Assembly (NCBI GenBank): GCA_036874045.1
Contig: CM072335.1
Coordinates: 17,256,001-17,320,000 of the forward strand
Reading direction: 5' to 3'
Source: Cymodocea nodosa
Taxonomy: Eukaryota > Streptophyta > Magnoliopsida > Alismatales > Cymodoceaceae
Length of the DNA stretch: 64,000 nucleotides
The position numbers and the translations under genes are program-made. Below are positions 1 to 64,000 of the stretch, in pieces. Below the pieces are notes generated by a model. The model saw only the letters and a program-made list of their open reading frames with translations, did no database searches and had not been told where the DNA came from. Numbering within the stretch: position 1 is the stretch's first letter; every line of letters starts with the position of its first letter.

Positions 1-660
1 TCAAGAGGACTGCAATGGCAGGGTCTGATTCAAGGTCAAAGCTAGAACATGAGATGCTGGATTTCATGCAGCGGATGGAAGTGAGGATGAGTCAATTGCA
101 GATGCATGTGTAGGCAATGAACATTAAGGCAGGATCCCAGGGACTTGATTGCTGAACCAGACTCATCACAGGTGACTGGTAGGGGAAGGGAAAGGGGTGG
201 TCGACAGTTTGAACAAGTGGAGGACTTGGAGGAGTGGATTTACATTGTGGAGCAACTCCTCCCGTACAATTGGATAGAGATGGACAAATGGGCTACAGTT
301 GTTGCAATTAATTTAAAAGGGATGGCTGCACATTGGTTCAACGCATTCAAACATAGTTGAGAGCAAGTATTGTAGGGTGAGTTCGTGGAGGGTCTAGTGG
401 CAAGATTTGGTGAGAGACTTTTGAAAGATTACCAGGAGGAATTATTGAAGTTGCAGCAGAAAGGGATAGTTGATGAATACTTGCTGAATTTGATGCACTA
501 GCAACCCACATCATGAGCCTATTGGAACTGAGCTTGGTTTTATGCTTTATGGGAGGTTTAAAATAGTACGTAAGATTGAATGTGAAATGTTTTCAACCCT
601 TCGATCTCAAAATGACCATATCCTTTGTTCGTTAACAGGAGTCTCGATTTGATACAAAAG
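1..660 (+). mobile_element. Ty3/gypsy gag fragment (cut by window edge)
   Basis: Plus-strand remains of a gypsy capsid region. A Met-rich start (MAGSDSRSKLEHEMLDFMQR) is followed by the Retrotrans_gag-type block EEWIYIVEQLLP and NLKGMAAHWFNAFKHS, then a FVEGLVARFGERLLKDYQEE stretch. Broken in several places and cut at position 1. Family is clear from the AxxWF block; lineage unknown. Confidence 0.6.
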
Positions 661-711
661 GGTTCACGGTTGGGGAGCATGGGAGCAGAGGGAGGGAGGG
701 AGTGGGTGAGT

Positions 712-1415
712 TTATGCAGGTGAGAAAAAATGAAAAAAAAGAGAAGGGGAAGAAAGGAGAAAGAGAAAGAAGAAAAAAAAGAAAAGAAGAAAGAAAAAAA
801 GAGAAAAAAAGGAAAAAGAAGAAAAAAGAAAAATAAAAAATTACATAAAAATTATATTTAAAAATGATGAAAGTATTAATAAATCACAAAAAATTCTAAT
901 ATTTTTTTAAAATTATATTTACTTATAAAGAACATTCTTCTTCTACCTATCTCTTGCGTTTTTACAAACTTTATTTCCTATTTTTTAAATCAATCTATGT
1001 GAAATTTAAAAAAAAAATATTAACTACATTATAGTAATAAAAATTTATAATTTACTCTAAAATCTTGTAATTAATAAAAATTTTAATTACGAAGATTATA
1101 GAGAAGGAAAAAAAAAAGTGAAGGGAAGAGAGAAGAAAAACTTAAAAGAAATTATTACATAAAAAATGATGTAAGTATTAAAAAAATCACAAAAGTCCTC
1201 ATATTTTATATTTTTTATTTTTTAAATTATGTTTGGTTATGAATAACATTCCTCTTTTACCTATCCATTATATTCTCATAAACTTTATTTTCCTATTTTT
1301 TCAATTAATTTAAATGAGATTTTTTTAGAAGAAATGAACTACATTATAGGAATAAAAATTTATAAGTTACTCTAAAATCTTATAATCAATAAAATTTTTA
1401 ATTATAGAGATTATG
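712..1415. repeat. two-copy tandem repeat, purine block plus AT block
   Basis: A purine-rich block (712-835) leads into an AT-rich block (836-1100). The same succession returns at 1100-1145 and 1146-1410. Shared landmarks include 'attcttcttctacctatc' against 'attcctcttttacctatc' and 'aactacattatag-aataaaaatttat' in both. Period is about 310 bp. No coding signal. Confidence 0.7.
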
Positions 1416-1464
1416 TAAATTCTCTGGTACCATGAATAATCTTATTAATTTATGTTTCATGTAT

Positions 1465-1660
1465 AAATTGTAACCTAAATTTTATAGAAATGTAATTTAA
1501 TAAATATTGAATTGTAACCTAGATTCTGTTGAGATGTAACTGATATACACTGCAATGTAATATGATTTTTATTAAAATATAATCTAAAACTTATTAGATT
1601 GTAACTTAGTTTATATTCAATTGTAACTTAGATTTTATTAAAATACAACCTAAATTTTAA
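1465..1660. repeat. degenerate minisatellite around 'attgtaacctaga'
   Basis: Short imperfect units built on attgtaacctagatt(t/c)tattgaaatgtaa recur at least five times, at spacings of roughly 30-50 bp. AT-rich and non-coding; it may belong to the same element as the tandem repeat before it. Confidence 0.5.
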
Positions 1661-1894
1661 GTCATTTTTTATTATAAGTTTTTTTATTTTATTTCAGGTA
1701 TTTGTACAATGATTTAAAACTTATACAACATTATATATCTATCTAATTGATATTTTATGCATGATAATTGCTTAGAAAATTTATTTAGATGTATTTATGT
1801 TCTTAACATAACGTGTTTTATCTTATCTTTGAGTTTCACTTTGAAATTTGAAGTTTTTAAATTATTTTCACTAATATAATCCTCGATCTTTGAT

Positions 1895-3330
1895 ATATTT
1901 CCTTTTTATAAAAAACCAATTGTCGATACAATACTAATATTTGAATCTTTGGTTGAAATGTGAAACATTTGAAATATGTTTCTAAGGTTGATTGTAGCCA
2001 AATCAATTCTCTCTAGAATGCATGCACTTACAAACAATGAAACTCGATTACACATAATTGTCTTTGGAATCTCATGTAGCTTGATCACATGTTCTATAAA
2101 TGCTTGTGCAATCAGCTATGTAATGGGTGCTTGAGTGGTAATAAATGATCATACTTAGTAAATCTATCACCACCAAGATATTTGTCTTTCCCATCAAAGG
2201 TGGTAATCCTTCTATGAAGTTCATATTGACATTTGTTCAACTTTGTTGTGAAATCGGTAATGACTTAACAATCCTACAGGTGTGGTATTAGTGTATCTAA
2301 TTCTTTGCCATGTTTCACATTCCTAAATATAACTCTTCAGGTCCTCACATCATCCTTTCAATACACTTTTGCTTTTAGCCTTTGGGCACTCTTGTTGTAA
2401 CTTGAATGACCTACCATCAAGGTATCATGGAAATCTTTCAATAGCAAGTCTTACAACCATGGCTCATTTGTTATCACTAATCGTCCCATATAAAACAAAA
2501 CTCCATCAACTAGCCCTATACATTTGGATTTAGTTGTCCTCTCTACCATTGCTTGAGTAGCTCCATATACAATGCTAACTTTTGGTGGATTTCTTTGACT
2601 TGTTGGAACTAGGTGGGGGCAATTAGAGTGATGGCATACCCATACAAGGTGCCTAGTTGCTCTTGCTTGGACAATGAATTGGCAACCTTGTCCCTCCCTA
2701 GTTTGTATTATTTTATAATCAAATCTAATCAATTTTGTAAGCCAACACTCCTATGTTGATGTCCTAATCTGTTGATCATCCAAATATTTTAGGCTATGTT
2801 GGTCGGTGTAGATAACAAATTGCCTCCTTAACAAAATCTACCTTCATTTGTTAACCATAATCAGAATCGTTGGCATCTCCTTCTCGTATATTGATAATTG
2901 CATCTTTCTTTATAAGCTTCGTTTATGTATGCCAAAGGGTGTCTGTCCTGCATCAAAACAACTCCCATTTCCACCCTCAGCACGTTACATTCAATCACAA
3001 ATATCTTTGAATAGTTGGATAATCCTAACAAAGGAGCCTTGGTTAACACCTCCTTTAAAGTTAAGAAGGCTGCATGCATCTTGTCATCCCATTGGAATCC
3101 TTCCTTTTACAACGCAACATTTAAAGATTGTGCTATCTTGAAAAAGTTTTTAATAAATTGGTCGTATTACCTTACTAAGCCTAAAATTGTGCAAACCTTT
3201 CAAATTCTTTGGTTTTGGCCATTTTAATATAGCTTGGACATTTTCATCCTCCATTGCTACTCCCCTTGGGCCCACCACATGTCCTAAATTCAAGATTTTA
3301 TTTACTGCAAACTTACATTTACTTTACATA
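1895..3330 (-). mobile_element. Ty3/gypsy pol fragment (RT-RNase H-integrase)
   Basis: Read on the minus strand from 3330 down: end of the reverse transcriptase, an RNase H region (ALKEVLTKAPLL, then GVVLMQDRHPLAYI), and an integrase core with VVIDRFTKYDHLLPL and KLHEIPKTI. Order and motifs are those of a gypsy pol. Broken many times, without recognisable LTRs; an old remnant in the last visible DCL4 intron. Confidence 0.75.
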
Positions 3331-3509
3331 AAATTTATTAATAATTAGAACATGCAAAACTATTTCTAAGTGTTACAAATAGAGCTTGTAAGAGATAATA
3401 TATACCAAAATATCATCAAAAAAGACCAAGACAAACCATCCTAAAAGTTTGATTAAGTGGTGAAAAATGGGATTAACTTCATTGATTAAGTCTTGAAGAT
3501 TACATAAAC

Positions 3510-5860
3510 TAACACTCCCTTTCAAGTTGAAGTATATATATCAAATAATTTCAACTTATTACAAAGAAATTCAAATACCCTAACCTCAAGACCTTTAATG
3601 AGAATGTTAGCAAGTTGATCTTTAGATCAAGTGTAGGATGTAGATATAATCTCCTTTAGCACATTATCTCTAATGAAGTGGTAGTTAACCTCCACATGCT
3701 TAGTCTTTTTATGAAAAGTTGGATTTCTAACTATGTAAATAGTTGCTTAATTATCACAACATAAGGAAATAAGTGTAGTAACTTCAACACCTAACTCATG
3801 AAGTAAAACTTTTAACCATATCAACTTAGAAGTACGGTCTCTATACTTGATTTTGAGACTATATTTACTTATTACTTTGCTACGTAATAAGATTTTCTAT
3901 TCACCTTGTCACCAATATATTTAGCATTTGCAAATCCAATGATATCCAATATATTCCTTGATATCTTAACTATCATCTCCAATGAGCAATATATCATTGA
4001 CATAAATTGCTAGTATGACAACCCTCACGAGGCATGTTTGACAAAGACTAAGTGATCCATTTTACAACTATTAAATCCACCATTGCATATAACACTACTA
4101 AATTTTTCAAACTAAGTCTTGAAGCTTTATTTTAGTTCATAGATAGCCCTATGAAGTATATTGACTTGAGACCCCCTCTAAGTAACATAATTTGGTGATT
4201 GCTCCATAAAAACTTGTTCATCTAAATCATTATATAAGAATGCATTTTTTATGTCCAATTGAGTCAGTTATCAAGAATTATTGACAATCATGGATAAAAT
4301 CATCTGAATTGAATTAAGATAGGCAACAAGAGAGAAAGTCTTACGATAGTTAATTCCATACTCTTGAGAAAAGTCAGGAGCAACTAGACAAACTTTATAT
4401 TTGTTAACACATCCATCAACTTTCCTTTTGATAGTGTAGACCCACATGCAAGAAACTATATTCACCCTTTTAGGTCAAGAGACAAGATCTCATGTGCCAT
4501 GTGAGAAAAGAACACTCATTTCCTCATTCATGATAGCTTTTTAGTGAGGTGTTTGAAGAACTTTCTTGTAATTTCTAAGTAATAACTCAATAGAAATAGT
4601 TAAGGCAAAGGTATAGAAAGTCAAATTAAGAGTATCATAGGAAACAAAGGAGGCTATGAGGTGTTAGGTACAAGATTTTGTGCCCTTTTAAAGAGCAATT
4701 GAAAGATCATTAGGGGTAAATTGGGTAGACTCCTTGTTAGGATTAGAGGTCAGTATGAGCATAACTAGAGGCAATGTTCAATGACCATATATCTATAGTG
4801 GTGGATGATCACTTACACCAGGAGGGTTTTTGAAACCTTTGGCAAGCAAAGTCTAGAGGGGAGAGAGTTAAACTAGATTAAGAATAAAAATGGAGGACAA
4901 GTTAGTAGAAGAGATGAAACCGAGTTAGAGGAATTATTAAAATATGATTGATTTTCAAAAAAGGTGACATATATGGAGACATAATATTTGCAAGTAAGAG
5001 GATAATATAACCGATATCCCTTTAGAGTACGCAAATATTTGACAAACACACACTAGATTGCCTAAGGAGAGAGCTTGTCAATGTTAGGAGAAAGATTCTA
5101 AACAAAGGCAATATACCCAAAAACCTTAAGGAGTATAGAAAACAACTCTTGATCGGGATAAAGACGATGAAGAGGTATTGCTCCTCCTAAAGGGAAGGGA
5201 GATACTTGTTGATGAGATAAATAGTAATAAGAAGAGTGTTAGGTCAAAGATATTTAAGAACCCAGACGTACATCATAAAAGTGTGTGTGACATCAAGAAG
5301 ATAACAATGTTTTCACTCTACAATCCCATTCTACTAAGAGGAATGAAAATATGTGGTTTGATGCAAGATGCCAAAGGAAGTGCAAATGGATTGAAACTTA
5401 GTTTATACAAACTCAAGAGCATTATTAGTACGTAATATTTTTTAACACAAAAAATTGATTTTGTATTTTAACAAATTTTTTTTTGAATATATTTAGGACA
5501 CTACAATGATCCTTTAACAAATAGACCCAAAACACTCGAAAATAATCATCAAACAAAATCACATAATATCTATGACCATTAATAAACATTATATGACTAA
5601 AACTTCATACATCATAATGAACTAAATCAAATATATGCATAGACGAAGTAAGATGCAAGTGCTTGAAGGAAACATGAGTATGCTTTCCAAGTCGACGCGA
5701 CTCACAATTAAAAATCCTTGTGAATCTCCTTGGTTGAGGGCTAACCACTAACCATGTGAAGAGTGGAGACTAATTATAAATGAACGTAAAGGATATGTAT
5801 GAAATGGAAATTGATTATAAAAGATAGAGAATTCTCATTGATAAGAGAATCTTGTACATT
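3510..5860 (-). mobile_element. Ty1/copia remnant (integrase-RT-RNase H)
   Basis: Minus-strand Copia pol, from integrase around 5800-5050 through RT (MWVYTIKRKVDGCVNKYK at about 4465-4410, then YKVCLVAPDFSQEYGINY) to RNase H and a 3' end at about 3510, where an LTR-like TGTTAG follows a purine tract. Heavily broken, old. Lies in sense with DCL4. Confidence 0.75.
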
Positions 5861-6313
5861 TAAAGAAATATACTTATAGAGACACACCTCTTAAGAGAAA
5901 AATTTTCAAAAGAAAACAACTTCAGTGAAAAGGAAAATGTCATATATTTGTTACTAAAGATTTACAAAAGAAGAAGAAAAGGAAAATCTCAAATAGGGAG
6001 AAATGTTTTTAATTCTATAGATTAATTTTCTCTATTTGTAATTATAAAATTGATTAGATGAAATATTATATCGTTATATCATTACATATATAATTTTTAA
6101 AGAAAATTGAATTGTATATTGTAATTGCAATCGTATATTTGTAATATAATGGCTTAATTTTTATATGATAAAATAAATATTATACAATTAACCATTCATT
6201 AACTATTAATATTATACACGTTTTCATTCTAAACAAAGCCAATTAACTAAATTTGTCATCTCCTTCTATTGTTGATTGGCAACTCTAACTAATTTGCTGA
6301 ATCTTCAACTTAA
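5860..6313. other. AT-rich stretch, nothing recognised
   Basis: Non-coding, AT-rich. It may include the leader of the LTR element to its right, whose primer-binding site is at 6314-6324. Confidence 0.5.
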
Positions 6314-6326
6314 CTCTGATACCAGA

Positions 6327-6697
6327 TGTTGATTTTAGTTGGGATGATTATGATGAAGAATTGAGAACAAAGTGGAAGAAAGGAGAAGGCAAAAAAAAGA
6401 CAGAGGGAGTTTGGGTGTAAACCCTAAGTTTTCTATTGAATTTGAAAAAAAAATTTTACACACATATTAGACTCACGTCATTATAGAACTAGATATTGAA
6501 TGACCTTTTTCAACCCACTAACAACATAAACTCCTAGAAAATAGGATCTGCAACCAACCCATCTTTCCCACTACACACATACTCGTAGGAAGAAGTTCCT
6601 ACTAAACAACATGTGCCAAAACAAAAAACTTAACTACAAACTCAACAAAATATTAAATATAGTCCTTTGCAGTAAATAAAAACACATAATTTTAACA
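6327..6697 (-). repeat. 371-bp LTR with primer-binding site, minus-strand Copia type
   Basis: Begins TG and ends CA when read on either strand (TGTTAAAATT...AAATCAACA on the minus strand). It is followed on the minus strand by TGGTATCAGAG at 6324-6314, the standard primer-binding site matching the 3' end of initiator tRNA-Met. No coding part of the same element can be tied to it. Confidence 0.65.
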
Positions 6698-8194
6698 CCT
6701 CTTTTAGGGAAAGTCCCTTTTGTGATTATTGAGAGGAACTTTTTAAGCTATATCCATTAAGCACTATGACTAAATACCTATTTGACATCAATAGCATCTC
6801 AATAAGAGTGGCAAAGTTGTCTAAGGAGACCATAGTTTCATGCTTTGTTGGAGTACCTAAGGGAGGATATATGATTTAATGTTAAGTGTTTCCAACTCAT
6901 TAATCTCCCAATGGTGATATCCTTGGCTAAACTACAAGAGTCGTGACATAGGCAATCTTCTCACCATTACGATTTAATGCTTTTGTCATGCTAGCTTATG
7001 CAAATGACTTCTCCTCTTGTTGTGTTGACTCACCATTACAACTTCCCAAACATAGGCAATCTTCTTGAAATTCTCACCATCTCCTCTCTAGTGCAAGTCA
7101 TCCTTTGTGCATGCATCTCTAGCACACGTTTCCTATGCTAGGCATCATCTATGCATTATTCTTGTTAACATTTTCTCCATGTGTTCTCTTTCCATAGTTT
7201 CTTGTGCATCTCTCCATGTCAATCATTTGCCATTACTTTTGAAAAAAGTTACAAGGACACACCCACTATCATCACCTACACCCATTAAGGTTGTTGATGA
7301 AGAAGAAAGGAGGAGACAAACAGATAGATGAAGAATAAAGAGGAAAAAGGAGAAGAAAAGAAAAAAATAATAATAATAAGGGGAGAGAGATGAAAAGAAA
7401 AAAGAGAGAGAAGAGGATAGTGATACAAAAAAGGAAAAAAATGATGGAAATAAAAAAAAATCAAAAATAAGAAAAAAAGATACAAAAAATGCTAAAAACA
7501 TTAATACTTCATTATCAATCTTTAATGAGTAAATGTGAGATTTTGTGGAAAACCCTAATTAACAATCTACACTAGTTAAATTAGAATTTTGTATATATCT
7601 TAAAGTTAACAATCTACATCTTGTTTGAATAATTGATAACATAAGATGTAAATCAAATGAGATTTAGACTAAAAATATGATATGTAAATTTAGTGCCCTT
7701 CCAAGAATGAGGACAAAACAAAGCCACTAAAAACTCTTCCAAGAATATTGACATTAATTAGTACACTATTCAAACTATTGCACTAGAGGTTCAATTTGAA
7801 CATTTCTCCCCAAATATAATGAATGAAAATGGCAACTTAATTTAGTTTTTTTGAAGAAAAAATTTCAAGGGATAACTAGAATTTTCAGCTCTAACCACTC
7901 TATGTATGAACAATATTGTTTTCATTGAAGATTTTTTACTTAGAAAAGGTATTTTCACCTTTCATACCTAAGATTGAAATATGAGATAATCAAAAGTAGA
8001 GAAGATTACAATAACACCTACATTCAAGCTGTCCTGCCAACTTTAGAAAAATATCCATACGTATTTTGTGAACTTGTGTATGGACTCAAAGACAATTAAG
8101 AAAATAAAGCCAGATAAGCCCTCTACGCAACATGATTTATAAACAAAACAATCAAACACTAAAAAAGTTTTTCATTGCCTGGATTTGTGAGTAC
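6698..8194. other. intron, low-information stretch with purine tract
   Basis: Part of the last visible DCL4 intron. 7300-7495 is a strongly purine-rich tract (aga/gga/aaa) that gives long but meaningless Phe/Ser-rich frames on the minus strand. No exon for the second dsRBD was recognised here. Confidence 0.5.
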
Positions 8195-8524
8195 CTTCAG
8201 CTTGCATAACAAGTTCTTTGAAGCAAATTTTGTAGCAACCTTTGAGCTACGATCTATTGCAACATGATTTAATTGGCGATCCTTCATATCTACAATTACT
8301 TCCACCAAGAAAACATCCTTTTGCTTAACTGGCTCTAGAAATTTAAGACTAAAACCATATAACTGACAAAGTTCGTAGAGTTCTCGAATAGGGTTCATAG
8401 TAATGTTTGACAATCTTAAGACTGGTTCCAAGAGGATAAGCATTACTCTCCACACACATTTTAAGTCAAAACCTGAGTCAAGAAGTACAGCACCTATGCA
8501 AGATTCTATTATGTCTCCAAGCAC
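8195..8524 (-). CDS. DCL4: DCL4 exon: end of RNase IIIb and first dsRBD
   Basis: 330 nt, 110 codons (residues 867-976). It begins [19 protein letters not shown] with catalytic Asp870 and Glu873 of RNase IIIb, followed by [15 protein letters not shown] and the dsRNA-binding fold ending at [10 protein letters not shown]. Acceptor ggctttcag/GTGCTT. The donor is taken as CTGAAG/GTACTC because the frame beyond it ends within 12 codons and no longer resembles the family. DCL4 proteins continue with a second dsRBD; it is not recognisable in 1-8194, so the last visible intron is longer than 8.1 kb. Confidence 0.9.
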
Positions 8525-11500
8525 CTGAAAGCCAATATTAGTGTCAAAACATACCAAAATAAGTGAATAACATATATCATATGCAAGAAGGAAAAAATAC
8601 AAATGAAAATACAATTTTCATGAAGCTAAATACAAGTCCCCAAGAAGCTAAATTTTTATAATTTCTATAAGGAATGTTCCTATTTCAAAAATGCAGAAAG
8701 ACTAAAAAGGGCATTGTCATTGCTATGGTGTCCAAACTTCAACATGTGAGTCAAAGTTTTGGTAGCAGGTGTTAGAATCTCTTTTAGGAAAAACATCCAC
8801 CTGTATTTGGGTGGATGTCACATGCCATAGGAATTTTCAATGAAATCTTGGACCATGTTAGCATGTTGGTTTATGTTTGTGATTTTTTGTGAATGTGACC
8901 ACTGCAGCTCCACTTACCTTTAAATTGACGAGTTCTCCTCCCATTATGGTACTGCAGAAGCTAGTTTCCACTTCCCTTTTGCTTTCATGCGAAGCATCTT
9001 ACTGGAGTTGCTGAGACTTCATCAGTGCTGCATTTTCTTTGCTGGATTTGCCTCTATTTCTTGTCAACAAACTCCAATCAGCCATTGGATTGAAAACAAC
9101 ACCACACTCCAAGTTTGAATTTTTTTAAGTGCCTTGATTTAATTATTACCAATTTGTAGATTTTCATCATATTTTACTTTTTTTGTTGTTTTCATAGATT
9201 ACATGAATAGATCTAAGGTTTTTTTTATATATTTTCATAGTAAATTTTTATATTCTTCCTATTACAACAGATCTTTTGTGCAGATATGAAGATTATATGG
9301 ATAAAAATAATGTTTTTACTTTTTAATATATTATTGTACTGAATTTTTATTTTTTCCTATTCCAATAGATTTTTCAACATAATCAATGAAATTACAAATA
9401 AAATTATCTTTCCATGATTTCAAATTGCATCATGTCTTCATCAGACATGGATGGATCTCAAGGATCTGGTAGCGAAGATGAGGAAAGAGCTGACAAAGTC
9501 AGGACTATAGATGGATGCGTGGTTTTCTAATCAACAATAGGTAGCATAGAAAATGCTACTAATGTGCAAAGAAGACAATGAGCGGTGAAGTTATCAAGTT
9601 GAAGTGACATTTGACTCGTGAGTACAACAATGTTGCCAAGAGCTCAAAATGTTTTCATCTGGTTTGATGGCAGACGGGGAACTTAATAAAAGGGCAAAAA
9701 AGGAAGAAAGTACAATGAAAAAGCAAGATGAGAGAAATTTATAATTTTTAAAATTTCTCTGTTGGAACATAAGAAATAGGTAGAAGCAGAATTGTTATTT
9801 ATAAACAAACATAAAACCACTATTTCTAGAAAATAGAGACTATATAAAAAAGACAAAACATGCTGAAACAATATAGGACTAAACCGGCAATACACAAATA
9901 AACTAATATATCATTTGTTTTAATACTCCTTAAGCCGGAGCATTTAACTTGCAATAGACTTATACATAAAAAAGTGAAAATAAAATAAACAACGAGGTTT
10001 ATAACAAGAAGACATAATTAATAGTTTGTTGCGCAAGAAAAAAATGGTCAAACTCTAATTAACCATATTAAAGTAGGTGTAAACACTAATATGTTATTGG
10101 CATCATTAAAGTAGGTGAAAACATGTATTTCTCTATTTTTCATATAATATTGTATTTCCAATTGTTTTTCTACAATTTCATAAGAATATTTTTAATGTCA
10201 TAAGAGTCTAAAAACTAAATTTACTTAATTTCTAGAAGTATTATCTAGAAATTTGTACATAGTCTTGCACATTTTTTATGGACTTATGTTATTTAATTAA
10301 ACTTTCACAGACATTTCGATCAAAGTCTAGCATTTTTTTGTTGGATTGAAGTCCGATATGAAACTGAAGCTTCTCAACAAGCTACTTCGAAAAAAACTCA
10401 TCAAGGGAATGACCACAATTGCTATAGGCATTAACATAAAATCATAGATTGTGAGAATAAGTGACCACTAATTGCTTTTACAAAACAATGGACAACCAAC
10501 TAAAAGCTTATTGACAATTACAAGGCTAATAAATCGCAAAAATGAAAAATGATTTCATCAAATAGAAAGGGAAGCTAGGCTAGAGAGTAAACTCAGAAAG
10601 TGTTTAAAGGATTTTTATGTCAAGAATGAGATACCTTTGGATATGCTGGTTCAGGTACTAGGTCACTTTCTTCATCTGCTGTAACATGCCTTGCAAAAAT
10701 GTTGATTGTCTTGGTGAGGCATTCTGAATCATTTATAAGATATGTATGGAAGGATTGCCTCACAGCTACGTGTGCAAAGGAGCTATTGCTAAGAATAACA
10801 GCTTTCAGATCAGTTAATTGGCCTTGTTTGAACTCAGGAAAACTTGAGTACAGATAAGAAGTAACCAAGTATTCGAGTACAGCATCCCCAAGGAACTCCC
10901 CTCTCTGTCCAGGCAAAACATTATTATAAAGAAATTAAACATAAAAGACTCATAATTGAAACCTAAAATCTAATTAACAAAAGTTACAGAGATGAAGGAT
11001 GGACATCAAGTGAAAAAAGGTCATGAAGCATGAAAATTTGACTTTTGTCCAGAAAGAAAGATGAACAGACCTGATAACATCCTCCAGGATGTCTGGTATA
11101 TGATGGGTGGACGAATGCTTGCAGCAGCAGACCCTTATGCAGAAAATGATAATCTAACTTACTTTCAATAGTGCTAATGTCTATTTCATCTATAAGTGAC
11201 ATGTTGAGCTTGCTTTCTTCAAAAATTCTGTGCACATCACTGACCTCATAACTAACATTTATTTCAATCCATTTTAGGAATGCAATTGCAGCATTAAATC
11301 CACAATCAACGAGAAATGCTCCAACAAGAGCTTCTACTACATCAGCAATAGATTTCTTCTGTAACCAGCGGTGACCCTTACAGCATTTCATGCCAGAAGA
11401 TTCTTCTGCATAAACAATATCGCCTCTTTTGCTATGAGAATGCAACAATGTATCATGATCACAAATTACTCTGCATGGCCGACCAAGTGCAAAATAATTG

Positions 11501-14500
11501 GTTGGTTCAAACTCACCACGTATGTATACCTGAAACATAAAGAAAAATTGGTTTTACATTATTGAAAATGGAGAATAGATATAGTTGCAACTTGCAAACA
11601 AGTGATGTCCAAGTGATGACCTAACAGTGAATAAAATAAAGACTGATTTTATAGTGAAACTATTTGATGAATAATAGTCTCTTCTTACGTTCCAATATAA
11701 AGCCATATGTAATGTCCTGAATTTTTTATATGCAAGTGATAGTCAAAAAATTAAACAATAGGAGTCAATATTTTATGTCATGATTAAATCGTGGATGGTG
11801 TGGATTTGGGTAAAACTTAATTGAAATAATTAATTCTGTTATTCTATTAGAATCACCTTTTTTCTTCGACCAAAGATTTGTTTATTAACATCTATTTAAC
11901 CCATGATCACGATACTATCTAATTTCCAATAAATATTCTCCATCCACCACAAGTACTCAACAACCACAAATGCCTATGACACATTCCCACTTACCCTCTC
12001 CTAGGGCATCGAGATTCTCCCATCTTTTTCCACAGCCCACCTCTCATCACACACCACATGGGCTCTCCCACTAGCAAATCATTTCTCCCTACCACAATAT
12101 TTTTCCATCACCAGAAGCCCTTCAACTCTTGAACCTGGTGGTTGGTGGAGAAAGGATATTCATGGATGCTTAGTTCAGCCTAAGTTCATGGTTGTTAATC
12201 GCAAGGGTCAATCTACTGACAAGTACCATGATATTTCCTGAGCCCTCAGGATCGTCCCTTTCATTTCCCTCTCCTAAGTTCAGGAGTATGTTATTGGTGA
12301 GAAAGCCTATGATTGAAGAGAGAGAGAGAGAGAAAGAGGAGAGGAGTTAGGTGGTATATGTACAGTGACCTGTGTGTGGGTACTTGCAATACATCCTTCT
12401 CCTTTGTTTTAAAGAAGGGATTATTGCCAAATGTTTGACAAATTATCACAAAGGGGTAAGAAAATTGCCTTTTAGGCTGGTTGAATTTATCTATTATATT
12501 AGTGATTTAGCCATGTAATCCATGGTTATTTGTATGCCTTGGGTAAATAAAGACGTTGGGAGTACAAGGATGATGGGTGAAAACAACACAAAGAAATGGA
12601 GGTGTGAGATGACTCATCAAGACAGGTACAGATATTTCCATATGATCATGTTTAATATCCATCAATTAACTTGGGGATGAATTGTAAGAATAAACAGGCA
12701 AGACTTTCATTATCTTTGCACCTTGTATTATTGTAAGGCATTGATACTCTTGATTACCTAACTGGTGGTATAATTCAGTAATTAATAAATCAAATAGGAA
12801 GAAATGCTGTTTAATCAGATCCGTATATAGGGTCATAACATAGGAGATGATTGTTAGTTAATACCTCATGAGAATGGGAAATGTTGTAATGCACTTGATA
12901 TTTGTGTCAGCCAGAAAATTGTGCTTGGTTGCTCATTAATATGTTATCTATGGATACAACGAATAGTAATTATACATTCTTGAGATGTGATTGCCCAGCA
13001 CTTTTACAATGTTCTAGATCTATGAATTCATGGTTTCAATGTTATACTTGTTATTGCTTTTTTATTTTTTTAAACATCCCCATTCTATTAAGGGCCGGGG
13101 TCCCAAAAATGATAGATTACATAAGGGGGGATACCCAAAGCTATCAACCAAGAAAAGTAAGGATTTTACAAGAAATCCTACAACCAAAAAGGTCTCAGGC
13201 CACCCTGCAGCTGGGAATGTTCCACTGGTCGAGAAAAATGTCTTTTGGTTTTGCTAAGAAGCTCGGCAAAGTTCACAAAGATTTTTTTCATTTTCATTGA
13301 CCTGCCCTCTTTAGCTAGAGAATCTGCCACTCTATTTCCTTCTCTATAAATCCTTGTTATAGATAACACTTGGGAGGAAAGTTCCACTAGGCTATTCCAG
13401 AATCTAATGCATTTGATTCTAAGACATTGTCCATTTATAATCACTTGATATAGAAGTGCTGAATTAGTTTTCACCTCTACCTCAGAGAGCGTTAACCATT
13501 TCAATGCAAAAATATAGACCATCTCAAAGAGCTTGAGCTTTTGCCGTAAGGTAGTCTACTCCTCCATAGTAATTGTAAAAGGCCACAAAGAAAACTCCAA
13601 TGTGATTTCTAATGATGCCTCCACTTGACATGTGAGAAAAGTCATCTGCTTCATCCACATTAAGCTTCCATTATGCTTGCCTAGGTCTAGACCAAGCCAC
13701 CCATTTGATCACTTCCGACTAGGCACCTGTTGTGTATTCATGTCAAAAGCAATATGGAAGTTTTTGAAGATTTGTTTAACCCGTTCTTGGACAATTGTAA
13801 ATGAGGTTTCTTTGCTAGTATTGTTCATTTACAATTGCTTGGTATAGCAATGCCGAATCAATTTCCACCTCTACTTTGGAGAGCAATAACTGTTTTTTCA
13901 ATGCAAAGATGTAGACCATCTCAAAGAGCTCAAGCTTCTACTGTAAGGCAGTCAACTCCTCCATAGTGTAGAAGGCCACAAAGAAACCTCCAATGTGATT
14001 TCTAATGATGCCTCCTCCTAACGTTTAAGAAAAATGCCTCCTCCTAACGTTTAAGAAAAATGCCTCCTCCTAATGTGTGAGAAAAGTCATCTGCACCATC
14101 CACATTAAGCTTCCATCATCCTGACCTAGGTTTGGACCAAGCCACCTATCTGATCACTTCCACACTAGGTGTCTGTTGTGTATTCATGGTCAAAAGCAAT
14201 TGAGAAGTTTTTGAAGCTTTGTTTAACCTGATTTTAGACAACCATAAATGAGGTTTCTATGCTACCATGAATGTTATTACATCTTCCTTTCTAACATTTC
14301 CAAAGGAGGTTGGACACAAAGAATTTTCAAAATTTGTGATGAGCTCCCCTAGTATTAATGTGAAGTTCTTTGTAAACAATGGACTTTCACTCCTAGTTCT
14401 GAATGCCAAGATGGAAAAATTTATTGTACCAAAGCCTGCATAAGATTGCCTACTCTCCTAAGAACAAATGCTCAGCAAAGTCCACATCAACATGAAGTTT

Positions 14501-17500
14501 GTAGTATGGATGCTAAGAATATTCACCTTCATAGGCAAGGTATTCTGATGAAATCTCCAAAGAAAGAAGAAATTTTAGTTGGAGTATAACTCTTTCAATA
14601 ATCAACCTTCCAATGAACATGATCCCTCTTGCTTTTGATGAGTTCCCATGCAAATTTAATGGATAAATCTCTCTCTTTATTCCATACTCATTTAAAAGAG
14701 TCTTTTTTCTTTGAGATGTTCCTCGTTTAGTGCTTGATGTCATCTTTGATGTGATTTAGAAGTGGTAAACTTTCCAAAGGATTTTCATTCTTGTGTATGT
14801 TAGCCACCAATAACTTGTCCTACTCTTTTGGAACGTTCACTATGGGGGGGTTGTGCACATGTGTAATGGGGGGAAATGACATATTTTCCCTCCATTACCC
14901 ATTGTTGCATGTGTTTGTGCAAGCGGGAAATATCAGAAATTGGTTTTCCATTGTTACCCTCATAAAATGAAAGAAGTTTTTCATTTCCACCCTCTTCCCT
15001 TTGACAATGCTTGGCATCCTCTCACCCCCCTCTCGAACTTCACCCGAAGTCTACCCCCTCCACTGCAAATCTCCTCGATGGCTGCTTCTTGACGCCTCCA
15101 AATTGCACCTTTGCCATCGATCTAGGTGCAACCTCCACCACCACCACTCTCCCTTCCTTCCTTATCTCTCATTGGAAGTCTACCCAACCAAGGAGATCCA
15201 CAAGGATTTCCAAACCTCTAGACAGATTTGTGCCATCTTTCAACTACTTGCTGTTAAAAGATGATGATGAGTCAAAGACTTACTAGAAAGTTATGCTCAA
15301 TGAAGATGTAGATCAATGAGAGTTAATGATGAAATAAGAAATAAAATCCCTGGAAAAGAAACAAACATAAAAGCTAACTCTATTACCGAAAAGTAAGAAA
15401 GCACTAGGCAACAAATGAGTGTTCTAATTGAAGGAACAATTGAATGACAATAAGAAATACAAAGTCAGACTTGCTATCAATGACTATTAGTAAGTCCAAG
15501 ATGTAGGCTACTTGGAATTATTCTCTCTAGTAGTCAAAATGACTACAGTGAGATTCGTCCTAAGCATAGTAGCAGTTGAGGATTTGTTCTTAAAGCAAAT
15601 AGATGTAAAGATTGTTTTTCTTCACGAGGAGTTAGATGAAGAGATTTACATACGACAGTTGAAAGGATTTATGGAATCTAGTAAGAAGGAAAATCCAGTT
15701 TACAGATTGCAAAAAAGTCTTTATAGCTTGAAGTAGGTACCCAGACAGTGATATAAGAAATTCGACAACTTCATTTGTACCACAAAACTTTAGCAGATGT
15801 AATACAGACTATTGCTATTACGTAAGACATTAGAAATATTGTTATGTCATTCTTCTGATCTACATAGACGATATGCTCATTGCAAGCTCGAGCATGGAGG
15901 AGATCTAGAAGCTAAAAAAATAGCTCCACCAGAAGTTTGACATGAAGAACATGGGTGCTGCTAAGAAGATTCTCTAAGGTTGAGCCAAGAGAAGTACTTA
16001 GAAAAAGTACTTGAGCACTTCAACATAGCAAGCGAGCGAAAGACGAAGTTACCGCTCAAGGCTCACTTCAAGTTATCGAAGAAACAATCCCTAGAGATGG
16101 AGGCTAACTGGGAAGAAATGTCTCAAGTACCCTATGTGGCAATCATAAAGAGTTTGATATATGTCATGACTTGCATCCAACTAAACATAACACATGCAGT
16201 TGAAGTTGTAAGTAAATTCATGACAAATCTAGGTGCAAAGCAATGACACATCGTGAAGTAGATACTGCGGTATCTGCAAAATACCTCTAATTTCTAATGC
16301 ACCTCTGGCCCAGCCCACGATAGTCTAACCCAATTGACACCTATACTTTTGAGTGCTTTTCAATGGACCTTGGTAAGAAAGTTTAGCTTCAAGCAACCCT
16401 AGATGGTGGATATCTACGAATCCATGAAGAAGGCTATCCCATTTGAGGAAAGTCTCTTCCTAGTTGTTATATATTCAAGATATGGGTTAATACAATTTCA
16501 ATGTCAAGAAAATTTTATTAGGCTTACACTAAGAATACTTAGCTTACAAAAGGTAGGAGAATGATGATATTTCGATGGTCACCATCTTTTGCCCCTAGAC
16601 TAGAATTCTCTTGGATGCCAATTTGGATTTATCTTCTTAAACTCTACATACACTTGTAGGCTTTGACAATACTAGAATCCATTGTTGATATAATTAGGTG
16701 GTTTCTTTGCATCTATAACGATGTTTCCAAGTTCACAAGACCAAGTCTACAATCATTTGCATGAAGATGGATTTGTAGAAACCTCTTCTACAAGCTATCA
16801 AGATTCTCAATGGGAGCAAAATGATCAAACAACCTATCTTATATGGTGAAGAAGATCCTAAATTTTGTAGTAAATGCTTTAAGATTGGTCATGATGATAA
16901 GTCGCACAAGAAAACACCAAAAAATGAAAAACAATCCAAGGAAGATGGACCTTCAATCATGGGAGAGAGTATTGAATTCACTAGTACATAGCCAAGACTA
17001 AATAACTCACCCACAAAGACCAAAGATAGAACAACTCATAAGGAGCAATAGATCCAAGCTTATAGAAAAAAGGAAACTAAAGGCAAAAAGCCCCAAAATG
17101 ATACATGACTCAATGAACAACCTAAACAACTCACTGGAATTAAGAGAAGGTTAGTGCTTGATGGAAAGGAAACTTTAGAAAGGAAATTTTTAAATTCTAG
17201 TAGAAAGGTGTTAGTGTACATTGGAATTTTTAGAAAGGAATGTAGGATAATTTTGACCATATAAAAGGATGAACTTTTCTTTCCCCTAAAGGATTTCCCA
17301 CCACCCAACATCGAAATTGCCCTTCTCTCAAAACCCTCTCCACCCAAAACACCCGAACGAATGTCAATCTTGTCATGTTCACACTCGTCGTCACTCACTA
17401 TTCACACTCGCGATTTGTGGTAATCAACCCCTAACCTTTCCTACACTTCACAAGAGTGTGTCACACTAGCTCCTCCTCCCAACAAAGTTTTGTTTAGTAA

Positions 17501-20500
17501 ATTTCCTCCTAGTACAATCTGTGCAATTTTTGAATTCAATTTCATAAAATAGGCCATACCTTAAGATGGATGAATCCTATTCAATTTCAACTCACATGGG
17601 TATAAATCTGTTGATCTGTATTTGTAATTGTATGGATGAACAATATGTTTTCCATGTCAGCATGGATGAATCCTGCTTAATCTTGTTATTGATGTATTTT
17701 TCATGTTGGCAAACATGAGGCTTTAAATTCATGAGGTCAAAATCTCCAAGAGTACTATGGGAATATGTGCACTCTATTTGAGGAGCTTGATGCTTATCAA
17801 TCTGCTACTATTGATCATATTGTTCTACGAAGATACAAGAATGACCTATAAGTTGCTACTTTTTTGTTAGGACTTCTTGTAGACTTAGCATCCCAAGTTC
17901 GAGGATAACTTTTAGCAATGAGATTACTCCAAATTTAGGGATTGCTTTTGTTGGTATGCTCCACATTTCAAAGGCAATCATACTAGAAACATAAGGCATC
18001 TCAACTCTACCTACTAGAGGCCAATCAAATAAGCGAGGTGGACGTACAAACTCCAACTTGAGGAAATAAAGAGTTCCTTACCCTCATTGTAGTAAGAAAA
18101 ATCACAAGTTGAAAAAGTGTTGGGATACATATAGAAAACCAATTTAAGCTCATGTTGTCATTGAGTCTACTAATTCTACAGGAGTTGTTGAAGCTTCTAC
18201 TTCAATTTCTAGACCTTAGACAATGACTATCTCACAAGTTGACTATAAGAGATTTTTGTAGTTGCAGGCATCTGACTCTATTACTACAATTACTTTGGCA
18301 TCCACCTTAGGTATGAGAATAGTTAACTATAATAGATTTTTGTAGTTATAAACATCTGACTCTATTACTATAGCTACTTTAGCATCCACCTTAAGGTCTG
18401 TTTGTACACCCAGAAAGTAATAGAAAGAAAATGTTGCAAAGTTACAGAAAGTGACAAAAAGGAAAGTTATAAAAAGTAATAGAAAATATAGGTGTTTATG
18501 CATAGTCTAGAAAGTAACTTAAATTGATGAAAATTAATAGAATGTAATAGAAAAATTTTGATTAGACCAAAGTCTCTGCTTGATCACTTCAAAATGAAGA
18601 TTTATTATATATATGTATTTCAGATCATTATATATATATATATGTAATAGAATGTATCATTTTATTTTAATCCAAAAATAATTTCTCTTTCAACTTTTCT
18701 GTTTATACTTTCATAAGTTTGTTCAAAATGATAAAATGATTTTTATGATTTATAATGATAAAATATGATTTTTATCATAAAATATGATTTTTATCATAAA
18801 ATATGATTTATGATGGTAAAATATGATTTTTAAGATAAAAGATGATAAAATATGATTGTTATAATAAAAGATAATAAAATATGATTTTTATAATTTATAA
18901 TGATAAAATATGATTTTTATGATTGATGATGGTAAAATATGATTTTTAAGATAAAATATGATTGTTATGATTTATGATGATAAAATATGATTTTTATGAT
19001 TTATGATCATAAAATATGATTTTTAAGATAAAAGATAATAAAATAGGATTTTTATGATTTATGATGATAAAATATGATTTTTATGATAACATATAATTTT
19101 TATGGTAAAAGATGATAAAATATGATTTCTATAATTTATGATAATAACATATGATTCATAAGAAAATTAAAAAAAAAAAAACTTTTATTCAACATATGGT
19201 GAGGATGAATTGTCACTTTCCAACTCTTTTACACCTCTCAAGGTCAAAAAGAATATAAGAAGAAAAATCTTTTCTAGGAAAGTTGGAGAGAAAAGTTTAT
19301 CAAATTTTCCTTTACTTTCCGTTGTACACAAACACTCTATAATTTCTCTCAACTTTCTATTACTTTCCTTTTCGTTTCTTTCTATCACTTTTCATCGTGT
19401 ATAAACCCTCCCTTAAGTATGAGAATGACTATGATAGCTAAAGATGATAGTCTATAGATGGCAAACTTAGGAGCATCATAACACATGACATGCTCTTATT
19501 CCCTTTTCTCCTATTTAAAACAACTTCCTAATTTTCACAATGTTACTATTGTTGATGACTGCTCATGTCAGATCTCTAGTAATAGGATTGTTCATGTCAC
19601 CTCTAGATTTCTACTTGAAAACACTCTCTATATGACCTCTTTCATTGTATCTTTTATGATTTATGGATAAAGATGAGAATTGATTTGGACTATAAGAGAA
19701 GCACTGAAGAATATATTCTAGTTCATGATATCCCTTCTCATGGTCTTGTTGCGTCATTGTCTTCTATTGTTGAGTCCTCACTTTTTTAACACCATTAGCT
19801 TAGACATTCATCCATAAAGAAACTTCATCAAACCTTGTCATGAGTCTCCATTTCAGATTTTGATTTTAAGTCATGTTAGCTAGGCAAACATACTAGATCA
19901 ACTTTTTTTCAAGTTTAGCTGACTACTAGTAGAATAATGTTTAAACTTATTCATTGTGATATCTAAGGACTAAGTCGTGTTGTGTTTATCAATATTTTTG
20001 TTACTATGTGTATCCATTCTTGTTGCTCTTTGGAAAAGTACCTACTCTTGCACTCAACATTCCATTACTCACTTTATTTCTTATAATCATTTGACCTCCT
20101 CTTATTGTGCTTTTACTATGGTTGTCTCTAAGTCTATTCTAAGAATATATCAAAAAACATTACAACTACCATATTGAAAAGAAGCTATGGATGTTAAGAT
20201 AAATGTCTTACGATCTCGTAGTATGTAGGAGTTAGTTGCTTGTCTTATAGATGCTAATGTAATTTCATGCAAGTGATTTTCACTATTAAATACAAGTCAG
20301 ATAGCTCTATTAATAGATATAAGGCTCACATTGTGGCTTAGACTTTACACAAAAGTATGACATTAATCATGATGAGACGTTCTCCTCAGTTGCTTGACTT
20401 AATGCTATTCGAGTTTTACCATCTCTTGTAGTTAATCAATAGTGACAGTTGCATCAACTTGATGACAAAAATGCATTTCTAAATGGAGATCTTTCTATGA

Positions 20501-23500
20501 AGGTATACATGGTACAACCATCAAGTTATGTCGCTCAAAGTAGCACCAAATGTGCAAATTAAAAAAAGTAATTTACAACTTGAAGCAAAGTTCAAATGTT
20601 TGGTTTGACAAATTTAATCAAGTCATCTTTAATGGTGGTTTCAAAAAGTGTGTTGTGGATCATTCTATTTTTATACGACAGTCGACTTAGGGTTATGTTA
20701 TTTTGGTAGTATATGTGGATGATATACTTTTTAATAGTAATGATATCAAGGGTATTATTGTAACCAAGGAGCATCTTGTAAAAGTATTCCAAACAAAAGA
20801 TTTAGGGAGATCTAGGTATTTTCCTAACATTGAGTTTGCCTATTCTAGAGGAAAAATGGTATTATCTCAATAAAAATATGCATTGAACCTTCTAGTAGAG
20901 ACAGGGTGTTTAGGTTGCAAACCTGTGGACATGCCCATTGAATAAAATCCACTGTTTTGGGATAACTCATTAAACAAGTTAAAGAATCCAATATAGTACC
21001 AAAGGTTGGTTGGAAAACTTATTTATTTTACAATTATTAGACCAGATATTATACATGTTGTTGACTTACTCAGCTAAGTCATGTGTAGGCCTTGCCAACT
21101 TCACTAGATAAGGTCATAGAGGCTTCTAACCTATGTTAAAGGAACTTCTAGAAAAGGATTTTTATGCCAAGCACATGGGCACTTGAGGATAAAACTTTTT
21201 TCTAACTTAAGATTCGTAAGTGATAAAAGGGACATGAAGTCTACATCAAGATATCTCACTTATGTTGGAGACAACATTATTACTTGGCAGAGTAAGAAAC
21301 AGAGTATTATCTCTTGCTTAAGCATTGAAGTAGAATATCAATCTATAAAGGAAACTAGATGCGAATTGGTGTGGCTTTGATCTCTCCTCTAAGAGTTTGG
21401 AGTAAATGTCCAAGAATTTCTGCCCATGTATTATGACAATTAGGTAACAATTCATATAGCTAAGAACGAAACTTTCCACAAACATATTAAATATATTGAG
21501 ATCAATTGTCACTAAATTTGGGATCTAGTTGTCAAATGAATTATCCACACACCATCTTCAGAGGAGCTTGTTGATATTCTTACAAAGTCATTAAGTTCCA
21601 ATGTGTCTAATTACATTTGTAACAAGTTAAGTATGACAAATATATATTATCAAGCTTAAGGGGGAGTGTAGTATTATAGTACTTTTATGTATGTGAGGTT
21701 ATGTAGATCTTGGATATCTAGTTTAGGATCTAGTTATCCTTTAATCCCTATGTACTTGTAATCACCTCTTCATCAAGGACAAGTTTTCATTTTTAGGTCT
21801 TCCTTGCATAGAAAGCAATCAATTTATTTTCTTGCATTAACAAAACCTCAATTCCACATTCAAAAATGTCACATTCAATTACGAACATCTTCTAAAAATT
21901 TGATAAGGCTAACATAGGTGTCATGGCTAGGCCATGTTCTAAGGCTACAAAAGATTGTTGTGCCTAATTATCTCATTAAAAGAGTTGTTATTCCTCCATA
22001 ATTGGTGACAAACCATTGGTAATACCTAGCAAGTTTTAGGAATGATTGGAGAGCCTTGATGCTAGTGGGTTGCATCTAACTTATTATACTTTAATCTTTT
22101 CGGTTTGAGCCCAAACCTCTTTGTTGCCTACTACATGACCTAGGTATTCAATTTAGGTGACTCTAAACTAACATTGTGCTTGGCATAAAATCGATGAGTT
22201 TATAGCTCCTACAACATTTGTTGTAGATGATACCTATGCTTTTCTTTTAATGGACTATAAACTAATATATCATTAAAGAAGACAAGCACTTTTTATGGTT
22301 GAAACACCTTGTTCAGGAGAGATTGGATGGTTAAGGGCCCATTCATGAGTCTAAAAGGCATCACGACAAATTCGTGATGACCTTCATGAATGCAAAAGGC
22401 AATCTTTGGTATATCTATGGGATGAACTTGTATCTAATGATACCTCGTGCATAGATTGAGCTTCATGAAGATTCTAGCACTAACTAACTTGTCCAGGAGT
22501 TCTTCCACCATGGGAATAGGGAAGTGGTCCTTCATAGTATTCTTGTTAAGTTCCCTATAATCAATGCAAAAACATAGAAAATTTTGATAAATCTGCCAAT
22601 TAATTCATGACATGTAGTTGGTTGATAATATTTGGAATAGAGACCTAGTGTTGCAATGGTTTAGGAACATCTTACTTAGTATTCACATAAAGCCAAATCT
22701 TTGCAAAGCTAATGTAATGAATAATCACAATGAATGAATCTTTATAACCAAGGAACCTGCTGTATGTGAATGAACTATGCCAGACACCCAATTCATGATG
22801 ATAAAAAAATGTCTTACCTGTAGTTTTTTCATGATTGCTAGCTTATACAGATTTGAGTTATCTACAATACTAGAACGTTTCTTAGTCAGCTGCCCTTCAT
22901 CAAGTGCTTCAAATGAAAGAAAAATATGCCTGCCAACAATATATTTCAAGAAAGCATCACCAAGTACTTCAAGACGTTCAAGGGAGAATCGTTCCAAACA
23001 TACTTCCAAGGTCAATGCTTCAAGAATCTAAAAAATTACATAGCAAGGGATTATAAGAGACTGGTCAAGAACAAAGCAAAATAGATAAAGTAGTTTAAGA
23101 TATCAATTCAAGGAAATCTTACACGTAGTGCTGTTATACTAGAACACTCGGGAAACGATGATGATAGAACATCCCTCAGTTGAATAGCAACCAGAAAATT
23201 CTCAAGCCGATGCATAAAAGATGGCAATAAAGATAAAGAACTTCCTATATCCTTAGAAAACCCAATTATCTTCAATTGACAAAGTTCTGGCACTAATTCC
23301 ACAAACTTTTCATCAAGCTCACGAACCTCTGCTTGGACAATCACCAAATTAAACATAAAAAATGGAATATTAACTAAGCACAACTAACTTCACGCAACTT
23401 GATTATACCAAGCTCATGTCTAACTTCACGAATACTGAAGGTGCAATTGTGGTGGTTTTTGATGATATGTAGTGGACCACTTAGTTTTCAATAAGAAAAC

Positions 23501-26500
23501 AGATGATGGCAATGTAAACCTTGTAATCTATGTTGATGACCTTTTGTTGAGATGCTACAACTATCTTTAACATCAAGAAGTACTTTAAGAGACATTTTGT
23601 TACCAAAGATATGGACAAGCCTAAGTATTTTTTGGCATTGAATTTACTTACTTCAAGGAGAGAATAGTGCTAACACAAAAGAATTATGAACTTGCTACAA
23701 GAGATAGGACTCTTGGATTGTAAACATGAGAGCATGCTTATAGAGCTTAATCCACCTTTTTGAGATAATTTATCGAATGCATTGAAGGATCCTAGACAAT
23801 ATAAACAATTGATTAGGAAGTTGATCTACTTGATAGTTATAAGATCTAATATAACTTATGTTGTTAACCTTCTTAGTCAATTCACACATGAAGTGAGGAT
23901 AGTTCATTGTTAGGGAGCACTTCAAGTGCTTGTTCATGGCAAGAATACGCAAGAGGCATGGTCACTTGATGATTAAGGCTTATTCTAATTCAAGATATGC
24001 AAGTTGCAAAGGTGATAAGAAGTCAACTACTAGATTTTTTATATAGGTTGATAGAACCTAGCTACATGACACAACAACAGACAAAATGTGGAGGTTAAGT
24101 ATTGTTCTATAGCCTAAATTACTTACAAGATGATGTGACTTAGATCTCTTCTATACAAACTTAGGTTCACTATTTAGACTCCTATAACCATGCATTGCAA
24201 TAGCCAAGTCATGATCTTCATAGCTAACAATTCTACTTTCATGAGTGCATTAAATACATTAAGGTAGATTGTTGTTTTATTCATAACATGTTAATAAAAA
24301 GCACAATCTCCACACCATAGACACTTTACTTAGCAACAAGTGAACACACAAAAGGACTCAAATGAACAATAGAGTGTAGTGTGAGAACTAGTATTTGCAC
24401 AAGAGGATAGAAGTTGCAATGGGACAAAGAAGTTCTAGCATTAGCACCATCAATAAAGGAATATGAGGACAAAGTGGTCGCTTGTTCAAGAGGATGTGGT
24501 AGGAGAGATTGCTTGCGCAAGAGAAACCAATAGGCGAATCATCAAGAGGGATCATCTGATTTTGTCATGAGCCAAAGGAGAGGGGCCATCAAGAGAGATA
24601 GAGAGAAGTTTAAGAGAGAGAGAGAGAGAGAGATGATAAAAATGTTGGTTAGGATAAGGGTAAAGGGTTTTTCTCCACCATACCAAGATTTGTCTCTTTT
24701 TAAATTCTTAAAACCTAAACCTTAATACCTTGTTGAAACACAAAAAATGATGAAAATGAATTGTATTTATAAACAAACATAAGGTCTCTATATATAAAGA
24801 CTACATAAAAAAGATAAACACACTCAAGCAATGTGAGATTAAACACAACTACAATATACTACTAGACTAATTCATATACTCTAATAAGAGTTACATGTAG
24901 AAAGAAAATAGTCACTTTCTCAATGAGTCATCTAAACATTTCGATTAGGCCATAAACACCTCCAAATTGAGATTGTAAGGCATGCATGTTAAGGTTTTTC
25001 CTATGTGCATGCCAAGGTTCTTCCAATCGTTGCCATAACCACCTTTGACTCTCCCACATTCCAAAGCCTCCACCTTTCACTAAGCTCACAATCCTTATTC
25101 CTCTTTCATTGGAAGCTGAAGTGATGAAGAAGACATCCATGATGACTTATTAAGGAGAATGAAAGTCAACCAAAGATTGTAAGAAGAAAACAATCACTAA
25201 TTCTCCTTGAAGTTAATAGAATTTTTGTTTAGGGAAAGCTAGGTTGGGACTTATAGTTTTACTTTCCACCATAGACATGGACTACGAGTGATCAAATGAA
25301 TGTTTTCCTTAATAAAAAATGACTAAAAATAGTTGATGCTTTGCATGTTACCCTTTTTGTCTTTAGTGATCTTTGTTATGAATGCAATGAATATATAAGA
25401 TGAGTTTTGATAGTTCTCATAAAGTTAAAAACAAAAGAACAATGTTGATCAAAATGATAGATTCTTATGGAGTTTTCTATGGTTTCAATGCATAAATGCG
25501 TGGTATTGGCCTTAGGAATACTTTCTTAATGATCTTAGGACGATTCAAAGAGATCCATAATGTTTTAGATGGGAGAGTGATGAGAGAAGTGTTGAAATTC
25601 GGATGGACCTACTTAGGTAATCACTTGCACGATTCTCGAAGAAGAGAATGAACAAGAAGAAAGAAAAATACACAGTCAAAAACATAGGATTTATGTAATT
25701 CAACAAGCAACCTACATCCATGAGATGTCTAGTGGTTTCTTGAGTTTCAATGTAATCAGCTATAATGTTTTACAATCTCATTAATACTTATATACAACCC
25801 AAAACCTAGGGTTAAAACCATTAATTACAATAAAGCCATTCAATTTTCAAAATGTTTTGGATGAAACCTTCCAAAGAGCTTTTGACTTTCAGATACTTGA
25901 AGGTGAAACCTTTCAGATACCTGAAGGTGAAACCTTTCGAAAACTCTCTAGTGCCTCTGACTCAATTTCGAAAGGTTTCGGATGAAACCTTCCAAAGAGC
26001 TTTTAACTTTTGGATAATTTGGGTGAAACCCTTTGAAAGCTCTCTAGTGCCTTTGACTCAATTTCAAAAGGTTTGAATGAAACTTTCCGAAGAACTTCTA
26101 ACTTTCGGATACTTTGGGTAAAACCCTTTGAGAACTCTCTAGTGCATTTAACTCAATTTCGAAAACCTTCTGAAGAGCTTCTAACTTTCAGATACTTTAG
26201 GTGAAACCTTCCGAACGCACTGATACATTTTAAAATGTTTCATTAGAAACCTTCCAAGTAATGCTAGCACTTCTTGTAACATACTCCACACTTGTACTAA
26301 TCAACCTAACAATCTCTCACTTAGAGTTTGACATAATGATTCATTGAATTCTGTATTTCTAGCTCATGGTTCTTTGCTTTGCAACAACAGCTCAAGCCAC
26401 CGCATTGTGCCCCCTATAGTCAGTTATCTCGAAGGCCAATTAAGGCCATACATAACCTTAATTTCTGTAAAGTTAGAACTTTAGTTAACATATCTACAGC

Positions 26501-29500
26501 ATTGTCAACACCAACAATCTTCTGCAGATTTAATCTATTTTACTCAATCTCTTCCCTTATGAAATGAAACATCATTCTCATATGTTTGGACTTTGAATGA
26601 AATTTAGGATTTTTAGCTAAGTAGATAGTATTTTGACTGTCATAAAATAAAATACTTCTTTTCTGTCTATGCCCCAATTCAATTAGAACATTCTCTAACC
26701 AGATTCTCTCCTTAGCTGCTTCTACAATTACGACATATTCAACTTCTATAGTTGAGAGTGCAATAATACTTTGTAGTTTGGACCTCTAGCTAACTGCAGT
26801 ACTTCCTATGCAGAATATATAACCTAAAATATTGCTTTTGTTCATCTCCCCTCCTAGATTGATTTAACAGTGTCAATAAATTCAACTGGTCATTTCTTAA
26901 AACTCAAATCAATATTTAGGAAATGTCTAAGAAATCTGAGTATCCACATTACAGTAAATCAATGTTCAACTTCTGGATTCGCCATGTATCTACTGACAAC
27001 CCCCACTACATGAGATATATCTAGTCTTGTATATATCATAGTGTATATAAGACTTCCTACTACTGAAGCATATGATATCTTGGACATTTCAGTCTTTTTT
27101 TCTTCAGTTTTAGCAGATTGATCTTTAGACAACTTAAATTGAGGTCCGAAAGACAATTCAGTCTCCCTCTCCTTTAAGATGTTGAATCTTCTAAGTACAT
27201 TTTTTAAGTGCTTCTAATTCAATTTTATTATATCAATCATTCTATCTCAAATGATTTTCATACCCAAGATTTGTTTAGCTTCTCTCAAATCTTTCATGTC
27301 AAATTTTTTTGATAGTTGTCTCTTTAATTGTTTAATTTGTTCCATACTTAATAAGCAATTAACATATCATCTATATAAAGCAATAGAATGATATAGTAGT
27401 CATCAAACATTTTGATGTAGTAGCAATAATCTGTATCACATTTCTTAAAGCTTAAGGTACAGATAAAACTATCGAATCTCTTATACCATTATTTTAATAT
27501 TTGCTTCAAGACATACAGACTCTTCAATAATCTACATTTTGTCTTTCCTTTTTGCCAATTATTACAAATCTTTCTAGCTGTATCATGTAAAACTCTTCTT
27601 CCAAATCATCATGTAGGAATGTTATCTTTACATCTATTTGCTCTAAAAACAAATTTTTTGTAGCAACAATACTTCAAACTATTCTTATATTGGTCATTTT
27701 TACAACTGATGAAAATACTTCAGTATAGTTTGTTTTAAATTTTCTAAAAGTCCTTAACAACAAGTCTAGCTTTATATTTCTTATTGTCATTTGGTTGTTC
27801 TTTCAACTTGAACACTCACTTGTTTCCTAGGATTTTCTTCCCTTTTGGTAATAGAGTTAGTTTCCAAGTTTTATTCTTTTCAAGAGACATTAGTTCCTCT
27901 TTCATTGCTAACTCTCATTCTTGTATATCACTTGCATAGATAGTCTCTTAATATGTTTCTGGTTCACCATCATCCATTAGTAGCAAATAATTAAATGATG
28001 GTACATACCTTTTAGGAGGTCTGAAGATCTTTCCAAATCTTCTAGGCTATCTAATGACAACCTCCTCTTGGTTGTCTAGTTGTTCTTGCTATTCAACTTT
28101 TGGAGATTGAATTTCTTCTATAGATTCCTTTTGAAGTTGTTCAATACCACAATCTAGCCTGATTTCAGTAGTACTTTCAGATTGAAACTCTAATTGTTGT
28201 TCAATTGCACTTTCTCTGTGCTTATACATCTTGAATTCAATGAAGATGACATCTTTTGCATGGATTATTTTTTTGATTTCTTCTACTTAAAATTTGTAAT
28301 CAAAATAATCCTTGTTATATCTAATGAAGAAACATTTCTGTGATTTTAAATCTAACTTATCCATTTTTTCATTGTTCAAATAAACAAATGACATAGATCT
28401 AAAGACCTTCAAGTAAGCATCTTTTCCAATCCACAATTCCTTAAGATTTTTAAGCTTCATAGGAACAAATGATTCTCTATTTATCAGATAAGCAATTATA
28501 TTGACAGATTTAACTCAAAATGCTTTGGGAAATCCTGCATGTAGTCTCATGTATCTAACCTATTCATCCTCTCAACAATACCATTTTACTGTAAAGTCCT
28601 AGCTATAGTCTTTTGCCTTCTAATTTCTTATTCTTTAAGGTAAATTTTAAATTTATGTCTATCATATTCCCCTCCATTGTCTGACTTAATGGATTTTAAT
28701 TTTCTCCCACATTAATTTTCCACTTCTACCTTCTATTTCTTAAAGACTTAGAAAACTTTAGATTTCTATTTGAGAAAATAAATCCATACCTTTCTAATGT
28801 TATCATCAATGAATATGACATAGTAAATGACACCTCCTAAGGAACTAACAAGGGTAGGTCTCAATACATCTATGTGAACCAGCTCTAATTTCTATAACTT
28901 TAGATCATGAGGAGTTTTAATAAAGTTAACTCTCTTATACTTTCCATTAATGTAGTCCTCACATATCTCTAAATTAACATTCTTTAACTTAGAGATCTTC
29001 CCATCTACTACTAGAACTTTCAACCCTTTTTCATTTAATTGTCCCAACCTCTTATGCCGTAGTGCAATGTCTTCAGTGTCACTCACTATTGTAGTAGAGT
29101 CATCCTGTTCTGATGTCAAATATAAAGTGTCATTCCTTTGTCCTGAGGCAACAATTCTAACACCTTTGGATAATATGGTAACCATCTTCATCTAAACAGC
29201 TAATGAAAATTGGTTGCTTTGTAAGATCAAGAACATACCTTACTTCCTGCAATTTTCATAACTCTTGCTTTATTTTTATGTATACCTTACCTCTTCCGAA
29301 CACATCTAAACTGGTGTTATTGGCAAGATTTTATAGGAGTTGCACGATAATTGTGTAACAGATCCTTCCTGTAAATAGTATGGAATGAAGCTCTTAAGTC
29401 TAATATCTATAAGCCAATGAAACTGTTAACACAACACACTAACGCATCATCTGAATCATATTTAAGCTCATATTAAGCTTATCATGATCTAGTGAACTAC

Positions 29501-32500
29501 TTACACCTGTCACAATAAGAGACTAACTATCTGATAGTAATGATAATAAAATTAATGTCATTACTTCATCATCAAACACTATATCTACTGAATTCAACTA
29601 ATTCAATATAGTGTTTAATTCATTAACATGATTAGTTACATTTTCACCTTTATGAATTTTCAGATTGAATAATTTATGCATGAGAAATACTTAGTTAGTG
29701 ACTGATAGCTTCTCATACATGTTGGTCAGTGTCTTCATCAAATCAACTATTGTTTTCTCTTTGGCAATATTCAAGTGAATATTCCTTACCAAAGACAACC
29801 TGATAAGACTTAACACTTTCCTGTCCAACAGCTTCCACTCTTCTTAATTCATCTTCTCTAGCTTTCTTCCAAATAGAAGTTGATGAAGATTCTTCTAGTA
29901 CAAGCAATCTTCTAAGATTTCTAGTAACCAAAATATTTTATGTCATCTTCCCTTTTTAAATTTTTTTTTTCTTTTATTTCTTCTGCAACCACATCTTTCT
30001 TTTTTACTTCATCTACACGTCACCCCTTCCTTGGTGGTGAGCTACTTTGGGAGGGACTTAAATGGAGAAAGTAGTCACTACTTCTGCTGAAGAGGAAAGG
30101 ATGACCATTTCCATTTTTTTTTGAAATATGAAAGATATCTGCTGGACAGAAGAGGAAGGGGAGCTAGTAGACATGATGCATGGTGACATATAAGGGGCAA
30201 GGTATGGTGGTGGAATAAAGAGTAGGAACTAGGGTGAGATAAGAACAAACACAGGGGCAGCCCAGGGGTCCACTGTCACCATCTTGTTAAGGTGATTGTT
30301 GAAGTGTTATATAAAATGGGATGGTTATGTTCAAGTTAAGCCGAAATCAGGCCTAATATACATTTGTATATATACATTATCTCTTCAATGAAATAGTAGA
30401 AGAAGAAGAAGAATGGTGTATATTTCCATAACCCACAATTACAAGTATATAAAAGAAGAAGGAGATAGATGGATCTTTAGATGGATCCTTAAATAGATCT
30501 TTGTTAAGCATAAGACACTTAACACTCCCTCTTAAGTTGGAGCATACATATCATACATGTCCAACTTATTACAAAGTTTCCTAAAATCATTAGCATTCAG
30601 CCTTTTGATGAGAATATCTGCAACTTGATCTTCAGACTTGATATAAGAAATAGATATGATTTTCTTTTGAACATTATTGTAGATGAAATAACAATCTACT
30701 TCTACATGTTTGGTCCTTTCATGTAACATTGGATTAGCAGTAATATGTATAGTAGTTTGATTGTCATAATACATTGGCATTAGATCACAACTGTTAACTC
30801 CTAACTCCAACAACAAGGTCTTTAACCAAATTAGCTCTGTAGAGGTGTTGGACATACTTCTGTATTTAACCTCGATACTAGATTTTGCAATCACATTCTA
30901 TTTCTTGCTCTTCCATGTGATAAGATTGCCTCCAACATAGATCAAGAAGCCAAATGTAGATTTCTTGTTAATCCTATCTTCAACATAACTTACATCTAAG
31001 TAGCCTTCAATATTTGTATGACCATGTCTTTTATATAGAAGTCCTTTGTCAGAAGTTTATTTAATGTATGCCAACAAGCAAAGAACACCACACCAATGGA
31101 CTTCTCTAGGTGAATGCATAAACTAACTGCTAGAAAACATGAGAAAAATTGTTGTTATTTTCATTAAAGAATGGGAAGATATTTATACAAGAGATGGATC
31201 CATATAAGAATCCATATAACACTAAGATCCATATAACATTAAGATCCATATAACACTAACAGTCCTCCTCAAGCTGGAGAGTATATATCAGCTAATCCTA
31301 GCTTGCCACACATTGAATCAAAAGATCTACGGCTTAAAGCCTTGGTCAAGATGTCAACTTGTTCTTCACTAGATGAAATGTGAAGAGTACGGATAACGTC
31401 TTTAGTAACTAGATCTCTGATGTAGTAGCAATCGACCTTAATGTACTTGGTACGCTCATGAAAAGTCTCATTCTTAGCTTTATGAATTGCAATCTGATTA
31501 TCGCAGTACATCACCATTAATACTTTGACCATTACCCCAAGCTCATTCAATAATGATCTAAGCCAAACCATTTCACATCCTGTAAGTGTCATTGCCCTGT
31601 ACTCAGCTTCTGTACTAGAGCAAGATATGACACTTTGTTTCTTGCTACACCAAGTTACCAAGTTTCCTCCTATATATGTTAGGTAACCTGAAGTGGACTT
31701 CCTGTCGCCCTTGTTACCTGCAAAGTCAGCATTACAGAAGGCTTCAACTTCTAGATGTCTCTGTTTCTGATACATCAATCATTTTCCTGGAGTTCCTTTG
31801 ATATATGCTAAAACTTTTTGAACTCCTTTCCAATGCACAACTCTAGGCTAATGCATAAACTGACTAAGCAATCCCACAGTGTATGCAATGTCTGGTCTAG
31901 TAACAGTAAGATAAATCAATTTCTCAACAAGGCATCTGTACCTATTGAGATCAAAAAATTCCTCAGTAGACATGTCCCAAAAGAGGGGATTTTGTTCAAT
32001 TGGAGTAGATGCAGGTTTGCACCCTAAGGTACCAGTTTCTGCCAACAAATCTAAAGCATACTTTCTTTGAGATAACACCATCTTGTCTTTGGAGTATGCA
32101 AACTCCACACCTAGAAAGCATCCGGGTCACCCTAGATCCTTGATTTCGAAGACTTTGGCCAGGTGGTCCTTGGTCCTCTTGATCCCAACACAATCATCTC
32201 TAGTAAGAAAGATGTCATCAACATATATAGCAAGGATGGTATACCCCCTATCAGACTTACGAATAAATACTGAATGATCCACTGTGCACCTTCTAAAGCC
32301 ACCAGAGAAAAGAACACTGCTCAACTTCTCAAACCAAACACGTGAACTTTACTTAAGGCCATAAATTGCCTTCTTTAATTTGCAAACTACCTGTTCATCC
32401 TATGAAATATACCTAGGAGGTTGAGCCATATATACTTCCTCAACTAGATCGCCGTATAGAAAAGCATTCTTTACATTCAGTTGGTGAAGTTCCCACCATT

Positions 32501-35500
32501 GGTTGATCGCCACTGACAATAACACCCTGATTGAGTTCAATCGAGCTACAGGAGAGAAGATTTCTACATAGTCTACCCCATACTCTTGAGTAAATCCTCT
32601 AGCAACAAGCCGAGCCTTATATCTTTCTACCTTCCCATCTAGTCTAAACTTCACAGTGAAAACCCACTTGCAAGAGACTAAGTTAGCATTAACAGGCCGA
32701 GAAACTAGTTCTCAAGTGCCACGAGACCACATGGCTTCCATCTCCTGATCCATGGCCTGCTTCCAAGTAGGATATTGCAAAACTTCCTGGTATGTCCTGG
32801 GAATATTCTCAGACATGATAGACAAGGCAAAGGTTCGACAAGAGGGGTAAGATGCTCATAGGAAACAAATTGAGAAATGAGATGTTGTGTACATGAACGT
32901 GTGCCTTTCCGGAGAGCAATAGATAAATCAGCAACGGTAGTGGGCGGATCTACAGTTGAAGAAGTATCTAGTGGAGCCATAAGTTGAACTTCAGTTTGTT
33001 GCCTCCTTTGATACACCTACAGTGGCCTTACTTCACTCTCTTAATTTTAGGTACCCTCACTAGAAGACTTAGGACTGGTAGGAATGACAGGCTCATCAGA
33101 CTCACGAGGAGTGAATAAGGGCCCAGAATCTCGAGGGAGGGCTGATCAACTAAAGTATCAATCCTTTGAGTAAAATAAGGTTGGTCTTCAAAAAAGGAGA
33201 CATCAAAGGAGGTATAATACTTTCTTGTAGGAGGGTGAAAACACCTATACCTTTTTCGAGTTATGGAATATCCCACAAAGACACATTTAAGAGCTCTTAC
33301 ATCAAGTTTATCAAGACCAGGTCTTAGATCTTGAACAAAAGCAATACACCCAAACACCTTAGGGGTGAGAGAGAAAAGTTCACCCTCAGGATAAAGACAA
33401 TGCAGAGGAATCTCCCCCCTAAGAGGAGACGATGACATCCTGTTCACTAAATAAGCAGCAGTGAGAACAGCATCTACCCAAAAGGATTTTGGAACACTCA
33501 TATGAAGAAGAAGAGTTCTAGTAATATCCAACAAATGACGGTGTTTCCTCTCCGCCACCCCATTCTGCCAAAAGGTGTGAGGACACGTCGTTTGATGAAT
33601 AATCCCACGAGAAGTACAAAGGTGTTGAAACTGAGTACTCATAAGCTCAAGAGCGTTATCAATTCTAAGATACTTTAAGATAATAGAGAACTGAGTATTA
33701 ATTTCATTCACAAAATTTTCAATAGAAACTACAATATTTTTTCTATCTTTTAGCAGATACACCCAACAAACTCTAGAAAAATCATCAACTAACACAAGAT
33801 AATATCGATACCCACTAGAAGAGGTAACACGGCTAGGACCCCACACATCACAGTGAACAAGATCAAACATAGTCTGACTCTTGGTGAGGGACACACGAGG
33901 AGAGAGAGACCGACTATGTTTGCCCAATTCACACGACTCACAGATAAACTCAGAAACATCTATCCATGGTAGCGCTTGACAAAGCTTGTGAATAGACGAG
34001 TGATCAAAACACCTATGCTATAAGAGAGAAGAGACGGTGGCAGAAGACAGCAAGACTGTAAGGCCGCTAGAAGATGTATCACAGGCGAGAACATACTCCC
34101 CAGTGTTCCGCCTATGGCCCAAACCAATTCTCCTCCTCGTCCGCAAATCCTAAAAGGTACAATGAAAAGGAAAGAACGTTACAAAACATGATAGCTGAAC
34201 AATTATAGCACTAATAGATAATAGGTTAACAGAGAGATCGGGAACAAGGTATTCTCAAGCCGTATATCTGTAGTGACACCAATTGTGCCGCTTCCAGATA
34301 TAGGACATGAGCGGTCATCCACCACGATAACACTCTGTAAGGTAGGCATTTTCCTGAGGCGAGAAAAGAGAGTAAGACAACTTGTCATGTGCTGAGATGC
34401 ACCTGAATCGACGATCCAGGGTTGTATCTCGCTAGTACGCATAGTCATGCCAGAAGTGGAAGCTAAGGATGCAACTGCCAAAGAATTAGAGCATTAGGCC
34501 TGCTTTAACCTCTCCTACTCCTGCTGAGAAATAACCATTGTCGCTTCCCTGGAGTTGCCTTCTCCTCCACTAGGAGTATTATGTACCTTAATCACATTTC
34601 TCGCCCAAGTAGGCTTATCAAACTTTTCCCAACATTTTTCAAACCTATGATTGGTCTTCCCACAATGAGTACAAGGAACCCTACGTCTTCTTGTAGTCAT
34701 AGGGAACTGCTAGACTCTCTGTCTCCCTTGAGTCCCTTTAACAGCCAACGTTGAACTGTCCTGACCTATAGGAGTTATCATGTTTCCAGCCTTGGAGATA
34801 CGCAATACCTTTGCAAATGCAGTTCCCAAATCAGGTGTAATGTCTCCTCCCAATAAATGTCCACGCACCTAGGACACTAACTCCTAAGGCAGACCAGATA
34901 GGAAAGTAGCTAACTGCAAATCATTCCTATACCTTTGTAACGTAACAAAGTCAGTAGTAAGAGACTGTAGTACATTCAGTTCCTCAAATAAAGACCGAAT
35001 AATCCCATAATATTCTTGAACCGATTGATTACCCATTTTCAAGTTGAAAATCTGTTCATATACATCATAAACTTTTAGGATATTTCTCTCTTCTACATAC
35101 ATCTGCTTCAATGTGTCCCAAATGAGTTTGGCCGGTCGAAGCATCATCACTCCCTTAGCTATAGTAGGTTCCATACTATTTTCTAGCCAAGTAATTACCA
35201 TAGAATCATCAGCAAACCAATCATCATACCCGAGATCCTTGATATCAATGGAGGGTTGAGTCAAATGTTTGCTTTTCCTTTGTGCTGCCACAAAGGTGAG
35301 AAAACTTAAAGACCAACTATGATAGTTCAAGTCATTGAGCTTCATAGAAGGTCCAACAATAGGTCGAATCACAGATTCCTGAAAAGCCATCACAACCAAA
35401 ATCTTAAAGAATCAAACAAGATTCACCAAACTTAAGCAGTTGTCTCCAACAACGTCAGTGGATTCAGCAGCCATTGTCTGCACAACTACCAATTTGCAGG

Positions 35501-38500
35501 CAGCCTATCACATCACCATATCCGATTGTAGGCCGATCTTAGACCTCCAAACTGCATTCACATTCAACCGCAGCCCTACAGACTATAGCACCTCCGATCG
35601 TAGATCTCCAAACTATAAACGGCATCCATTCGCAGGCCGTCTCGGGGGGGGGGGAAATGGTGTAGGTTTCCGTGGGGGGGGCAAAAACCGTGCGGGGCGA
35701 GGGGGGGAGGGCGCATCACTGCTTTGATACCATGTTAGAAAACATGAGAAAAATTGTTGTTATTATTTTCATTAAAGAAGGGGAAGGTATTTATACAAGA
35801 AATAAATCCATATAAGGATCCATATAACACTAACATCCATATAACATTAAGATCCATATAACACTAACTAAGAAGATTAACAATGTAAGAGATGTCAAGC
35901 CTAGTTGCAATTAAATAAATAAGCTTGCCAACAAGTCCATTAGTGTACAACGAGATATAAAGACAGTATCCCTTCTGAGTACAAGAGTACCCAAGAAAGA
36001 TGCACTTGATAGCATGGGGAGACAACTTGTTAAGGCCTAGTGTGTGGTCATAAACAAAAGCCACACAACCAAAGATTTTTAGCAAAATGGGAAAGAGGCC
36101 TTTTTTGGAATAAAGACGACCAAGGGGAACAACACCTCCCAAAGGGGTAGAAAGCATGCGATTGATTAAAAAAACAGAAGTAAGAACAGCATTAGCCCAC
36201 AAACAATGAAGAACATGCATGTGAACCATAAGAGTACATCTAAGATGTGATAATGCTTGCGCTCGACTACACCATTCTATTGAGAGGTGTAGGGACAAGT
36301 GGTTTGATGAATGATGCCAAAAGACGCACAAACATTTTGAAATTCATGATGTAAAAACTCAAGAGTATTATCTGTATATAAAATTTTTAGGAAGATAGAA
36401 AACTAATTTTTGATTTCAGCTAAGAATTTTCTGAGTACATTAAGAGCATTCTTTCGTGACTTTAACAAGTCTACGAAACACGAGAATAATCATCCACAAA
36501 AATAATGTAATATCTGTGTCCACCACAAAACACAACACAACTAGGACCGCAGATATCACAATGAACAACATCAAACATACTAGTAGACAAAACAAGATGT
36601 AGACGCCTAAAGGTAACACGGTGATGCTTATCAAGCTGACAAGACTCACACTAAAAAAAAGAAAGAGAAAGCCAAGGTAGGGCTTGACACAACTTTTGAT
36701 GAGACAGGTGTCCAAGCCAACAATGCCACAAGGAGGAATCAGAACCACCAGCAAGACTAGTCACCAGCCCTCGAAGAATACGATCATGAACCAACACATA
36801 TGCTCCAGATAGAGACTTACACCCCAAACCAATCCTCTTCCCCATCTGGAAGTCCTAAAAAGTTACATGAAAGGGAAAAAAAGTCACAAAACATTATAAC
36901 TGAATGGTGATGGTGCTAATGGATAAAATGTTAAAAGAGAACTCTGGAACATAAAAGACGTCGTTTAGCCGTATCTTGAAGAGACTTGTATCTCCCCCTG
37001 ACTAGATACAGAACATAAATGACCATTGGCTATAGTAATGGAGGTTTTGTTAGGAAGGGCAGAAAGTTTGTCAAAGAGTGTGGATGTACCTGAAACATGG
37101 GTGGTGGCTCCAAAGTCTATAATCGAAGAATTATCTCTAGAATCAACCAAGGCAATAGAAGACTGTATACCTAAATGATGAGGCGGCGCTTAAGCAAGCA
37201 TGACCGCCGAAAGATATCTTTGTTCCTATATGAGACGATCATATTCTTTTTAAGATAAGGTGACTGTGGTAGACGAGGAGGAAGGGGCAACACCAGAGAC
37301 AACTTGAGCGACTTGAGGCTTTAGATGTGGGAACTTCTCCTAGCATTTCTTTAACCTATGACTCAATTTACCACTTGTTTAGAATGAAAAAGTGCATAAT
37401 ATTAATGGTTAAATGATGGTTAATTGCATAATATTTAGCTTATCATATGATAATTAAGTCATTTTATTATAATTGCACTGTTATATGCGTTAATGAAAGA
37501 ATCTGCTTAATTTTAGGGAATTAATATTAATTTAGTATATTTCTGAACTGTCGGTAAATTGCAAACTGCAAAATTCTTAAGTATCCGAATTTTTTGTTAT
37601 ATCGAACAGTTATGCTTAATCTACCAAAGAGTTATGTTTAAATTACTGAACAGTTATGTTTTAAAAGAATATTTTATTATTTCCTGAAAGACACGTCATA
37701 TTCTAGAAGAATGACTTAAGTGGATTTTCAGTAAGTTATCTCTAACTATCTGAAATGCATCTGGGCATCGGATAGTTAGACTTGTAACCCTCCGAAATAT
37801 TTCTTTATTATAAAACTACTGATGACACGTGTCGTGATCTGGAAAATTGACTTAAGTTATATATCGATGAATTATCTATAACTATCTGAAATGCATCTAA
37901 ACATTGAATAGTTAAGTTTGTAAGTATCCAAAATGCATTTGAGCATCGAATAGTTAAGTTTGTAAGTATCTGTAATGCACCTGAACATCAGATAGTTAAA
38001 TTTATGCACGTGTTTTATAGTTAAATCAACGAAACAAGTCCGTTAAGTTATCTGTAACTCCACAGACCAGTTATTTTCTAATATGCTACTGTAGCGGTTG
38101 CAGGAACAGAACAGTTGGAAGAAAAACCACGATCGCACGTATCACGTAGGAATTCACTCGTCGAAGGAAGAAGAAATCATCGTCGTTGATATGAATGAAG
38201 GAAATTCAACCAATCATTCAAGCAAAAGCAGTTACCACTGAAGAAATATAAAATAAAAGAAGTGGGTGTGTGTGCAGAGGTGGAAAATCACGCTAACTGC
38301 AGGCAGCGTCGGAAGTTCCCTGAAGGTCCACACCATCACCATAATCACCAACCATCGAAGGTCTGTGAGAATACTTTCCTGATGTCGGGTCGATTCCAAG
38401 CCAAACATAATGTCTAACAACCACTGTGAGGAGTGATCGCATTGTAGGAAGGGAAACCATTTTCACCAAGCGCCGACTCATATCTTAGGAGATCGTAAAG

Positions 38501-41500
38501 CTTCTAGCATTGGCTTCAGGTTAATGCCTATATGCTGAAGAGATCATCTTGCAATTCTAGACTCGCGATTCTATAGAGAGAGGAGACAAAATTGTAAGTG
38601 ATTTAATTTTCAGTGGTGTAATCACGTCGCATGTAGTGATAAAAGTATTTACTATCGACTGAGATTACTTTACATTTCACATTTCGCCTATTTTCATGCT
38701 CATATCAAAACAAAAATACCAAAAACAACTTATCTGTGTTTGTATTTTGTATTTGGGTATTGTATTATTTATTTTGTATCGTGATTAATGTTATCTTTGT
38801 CAGTGTTGTGATTGTTTTATGTTTGTTTTAGTTTTACAGTTTACTGAAATTGGTTCGTTCAAAAGACTTAAAGATTTTAATGGTTACTATTTGAATTATC
38901 TGAATGTTAGTATTGCCTAATGATAAATCCAATGTTTACTAACATTAAAGAGCTTAATTAATGTTATTTACAATCTATGGAACCGCTCAATGGTTGGCCG
39001 AATTTCTCTGTAAATAGCAGTATTAAATAAGAAAAACAGGCTTGTGGAGTTAACTTAAGTCCACGAGGTCAATCCGTTGAGTTAGCCATAACTTAATGAA
39101 CTTAGTCCATTGAGTTAACTGTAACTCAACAGAGAGCTTATTGAATATATAAATTTAATTGTTAAAAACAGAACAGTTCGCAATTCTTAAGCAATTCCCT
39201 GTAGGATCGACCTGTACTTGCACACTAATACAATAGACATTGTGCACTTACAGTTAAAATACAAATTAGAATTAATATCTAATTTGTGTGAAAAGTTGTT
39301 TGTTTACTTCTAAAAAGGAATTCAGTGATATAGGCATAAAGATAAATTAACTAAGTAAAAACAGAAGTCAACAAATCCAAGTTTTTCTGACGTGTTGTTA
39401 GGTAACCAATCAAGTTTTCTGGTGTCGTGCTGGAGATCCAAACACCACTCCACTGACATTTAGGTCATTGTCTATCTCCACGAGCACCATGACCATATGA
39501 AGCAATTAAGGCAAAAGGATCAGATGTAGACACCCTAGAAGATTTGATGGCAACCCGTAAAACATTTTCAAAAGCCTCATCTAAGTTTGGCATATGCTCA
39601 ACACTAAGGATGGAGCCACAAATTTGAGAAGTAATATCTAAATGAAGGGCAGTGAGGAAGACAACTACTACAAGTTCTTCTCTATAGCGTGAACAGGTGT
39701 GAACATCAAAAGTAGGTGGCTAATACACATTTAATTCATTTATTAGTCCACAAAGTGTGTTGAATAATTCCTTAATAGAGTGGTCTCCTTGTCGGAGCTG
39801 AAGGAGGCTCTCATAAACTGAGAATATTTTAGATATGTTTTTGTCATGACCATAAATGTAACGAAGAGTATCCTAAAGTACTTTGGTGGGCTGGAGCATG
39901 GACACTCCATTAGCAACAAAATCATATGTTTGAACCATCAAAGTGATAATAGCTACATCATCAGTCAACCAATCTCTATACTGTGAATCCTTCACGTCAA
40001 AAGGAGGCTAATAAAGGTGATGTTCTTGACGAAAAGCAATGACAACATTTTCAAAATTCTACGCCCATAGGATGTAGTTTGACCCATTTAACTTTTGAGA
40101 AATTCTTGGAAAGCTACAAACCAAAAGATTACTACGAGGCGCAAAGGAGCTAGCCATGACAATAAACTAGTCTGATTGAAAAAAAGATCTGTGGTGGACC
40201 AAACAGACCTTGAAACAAGATGGAAAGAGGAGCTACTACTACATTAGTCCTAAGGAGCCTTCACGCATCTGTCCAAGGGAGCCACTGCTTCTGCTACTGA
40301 TTTTGTTGGATGCTTCTAATTCCAAGGGAGCTTACTGCTATCCGTGGAGCTACTGCTGAAATGCAAGGAAGCTTATTGATTCCAAGGGAGCTTTCACGCA
40401 TCTGTCTACGAAGCTACTGCTAAGATGCATCAGCGTTTCCCACGCATTTGTCCAACGGACAATGGTAAGGTTGAACACGCAAAGAGGGAGGCCCCCAGAG
40501 AGCTCGCACGGACGTGCACACATGCGGGGAGGGAAGACGCACGCACACGTCCGCATGGAGGATGTCTGTGTGGAAGGCACCAGATACATCTGCGAGGAAG
40601 ATGCCCACGCGGAAGGGAGGACATTGGACACATCCATGGGAAGTACAGTCGTCGAGCACATCCATGGGGAGCACAGCCACCGAGCACGTCCGAGCTCTGA
40701 TACCAAGTAGAAGAAGAAGAAGAAGAAAAAGAAGAATGGTGTATATTTCCATAACCCACAATTACAAGTATATAAAAGAAGAGGGAGATAGATGGATCTT
40801 TAGATGGATCCTTAAATGGATCCTTGTTAAGCACAAGACACTTAACAGAAATTACAATATCATCTTGGCCATAATCCTTAGTTTAACATGGTATCAAGCG
40901 TAACTACTCTTTCGTTGGACATCTAATTGCTCCTTCTTCAGTGCCAACTACCTTCCAAGTTCTTTCTCTATCATTCCCATGGAACACTCCAAGGATTAAT
41001 GGACCTACAAACTTATAGCAACTAGTCTAAAACTTAATCCTAATAATTATCATTTGTAGGCAAATGCCTTTGAGACTTTTCACACCTCAATAATAAAACT
41101 TCCACAGACTCTTTGTATTTCTCTTACTCAGGTTCCCTCACTTGTGTGTGTTTCACTAGATAGCATGCCTATTATCACTTGTCCCTTGCAAGTTTATTGT
41201 TGACAGCCAAACCTTTTGCTCCAAATTTGGCTTCACTACTCTCTTCCTCCTCAGCAAATTCATCTCCTTCTAATTTAAACCTTATTATTGCCTACATAAA
41301 AGGTACTCATTCTTCTACTACCCATTCTCTTTCTACCTATGTTTCCTACGGAAAAGTATAGAAAAATGACTATATCATTGAGAAGTGTACATTACATATA
41401 TAGCATAAAGGTTAAATAGATTTTTATATGGATCCATACCTATTTAACACAAAATATTAAAACACTACTCACACTCCTCAAGTTAAAAGGTATATGTTCG

Positions 41501-44500
41501 TTAAACCCAACTTGTTATAAATAGATATGTAAACATTATGTCTCAATCCCTTTGTAAACGCATCAACTAACTCTTCAAAAGAGGGAGTATAAGGTGTGAA
41601 AATAATGCCCTTGACAACCAAATTATGAATAAAATGACAATCGATTCCAATGTGTTTAATATGTTCACGAAACGTTTTATGCTTGACTATATAGATGATT
41701 ATCACACTACAGGAGCATACGTTCTTGTAAAGACTTATCTAAGATTCAAGAAGAACAGGACTTGTAAAGTATCTGAATTAGATAAGTAAAAGAACTCTTT
41801 TAAGACTGAAAAATCTATTGTGACAAAAGAATCTTAGAATTAATTTACATGATATTTTTGATATACTAGAATAATAAGTTTAAGTGAAAAAAAATATGTT
41901 TTCATATTAATTAATGATTATTCTAAATTTACTTAAGTAATATTTCTTGCACACAAAAATGAGAGTGCAAAATGAAAAATAGGTATCAATATAGAGAATA
42001 AAGAATGATCATGATGAAGAATTTGAAAATAAATAGATGAATAAGTTTTATAAAAAATTAAGCATAGATCATAAGTATTTATTCCTTAAGTCCTTTCACA
42101 AAATGGTGTTGTTAAAAAGGAAAATAGATTTCTTCAAGAAATAGTTAGGATTATGATAAATGAGCATAATATTGCTTATTATTTTTAGAATGGAGCTATT
42201 AATATTATATGTTATGTGTTAAATAAAATTTTAATTAGGTCCATACTAGAACAAACATCTTATGAAACTTAAAATGGAAGACTGCACAAAATCTCATATT
42301 TTAATCTTTTAATTGTACTTAGTTTATACTAAATACAAAAGACAGAATATTTCTGATGAAGGTATATTTCTAAGAAACTCTTCTCAGAGTAAGACATATA
42401 GAATATTCAATAAAACCAATAAAACGATTGAAGAATTTATGTATGGAAGCTTTAATAAACATTCAAAGATAATTTTGTATCTGAAGGAAAAATAGTTAGA
42501 AACAGTGATAGTGATAAAGAGTTAATTCCATAGAAATCTCAAGATAATCCTTTGATCATTGATCATTCCCAAAAATCTAGGTTTCTGTCTCACCATCCCA
42601 AAGAATTAATTATTAGAGATGTTCATAAGGGTATGCAAACAAGATCTAAAGTAAATATTTGTGGATGTTGTACTTTTATTTCAAAAATTAAATCTAGAAA
42701 TGTTAATGAGACAATTAATGATGAATTTTAGATAAATGCAATGTAAGATAGATAAAATTAATTTAAAAGGAATAAATTATGAGATTTTGTTCCTAAACCT
42801 AAAGGACACTCAATTATTAGAATAAAATAAGTCTTTAAAAATAAAATAGATGAACCAATACATATGGTTAGAAATAAAACTAAGTTAGTTACCCAAGGTT
42901 ACAATCAAGAGAAGGGCATAGACTTTGATGAAACTTTTGTCTCTATAGCTAAGTTAAAGTCTATTAAAACGTTTTTAGCTTTTGTTGTACATATAGATTT
43001 TAAACTATTTTAAATAGATGTAAAGAATATCTTTCTAAATGATTTTATTAAAAAAGAAGTTTATGTAAAACAATCACTTAGGTTTAAAGATCCACATAAT
43101 CTAAATCATGCATTTAAACTCAAGAAAACCCTATATAGATTAAAGCAAACTCCTAGAGCTTGACATGAGAGACTTAGAGATTTTCTTTTAGAAAATGATT
43201 TTTCTATGAAATAAGAAGATAATACTCGATTTATTAATAAAAATAAGAAATAGTTGTGCAACAAATTTGTTGAAATCATGAAAATTAATTTAAAATGAGT
43301 ATGATTGGTGAATTAAATTATTTTCTTAGTTTACAAGTTAAGCAAATGAATAAAATATCATTTATCATTGTGAATGCTCTCGTGTTAAAATTGTTATTTA
43401 ACTAATTTTTTTATCGAAAAAATCTAATTTACTGAGTTATGATGAGATACCTACTCAGGTTAGGAGACTTGAGAAGTGAGTAAGATTGATGTCTCATCTA
43501 CACAAGGTTGGCGCCTTGTGTATAGGGTTGGGGCCTTGTGTGTACATAAAGTTAGTATCTTATATTTTAGGTTTGGTGTGAAGCCTAAAAAACATCATTT
43601 AAGGTTGTAGTTTTGTAAGAAGGCTGATATTGAACTTTAAAAATATCATTGATGGTGGAACTCTCGTGGTGGAGGCTTTGAAAAGTAGATTAGCCCGTTT
43701 CACTGAACTACTATAAATTTTACTGTCTTTTCTTTTATTTCTATAGTTTTACTTCTATAATAACCACTGTTAACTACATAGAAATAAAATTAATCAACTT
43801 AACAATTAATAAGTTTAAAATTGACAGAGATTTAGTTGAACTTATTATTTACCTCCCCTTTAATGAGTCATCAATCTTTACCAATTAGCTATGGATGAAG
43901 AAATACAAGTGTTGGCAAGAAAGGGTATGTGGTGTTTCGTGTCTTGCCTTGCTGATATCTTGCTTATTAATCATCACTGGATTTTTACTATCAAGCAAAA
44001 TTTGATGGTTCTATTAATTGCTATAAAACTCATTTAGTTGCACGTGATTTTATTCAAACTTTTGATGTAGATTACGTTAAGACTTTTTCTCTTGTCACTC
44101 ATCTTAACTCTAATTAGATTATTACTTCTATAGCAGTGAATTCTAAATGAACTCTTTCACATCTTGATGTATGTAATACTTTTCTTTATAGTGATTTTGA
44201 TGAGCAGGTTTTCATAAAACAACATATAAGGCATGTTGTTTACAGGGAAAATATCATATGTTTATTTTAGAAATTATTTATGGGCTTAAAATGAGTTCAT
44301 ATACTTGGTCTGACAAGTTTAGTTCTATGATGTTATAACACTGTTTCAGAAGATATCTAGTAGATCCTTCTGTATTTATTAAGAAAACTTCCATAGATTG
44401 TCATTTTAGCGATGTATGTTGATATCTTATTAACTGTTAATGACTAAACAGGTATTATGAATACTAAATCCTTTTTAGCACAACACTTTCCTATCAAAGA

Positions 44501-47500
44501 TATGGGTAAGTTAAGGTATTTTTTGGACATAATATTTACTTATAAAAAAGAAATTATCCCTTTCACAAAAAAAATATGCTATTGATTTATCAAAGGAAAT
44601 AGTACTTTTAAGGTGCAAACTTGAATCTATACCTATAAAACAGAATCCAACTTTTTAGGATTCATATTCTGAACCTTTTCTAAATGTGGCACAATATTGA
44701 TGACTAATTAGCAAACTTGTTTATCTCACTATTTTTCAACCTAACATTTCCTATGTTATTCATTTATTAAGTCAATTCATGCAAAAACCTAAACAAGTGC
44801 ATTAGAATGAAGTTTTTAGGATTCTCTCTTATAACGAGGGAAATCCTAGCAAAGGCTTGATTTACTCAAGAAATGGACATTTGCATGTAGAAGCTTATTT
44901 CAATTCTAGATATGGAGGAGACAAAAACAATCGAAAATTTACTTTAGGTTATTGTATCTATGTGGGAGATAATCTAGTGACTTGGAGGAGTAAAAAGTAG
45001 AATGTTGTATTAAAGTCTAGTGTCAAAATAGAATACTGATCAATGTCACAAACAATTAGTGAAATAGTTTAGCTCAAAAACTTATTTATAAAACTTGGCA
45101 TAGAGGTGTATTTACCTATGCACATGTATCGTAACAATCAAACTATAATTTATATCTCCAATTATTTATGTTTAAGTTAAGCCTAAATCAGGTCCAATAT
45201 ACATTATCTCCTTAATGTAATTACAATTTTATCTTGCCCATAATCCTTAGTTTAACAGTGATGATAGCAGCTAAAATCTCTCCTTTAAATTATCTCTCAA
45301 AACATTATATTAATTGATCACTATTAAGAGCTCTATATATAAAGGTCTCATAGAGAGCACTAGTAAAAAATAGGTAATGCAGAACTAATAATTACTATTA
45401 TTAATTTATTACATAACTCTGACATTTTTAAATGTGAGTTCACAAGTTTGTTTGGCCTACATTATTTGTTTTTAAAATTTTTCCTAGCACACCTATTTTC
45501 TTGATGAGAACCCATGTTATTTTACAATTATTTTTTTTCAAATAAAACTGAACCCTCTCAAGACCCAATATTGATGGGGACTTCATGCACTGGGAATTTG
45601 AATAACTTTGAATTTGACCACTTGATGAAGTAAAAATGAGAGAAAGAGATGACATAAAGAACACCAACCCAATCATCAACCTGAATATATCCACGTAATA
45701 TGAAAATGACAACCTAAACAAGTCAATTATAACAAACAGATCTAAAAAATGATAACTCACAAAGTACCTGTATTTTTTTGCAGTCGATTATGAAGAAGGT
45801 TACGTACAGAAAAAAGTTGCTTTCCCTTTAATAAGGGTTGTTCTGGGTACGAAAGAACAATGTTGTACCTAACAAAGGACAATGAATGACAAACATTATT
45901 TGGAATACATATGAAATCAAGGGAAGAGTGCTGGTTACTTTAACATGTTTTCTTCATTTAATCTTAAGTTACCAATCATAAAGATAAGATAATTGTTAAT
46001 CTAAAATAGTTACATAATGTATTCTTGCTGAGAAAAATAAATAAGTCAGGATCTTAATAATGTCTTGGAACCATATGTTAAAATTGCACATGCCAGGAAA
46101 TCCTCTCCCTCCAATGCAATCATGGTATCTTCTTTCAAAAATATCAAACAGTGAAATTGTCAATGCAGTAAACCAAATCCTTCTGTAACATACACAATTG
46201 CTTCATCAATGTTTGGTAGGGTCTTTATGGTGGATTGTCGGATTCTAGCAACAAGCACCTCCAAAACAAGATCCTTTGGATAGTATGATGGTGAATCAAG
46301 AAGAAAACAAGGAGAGAGAGAGAGTCTTTGAAGGACTTAATCCCATGTTAAAACCCATTTTAGTGGAAAAAAAGTAGCACACAACACATCTTACCAATCT
46401 CATTTGTTAAGGTACATGTGGTACTAGTCAAGGGCTTGATTCAGCAAGTGGAGCACTATTTTACCAATGCACTATTATACATTGCATTCTCCTCTCCTCC
46501 TCCCTAAGCACGGTCATCCACTAGAGGGAGACTCTTGTAGTGGTGTCAACAAGAGAGCCACTGCCAGTGGCGGATAACACCCACACCTTTCAAACTTCAT
46601 GGAGTTTCTCTTACCTTAACCTATGATAGACTTAAATGGCCAACAATCCAACAAGCACTTGCAAAATTTGGTTACTCTAAGAGGAGCTTGAAACTAATCA
46701 AGGAGTGCATTGAAGATGTTTGCTTTTCCATAGAAATCAATGGAAATTCTACAACTTTCTTTAGGGTTTCTAGGGACTTAGGCAGGGAGACCTCTCACCA
46801 TACCTATTCATCATCATGAAAAAGCTCCTTAGCAAGGGTTTGCACAACTTGATTAGAAGCATGCGGGTCAGCCCTTATAACTATGGTAGAGGGAAAGTAA
46901 TGCTAAGGAAGTTAAAGCAAGGATTGCAAGTAGCAAAGTAGGTTAAGGTAAGATAAGGTAATGTTCAGATTACAAATCAAGTTACACCAATTAAGCAACA
47001 AAGGTGAGGATGACTAGCAAAATCCTAGGTGATTGAAAGGTGATTCCAAGGATGATTGGTGAAACCATATGTTGCCCGAGCTAGGTGTCTCATCTCTTAC
47101 ATCTAGTGTTAATGTAGGTGAGTCTCAAGCATTCCTCCCTACCCTTGGTGGCTGGGGACAGAATTAAGGACTAACAGAATAGAAAATTGTTTGTGAAGAA
47201 CAATACTCAATGGGGTTGAGATCCTTTAGGCTCATCGACAACTTTCATCAATTTGTCCAGGCACAATGCATTAGATGCATTGCTCATTAAGAGACAATCT
47301 TTTGCTACTATACTCAAAGACACTTGTACCTCCAAATTTTCCAAATATTCTCGTTTGCAAGTTAGTCAATGTTAATGAAGAGGCAAATCAGCCTAGAGGA
47401 GGGGTATAAATTTGGTAAAATTTAGATAGGAGTACTAATTAGGGCTTGTTTTAATTTTTGGAAAGCTTATGTCATAGCCAAAGTCCAATGGAATCCCTCT

Positions 47501-50500
47501 TGACAAAGCAATGCCATTATTGGTGCGGCCATCATCCCATAATCATTGATAAATCACAAGTATTAACTTGTTAACCCAAAGAATGTGCAAAGACCCTTCA
47601 TAAAAGTTGAAATGGCCAGTCCCATGCACATCTAGCCTTCTCCTCTTGGAGCCAAACTTGCCTTTATCCAATCACATGTCCCAAATTGACTTGACCTAGG
47701 GCCAAGTACTCAATCTTACTTCTCCCAAATTGACAGTTCGATTCACAAGTAAAAAGATGATTGACCCATAAGATCTCAAGGACTTGACAAGTGCTAAAGA
47801 TGCTCCTTCCATGTCATGTTGTATACCAATATATCATTGAAAAGGACCAGCACAAACTATTGAAAAGTAGTTGGAAAATCCTATTCATAAGAGCTTGAAA
47901 AGTGAAAGGAGCATTAGACAATTTGAACAACATGACCATGAACTCATAATGGCCCTCATGTGTTCGAAATGTCATCTTGCCTATATCTTGTGGATCAATG
48001 TGATTTTGGTGGTACCAAGATCCATCTTTGAGAATACACAAATACCAACCAATTCATCTAGCAATTTTTCAAAAAGAGGGATTGGAAACTTATCATGGAT
48101 GGTATTCCTATTGAGTTTTGATAATCCATTCAGAATATTTAGGAACCATCCTTCTTCTGCGCAAGCAAAACAAGGGCAAAGTGAGGATTGTTGCTATGCT
48201 AGATGATTCTAGCCTTGAGGAAGCCTTACACCAACTTCTCGATCTCCTACATCTCAAAATGCGGTTACCAATATGGAGGTATGGAAACAAGTTTCTCTTC
48301 ATCCACCAAGTGAATCTAGTGGTCCCCAAGTCTAGTAAAAGACAAGGAAATAGGTTCTTAAAACACCTCTTGATAGTTCCATAAGAGTTCTGTTATGTCT
48401 TTCATTTCCCTCCTCCCTAACCTCCTCCACCAAAAACACCACTATTTGATCCCTAGCATGTTCCTATTCCTAATTGATCTGATCTACTAACACTTCTTTT
48501 ATAATCTCAAACTTAATAACCTAAATTAGCACCTTGTGCACCCTCTTGCATGAACCTAAGGCTCATATTCTCAAAATCCCATGGAACTTTTGCCAAGGCC
48601 ACTAGCCAACACACCACCAATACTATCATACAATCCAATTTTCATTAGCTTTAGATCCACTTGCATTAATTCTCCTCAACACTCTAGTTGAAGTCCCTTA
48701 CATTCTCCCACTACTTTCATTGTTCATCCTCCCATCATCCAAGCATGTGATAGATGCTAAGTGACCCCTTCTTGATCCTCCTCCACCAAGCATGGGTCTA
48801 AAAAATTGTGGGTTTACCCAATATCAATTAAATTAAAATCAACACCCTTTGAACATTCACCTTGCCCCAAACTATCATAATTTGAGGACCAGTAAACATC
48901 ATCAAAGAAATGTCAAGCTTTGCCACCTCTTTGAATTCCTCCTCGCTCTAGTCACCTTGAACCAAGTATAGCAATTGTGTTTGACACTTGTGTCAACAAA
49001 TTCACCACTTATCACAATTATAACACAAGTGCTAATCCCATCATCCTTTCATTTCTGTTAGAGAAAGGATACTAACAAGTGGATTAGTTGCAGCAGATGG
49101 ATTTGCTGTAGTAAGCAAATTTGTGAATACAGCCACTTTACCTTCCTTTGTCCACCTCCCGAAACTAGTTGAAGCTCTAGAATTTCCCCATTCCAAAACT
49201 GGCAATGTTGGTTCCACTTCTCCTAAACTCAAGTTAAGATGCCAACTCAGCTGCCTACACATCTACGCAAATTTCCTTATAGAGTCTACCAACAAAGATA
49301 GTGATAGCATTGGTATTAGAGAGATACAAAAGTTGACTTAACGGCTTTTTAAACACCTTTTAATACTTCCTTAGTGATGACCTTGGCTTTAGTTTTAATA
49401 GTTTAGCCAGCGGTTGCTCGCCATTATCTACCCCAAATCTTACAAGAATATCTTGTTTAAATTTTTTCCGCAATCTTCTCTAGCCAATCAATCAGTGACA
49501 ATTATAGCATTGAATTACTTCTTCTAAGTGAAGAGAAGCATACCTAACCTTTTGATGCACTAATATCTTGTAAAATCTAAAGAATCACTCCATTCAAATA
49601 ATCTAACTTAATGGAAGATCTCCCTTGGTAAACTGGAAAAGTCGACTTAAGTGATGTTTAGGATAACACTTCTTCAACTTACTCTCTCTCTATGCTTGGC
49701 TTACGGATCTCCTTGACTAGTGGATTGGACACTTCCCTAGTGTTCCTAGATTCTATAATGAGATTGTGAAAGCATTAATTAATCCATCACAAGATTGCTT
49801 GGTTCTCTTGATTCCCTAGTGTTCTATTTCCTTTCTTAGATGGATAATCAAGCTCTAATACTAAATTCTCACATTCCTGAATTTGACAAGATGACTAATG
49901 GAGCGAGTTGGTGACTAATATGTCATCAAACAATCTTGGTTGTTGGATAGGTTTTTCCTTAGCAAAGGTCCAATAAAAAGGTAGAACAGATAGTGGTCCT
50001 ACTCTTGGTGGAATTGAATGTAGTGGGTTAGGGTAAGTTCTACCTACTTAGAATTAAACCTAAGTTAATCCTCTATGGATGATCCTTTATCTACACTAAC
50101 AAGAGTTACAACCAATTACATTGTTACTATGCAACCCTAAAGGAAGAAGGTGGCGAATAAGAAGAAAAATATGGGAAAAGAAGAAGATGGTCCATTAAAG
50201 AGAAGGGTTTATAGTTTTATAGAGTTACAATAAATGAATCCTTTAATCGAATCCTAAGACAAATTTACTAATTGGATCCATTCACATACTTCCCCTCAAG
50301 TTGAAAGATAGATATTTATCATTCTCAACTTGTTACAAATATAATCAAATGACTAAAGACCTAAAGGTTTTGTGAGAATATCAACAAGTTTTTCAGAGGA
50401 TGGTGTCAAAGAATACAAATTATGCCTTTGGTCTCCAAATCTTTGATATAGTGACAATCAATTTCAATATGCATGGTTCGTTCATGAAATGTTACATTCT

Positions 50501-53500
50501 TTGTGATGTAAATTGCTATCTGATTATCATAATTCATTGACATAGATAGTTGGACTTCCAACCCAAGCTCTTGAAGAAGAGACTACAACCAAATCATCTC
50601 ACATCCTATCTCCTATATAGAACGGTACTCTAATTCAACACTTGAACAGGAGACCACATTTTATTTTTTACTTCTTTAAGTAACAAGATTCCCACTGACA
50701 TAAGGCATCCTGAAGTACACTTCCTATCTCCTCTATCTCCAGCAAAACTAACATAAAAAAAAACTTACATGTAAGTGACCATTTGATCTATATAGAATAA
50801 CTTTTCCTAGAGTACCCTTGATGTAGGCCAAAACTCTTTGATCTCCTAACCAATGCACTTGTTGTGGCTGATGCATAAATTAACTCAGCAATCCAACACT
50901 ATACACGATTTCCAATCTTGTAATCATAAGGTAAATATGTTTCACTACAAGTCTTCTATACTATTAAGGATTTTCTAACTAAGGAGATGAAGTATCCTAA
51001 AAAGGTGGATTATGCTCAAAGGGCGTGCTCTCTAGTTTGCATCCTAGATAACATGTCTCTGCTAGAAGACCCAATGCGTATTTCCTCTAAGACATCACAA
51101 CTTTATCTTTTGAGTAAGAGAACTCAATGCCAAGGAAGTATCCTAGTCGTCTTAAGTCTTTTGTTTGGAACACATTAGCAAGATAATTTTTAGTTGTGGC
51201 AATTCCTTCAATATCACCTCTTATAAGTAGAATATCATCAATATACACTACAAGAATCACAGATCCCTTTTCAAATTATCGAATGAAGATAGAGTGTTCT
51301 ACAACACACTGACGAAACTCCCTTTGAACATAACTTGAGTAAACTTATCAAATCAGGCTCAAAGGCTCTATTTCAACTTGTTATTAATCATTTACTTTAT
51401 CTCTTTTGTTTGAGTCAATTCCATAGGATATCAGTGAGGTATTACTTTCTTTCACTACAAGGTAGCTATGAATGAAGAGATCTCTACTCTTCATGATCAT
51501 GGCATATAAGATCTTGTTTCCCACCCTACAAATACTCAAGCAGTCAATTGCCATTAGGTATAAATAGTTTGATAATATAATTGAATGGTATAAGGCATGT
51601 CTTATTACCCCATGGCTTCACTCAAGTTTATAAATTGTATTATGCTGAAACATTCTCCCTTGTCGCTCAACTTAATTCTATTTCTATTATTTTCTTTAAA
51701 GCTATTAATCAAAATTGAAAATTACATCAATTGGATATGAAGAATGTTTTTGTATATGGTGACTTATATGAACATGTTATAAAGCAATCTCTTGGGTACG
51801 TTACTCAAGGGGAGAATGTGGTATATCATCTTAAGAAAGCTATATATAGTCTAAATCAAAGCCCAAGAGTATGGTTTAAGAAATTTAGCTAAATTATTAC
51901 CAAGGGTGGATTCAAAAGTTATGTCAAATTACTCTATTTTTCTAAAGACTACTAGAATTAGCACAATCATTATTGTAGTCTACATGGATAATATTCTGAT
52001 TACAGGAAGCAATCCTCTTACTATAGCAGCAGCAAAGAAGCATATCTAGGTACATTTTGTTATAAAGGACCTTGAAAAGTTTATCATTTCCTTAGCATTG
52101 AGTTTACTTATACTAAAGGGGATACACTTTTGACTCAAAGGAAATATGCACTAGATATTCTACAAGAAATTGGTCTCTTAAGCTGTAAACTTGAAAAAAC
52201 TTCAATTAAACAAAATCCTCCCTTTGGGATAATTCTACAAAGTTAATGGAAGATCCCAATTGATATAGGAAGCTAGTTAGCAATTAATATATCCTACTAT
52301 AACTCAACTTGACAAGCCTCAAGAAGTTGTTGGTGTAGTGTTTTACAAGTACTTGCATATCTTAAAAAGGCACTTGGTAGAAGTATAGTTTACTCTATAC
52401 ATGGTCATTTAAAGAATCAAGCCCATTTAGACTCTAGTGATGCTAGTGATTGGATAGATTGTAAATCAACCTTTGGATACTATACATATATTGGTAGTAA
52501 CCTTATCACATAGAGAGAAGCAAGAAACAAAATGTTGTCTCAAAATTTAGTATTGAGGTTGAATACAAATCAATGTCTGAAATTGCTAGTAACCTCATAT
52601 GGATAAAAAATCTTCTTACCGAACTACAGTTACCACCAGTTCAAGTACTTATGAAGACATATTGTGATAATCAAATAGCTATTTACATTACTCAAAATTC
52701 TATTTTTTATGAACAAATAAAACATATCAAAATGGATTGTCATTATATTTATGACTTGATAATCAAAGATGTTATATCTACATCCTTATACTAGATCTTC
52801 AGAAGAGACAGCTGATATATTCACCAAATGTCTTAGTGTGGGTCTTTTTGAATGTCATAGTAACAAGTTAGGTATGATAGATATATTTGTTCTAACTTAA
52901 GGGAGAGTGTTGAGTTGTTATATTATTATGTCAAGGGCAACATTGTCTTTTCCATGTAACCCTAATGTGTTGGTCTCTTATGAATAAAAGAAAAAGAAAA
53001 AGCACCAATGGACAGGTCAAGTTGACGGTTTTTCCTCCTCCACCTTCATCTCCTCTCTTCCACTCGATTCCACTCATCTAACTTATAACAAACTCAAAAA
53101 TAACTCAACAAACTTAGATATAGTAGATACACAAAGAGATAAAAATCAATTGTTGCAGCAATAGTAACAATAAAAACAGTAATAGTTGTAACAAAAGTAG
53201 GAAAAACAAGCTGTCATAATTGTTGTAGCAGAAGTAACAACAAGAGTAATCTAAGATAAATCTTAAAAATACTATATCTCGAATAGTAGTAGAATAACCA
53301 TCAGATAATATAATCCAATGTAGTAAAACAAATAGACTGTTGAAGTTTGACTTTTTAGGTAAGGGTGGTGGTGAAAATGAGAGGAAGAAGGGAACAGATG
53401 TTTTGAAAATGTTGCATTCCACACACTTAACTTTTTAACCAGACAGAACACATAAATATATAGTCATAGACATGTAACTGATTGACAACTGGTCAAGGTC

Positions 53501-56500
53501 ATGGACACATTCTTGACCATAACTGCCACATTATGCACACAACCGTGCATATTACATATTTTAACTTAATTTAAAACATATGGCATAAATTCATAACATA
53601 AAAAGGCATATAACATACAAAAAAATATAAGATATAAAGTCACTAAAGCATATTTCAACACTCCCTTTGCTTTAGAAACTTTGAACCCCCAATTTACTCC
53701 TCAGTATGTGAAGACATTCATAAGGAAGTGACTTGGTGAACATATCAACAAGCTGATGCTCTGATCTGCAGTAAACCAAATTAATTTCACCTGAATTCTG
53801 CATTTCACGCAAGGCATAAAGTTTGATATTAAAATGTTTTGTTCTGCCGTGAAATACTGGATTATGAGAAATAGCTATGGCAGTTTGGTTGTCTATAAAG
53901 ATTTCTGTAGCATTCTTGGTATCCAGGTGCAGATCAGTCAAAATTCCCGGTTGGTTTGATTGTTGAGTCATAAATAGATGTTCCTCTCCTTGAGCAACAT
54001 CAGTTTGCTGTTGTTGTTGAGGCTGTTCCCTTTTCTGATCCCTTTTTTGTCCCCTTTTGCAAACTTTAGCTTCATGCCCTTGTTGCTTACAATTTGTGCA
54101 TGAAGCTTCTGGACACCACCAACACTTCCATGGTGGGTGACCAGTGTTTGCAAGGTGGGTATTTTTTTCCTTGACTGGACTCACCCTGTTTTGATTTTCT
54201 GGTAGAAGACTCTGAGTTTTCTTCACTCTGTTTTCAGCTTTCTTTTTTCCTTTCCAATCTCTAGTTGATTTGCTGACCATCGCACCTTCAGTAACAGTTC
54301 CTTGATGCATCTCTCTTCTCTGTACCTGAGATTGAAGTGCACTGATCAGTTTAGCCAAGGTAAGTTTTCCAAGGTCTTTGGTGTTCTCCAATGCTGCTAT
54401 AGATGACTCATATTTTTCTGATACAGAGACCAGAATCTTTTCCATGATTCTTCCATCAGAAAAATCATTACCTAGCAAATATATTTTGTTTGCTATGGAG
54501 AGAAGTTGTGAAGAATAATCTTTAATAGAATCCAAATCCTTCATGCGAAGAAGTTCAAATTCCCTCATCAAATTCAAGCTTTTCATGCTTTTAATCCTCT
54601 CATCTCCATCATATTCTTCTTGCAAATACTGCCAGACAGCATATGCAGAAGGTAATCTCATAATTCTGGTGAAAATGGTAGGGGAAACAACAGTAAATAG
54701 GGTTGCCTTTGCTCTGGCCTTCATAGTCTTTTTTTCCTTGTGAGCCTTCAACTGTGCCATTGTTGGATTTGCCGGCAAAGGATGCATTTCATAGTCTTCT
54801 TCAACAGCCTCCCACGCATCAATGGCTTCCAAGTAGGCTTTCATCTTTATTGCCCAATGTTGGTAGCCATCACCATCAAATGATGGTGGAGAGAGTTGAT
54901 TAAAACCAGTTTCTGACACCATTCCAGGATTGTTTCAGAAGTATATGTTAAAGAATCAGCCCTGCTCTGATACTAGATGTTGAAGTTTGAATTTTAGGTG
55001 AGGGTAGTGGTGAAAATGAGAGGAAGAAGGGAACAGATGTTTTGAAAATGTTGCATTCCACACACTTAACTTTTTAACCGGACAGAACACATACATATAT
55101 GGTCATAGACATGTAACTACTTGACAACTGGTCAAGGTCGTGGACACGTTCTTAACCATAACTGCCACATTATGCACACAACCGTGCATATTACATATTT
55201 TAACTTAATTTAAAACATACGGCATAAACTCATAACATAAAAAGGCATATTACATATAAAGTCACTAAAGCATATTTCAACATAGACAAAGGTAGTTTAT
55301 CCTCAGAAAGCAAGATGTGATCTACCCCCAAATTTTTTGTTTTTGTGAATTTTTCATCCTTTTTTATATAGTTCCATCATTTCTACCTTTTTTAACCAAA
55401 TTTTTTCCTTTTTTCTTTCATTGTTTTTCTTCTTTTTTCTTTCTCATTTTTTCCTCTGTTTTTTTTTTCCTTTTCATTGTCTTTCTTTTCCTTTCTCTTT
55501 TCTTTTCTTTTCTTTTCTTCTTTCTTTTATTTTCTTTCCTTTCTTTTCTCCTTCCCATTTGTCTACAACTTGTTCATCTCCCCCTTTGCAACCCTAATAA
55601 GTGTAGGTGGCAATGAACACAGCACAATCTCTCAACCTACAACTCTCATGGTGGCATGTAGCACAAGTGCATACTAGTAATAGAAAAGTTTGACTCTCCC
55701 CATCTCTCAACTAACGACTCTCATGGTGTTGAGGGTGCAGTGACCTCTCCCCAACCTGTGATGATGCTTTATCAAGATTGAGTAGACAACCTCCCTTTGG
55801 GATTGACAGGAACAAGTACTATGTGAGAGTGGTCAACAATTGGAGAGGGGGAAAACGTACGTGAAGTTGGTGACGAGAGAGAGGCCCAAACACAAGAGGA
55901 GAGACATCGATGGTGGCTTGATTGGGGAGGATAACTAGTGGTGGTGGTGGCACTTAAATATAGGTTGATGATGATAATGGTTATAAGGAAAGTGATGACT
56001 AGGGTTTTCCTCTTACTTACCTAGATCTCTTATACTTTTTGGACTCTTAAAACCTCTATTCTAGTACCATGTGAGAACATAAAAGGCAAAAAATGAATGA
56101 TTTCATAAGTAAACATAAAACTTATATACATAGAAGCTACACAAAAAAGACAAATACAACCTAAACAATATGGGACTAAACCTACACATAACCTTTAACC
56201 CTAATAAATTAATATTCTCTAACAATAAAGTCTGAAATGGGTTTGCACTCTCTTTTCTCTTTTGAATCTGCTGATTGTGTTTCAAATATCAATGTATGTT
56301 TGAAAAGAGGGGGTTTGGTTAAAATTAAGTTTCATTTGTATGCAATATGTTACTCAGTTTATCAGCTCATACTGAATGTTGTGCTTTTTTCAACAACAAT
56401 CTAATACATCTCACCAAGATAGTTATATTTCCATTACAATAGCATTGACTATGCAAGGCACAACTTTAGTGCTTGTATACTCATATGCCTTTGCATCCCC

Positions 56501-58370
56501 AAAACAATGCAGTCACCACTCAAGAACAGCCAAGCATAAGAAGAACAACCAAAAAATACTCTACGGGGATTTATTCATCATGCCAATGCTAGGTTCACTC
56601 CATCTTTTTATTACAATCAAATAAAATACTGATAAGAATGAAGTAATTTATTTGGAATAGCATAGAGAGAAAATATTGAACAAAACTTACTTGTTTTTAT
56701 AATAATCTGCATAGCTCAAATTCCTTTTACTTTTTCTTTTCATTTTGTCATTTGCACAGGTCCCACAGAAAATACCATCAAGAAAGTAAAATATGTTATG
56801 CCAAGATGAAAAGACCAAGCTATTCATAACATCCCTCTTAAGAACAGGACCATTGGCAAGTATTAAAATTTCTGAAGGATCACTGACAGGAAAATCTCCA
56901 CCTAAAGAATCCTCTTGATGTGAAAAGGCAGGTGATGACAAACACACTTTCAAAGTCTCCCAATCAATACCCATATACATGGGATGTTGCTTTATGCAAA
57001 TGGGAAGCAACAAGTAAAAGGTTGAGGAATCTGAAATTGAAGGTTCAGACTTTCCCAGGGGAATGAAATCATACCTGAACTCTGATCTATCCAGGATTAT
57101 TTTAAGAGACATTTCCTGGAACTTTTGTGCAAGAATAATCTGCCACAAAGTACCATGTCATACAAGGTCAATAAACAACAGCAACCATCCATATAAATTA
57201 CTGTGTACCTCCTCTGTATTAAACGTCACAGTACCAGAAGGTACCAGAGTGGCTTTGACAATTCTACCATGAGCAAGATGAAGATCAACCTCCATTATTT
57301 CAACTTCTTTAGGAAGAGATACCTTGACAAGCAAACCAAATTTTCGATATTCTCTGTCCTCAGGAATGGGAACAAATTTTATATGATATAAGTGCAAAGT
57401 GACTTGATTCTCAAGAATCGACCATGGTACTTTAAGTACATCAGCAATGATAATTTCATGTATTTCTTTTCTATTGACATCTGGGAATGGGAAAAAAGAT
57501 ATACATTCATCAAGATAGAATGTAACATCACAAAGGAAATGAAAATTATTAAGACATACCTTTGACATGTACAAAGTTGGAAGTCTCAGCTCTAGGTTTT
57601 TCTGTATCACCACCTGATTTAGGTAGAAGATAGTCACTCAAAGCACCCAGATCATGTAGCTTAGCACATGCTTTAAGACAGGCAGCTCGTTTAGCTTCAA
57701 CTTTGGAACGAGATGGAAGACTGTCAACCTGGCGGATAGGACAATTAGAAGGAAGAATTATTCTACAAATTGTCCCACTTGGGTCATCTATGTAGAAAAC
57801 CTTTGGTGCAGGAGTAAAATATCTGCAAAGAACCAACATTTAAAATAAGTCATGTGCATTGGACAAAAATGTACTGAAAAATGCATGCTCAATGGTAATG
57901 CTCAGAGTTGGAGGACGTACTGATCATGGGGAAGCTTGGAACAGTAATGACAAAGAAGTGAAACACTACAGCCAGTACTAATAGATGCACCAGTAGATTC
58001 AACACGAAAAGATGTTTCTTCCTGGCAATCAAATATCTCATTGGATGTTCTCTCAATAATTTCCTTATTCATCACATCTTCACAGCATTGAAATTCATTA
58101 ATTAAATTTTCTTCACCTGGGTTACCCCTGACATGTTGGTTAGAATAAGCATCACTAAAAGGTAAAATTGAATATTAAAGATGCTAAAGATATTATAAAC
58201 AGGAAATACCTCTCAACAAGAAAGACATATTCAGATTTTAACATTCGTGCCCGTCCCCTGGATTGTATAAAACTGGAAACTGTTTCTGGTAGGTCAAACC
58301 TTATAACAAGGCAGCAAGTAGGAATGTCAAGCCCTTCCTCAGCTACATTAGTTGCAATTAGAAGATTAAC
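8195..58370 (-). CDS. DCL4: DICER-LIKE 4, partial: 11 exons, helicase C end to first dsRBD
   Basis: Plant Dicer-like ribonuclease. DCL4 cuts long dsRNA into 21-nt siRNAs (tasiRNA, antiviral and inverted-repeat pathways) in the nucleus, with DRB4 as usual partner. Exons in gene order: 58370-58210, 58127-57921, 57822-57560, 57480-57209, 57139-56691, 45868-45768, 23328-23123, 23027-22818, 11529-11071, 10904-10635, 8524-8195. All junctions are GT-AG and all phases agree, giving 976 codons without a stop. Domains by residue of this partial product: helicase C 1-60, DUF283 124-205, platform 212-300, PAZ 302-484, RNase IIIa about 490-720, RNase IIIb about 740-890, dsRBD1 910-976. All eight catalytic acids are present (E573/D577/D686/E689 and E779/D783/D870/E873). 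DCL4 is chosen over DCL1/2/3 because recalled Arabidopsis DCL4 matches best in the linker ([15 protein letters not shown]), the platform (DLHLAH) and the helicase (EEGLDI-TCCLVIR). Introns are 82, 98, 79, 69, 10822, 22439, 95, 11288, 166 and 2110 bp. Both ends of the gene lie outside the window. Confidence 0.93.
8525..9430. other. DCL4 intron, nothing recognised
   Basis: Right half of the 2110-bp intron is described separately. This part holds T-rich non-coding sequence with loose repeats of tttttcatag / tattcttcctatt at 9160-9370. Confidence 0.5.
9430..9680 (+). mobile_element. hAT transposase fragment (BED zinc finger-like)
   Basis: In one plus frame the sequence reads [17 protein letters not shown], then [19 protein letters not shown]. 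This follows the CxxC...LKxHL...C layout of the BED zinc finger at the N-terminus of plant hAT transposases. An acidic [12 protein letters not shown] stretch precedes it. Interrupted by stops; no TIRs found. Confidence 0.42.
9760..9925 (-). repeat. dispersed LTR-like repeat, copy 1
   Basis: About 165 bp starting tgttggaaca. It shares tttataaacaaacataa, gactatataaaaaagac and caatataggactaaacc with copies at 24731-24895 and 56070-56224. Ends and size suggest a short LTR or a TRIM-type terminal repeat. Confidence 0.5.
9926..10634. other. DCL4 intron, nothing recognised
   Basis: AT-rich non-coding remainder of the 2110-bp intron between the exons ending at 10635 and starting at 8524. Confidence 0.5.
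10635..10904 (-). CDS. DCL4: DCL4 exon: RNase IIIb signature
   Basis: 270 nt, 90 codons (residues 777-866). The signature reads [13 protein letters not shown] where DCL4 relatives read [13 protein letters not shown]: catalytic Glu779 and Asp783 are kept, but the first Leu is Gly (codon GGG) at residue 778. Then [20 protein letters not shown] and an acidic loop ending PEPAYPK. Acceptor cctggacag/AGAGGG, donor CCAAAG/GTATCT. The frame is open and the splice sites are good, so I read this as a real substitution in an otherwise sound exon. Confidence 0.9.
11071..11529 (-). CDS. DCL4: DCL4 exon: RNase IIIa second half and start of RNase IIIb
   Basis: 459 nt, 153 codons (residues 624-776). It begins [19 protein letters not shown] and carries [20 protein letters not shown] with catalytic Asp686 and Glu689 of RNase IIIa. 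It then starts the second RNase III domain with [20 protein letters not shown] and ends GGCYQ. Acceptor tatgtttcag/GTATAC, donor TATCAG/GTCTGT, a somewhat weak +3/+4 context. Confidence 0.93.
11530..13054. other. start of 11.3-kb DCL4 intron, nothing recognised
   Basis: Mostly non-coding. It contains a short (ga)n run at about 12317-12333 and a C-rich stretch at 11970-12130, without a family I recognise. Confidence 0.45.
13055..14300 (-). mobile_element. plant L1-type LINE 3' end, RNase H-like domain, internally duplicated
   Basis: Minus strand. An RVT_3/RNase H-like domain of plant L1 ORF2 is seen: start of fold KLNVDEADD, middle [14 protein letters not shown], end [20 protein letters not shown]. 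An A-rich tail follows at 13075-13055 in the LINE direction. The 5' part of the domain is present twice in tandem (13430-13835 and 13836-14260, about 410 bp each). A 26-bp unit, tgcctcctcctaacgtttaa plus 6 bases, is repeated about three times at 14008-14080. The fragment is truncated and disrupted. Confidence 0.65.
14301..15130. other. intron sequence, possible further LINE remains
   Basis: 14300-14760 may continue the LINE on the minus strand ([19 protein letters not shown] is open) but I cannot assign a domain. 14840-15000 has G-runs and no recognised family. Confidence 0.35.
15130..16290 (+). mobile_element. Ty1/copia RT fragment
   Basis: Plus strand. The linker before RT ([13 protein letters not shown]) leads to RT blocks [20 protein letters not shown] and [12 protein letters not shown], then [15 protein letters not shown] and [14 protein letters not shown]. 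Broken several times; no LTRs seen. Antisense to DCL4. Confidence 0.75.
16380..17060 (+). mobile_element. L1-type LINE ORF1 fragment (DUF4283 / CCHC)
   Basis: In shifting plus frames the sequence gives [20 protein letters not shown], then a [16 protein letters not shown] block like the DUF4283 fold, and [20 protein letters not shown], a CxxCxxxxHxxxxH zinc-knuckle relic. This arrangement is typical of plant L1 ORF1 proteins. Broken by frameshifts. Confidence 0.5.
17061..17690. other. intron stretch, nothing recognised
   Basis: No domain recognised on either strand; part of it may be leader sequence of the Copia element that follows. Confidence 0.4.
18394..19412. mobile_element. 1-kb PIF/Harbinger-like non-autonomous element with AT minisatellite
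   Basis: Flanked by TTA at 18391-18393 and 19413-19415. Ends are imperfect inverted repeats: AGGTCTGTTTGTACAC at the left against GGGAGGGTTTATACAC read inward from the right, both followed by GAAAGT(A/G)ATAGAAAGAAA-type sequence. An older copy of the surrounding sequence at 18295-18318 shows what the empty site looked like. No transposase is present. The core (18733-19160) is an AT minisatellite. The 3-bp TTA duplication suggests PIF/Harbinger, but a longer TTAAG duplication is also possible. Confidence 0.6.
18733..19160. repeat. AT minisatellite, unit about gataaaatatgatttttat
   Basis: At least a dozen imperfect units of (g)ataaaatatgatttttatgatttatgat in direct orientation, variable in length (about 19-30 bp). 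A short (ta)n run at 18606-18650 precedes it. Confidence 0.85.
21850..22640 (-). mobile_element. Ty3/gypsy RT fragment
   Basis: Minus strand. RT blocks [45 protein letters not shown] and [12 protein letters not shown] appear in the gypsy order. Broken, no LTRs. It directly abuts the 3' LTR of the Copia element on its left and ends about 170 bp from a DCL4 exon. Confidence 0.75.
22818..23027 (-). CDS. DCL4: DCL4 exon: RNase IIIa signature
   Basis: 210 nt, 70 codons, both ends in phase 0 (residues 554-623). It contains the RNase III signature [15 protein letters not shown] with catalytic Glu573 and Asp577, then [20 protein letters not shown]. Acceptor attttttag/ATTCTT, donor CTACAG/GTAAGA. It is separated from the previous exon by only 95 bp but from the next by an 11.3-kb intron. 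Confidence 0.93.
23123..23328 (-). CDS. DCL4: DCL4 exon: connector helix and start of RNase IIIa
   Basis: 206 nt encoding residues 485-553. It encodes [19 protein letters not shown], then [20 protein letters not shown] and [20 protein letters not shown]. The [15 protein letters not shown] run is the best single marker for DCL4 in the window. Acceptor tgtccaagcag/AGGTTC, donor CTACGT/GTAAGA. A plus-strand Copia fragment begins only about 75-80 bp upstream of this acceptor. Confidence 0.93.
23405..24320 (+). mobile_element. Ty1/copia RT-RNase H fragment
   Basis: Plus strand. [20 protein letters not shown] then VDDLLL of [14 protein letters not shown]-like and [15 protein letters not shown] blocks, then RNase H remains to about 24320. 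Broken several times. Its left end lies within about 80 bp of the DCL4 acceptor at 23329. Confidence 0.72.
24321..24730. other. possible leader of LTR-like repeat copy 2, with (ga)n run
   Basis: No protein recognised. A (ga)n run lies at about 24618-24635. The stretch 24660-24730 resembles 55985-56069 (gggtttt-c-c..., actcttaaaacct-like blocks), so both probably belong to one element family together with the LTR-like repeats to their right. Confidence 0.4.
24731..24895 (-). repeat. dispersed LTR-like repeat, copy 2
   Basis: About 165 bp starting tgttgaaaca, with tttataaacaaacataa and gactacataaaaaagat blocks shared with 9760-9925 and 56070-56224. Immediately to the left, read on the minus strand, is AGGTATTAAGG, a weak match to a primer-binding site. 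Confidence 0.55.
24896..25589. other. intron stretch, nothing recognised
   Basis: A 70-codon open frame on the minus strand (25140-24928) has no domain I recognise and is not placed by any splice logic of DCL4. Confidence 0.4.
25590..30000 (-). mobile_element. Ty1/copia element with 722-bp minisatellite-bearing LTR
   Basis: Minus strand. Gag remains (about 29930-29300), GAG-pre-integrase (LYLTSEQDD..., [15 protein letters not shown], near 29190-28900), integrase (to about 28300), RT ([20 protein letters not shown] at about 27070) and RNase H (to 26330). A 3' LTR follows at 26311-25590, TGTTAGG...TTCAACA. No 5' LTR recognised. Broken many times. In sense with DCL4. Confidence 0.75.
25850..26240. 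repeat. about 125-bp tandem repeat inside a Copia LTR
   Basis: Three to four imperfect units containing aaaccttccaaagagctttt, actttcggata, ggtgaaacc and ctctctagtgcctttgactc in the same order. It lies inside the LTR at 25590-26311; a shorter duplicate (ggtgaaacctttcagatacc) is embedded near 25905-25935. Confidence 0.85.
30001..30291. other. stretch between two Copia elements, probably leader of the left one
   Basis: No domain recognised. It ends at the GTGAT duplication that borders the next element. Confidence 0.4.
30395..30524 (-). repeat. 3' LTR of middle Copia element
   Basis: 130 bp, TGTTAAGTGTC...CTTCTACT on the minus strand, preceded by purine tract AACTTAAGAGGGAG. Confidence 0.8.
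31128..31255 (-). repeat. 3' LTR of inner Copia element
   Basis: 128 bp, TGTTATATGG...TTCTAGCA on the minus strand, preceded by purine tract AGCTTGAGGAGGAC. It contains two to three direct copies of tgttatatggatctta(a/g). Confidence 0.82.
35436..35720 (-). other. poly-C/poly-G leader of inner Copia element
   Basis: Between the primer-binding site and gag. The plus strand carries runs of 8-10 G at 35643-35653 and 35673-35681 and several shorter runs to 35710, so the element's sense strand is C-rich. The family copy at 63520-63660 has the same design. No reading frame is implied; the frames seen opposite it are antisense artefacts. Confidence 0.7.
35733..35863 (-). repeat. 5' LTR of inner Copia element, with TATA motif
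   Basis: 131 bp, TGTTATATGG...TTCTAACA on the minus strand. TATAAATA at 35795-35788 is a plausible core promoter, as LTR promoters of this kind usually carry one. Confidence 0.82.
37385..39465 (+). mobile_element. Ty3/gypsy Tat/Athila-like LTR remnant inside the middle Copia element
   Basis: About 2.1 kb without coding capacity. Its right end carries ttccctgtaggatcgacct at 39196 and, 210 bp on, caagttttctggtgtcgtgc. These resemble the end-of-LTR and primer-binding region (TTTTGGCGCCGTTGCCGGGG) typical of plant Tat/Athila elements. No gag or pol follows. Boundaries are approximate, set by where the host Copia zinc-knuckle region stops and resumes. Confidence 0.45.
40200..40700 (-). repeat. 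GC-rich, repetitive leader of middle Copia element
   Basis: 40200-40440 holds several copies of ccaagggagct and ggagctactgct. 40480-40690 is GC-rich with repeats of catccatgggga / agcac.gtcc. Long frames are open on both strands only because stops are rare in GC-rich sequence; none resembles a protein. Confidence 0.65.
40706..40847 (-). repeat. 5' LTR of middle Copia element
   Basis: 142 bp, the same sequence with a longer (aag)n run near its end. TTTTATATACTT on the minus strand around 40785-40774 is a possible TATA region. Confidence 0.8.
41359..41706 (-). mobile_element. Ty1/copia 3' end (RNase H tail and LTR piece)
   Basis: Minus strand. [20 protein letters not shown] and [14 protein letters not shown] of the RNase H tail are followed, leftward, by a purine-tract/LTR-like junction at about 41467. 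Lies inside the outer Copia element of the nest. Confidence 0.65.
41707..43860 (+). mobile_element. SIRE/Maximus-like Copia integrase-RT fragment
   Basis: Plus strand. Integrase end ([20 protein letters not shown]), a long spacer, then [40 protein letters not shown] and [19 protein letters not shown]. The [13 protein letters not shown] run is typical of SIRE/Maximus elements. 43400-43860 is non-coding and may include LTR sequence. Old and broken. Confidence 0.65.
45263..45767. other. intron between Copia nest and the lone DCL4 exon
   Basis: Non-coding. It contains a TATA-like ctttatatatagagctctt on the minus strand (about 45345-45327). The long frame at 45760-45440 minus starts in the exon's downstream intron and shows no domain. 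Confidence 0.5.
45768..45868 (-). CDS. DCL4: DCL4 exon: short PAZ-to-connector exon
   Basis: 101-nt exon with no long open frame around it, found by following the gene's phase. AA from the previous exon plus G completes Lys, then [19 protein letters not shown] and [14 protein letters not shown], leaving one base that completes Glu in the next exon. Arabidopsis DCL4 has the same block (YGVELKHPAQPLL...[10 protein letters not shown]) at exactly this place. Acceptor cctttgttag/GTACAAC, donor AATACAG/GTACTT. It is flanked by introns of 10822 and 22439 bp; the 3' end of a Copia element lies about 510 bp to its left. Confidence 0.9.
45869..46589. other. intron upstream of the lone DCL4 exon, nothing recognised
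   Basis: AT-rich non-coding sequence with a short (ga)n run at about 46312-46322. Confidence 0.5.
46590..46900 (+). mobile_element. L1-type LINE RT fragment
   Basis: Plus strand. [40 protein letters not shown], then, after a frame change, [20 protein letters not shown]. This is the conserved 'SV-INGSP-GFF-PSRGLRQGDPLSPYLFI' segment of plant L1 reverse transcriptases. 46901-47150 is unassigned. Confidence 0.7.
47150..49600 (-). mobile_element. Ty3/gypsy remnant (gag end, protease region, RT)
   Basis: Minus strand. A zinc-knuckle region near 49500, gag/protease linker (49262-49041), RT primer region (near 48330-48110) and RT core [20 protein letters not shown] at about 47990, then connection to RNase H near 47400. 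Broken throughout, no LTR found. Confidence 0.7.
49601..50129. other. intron stretch, nothing recognised
   Basis: No domain or repeat recognised; possibly the 5' part of the gypsy remnant on its left. Confidence 0.4.
50130..51380 (-). mobile_element. Ty1/copia 3' half (RT, RNase H, LTR)
   Basis: Minus strand. RT ([13 protein letters not shown] near 51230; [15 protein letters not shown] near 51060) and RNase H remains run to a purine tract AACTTGAGGGGAAG at about 50300, then a probable LTR to about 50130. It meets a plus-strand Copia fragment near 51380. Confidence 0.7.
51381..53090 (+). mobile_element. Ty1/copia 3' half with 183-bp LTR
   Basis: Plus strand. RT ([14 protein letters not shown], then [28 protein letters not shown]) and RNase H ([36 protein letters not shown]) precede the purine tract taagggagag and a 3' LTR at 52908-53090 (TGTTGAGTTG...TTATAACA). 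Broken several times. Head-to-head with the element on its left. Confidence 0.75.
53091..53332. other. spacer with loose gtaacaa repeats
   Basis: Non-coding, with repeated (a)gtaacaa(t/c)aa and ttgtagcagaagtaac motifs. Confidence 0.4.
53338..53660 (-). repeat. 3' LTR of the LTR-gag-LTR element
   Basis: 323 bp, TGTTGAAATATG...CTTCAACA on the minus strand, preceded by purine tract AAAGCAAAGGGAG. Confidence 0.9.
54978..55282 (-). repeat. 5' LTR of the LTR-gag-LTR element
   Basis: 305 bp, near-identical to the 3' LTR; the length difference comes mainly from one 18-bp gap. Confidence 0.9.
55318..55560. repeat. polypyrimidine tract (plus strand)
   Basis: Almost uninterrupted T/C with tttctttt and ttccttt motifs, densest at 55440-55550. 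In the DCL4 pre-mRNA it would appear as a polypurine tract. Phe-rich frames here are artefacts. Confidence 0.85.
55561..56069. other. probable leader of LTR-like repeat copy 3
   Basis: No domain recognised. It contains two partly repeated blocks ending in caac...cgactctcatggtg (55636-55650 and 55707-55723). The segment next to 56069 resembles 24660-24730. CATGGTACTAGAATAG on the minus strand at about 56071-56056 is a possible, poor primer-binding site. Confidence 0.4.
56070..56224 (-). repeat. dispersed LTR-like repeat, copy 3
   Basis: 155 bp from tgtgagaaca to ctctaaca. It shares taaacataaaact, gctacacaaaaaagaca and caatatgggactaaacc with copies 1 and 2. Confidence 0.55.
56225..56690. other. 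DCL4 intron next to the PAZ exon
   Basis: Non-coding; no element recognised. Contains the donor side (GTAAGTTTT) of the 10.8-kb intron. Confidence 0.5.
56691..57139 (-). CDS. DCL4: DCL4 exon: PAZ domain
   Basis: 449 nt encoding residues 302-450, the bulk of the PAZ domain that anchors the 3' end of dsRNA. Blocks seen: [59 protein letters not shown] and ADYYKNK. They follow the DCL4 order (STFYLLLP, then the DW-T-CLSSP block, then KNSLVF). Acceptor gtggcag/ATTATT, donor AAACAA/GTAAGT. The following intron is 10.8 kb and filled with retrotransposons. Confidence 0.93.
57209..57480 (-). CDS. DCL4: DCL4 exon: platform domain
   Basis: 272 nt encoding residues 211-301, ending on a codon boundary. 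It corresponds to the segment between DUF283 and PAZ. Recognisable blocks are [20 protein letters not shown] and [15 protein letters not shown]; the DLHLAH block matches Arabidopsis DCL4. The acceptor is a strong polypyrimidine tract (ttttttcccattcccag) and the donor is GAGGAG/GTACAC. Confidence 0.92.
57560..57822 (-). CDS. DCL4: DCL4 exon: Dicer dimerisation domain (DUF283)
   Basis: 263 nt encoding residues 123-210. It contains the whole DUF283 fold, which in plants binds dsRBD partner proteins: [13 protein letters not shown], then [11 protein letters not shown], then [20 protein letters not shown] and YLLP. The run GTICR-ILPSN is typical of DCL4; DCL2 has a TCTLYLPKSC-type sequence at this place. 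Acceptor tctttgcag/ATATTT, donor TCAAAG/GTATGT. Confidence 0.93.
57921..58127 (-). CDS. DCL4: DCL4 exon: helicase end to DUF283 linker
   Basis: 207 nt, entered in phase 2 (AG+G gives Arg) and left with CA of a Gln codon. It encodes an acidic linker and then [15 protein letters not shown], the conserved segment just before the dimerisation domain in plant Dicers. Acceptor catgtcag/GGGTAAC, donor GATCA/GTACGT. The 82-bp and 98-bp introns on either side show that this end of the gene has kept its compact ancestral layout. Confidence 0.92.
58210..58370 (-). CDS. DCL4: DCL4 exon: helicase motifs V and VI
   Basis: 161 nt encoding residues 1-53 plus two bases of the next codon. It carries helicase C-terminal motif V ([14 protein letters not shown]) and motif VI (QSRGRAR, residues 36-42, with the arginines expected to contact ATP). 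The acceptor is ccatggcag before GTTAAT and the donor is GAGAG/GTATTT. The preceding exon, which should end in the 'SMSR...F' stretch of the DCL4 helicase, is not found up to 64000, so the intron upstream of this exon is at least 5.6 kb. An ATG six codons upstream in the same frame lies in the intron and is not a start. Confidence 0.92.
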
Positions 58371-58974
58371 CTGCCATGGCAAAAGGAAGAAACAAAAGAA
58401 ACCAAAACCTTTAAATGATAATTTACCTCTTAATTTAGGGAATGTTATTCATGAACCAAAAATTTGTTATTGGTATAATGCAACTTTCAATAATCCATAA
58501 TTTACATTTATACTACATATCAGTGCAGTTCTAGGGGCCATGGATAAAACAGATTTTTGATATGAATCTCCATGTCGACCCTTGTACATTCTTAACATTT
58601 ATTTATATCTGAATGTTCACCCTTGTACATTCTGGACTAACAACTGGTCAGGTGATCGTAAACTTCAAAGAATTTATAGGGTAGCCTGTGATGAAGATGG
58701 CAAATTCAAGCAGTTAGTGAGCTGGCATGAAGGTAGGAGAGTGTGGCATTCAAGGTCCAGAGGGATCCATTGAAATCTGAAATCAAGAACTTGACCAATC
58801 TTTTTTCAGGTATTTGCAGGCATTACTGAATCTGGCCCAATGGCTGTAAGGATGCTAGTATGGCTATGGAATAAATAAGTTTACCACTTGGTGATGTCCT
58901 GCTATAGAATGGGGGGTGTGGGGGGGGAGCATTCATAGTATAAAGGCAGCTGCAACAAAAGTTCAATTCTTTGC
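58371..58974. other. DCL4 intron upstream of the helicase exon
   Basis: No Dicer exon recognised. It contains a direct repeat of acccttgtacattct (58575 and 58619) and a 63-codon plus-strand frame (58582-58773) with a plausible amino-acid mix (KLQRIYRVACDEDGKFKQLV) but no family I know; listed only as an observation. A g-run lies at 58911-58928. Confidence 0.4.
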
Positions 58975-59470
58975 TTGGATAGTAAAGAAAATCATTTTAC
59001 ACAAATTCAAGAGTATTATCAGTGCACAAAATTTGAGACACATAGAAAACTGATTTTTAATTTCAACCAGTAAATTTTTAAGCACATCAACAACACTATG
59101 GTGATCTTTCAACAAATATACTTAAGAGACAATAATGTTGACATGTCAACACCATGGATCTATCAATCCACATAGTATATTATAATGTTTTTGGCATGTC
59201 TTGTCTCCCTATTTAAGTTAAACATCTATACATACACTTGAAAAGTCTTAGATATATATTTTTCATAACCATAAGTCCTAGGAAATGTGTCCCAAATCTT
59301 TTTGGCAAGATGCAACATTGTGATTCCACAAGCAACAATAGGTTCCACACTTAACAGCATCCAAGAGATGATTGCTACATCATCAATAAACGAATACCTA
59401 TAGGTGGAACCCTTAACATCTAGAGGGTCAATTGTAAGATTATGTTCTTGTTAATGTACAATCACTATTG
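58975..59470 (-). mobile_element. Ty1/copia gag and integrase pieces
   Basis: Minus strand. A UBN2-type gag remnant (59470-59200, reading like TFPRTYGYEKYISKTFQVY) followed by an integrase remnant (59160-58980). Short, old, broken. Confidence 0.55.
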
Positions 59471-59479
59471 TCTCAAAAC

Positions 59480-62450
59480 TTTAAGTCCATAAATATAGAG
59501 TTAAGAGAGGGATTAGGGAAAATGGAAGAGACTAGAGATTCCATTGATGATTAAGGATATATATACAAGCACAATATGAATCCAAGATCTGAATATATGG
59601 GTTCATATACTTATTTACACTCTAACACTTCCCCTCAAGCTAGAGAGTAAAGATTGAATAAACTCAACTTGTTACAAAAGTCATTGCAAAGACCTACAAG
59701 AAGACTCTTGGTAAATATATCTACAATTTGTTGAGAGGATCGAATGTAAGGTGTATTGATGATTTCTCTTTCTAAGAGTTGACAAATATAATGGTAGTCA
59801 ACTTCAATATGTTTTGTGCACTTAAGGAAAATATCATTGTTGGCAATATATATAACAGTTTGAATGTCATAATATATAATCATTGGAGTTGAAACAGAAA
59901 TTTCAAGCTCTATCAACAAAGATTGTATCCATACTTACTCACTAACAGTTTGCAACATAGCTCTGAACTTAGCTTCTACACTTGATTTAGAGATGATGTT
60001 TTGCTTTTTACTCATCTATATATAAACTTACCTCCAATATAAATACAATAACTAGAGGTAGATTTTTTGTCTACTCAGTTACTTGCATATTCAATATCAG
60101 AATAGGCAACAACATTTAGATGACCATTATTAGAGTATATTAGTCCAATCCCTGGATATATGCTACAACCCATAGTGTTTCATGTCAATAGACCTTTTAG
60201 GATCCTTCATAAACTAACTCAACAGACCAACAATAAACAAGATATCTTGTCAGGTCACAATAAGATAAATAAACTTCCCAATCAATTTGCAATATTGTCC
60301 AATATCTTCAAATAAGTAGGAGTTGGTATCCCAAAAGAGAGGATTGGACTCTACCAAAGTTTGTTTTGATTTGCACCCCGATAGTCTTATTTCCTTTAAT
60401 AGATCAAGTGCATTTTTCATTTAAGAGAAGACTATTTTACCTTTATAATAGGCAAATTCGATACCCAAAAAGTACCTTGACTTTTCCATATCCCTAATCA
60501 CAAAGTATCGTGCAATGAAGGCTTTGGTAGCATTAATATCAACAATGACATCACCTATCAAAAGTATAACATCAAGGTACACTACTATGACAGTATGACC
60601 AAATGAGTGTTTTTTAATGAATATAGAACTATCCGCTGTTTTTTGAAGCCCTTAGAGAGCACTACTGAATTGAGTTTTACCAATCATGCTCTACTTTGGT
60701 CCATAAATAGCCTTGCACAACTAGCAAACTTGATTCTCCCTCTAAACAACATACTCTAAAGGTTGTTCCATGAAAACATCTTGAATATCACTATAAAGAA
60801 AGTCATTCCACACATCCAATAGAGAGAGAGTTCAAGATTGGCTAATCACTAAGGAGAGAATAACACATAAAGAGTTAAGACAAGTCATAAGAGAGAATGT
60901 CTCAGAATAATCAATATTATAAATCTAAGTGAAACTATGGGCAACCAAGAAAACTTTGTGATGTTCTTTCAAACCATCAGACTTGTACTTGATGGTGAAA
61001 ACCTAACAATAGCCAACAGGAGCATTTGTAAGATAGGAACTAAGTTGTCATGTCCCTTATCCACGTAATGCCTACATTTCAACAACCATAGCTTGCTTCC
61101 AAGGTGAAAAAGTAAGTAACTCTTGATAATTTTTAGGAATAGATTCAAAGGTAATAGCAAGAACAAGGTTTTTATATGTAGGAGAGAGAAATATAAAAGA
61201 CAAAATGAGAAATAAGATGAGAAGTATAAGCACAAGTACCTTTGCAAAAAATAATGAGTAAATTAAAGAAGACATGATTTGTAGTGATAGGAGATGTTGG
61301 TGGAGCCAAAAAGGCAAAAGACATATGATGTTGATGTCACTAATAAAGCCATAGTAGAGGCTATTGAAGTGGAATTTCTAGCATTAGAGAGGACTCATCA
61401 GGAACAATAGAAGGATCAATAGCAAGTAATTGAAGTAGAAGGAAGAAAGAGACTCACCTATGAAGGAAAAAAAGAAACATCCTCCTAAAAAATAATATTA
61501 GCCAAAATAGCATATTGACAAGTGGATAGGTGAAAACATCAATAACCCTTTTGAGTTCGAGAATAGCCAACAAAAATATACTTGATGGATTGAGGAGAAA
61601 GCTTATCTAAACTTAGAGAGATTCTTAACAAAGGTTATACATACAAAAACTTTAGAAGGAAGAGAGAAAAGTTCATTATCAGGCAAGAGACACCATAAAG
61701 AAATAGAACCTCCCAAAAGATGGTTGATAAGATAGAAAGCAGTGGCATCAACACCAAATCACAAATACTTAAGCACATTTGTCTCAATCAAAAGGGTGCA
61801 AACAACATCCAAAAGATGTTGATGTTTGCATTTTGCTATTTTACTAAGAAGTATGTACACAAGTCGTCAAATAAATTATACTATGTTCAGTGTAAAGAGA
61901 GACAACATTAGATTGAGTAAACTCAAGAATATTATCTATGTGAAAAGGTTTAGAAGTAAGGGAAAATTGAGTTTAAATTTCATTAAGGAAATTTTGAATT
62001 ACATCAAGGCTATTTTGATGATTTTTCAACAAAAACAACTAAAAAACTCAAAAAAAATCATTATCAAAGACTACATAATAATAAAACCCTGAAATAGATA
62101 TGATATAAGAGGGTCCTCAAATATCACAATATACTAAATTAAACAACTTTGAAGTAGACGACAATTCCTAATTATTATAGGTAGCACAAATATGAAGGGT
62201 GTACTAGTGACTCACAAAAGAGAGTGGTAGTAACAGTAAATTAGGAATACAAATCCTAAGATTTTGTCCTTGACTCTAATAAAGAATAAGAAAAAGCATC
62301 ATCTCTTTGATTAGACTTTTAAAAGCATCTATCTGAATATCCATTTATCAAGGGAAATAGATATCCACTTACATGATATCATGCATAATAGAGTTTAACA
62401 ACTAGCAACAACAATTCCAATTGTTGGCAATAGTAGACATCAATTCCCTT
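59480..62450 (-). mobile_element. Ty1/copia element remnant
   Basis: Minus strand. Zinc-knuckle region near 62420-62340, integrase (about 62220-61500), RT (60960-60050) and RNase H with YYDIQTVIYIANNDIFLKCT and QQIVDIFTKSLLVGLC (59870-59660). Then a purine tract CTAGCTTGAGGGGAAG and a TGTTAGAG LTR start at about 59628, with the LTR to about 59480. Broken many times. In sense with DCL4. Confidence 0.75.
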
Positions 62451-63418
62451 TCGTGGTGAGAATACAACTCCTTTACTATGAGGGAAGAATCAAATTCTAA
62501 CATTGAGTGGGAATTTACTTTGTAAAGCTAGAAGGAATTTGATGGAAAGGAAATTTTGACACAGTTGTTGTGTTACGAAAAAAAATTTCATGAGGTTTTA
62601 ATGAAACAAAATTTAATACTATATTTAAATATAAGTTATGTATTAAATAGACCTAGAATATAATTTATACTGTCATTAAAAACGGACTACCAATTCAATA
62701 ACCAGTGTACCATTATTGGTTGACTAAAAATTTGTCTAATTTACTGAAACAGATTTTAACCTGTCATTTACCAAATCAGTATATCGTTTCTTAATAAACA
62801 AAAGCTAGTAAAATTACTAGATCAATGTCTATCATACAATTCAAACTAACAACATACCATTTCTTCATAAACAATGATCAGCCAAAATTTTCCAATAAGA
62901 AAACTATACATTATTATCAGATAATGACACACCACTTGCTCATCTATAACTCTATGAGCAAACAACATACCAATAACTTATTACCAACATATCATTTTCT
63001 GAAATAAATGACACAGATTCTAATAAATGAAATAACAATTGAAATAGATGGAACATCATTTATTCTTGAGAAAGTTGAAATAAAACAAATGTCATACCAA
63101 TGGATTTACCAATATACCATTTTCTATAGCTGGTTAAATAGATTTTGAAAAATATAAGATCTGGAATTTCCATATACATACTAATACTGTGACAGTTCTA
63201 TGAAATTTGAAAAATGGCACATCAATAAATGAAATATCATACCAATTCGTAAATGGAAAGTGCAAAATAAAAATCCAAAACTTCTATATCTATGTCGATT
63301 GGAGACAACTATACACAAAAAATCAAATAATGTCATACCAATTTGACAAAGATTTTGACAATTTACCTTTACATTTTTAGAACCTTAGGATTCCTTATAT
63401 ATATACCTTTAGAATTGT
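62451..63418. other. AT-rich stretch with recurrent 'taccaat/taccattt' motif
   Basis: No coding signal. The motif cataccaat or ataccattttct recurs around 62700, 62775, 62855, 62970, 63000, 63097, 63112, 63230 and 63337, suggesting a very decayed tandem array. Confidence 0.4.
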
Positions 63419-63423
63419 TAGTG

Positions 63424-64000
63424 TTATATGGATCTTAATGTTATATGGATCTTAGTGTTATATGGATCCTTATATAGATCTATCTCTTATATAAATACCT
63501 TCCCCTTCCTTTCGGTTTTGCCTCCCCCCCCCTCGAGGAAGCAGCAGTCTGTTCGGTTTTGCCTTCCCCCCCTCCCTTAAGGAAGCAGCAGCCTGTTCAG
63601 TTTTGCGCCCCCCCCCCCCCCGGCAAAAGCGAAAGCCTCCCCCCCCCCTGTTCGGTGTTGTAGTCTGTAAGGCTGCGGTTGAATGAATGCAGTCTAGAGA
63701 TCTAAGATCGGCCTGCAATCGGATGTGGTGATGTGACAGGCTGCCTACAAATTGGTAGTTGTGCAGACAATGGCTGTTGAATCCGTTGACGTTGCTGGAG
63801 ACAACTGCTTCAGTTTGGTGAATCTTGTTTGATTCTTTAAGATTTTGGTTGTGATGGCTTTTCGGGAATCTATGATTCGACCTATTGTTGGACCTTCTAT
63901 GAAGCTCAATGACTTGAACTATCATAGTTGGTCTTTAAGTTTTCTCACTTTTGTGGCAGTACAAAGGAAAAGCAAGCATTTGACTCAACCCTCCATTGAT
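63424..64000 (+). mobile_element. 5' part of a second copy of the inner Copia family (cut by window edge)
   Basis: Plus strand. LTR sequence (TGTTATATGGATCTTAATG..., with TATATAAATACC near 63490), a C-rich leader (63520-63660), then gag from about 63854 ([20 protein letters not shown]). Gag is about 96% identical at DNA level to 35395-35248 of the minus-strand element. The LTR-leader junction is not as in that copy, so it looks damaged. Continues beyond 64000. Confidence 0.8.
63520..63660 (+). repeat. C-run tandem leader repeat
   Basis: About three units of cggttttgcct + C(7-14) + gaagcagcagcctgtt, with runs of up to 14 C. Same design as the leader at 35436-35720 on the opposite strand. Confidence 0.8.

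Follow-up and report, generated by a model that had tools for sequence, protein, structure and literature searches.

A DCL4 gene with long retroelement-rich introns in Cymodocea nodosa

In other plants, DCL4 genes are listed with lengths of 11,740 bp (sweet orange, PMC7751981), 14,559 bp (banana, PMC8412350) and 17,484 bp (sunflower, PMC10256174), while potato DCL4 occupies 32.7 kb by the table coordinates of a report whose text says 42,980 (PMC12885295). The DCL4 gene of Cymodocea nodosa extends over approximately 115 kb, compared with 11.7–32.7 kb for these listed genes, and the titles and abstract openings of the literature searched contained no DCL4 of comparable length. The gene has 24 introns, the number also given for DCL4 of Arabidopsis (PMC12885295) and sunflower (PMC10256174), numbers rather than positions being compared; sweet orange DCL4 is listed with 25 introns and banana DCL4 with 18 (PMC7751981, PMC8412350). 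The predicted protein has 1,627 amino acids; those of sweet orange and sunflower are listed with 1,601 and 1,620. Its domain order is identical to that of Arabidopsis DCL4 (AtDCL4, PDB 9kby/9kbz), whereas a leucine in the RNase IIIb domain of AtDCL4 is replaced here by glycine.

Long retrotransposon-rich introns are already known in plants, and this DCL4 is an extreme example. Published accounts give 23 genes of Sapria with introns above 100 kb (PMC10246380) and 876 of 2,184 Chloranthus orthologues above 20 kb, the corresponding counts being 2 for rice and zero for Arabidopsis (PMC8626473). As in the genes of Sapria, Chloranthus and gymnosperms, the length arises by intron growth, LTR elements being reported as the main contributor in Chloranthus (PMC10246380, PMC8626473). 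The longest Arabidopsis intron is given as approximately 11 kb and it was suggested that lengths above 20 kb may be beyond capacity (PMC5364540), whereas one intron here measures 22.4 kb. Unlike in Sapria, Chloranthus and gymnosperms, the gene lies in a genome of 374.6 Mb (28 contigs) in which the sampled gaps within kinesin genes were mostly short. The genomes of Sapria, Chloranthus and gymnosperms are larger than this one.

Parallels also exist among silencing systems. IBM1 is likewise linked to silencing, and long introns occur among its orthologues, an intron of the T. cacao orthologue being given as 27.2 kb (PMC11265718); IBM1 acts in histone demethylation, whereas DCL4 acts in siRNA production. 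The target genes described for IBM2 (rice, Arabidopsis) and EDM2 (Arabidopsis) resemble this locus in carrying repeats or inserts in their introns, and both proteins are reported to stop transcripts from ending in silenced introns (PMC7145194, PMC5364540). In maize, Mu killer has been proposed to form a hairpin of approximately 4 kb by read-through from a flanking gene (PMC3440606).

Gene structure and identity

The window, a stretch of 64,000 nucleotides corresponding to C1:17256001-17320000, contains the middle part of the DCL4 gene. The eleven exons of the original prediction were rebuilt from the sequence, all on the minus strand between positions 58370 and 8195 (Table 1). The ten introns between them all had the GT-AG borders claimed, the joined exons gave the predicted unbroken frame of 976 codons without a stop, and the intron lengths of 10.8, 22.4 and 11.3 kb and of 69–98 bp were right on re-measuring. 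In order the introns measured 82, 98, 79, 69, 10822, 22439, 95, 11288, 166 and 2110 bp, those of 166 and 2110 bp having been absent from the prediction.

The gene had been proposed to cover at least 50 kb; it is long as stated, but this figure was an underestimate, since the model extended past both window ends when the flanking sequence beyond the window was searched with paralogue frames and DCL4 fragments. The full model contains 25 exons on the minus strand, beginning with an ATG at C1:17368414 and with its stop codon ending at C1:17253840, a span of 114,575 bp of which 4,884 bases (4.26%) are exonic, coding for 1,627 codons and the stop. All 24 introns were GT-AG and comprised 14 short introns (69–293 bp), two middle-sized introns (1,140 and 2,110 bp) and eight long introns above 6 kb (6,062, 9,188, 10,725, 10,822, 11,288, 16,948, 17,062 and 22,439 bp). 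Exon 22 was ruled out as the end of the gene by three further exons downstream. The start codon is predicted as the first ATG in exon 1, and the weakest exon call is exon 9, which was placed through phase and weak similarity and whose acceptor has no close pyrimidine tract. The length of 114,575 bp is provisional, as 5,000 bases in one of the long introns beyond the window are unread; minus these bases the span is 109,575 bp.

The claimed identity as DCL4 was borne out by the full protein, which scored 1445 bits to AtDCL4 compared with 689 to DCL1 and 517 to DCL3. A phmmer search of the PDB aligned the 976-codon frame over its whole length with residues 541-1519 of 9kby_A (Arabidopsis DCL4) at an E value of 1e-288, which excludes chance, and residues 442-1417 gave 48.8% identity to AtDCL4 over 987 columns. 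Exon 20 alone scored 170 bits with DCL4, compared with 58 and 56 for other DCLs. Pfam analysis of the 976-codon frame revealed Helicase_C, Dicer_dimer, PAZ and two Ribonuclease_3 stretches; in the full protein the domains were in order and above the Pfam cut-offs, with one dsrm stretch at 1545-1616, the first dsRBD being seen by alignment to AtDCL4 only.

Table 1. Coordinates of exons, introns and intronic elements of the DCL4 locus, in window numbering.
Feature	Position	Strand	Remarks
Intron 11, window part	58371..64000	-	10,725 bp in full, runs on to C1:17325095
DCL4 exon 12/25, helicase C part	58210..58370	-	
DCL4 exon 13	57921..58127	-	
DCL4 exon 14, most of Dicer dimerisation domain	57560..57822	-	
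DCL4 exon 15	57209..57480	-	
DCL4 exon 16, PAZ region start	56691..57139	-	
Intron 16, 10,822 bp	45869..56690	-	22.9% of bases matched by 8 Pfam-confirmed retroelement frames
DCL4 exon 17, PAZ	45768..45868	-	
Intron 17, 22,439 bp, longest	23329..45767	-	36.1% of bases matched by 8 retroelement frames
DCL4 exon 18	23123..23328	-	
DCL4 exon 19, RNase IIIa first catalytic pair	22818..23027	-	
Intron 19, 11,288 bp	11530..22817	-	18.8% of bases matched by 8 retroelement frames, antisense
DCL4 exon 20, RNase IIIa second catalytic pair and RNase IIIb start	11071..11529	-	
DCL4 exon 21, RNase IIIb first pair	10635..10904	-	RGEFLGD in place of RLEFLGD
Intron 21, 2,110 bp	8525..10634	-	0 retroelement frame matches
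DCL4 exon 22, RNase IIIb second pair and first dsRBD	8195..8524	-	
Intron 22, window part	1..8194	-	9,188 bp in full, runs on to C1:17255007
Short Copia-type element, intron 16	53333..55282	-	LTR-like pair 53333-53660 / 54974-55282, K80 0.0495 (294 sites)
Outer repeat pair, intron 17	30395-30524 / 40718-40847	.	95.4% identical, K80 0.048 (130 sites)
Near-complete 4.7-kb Copia element, intron 17	31128..35868	-	Sense to gene
Copia copy, 4.4 kb, intron 11	63416-67844 (in window 63416..64000)	+	Antisense to gene

The genome contained four Dicer_dimer loci, the DCL4 gene among them. The paralogue exon on C6 preferred DCL3 (174 bits, compared with 65 for DCL4), while that of the other paralogue on C1 had no preference (46, 42 and 40 bits) and would be DCL2 by exclusion. 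DCL2 identity for the DCL4 gene itself was rejected on the bit scores and the separate C1 paralogue; no DCL2 structure was among the PDB matches, so DCL2 was excluded only through that paralogue, together with resemblance. The original prediction had raised the case of another intact DCL4 copy; the assembly was searched and a second copy was rejected, neither half of the protein giving another near-identical match among the hits scored (28 and 17, own exons included).

Between their outermost matches the DCL2-like gene measured approximately 38 kb (C1:27200795-27238472), the DCL3-like gene approximately 23 kb (C6:714691-737657) and the DCL1-like gene approximately 17 kb (C3:4281353-4298422). 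Within the DCL2-like gene a gap of approximately 27 kb between detected helicase matches contained Copia-like sequence. Among Argonaute (PAZ/Piwi) loci, two match sets on the same strand of C5 (C5:1484441-1487811 and C5:1506719-1510189), approximately 22 kb apart, had equal hit spans and near-equal scores, resembling a tandem duplication. The loci C2:28302180-28303995 and C21:1970539-1972438 carried PAZ and almost the entire Piwi domain in long uninterrupted frames, unlike the other Argonaute loci, which were exon-split.

Retroelements and length of the introns

The long introns had been described as filled by retrotransposons, and this agreed with a Pfam test of ten intron frames, eight being the longest read frames found in the long introns and two being further frames from intron 17. 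Retroelement families (Copia gag, integrase or SH3, Pol_BBD, RVT_2 and RVT_1) were matched over the cut-off by eight of the ten; one gave a match below the cut-off and one had no match. The eight confirmed frames matched 29,665 of the 99,534 read bases (approximately 30%) of the eight long introns, or 23,269 bases without the query frames themselves, with 8.0–49.2% matched per intron, and matched none of the 4,884 exon bases or the 3,250 bases of the two middle-sized introns. Because coding similarity alone was counted, the total element content is probably higher. These frames revealed no overall orientation bias, with 15,224 bases sense and 14,441 bases antisense to the gene.

Genome searches with four pieces of intron sequence from the window, each scoring approximately the best 40 candidates, showed all four to be repeated. 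Among the matches scored, the first stretch had no other above 85% and its 80–85% matches were all shorter than 320 bp, the second had no other above 80%, and the third had two others at 93% and 97%. The fourth had at least 39 other copies at 86–94%, these being the best of 709 loose candidates.

The short Copia-type element of intron 16 contains a gag open frame (53672-54934, Retrotran_gag_2) between its LTR-like pair. In intron 17 the outer repeat pair (30395..40847) encloses the 4.7-kb Copia element, which is bounded by LTRs at 31128-31260 and 35733-35868 (K80 0.066, 127 sites) and contains integrase (33028-34017) and gag (34884-35411) frames identified by Pfam. Two LTRs flanking gag and integrase in Copia order place this element in Ty1/Copia, and its RNase H-like frame gave no Pfam match over the cut-off. 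Intron 17 also contains an imperfect tandem repeat (25845-26176), in which a unit of approximately 95-97 bp occurs three to four times, and a two-copy 104-nt repeat with a spacing of 136 bp and 73% identity (37695-37934).

The intron lengths were compared with gaps between neighbouring kinesin-motor matches, using 146 of 147 rows and the 42 of 45 groups with at least two matches. The 101 gaps had a median of 149 bp; 16 exceeded 1 kb and three exceeded 5 kb, compared with eight of the 24 DCL4 introns above 5 kb (Fisher p 7e-5), a comparison made after the fact between a gene picked for its length and gaps that are not exact introns. The longest gap, 21.8 kb, lay inside the motor domain of a kinesin gene at C1:19511860-19534733; its position 2.2 Mb from DCL4 on the same contig fits a regional cause.

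Probable coding constraint and RNase III sites

The gene had been considered still functional on the grounds that so long a gene would otherwise have been broken quickly. Function is likely from the sequence, but this argument is weak because long introns are not a coding target, and a better one is given by the frame that stayed open during LTR divergence. The three LTR-like pairs in the DCL4 introns gave K80 values of 0.048, 0.066 and 0.0495, corresponding to approximately 1.8–4.7 million years if rates between 7e-9 and 1.3e-8 per site per year are assumed; these date three insertions, most of the intron fill being without a datable pair. At K 0.05 the neutral expectation is 122 substitutions and 4.85 stops, and the probability of no stop is 0.008, or 0.0007 when survival of the 48 splice dinucleotides is also required. 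This rough calculation takes the LTR pairs as genuine and the exons as neutral, and it is distinct from dN/dS. The open frame despite the intronic LTR divergence argues for constraint on the DCL4 coding sequence.

The acids of both RNase III sites, predicted to be kept, were found in alignment, but the signature of RNase IIIb has changed. The RNase III signature has a leucine preceding E-F-L-G-D, and the residue at this place, before the first metal-binding glutamate of RNase IIIb, is glycine (YQRGEFLGD). The same place is leucine in all three plant DCL structures aligned (AtDCL4, DCL1 and DCL3) and in all three paralogues from the same genome. The AtDCL4 chain in the PDB itself has Asn or Gln at four of the RNase III acidic places. 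In RNase IIIa of the DCL1-like gene the corresponding residue is alanine, indicating that the signature place tolerates change; the leucine is not defining for DCL4 as such, and the catalytic acids are retained. The glycine may lower activity or be a local sequence error.

These observations bear on whether the gene might be recently dead or weakened, with a frame that is open for want of time and little full-length active enzyme produced because of the long introns and the RNase IIIb change. The conserved leucine lost here and the drop of expression reported for Chloranthus at intron lengths above 40 kb (PMC8626473) are in keeping with such decay, which is nevertheless distinctly unlikely: the 1,627 codons contain no stop and the 48 splice dinucleotides are intact beside LTR pairs at K about 0.05-0.07, the catalytic acids are kept, the altered place is variable as judged from the alanine of the DCL1-like protein, and no other DCL4 was among the scored hits. 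It is extremely unlikely that the structure is partly an assembly artefact and the true gene shorter. The order and distance at the unread run come from scaffolding, but the other seven long introns contain no unread bases, the 25 exons agree in order, strand and phase, and an element of the 22-kb intron retains its two LTRs, with its coding parts correctly ordered.

Predicted transcription of the introns and opposite Copia copies

The locus is very probably a full-length host gene, the sole DCL4 found in the assembly, in which Copia-type and other retroelements, inserting repeatedly, have expanded eight of the introns of a 25-exon gene to 6-22 kb, and the whole 115 kb would be transcribed and spliced for ordinary DCL4 action. 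The gene structure, domains and element content were observed directly, and no second copy was found; from these we infer transcription, splicing, a silenced state of the introns and enzyme activity. RNA polymerase II would most likely transcribe the entire 115 kb and the normal spliceosome would remove the long introns, with machinery of the IBM2/EDM2 type probably letting transcripts pass the silenced intronic elements. The DCL4 protein would then cut long double-stranded RNA into 21-nt siRNAs, like other DCL4. The growth of the introns is most simply viewed as neutral accumulation in a repeat-dense region. The account as a whole is also favoured by the CpG o/e just before the ATG, 0.96 compared with 0.27 for the long introns, by the 21.8-kb kinesin gap 2.2 Mb away and by the enlargement of DCL2 and DCL3. 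The gene provides a natural setting in which to ask how a plant with a small genome transcribes and splices one silencing gene across repeat-filled introns of 22 kb.

The intronic elements could also have a regulatory effect, full-length DCL4 mRNA being made only while they are silenced, so that the output of the gene tracks genome silencing. IBM1 provides the model for such a sensor, as it is described as controlled by methylation of its own intron and has orthologues with long methylated introns (PMC11265718). The excess of introns above 5 kb over the kinesin gaps agrees with this reading, although that comparison was post hoc on a gene chosen for its length and the DCL2 and DCL3 genes are also enlarged. 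Base composition gave a divided result. CWG o/e was lowest in the long introns (0.76 pooled, 0.51-1.01 each, with four of the eight at 0.51-0.69), compared with 1.36 in exons, 1.23 in short introns and 1.01 and 0.95 in the flanks, in favour of the sensor. For CpG o/e the long introns gave 0.27, exons 0.43, short introns 0.36, the two flanks 0.53 and 0.49 and the 1 kb before the ATG 0.96. The difference between short and long introns was not significant (12.75% of 2,000 draws), and the depletion is not peculiar to the long introns, reaching 0.17 in intron 8, where no element matched, and 0.25 in the pooled middle-sized introns. The CpG depletion gives no clear reading on intron methylation and is partly against it, and it may precede insertion. 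A silencing sensor is held to be very improbable.

The original prediction also remarked that this silencing gene must be transcribed through many of its own targets. Copia copies in opposite orientation were indeed found in introns 11 and 17, making self-pairing conceivable, but similar pairs were present upstream of the gene as well. The intron 11 copy lies mostly outside the window and is opposite to the Copia element of intron 17; its LTRs differ at 5 of 95 aligned sites. The two copies share 93.6% identity across 2,191 bp and 91.6% across 1,998 bp, together approximately 4.2 kb at 92-94%, with inner ends 27.5 kb apart. Among the 4,409 21-nt windows of the intron 11 copy, 955 are the exact complement of the intron 17 copy in the DCL4 transcript. 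In the 194 kb compared, a further four pairs in opposite orientation reached 1 kb and 85% identity or more, all upstream of the gene, and the chance of such a pair in an equal stretch is approximately 0.10, assuming that all 709 loose candidates are copies. The intron 11/17 pair is thus ordinary, as opposite pairs are in repeat-dense DNA.

The DCL4 pre-mRNA could nevertheless pair with itself. Antisense Copia RNA from intron 11 would pair with sense RNA from intron 17, within the transcript or between excised introns, and the resulting siRNAs would target the Copia family, the introns or DCL4 itself, much as Mu killer acts on MuDR in maize. The similarity and exact complementarity of the copies, the at least 39 further family members at 86-94% and the hairpin of similar size proposed for Mu killer (PMC3440606) all point towards such pairing. 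The arms are far apart, however, and intron 11 may be spliced out ahead of intron 17 synthesis, in which case no pairing in one molecule would occur; slow splicing, or pairing between excised introns, would allow the duplex. With the approximately one-in-ten chance above and the four upstream pairs also to be considered, siRNA production by this route is very unlikely.

A stronger form would have DCL4 carry its own trigger, the 4.2-kb duplex serving as a Dicer substrate at each burst of expression, silencing the Copia family and the introns of the gene and feeding back on DCL4 output. This is quite improbable; if true, it would represent a Mu-killer-like device built into the gene of a Dicer enzyme. 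A Mu-killer-like role of the pair is conceivable. Both consist of an opposite pair of element sequence of approximately 4 kb that could be transcribed from a gene promoter, going by the description of Mu killer (PMC3440606). Unlike Mu killer, a known silencer of MuDR, the pair here consists of Copia copies 27.5 kb apart in two introns. A literature search for intronic hairpins returned nothing relevant. The gene is also a natural case for asking if opposite-facing elements make a Dicer gene a source of its own substrate, and the opposite Copia pair is the feature that makes a direct small-RNA test worthwhile.

Upstream of DCL4, C1:17380082-17387616 contains an opposite-strand repeat pair of approximately 3.6 kb and 94.9% identity with little in between. 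Within the intron 11 Copia copy, several long G runs are present on the minus strand at window positions 63500-63660.
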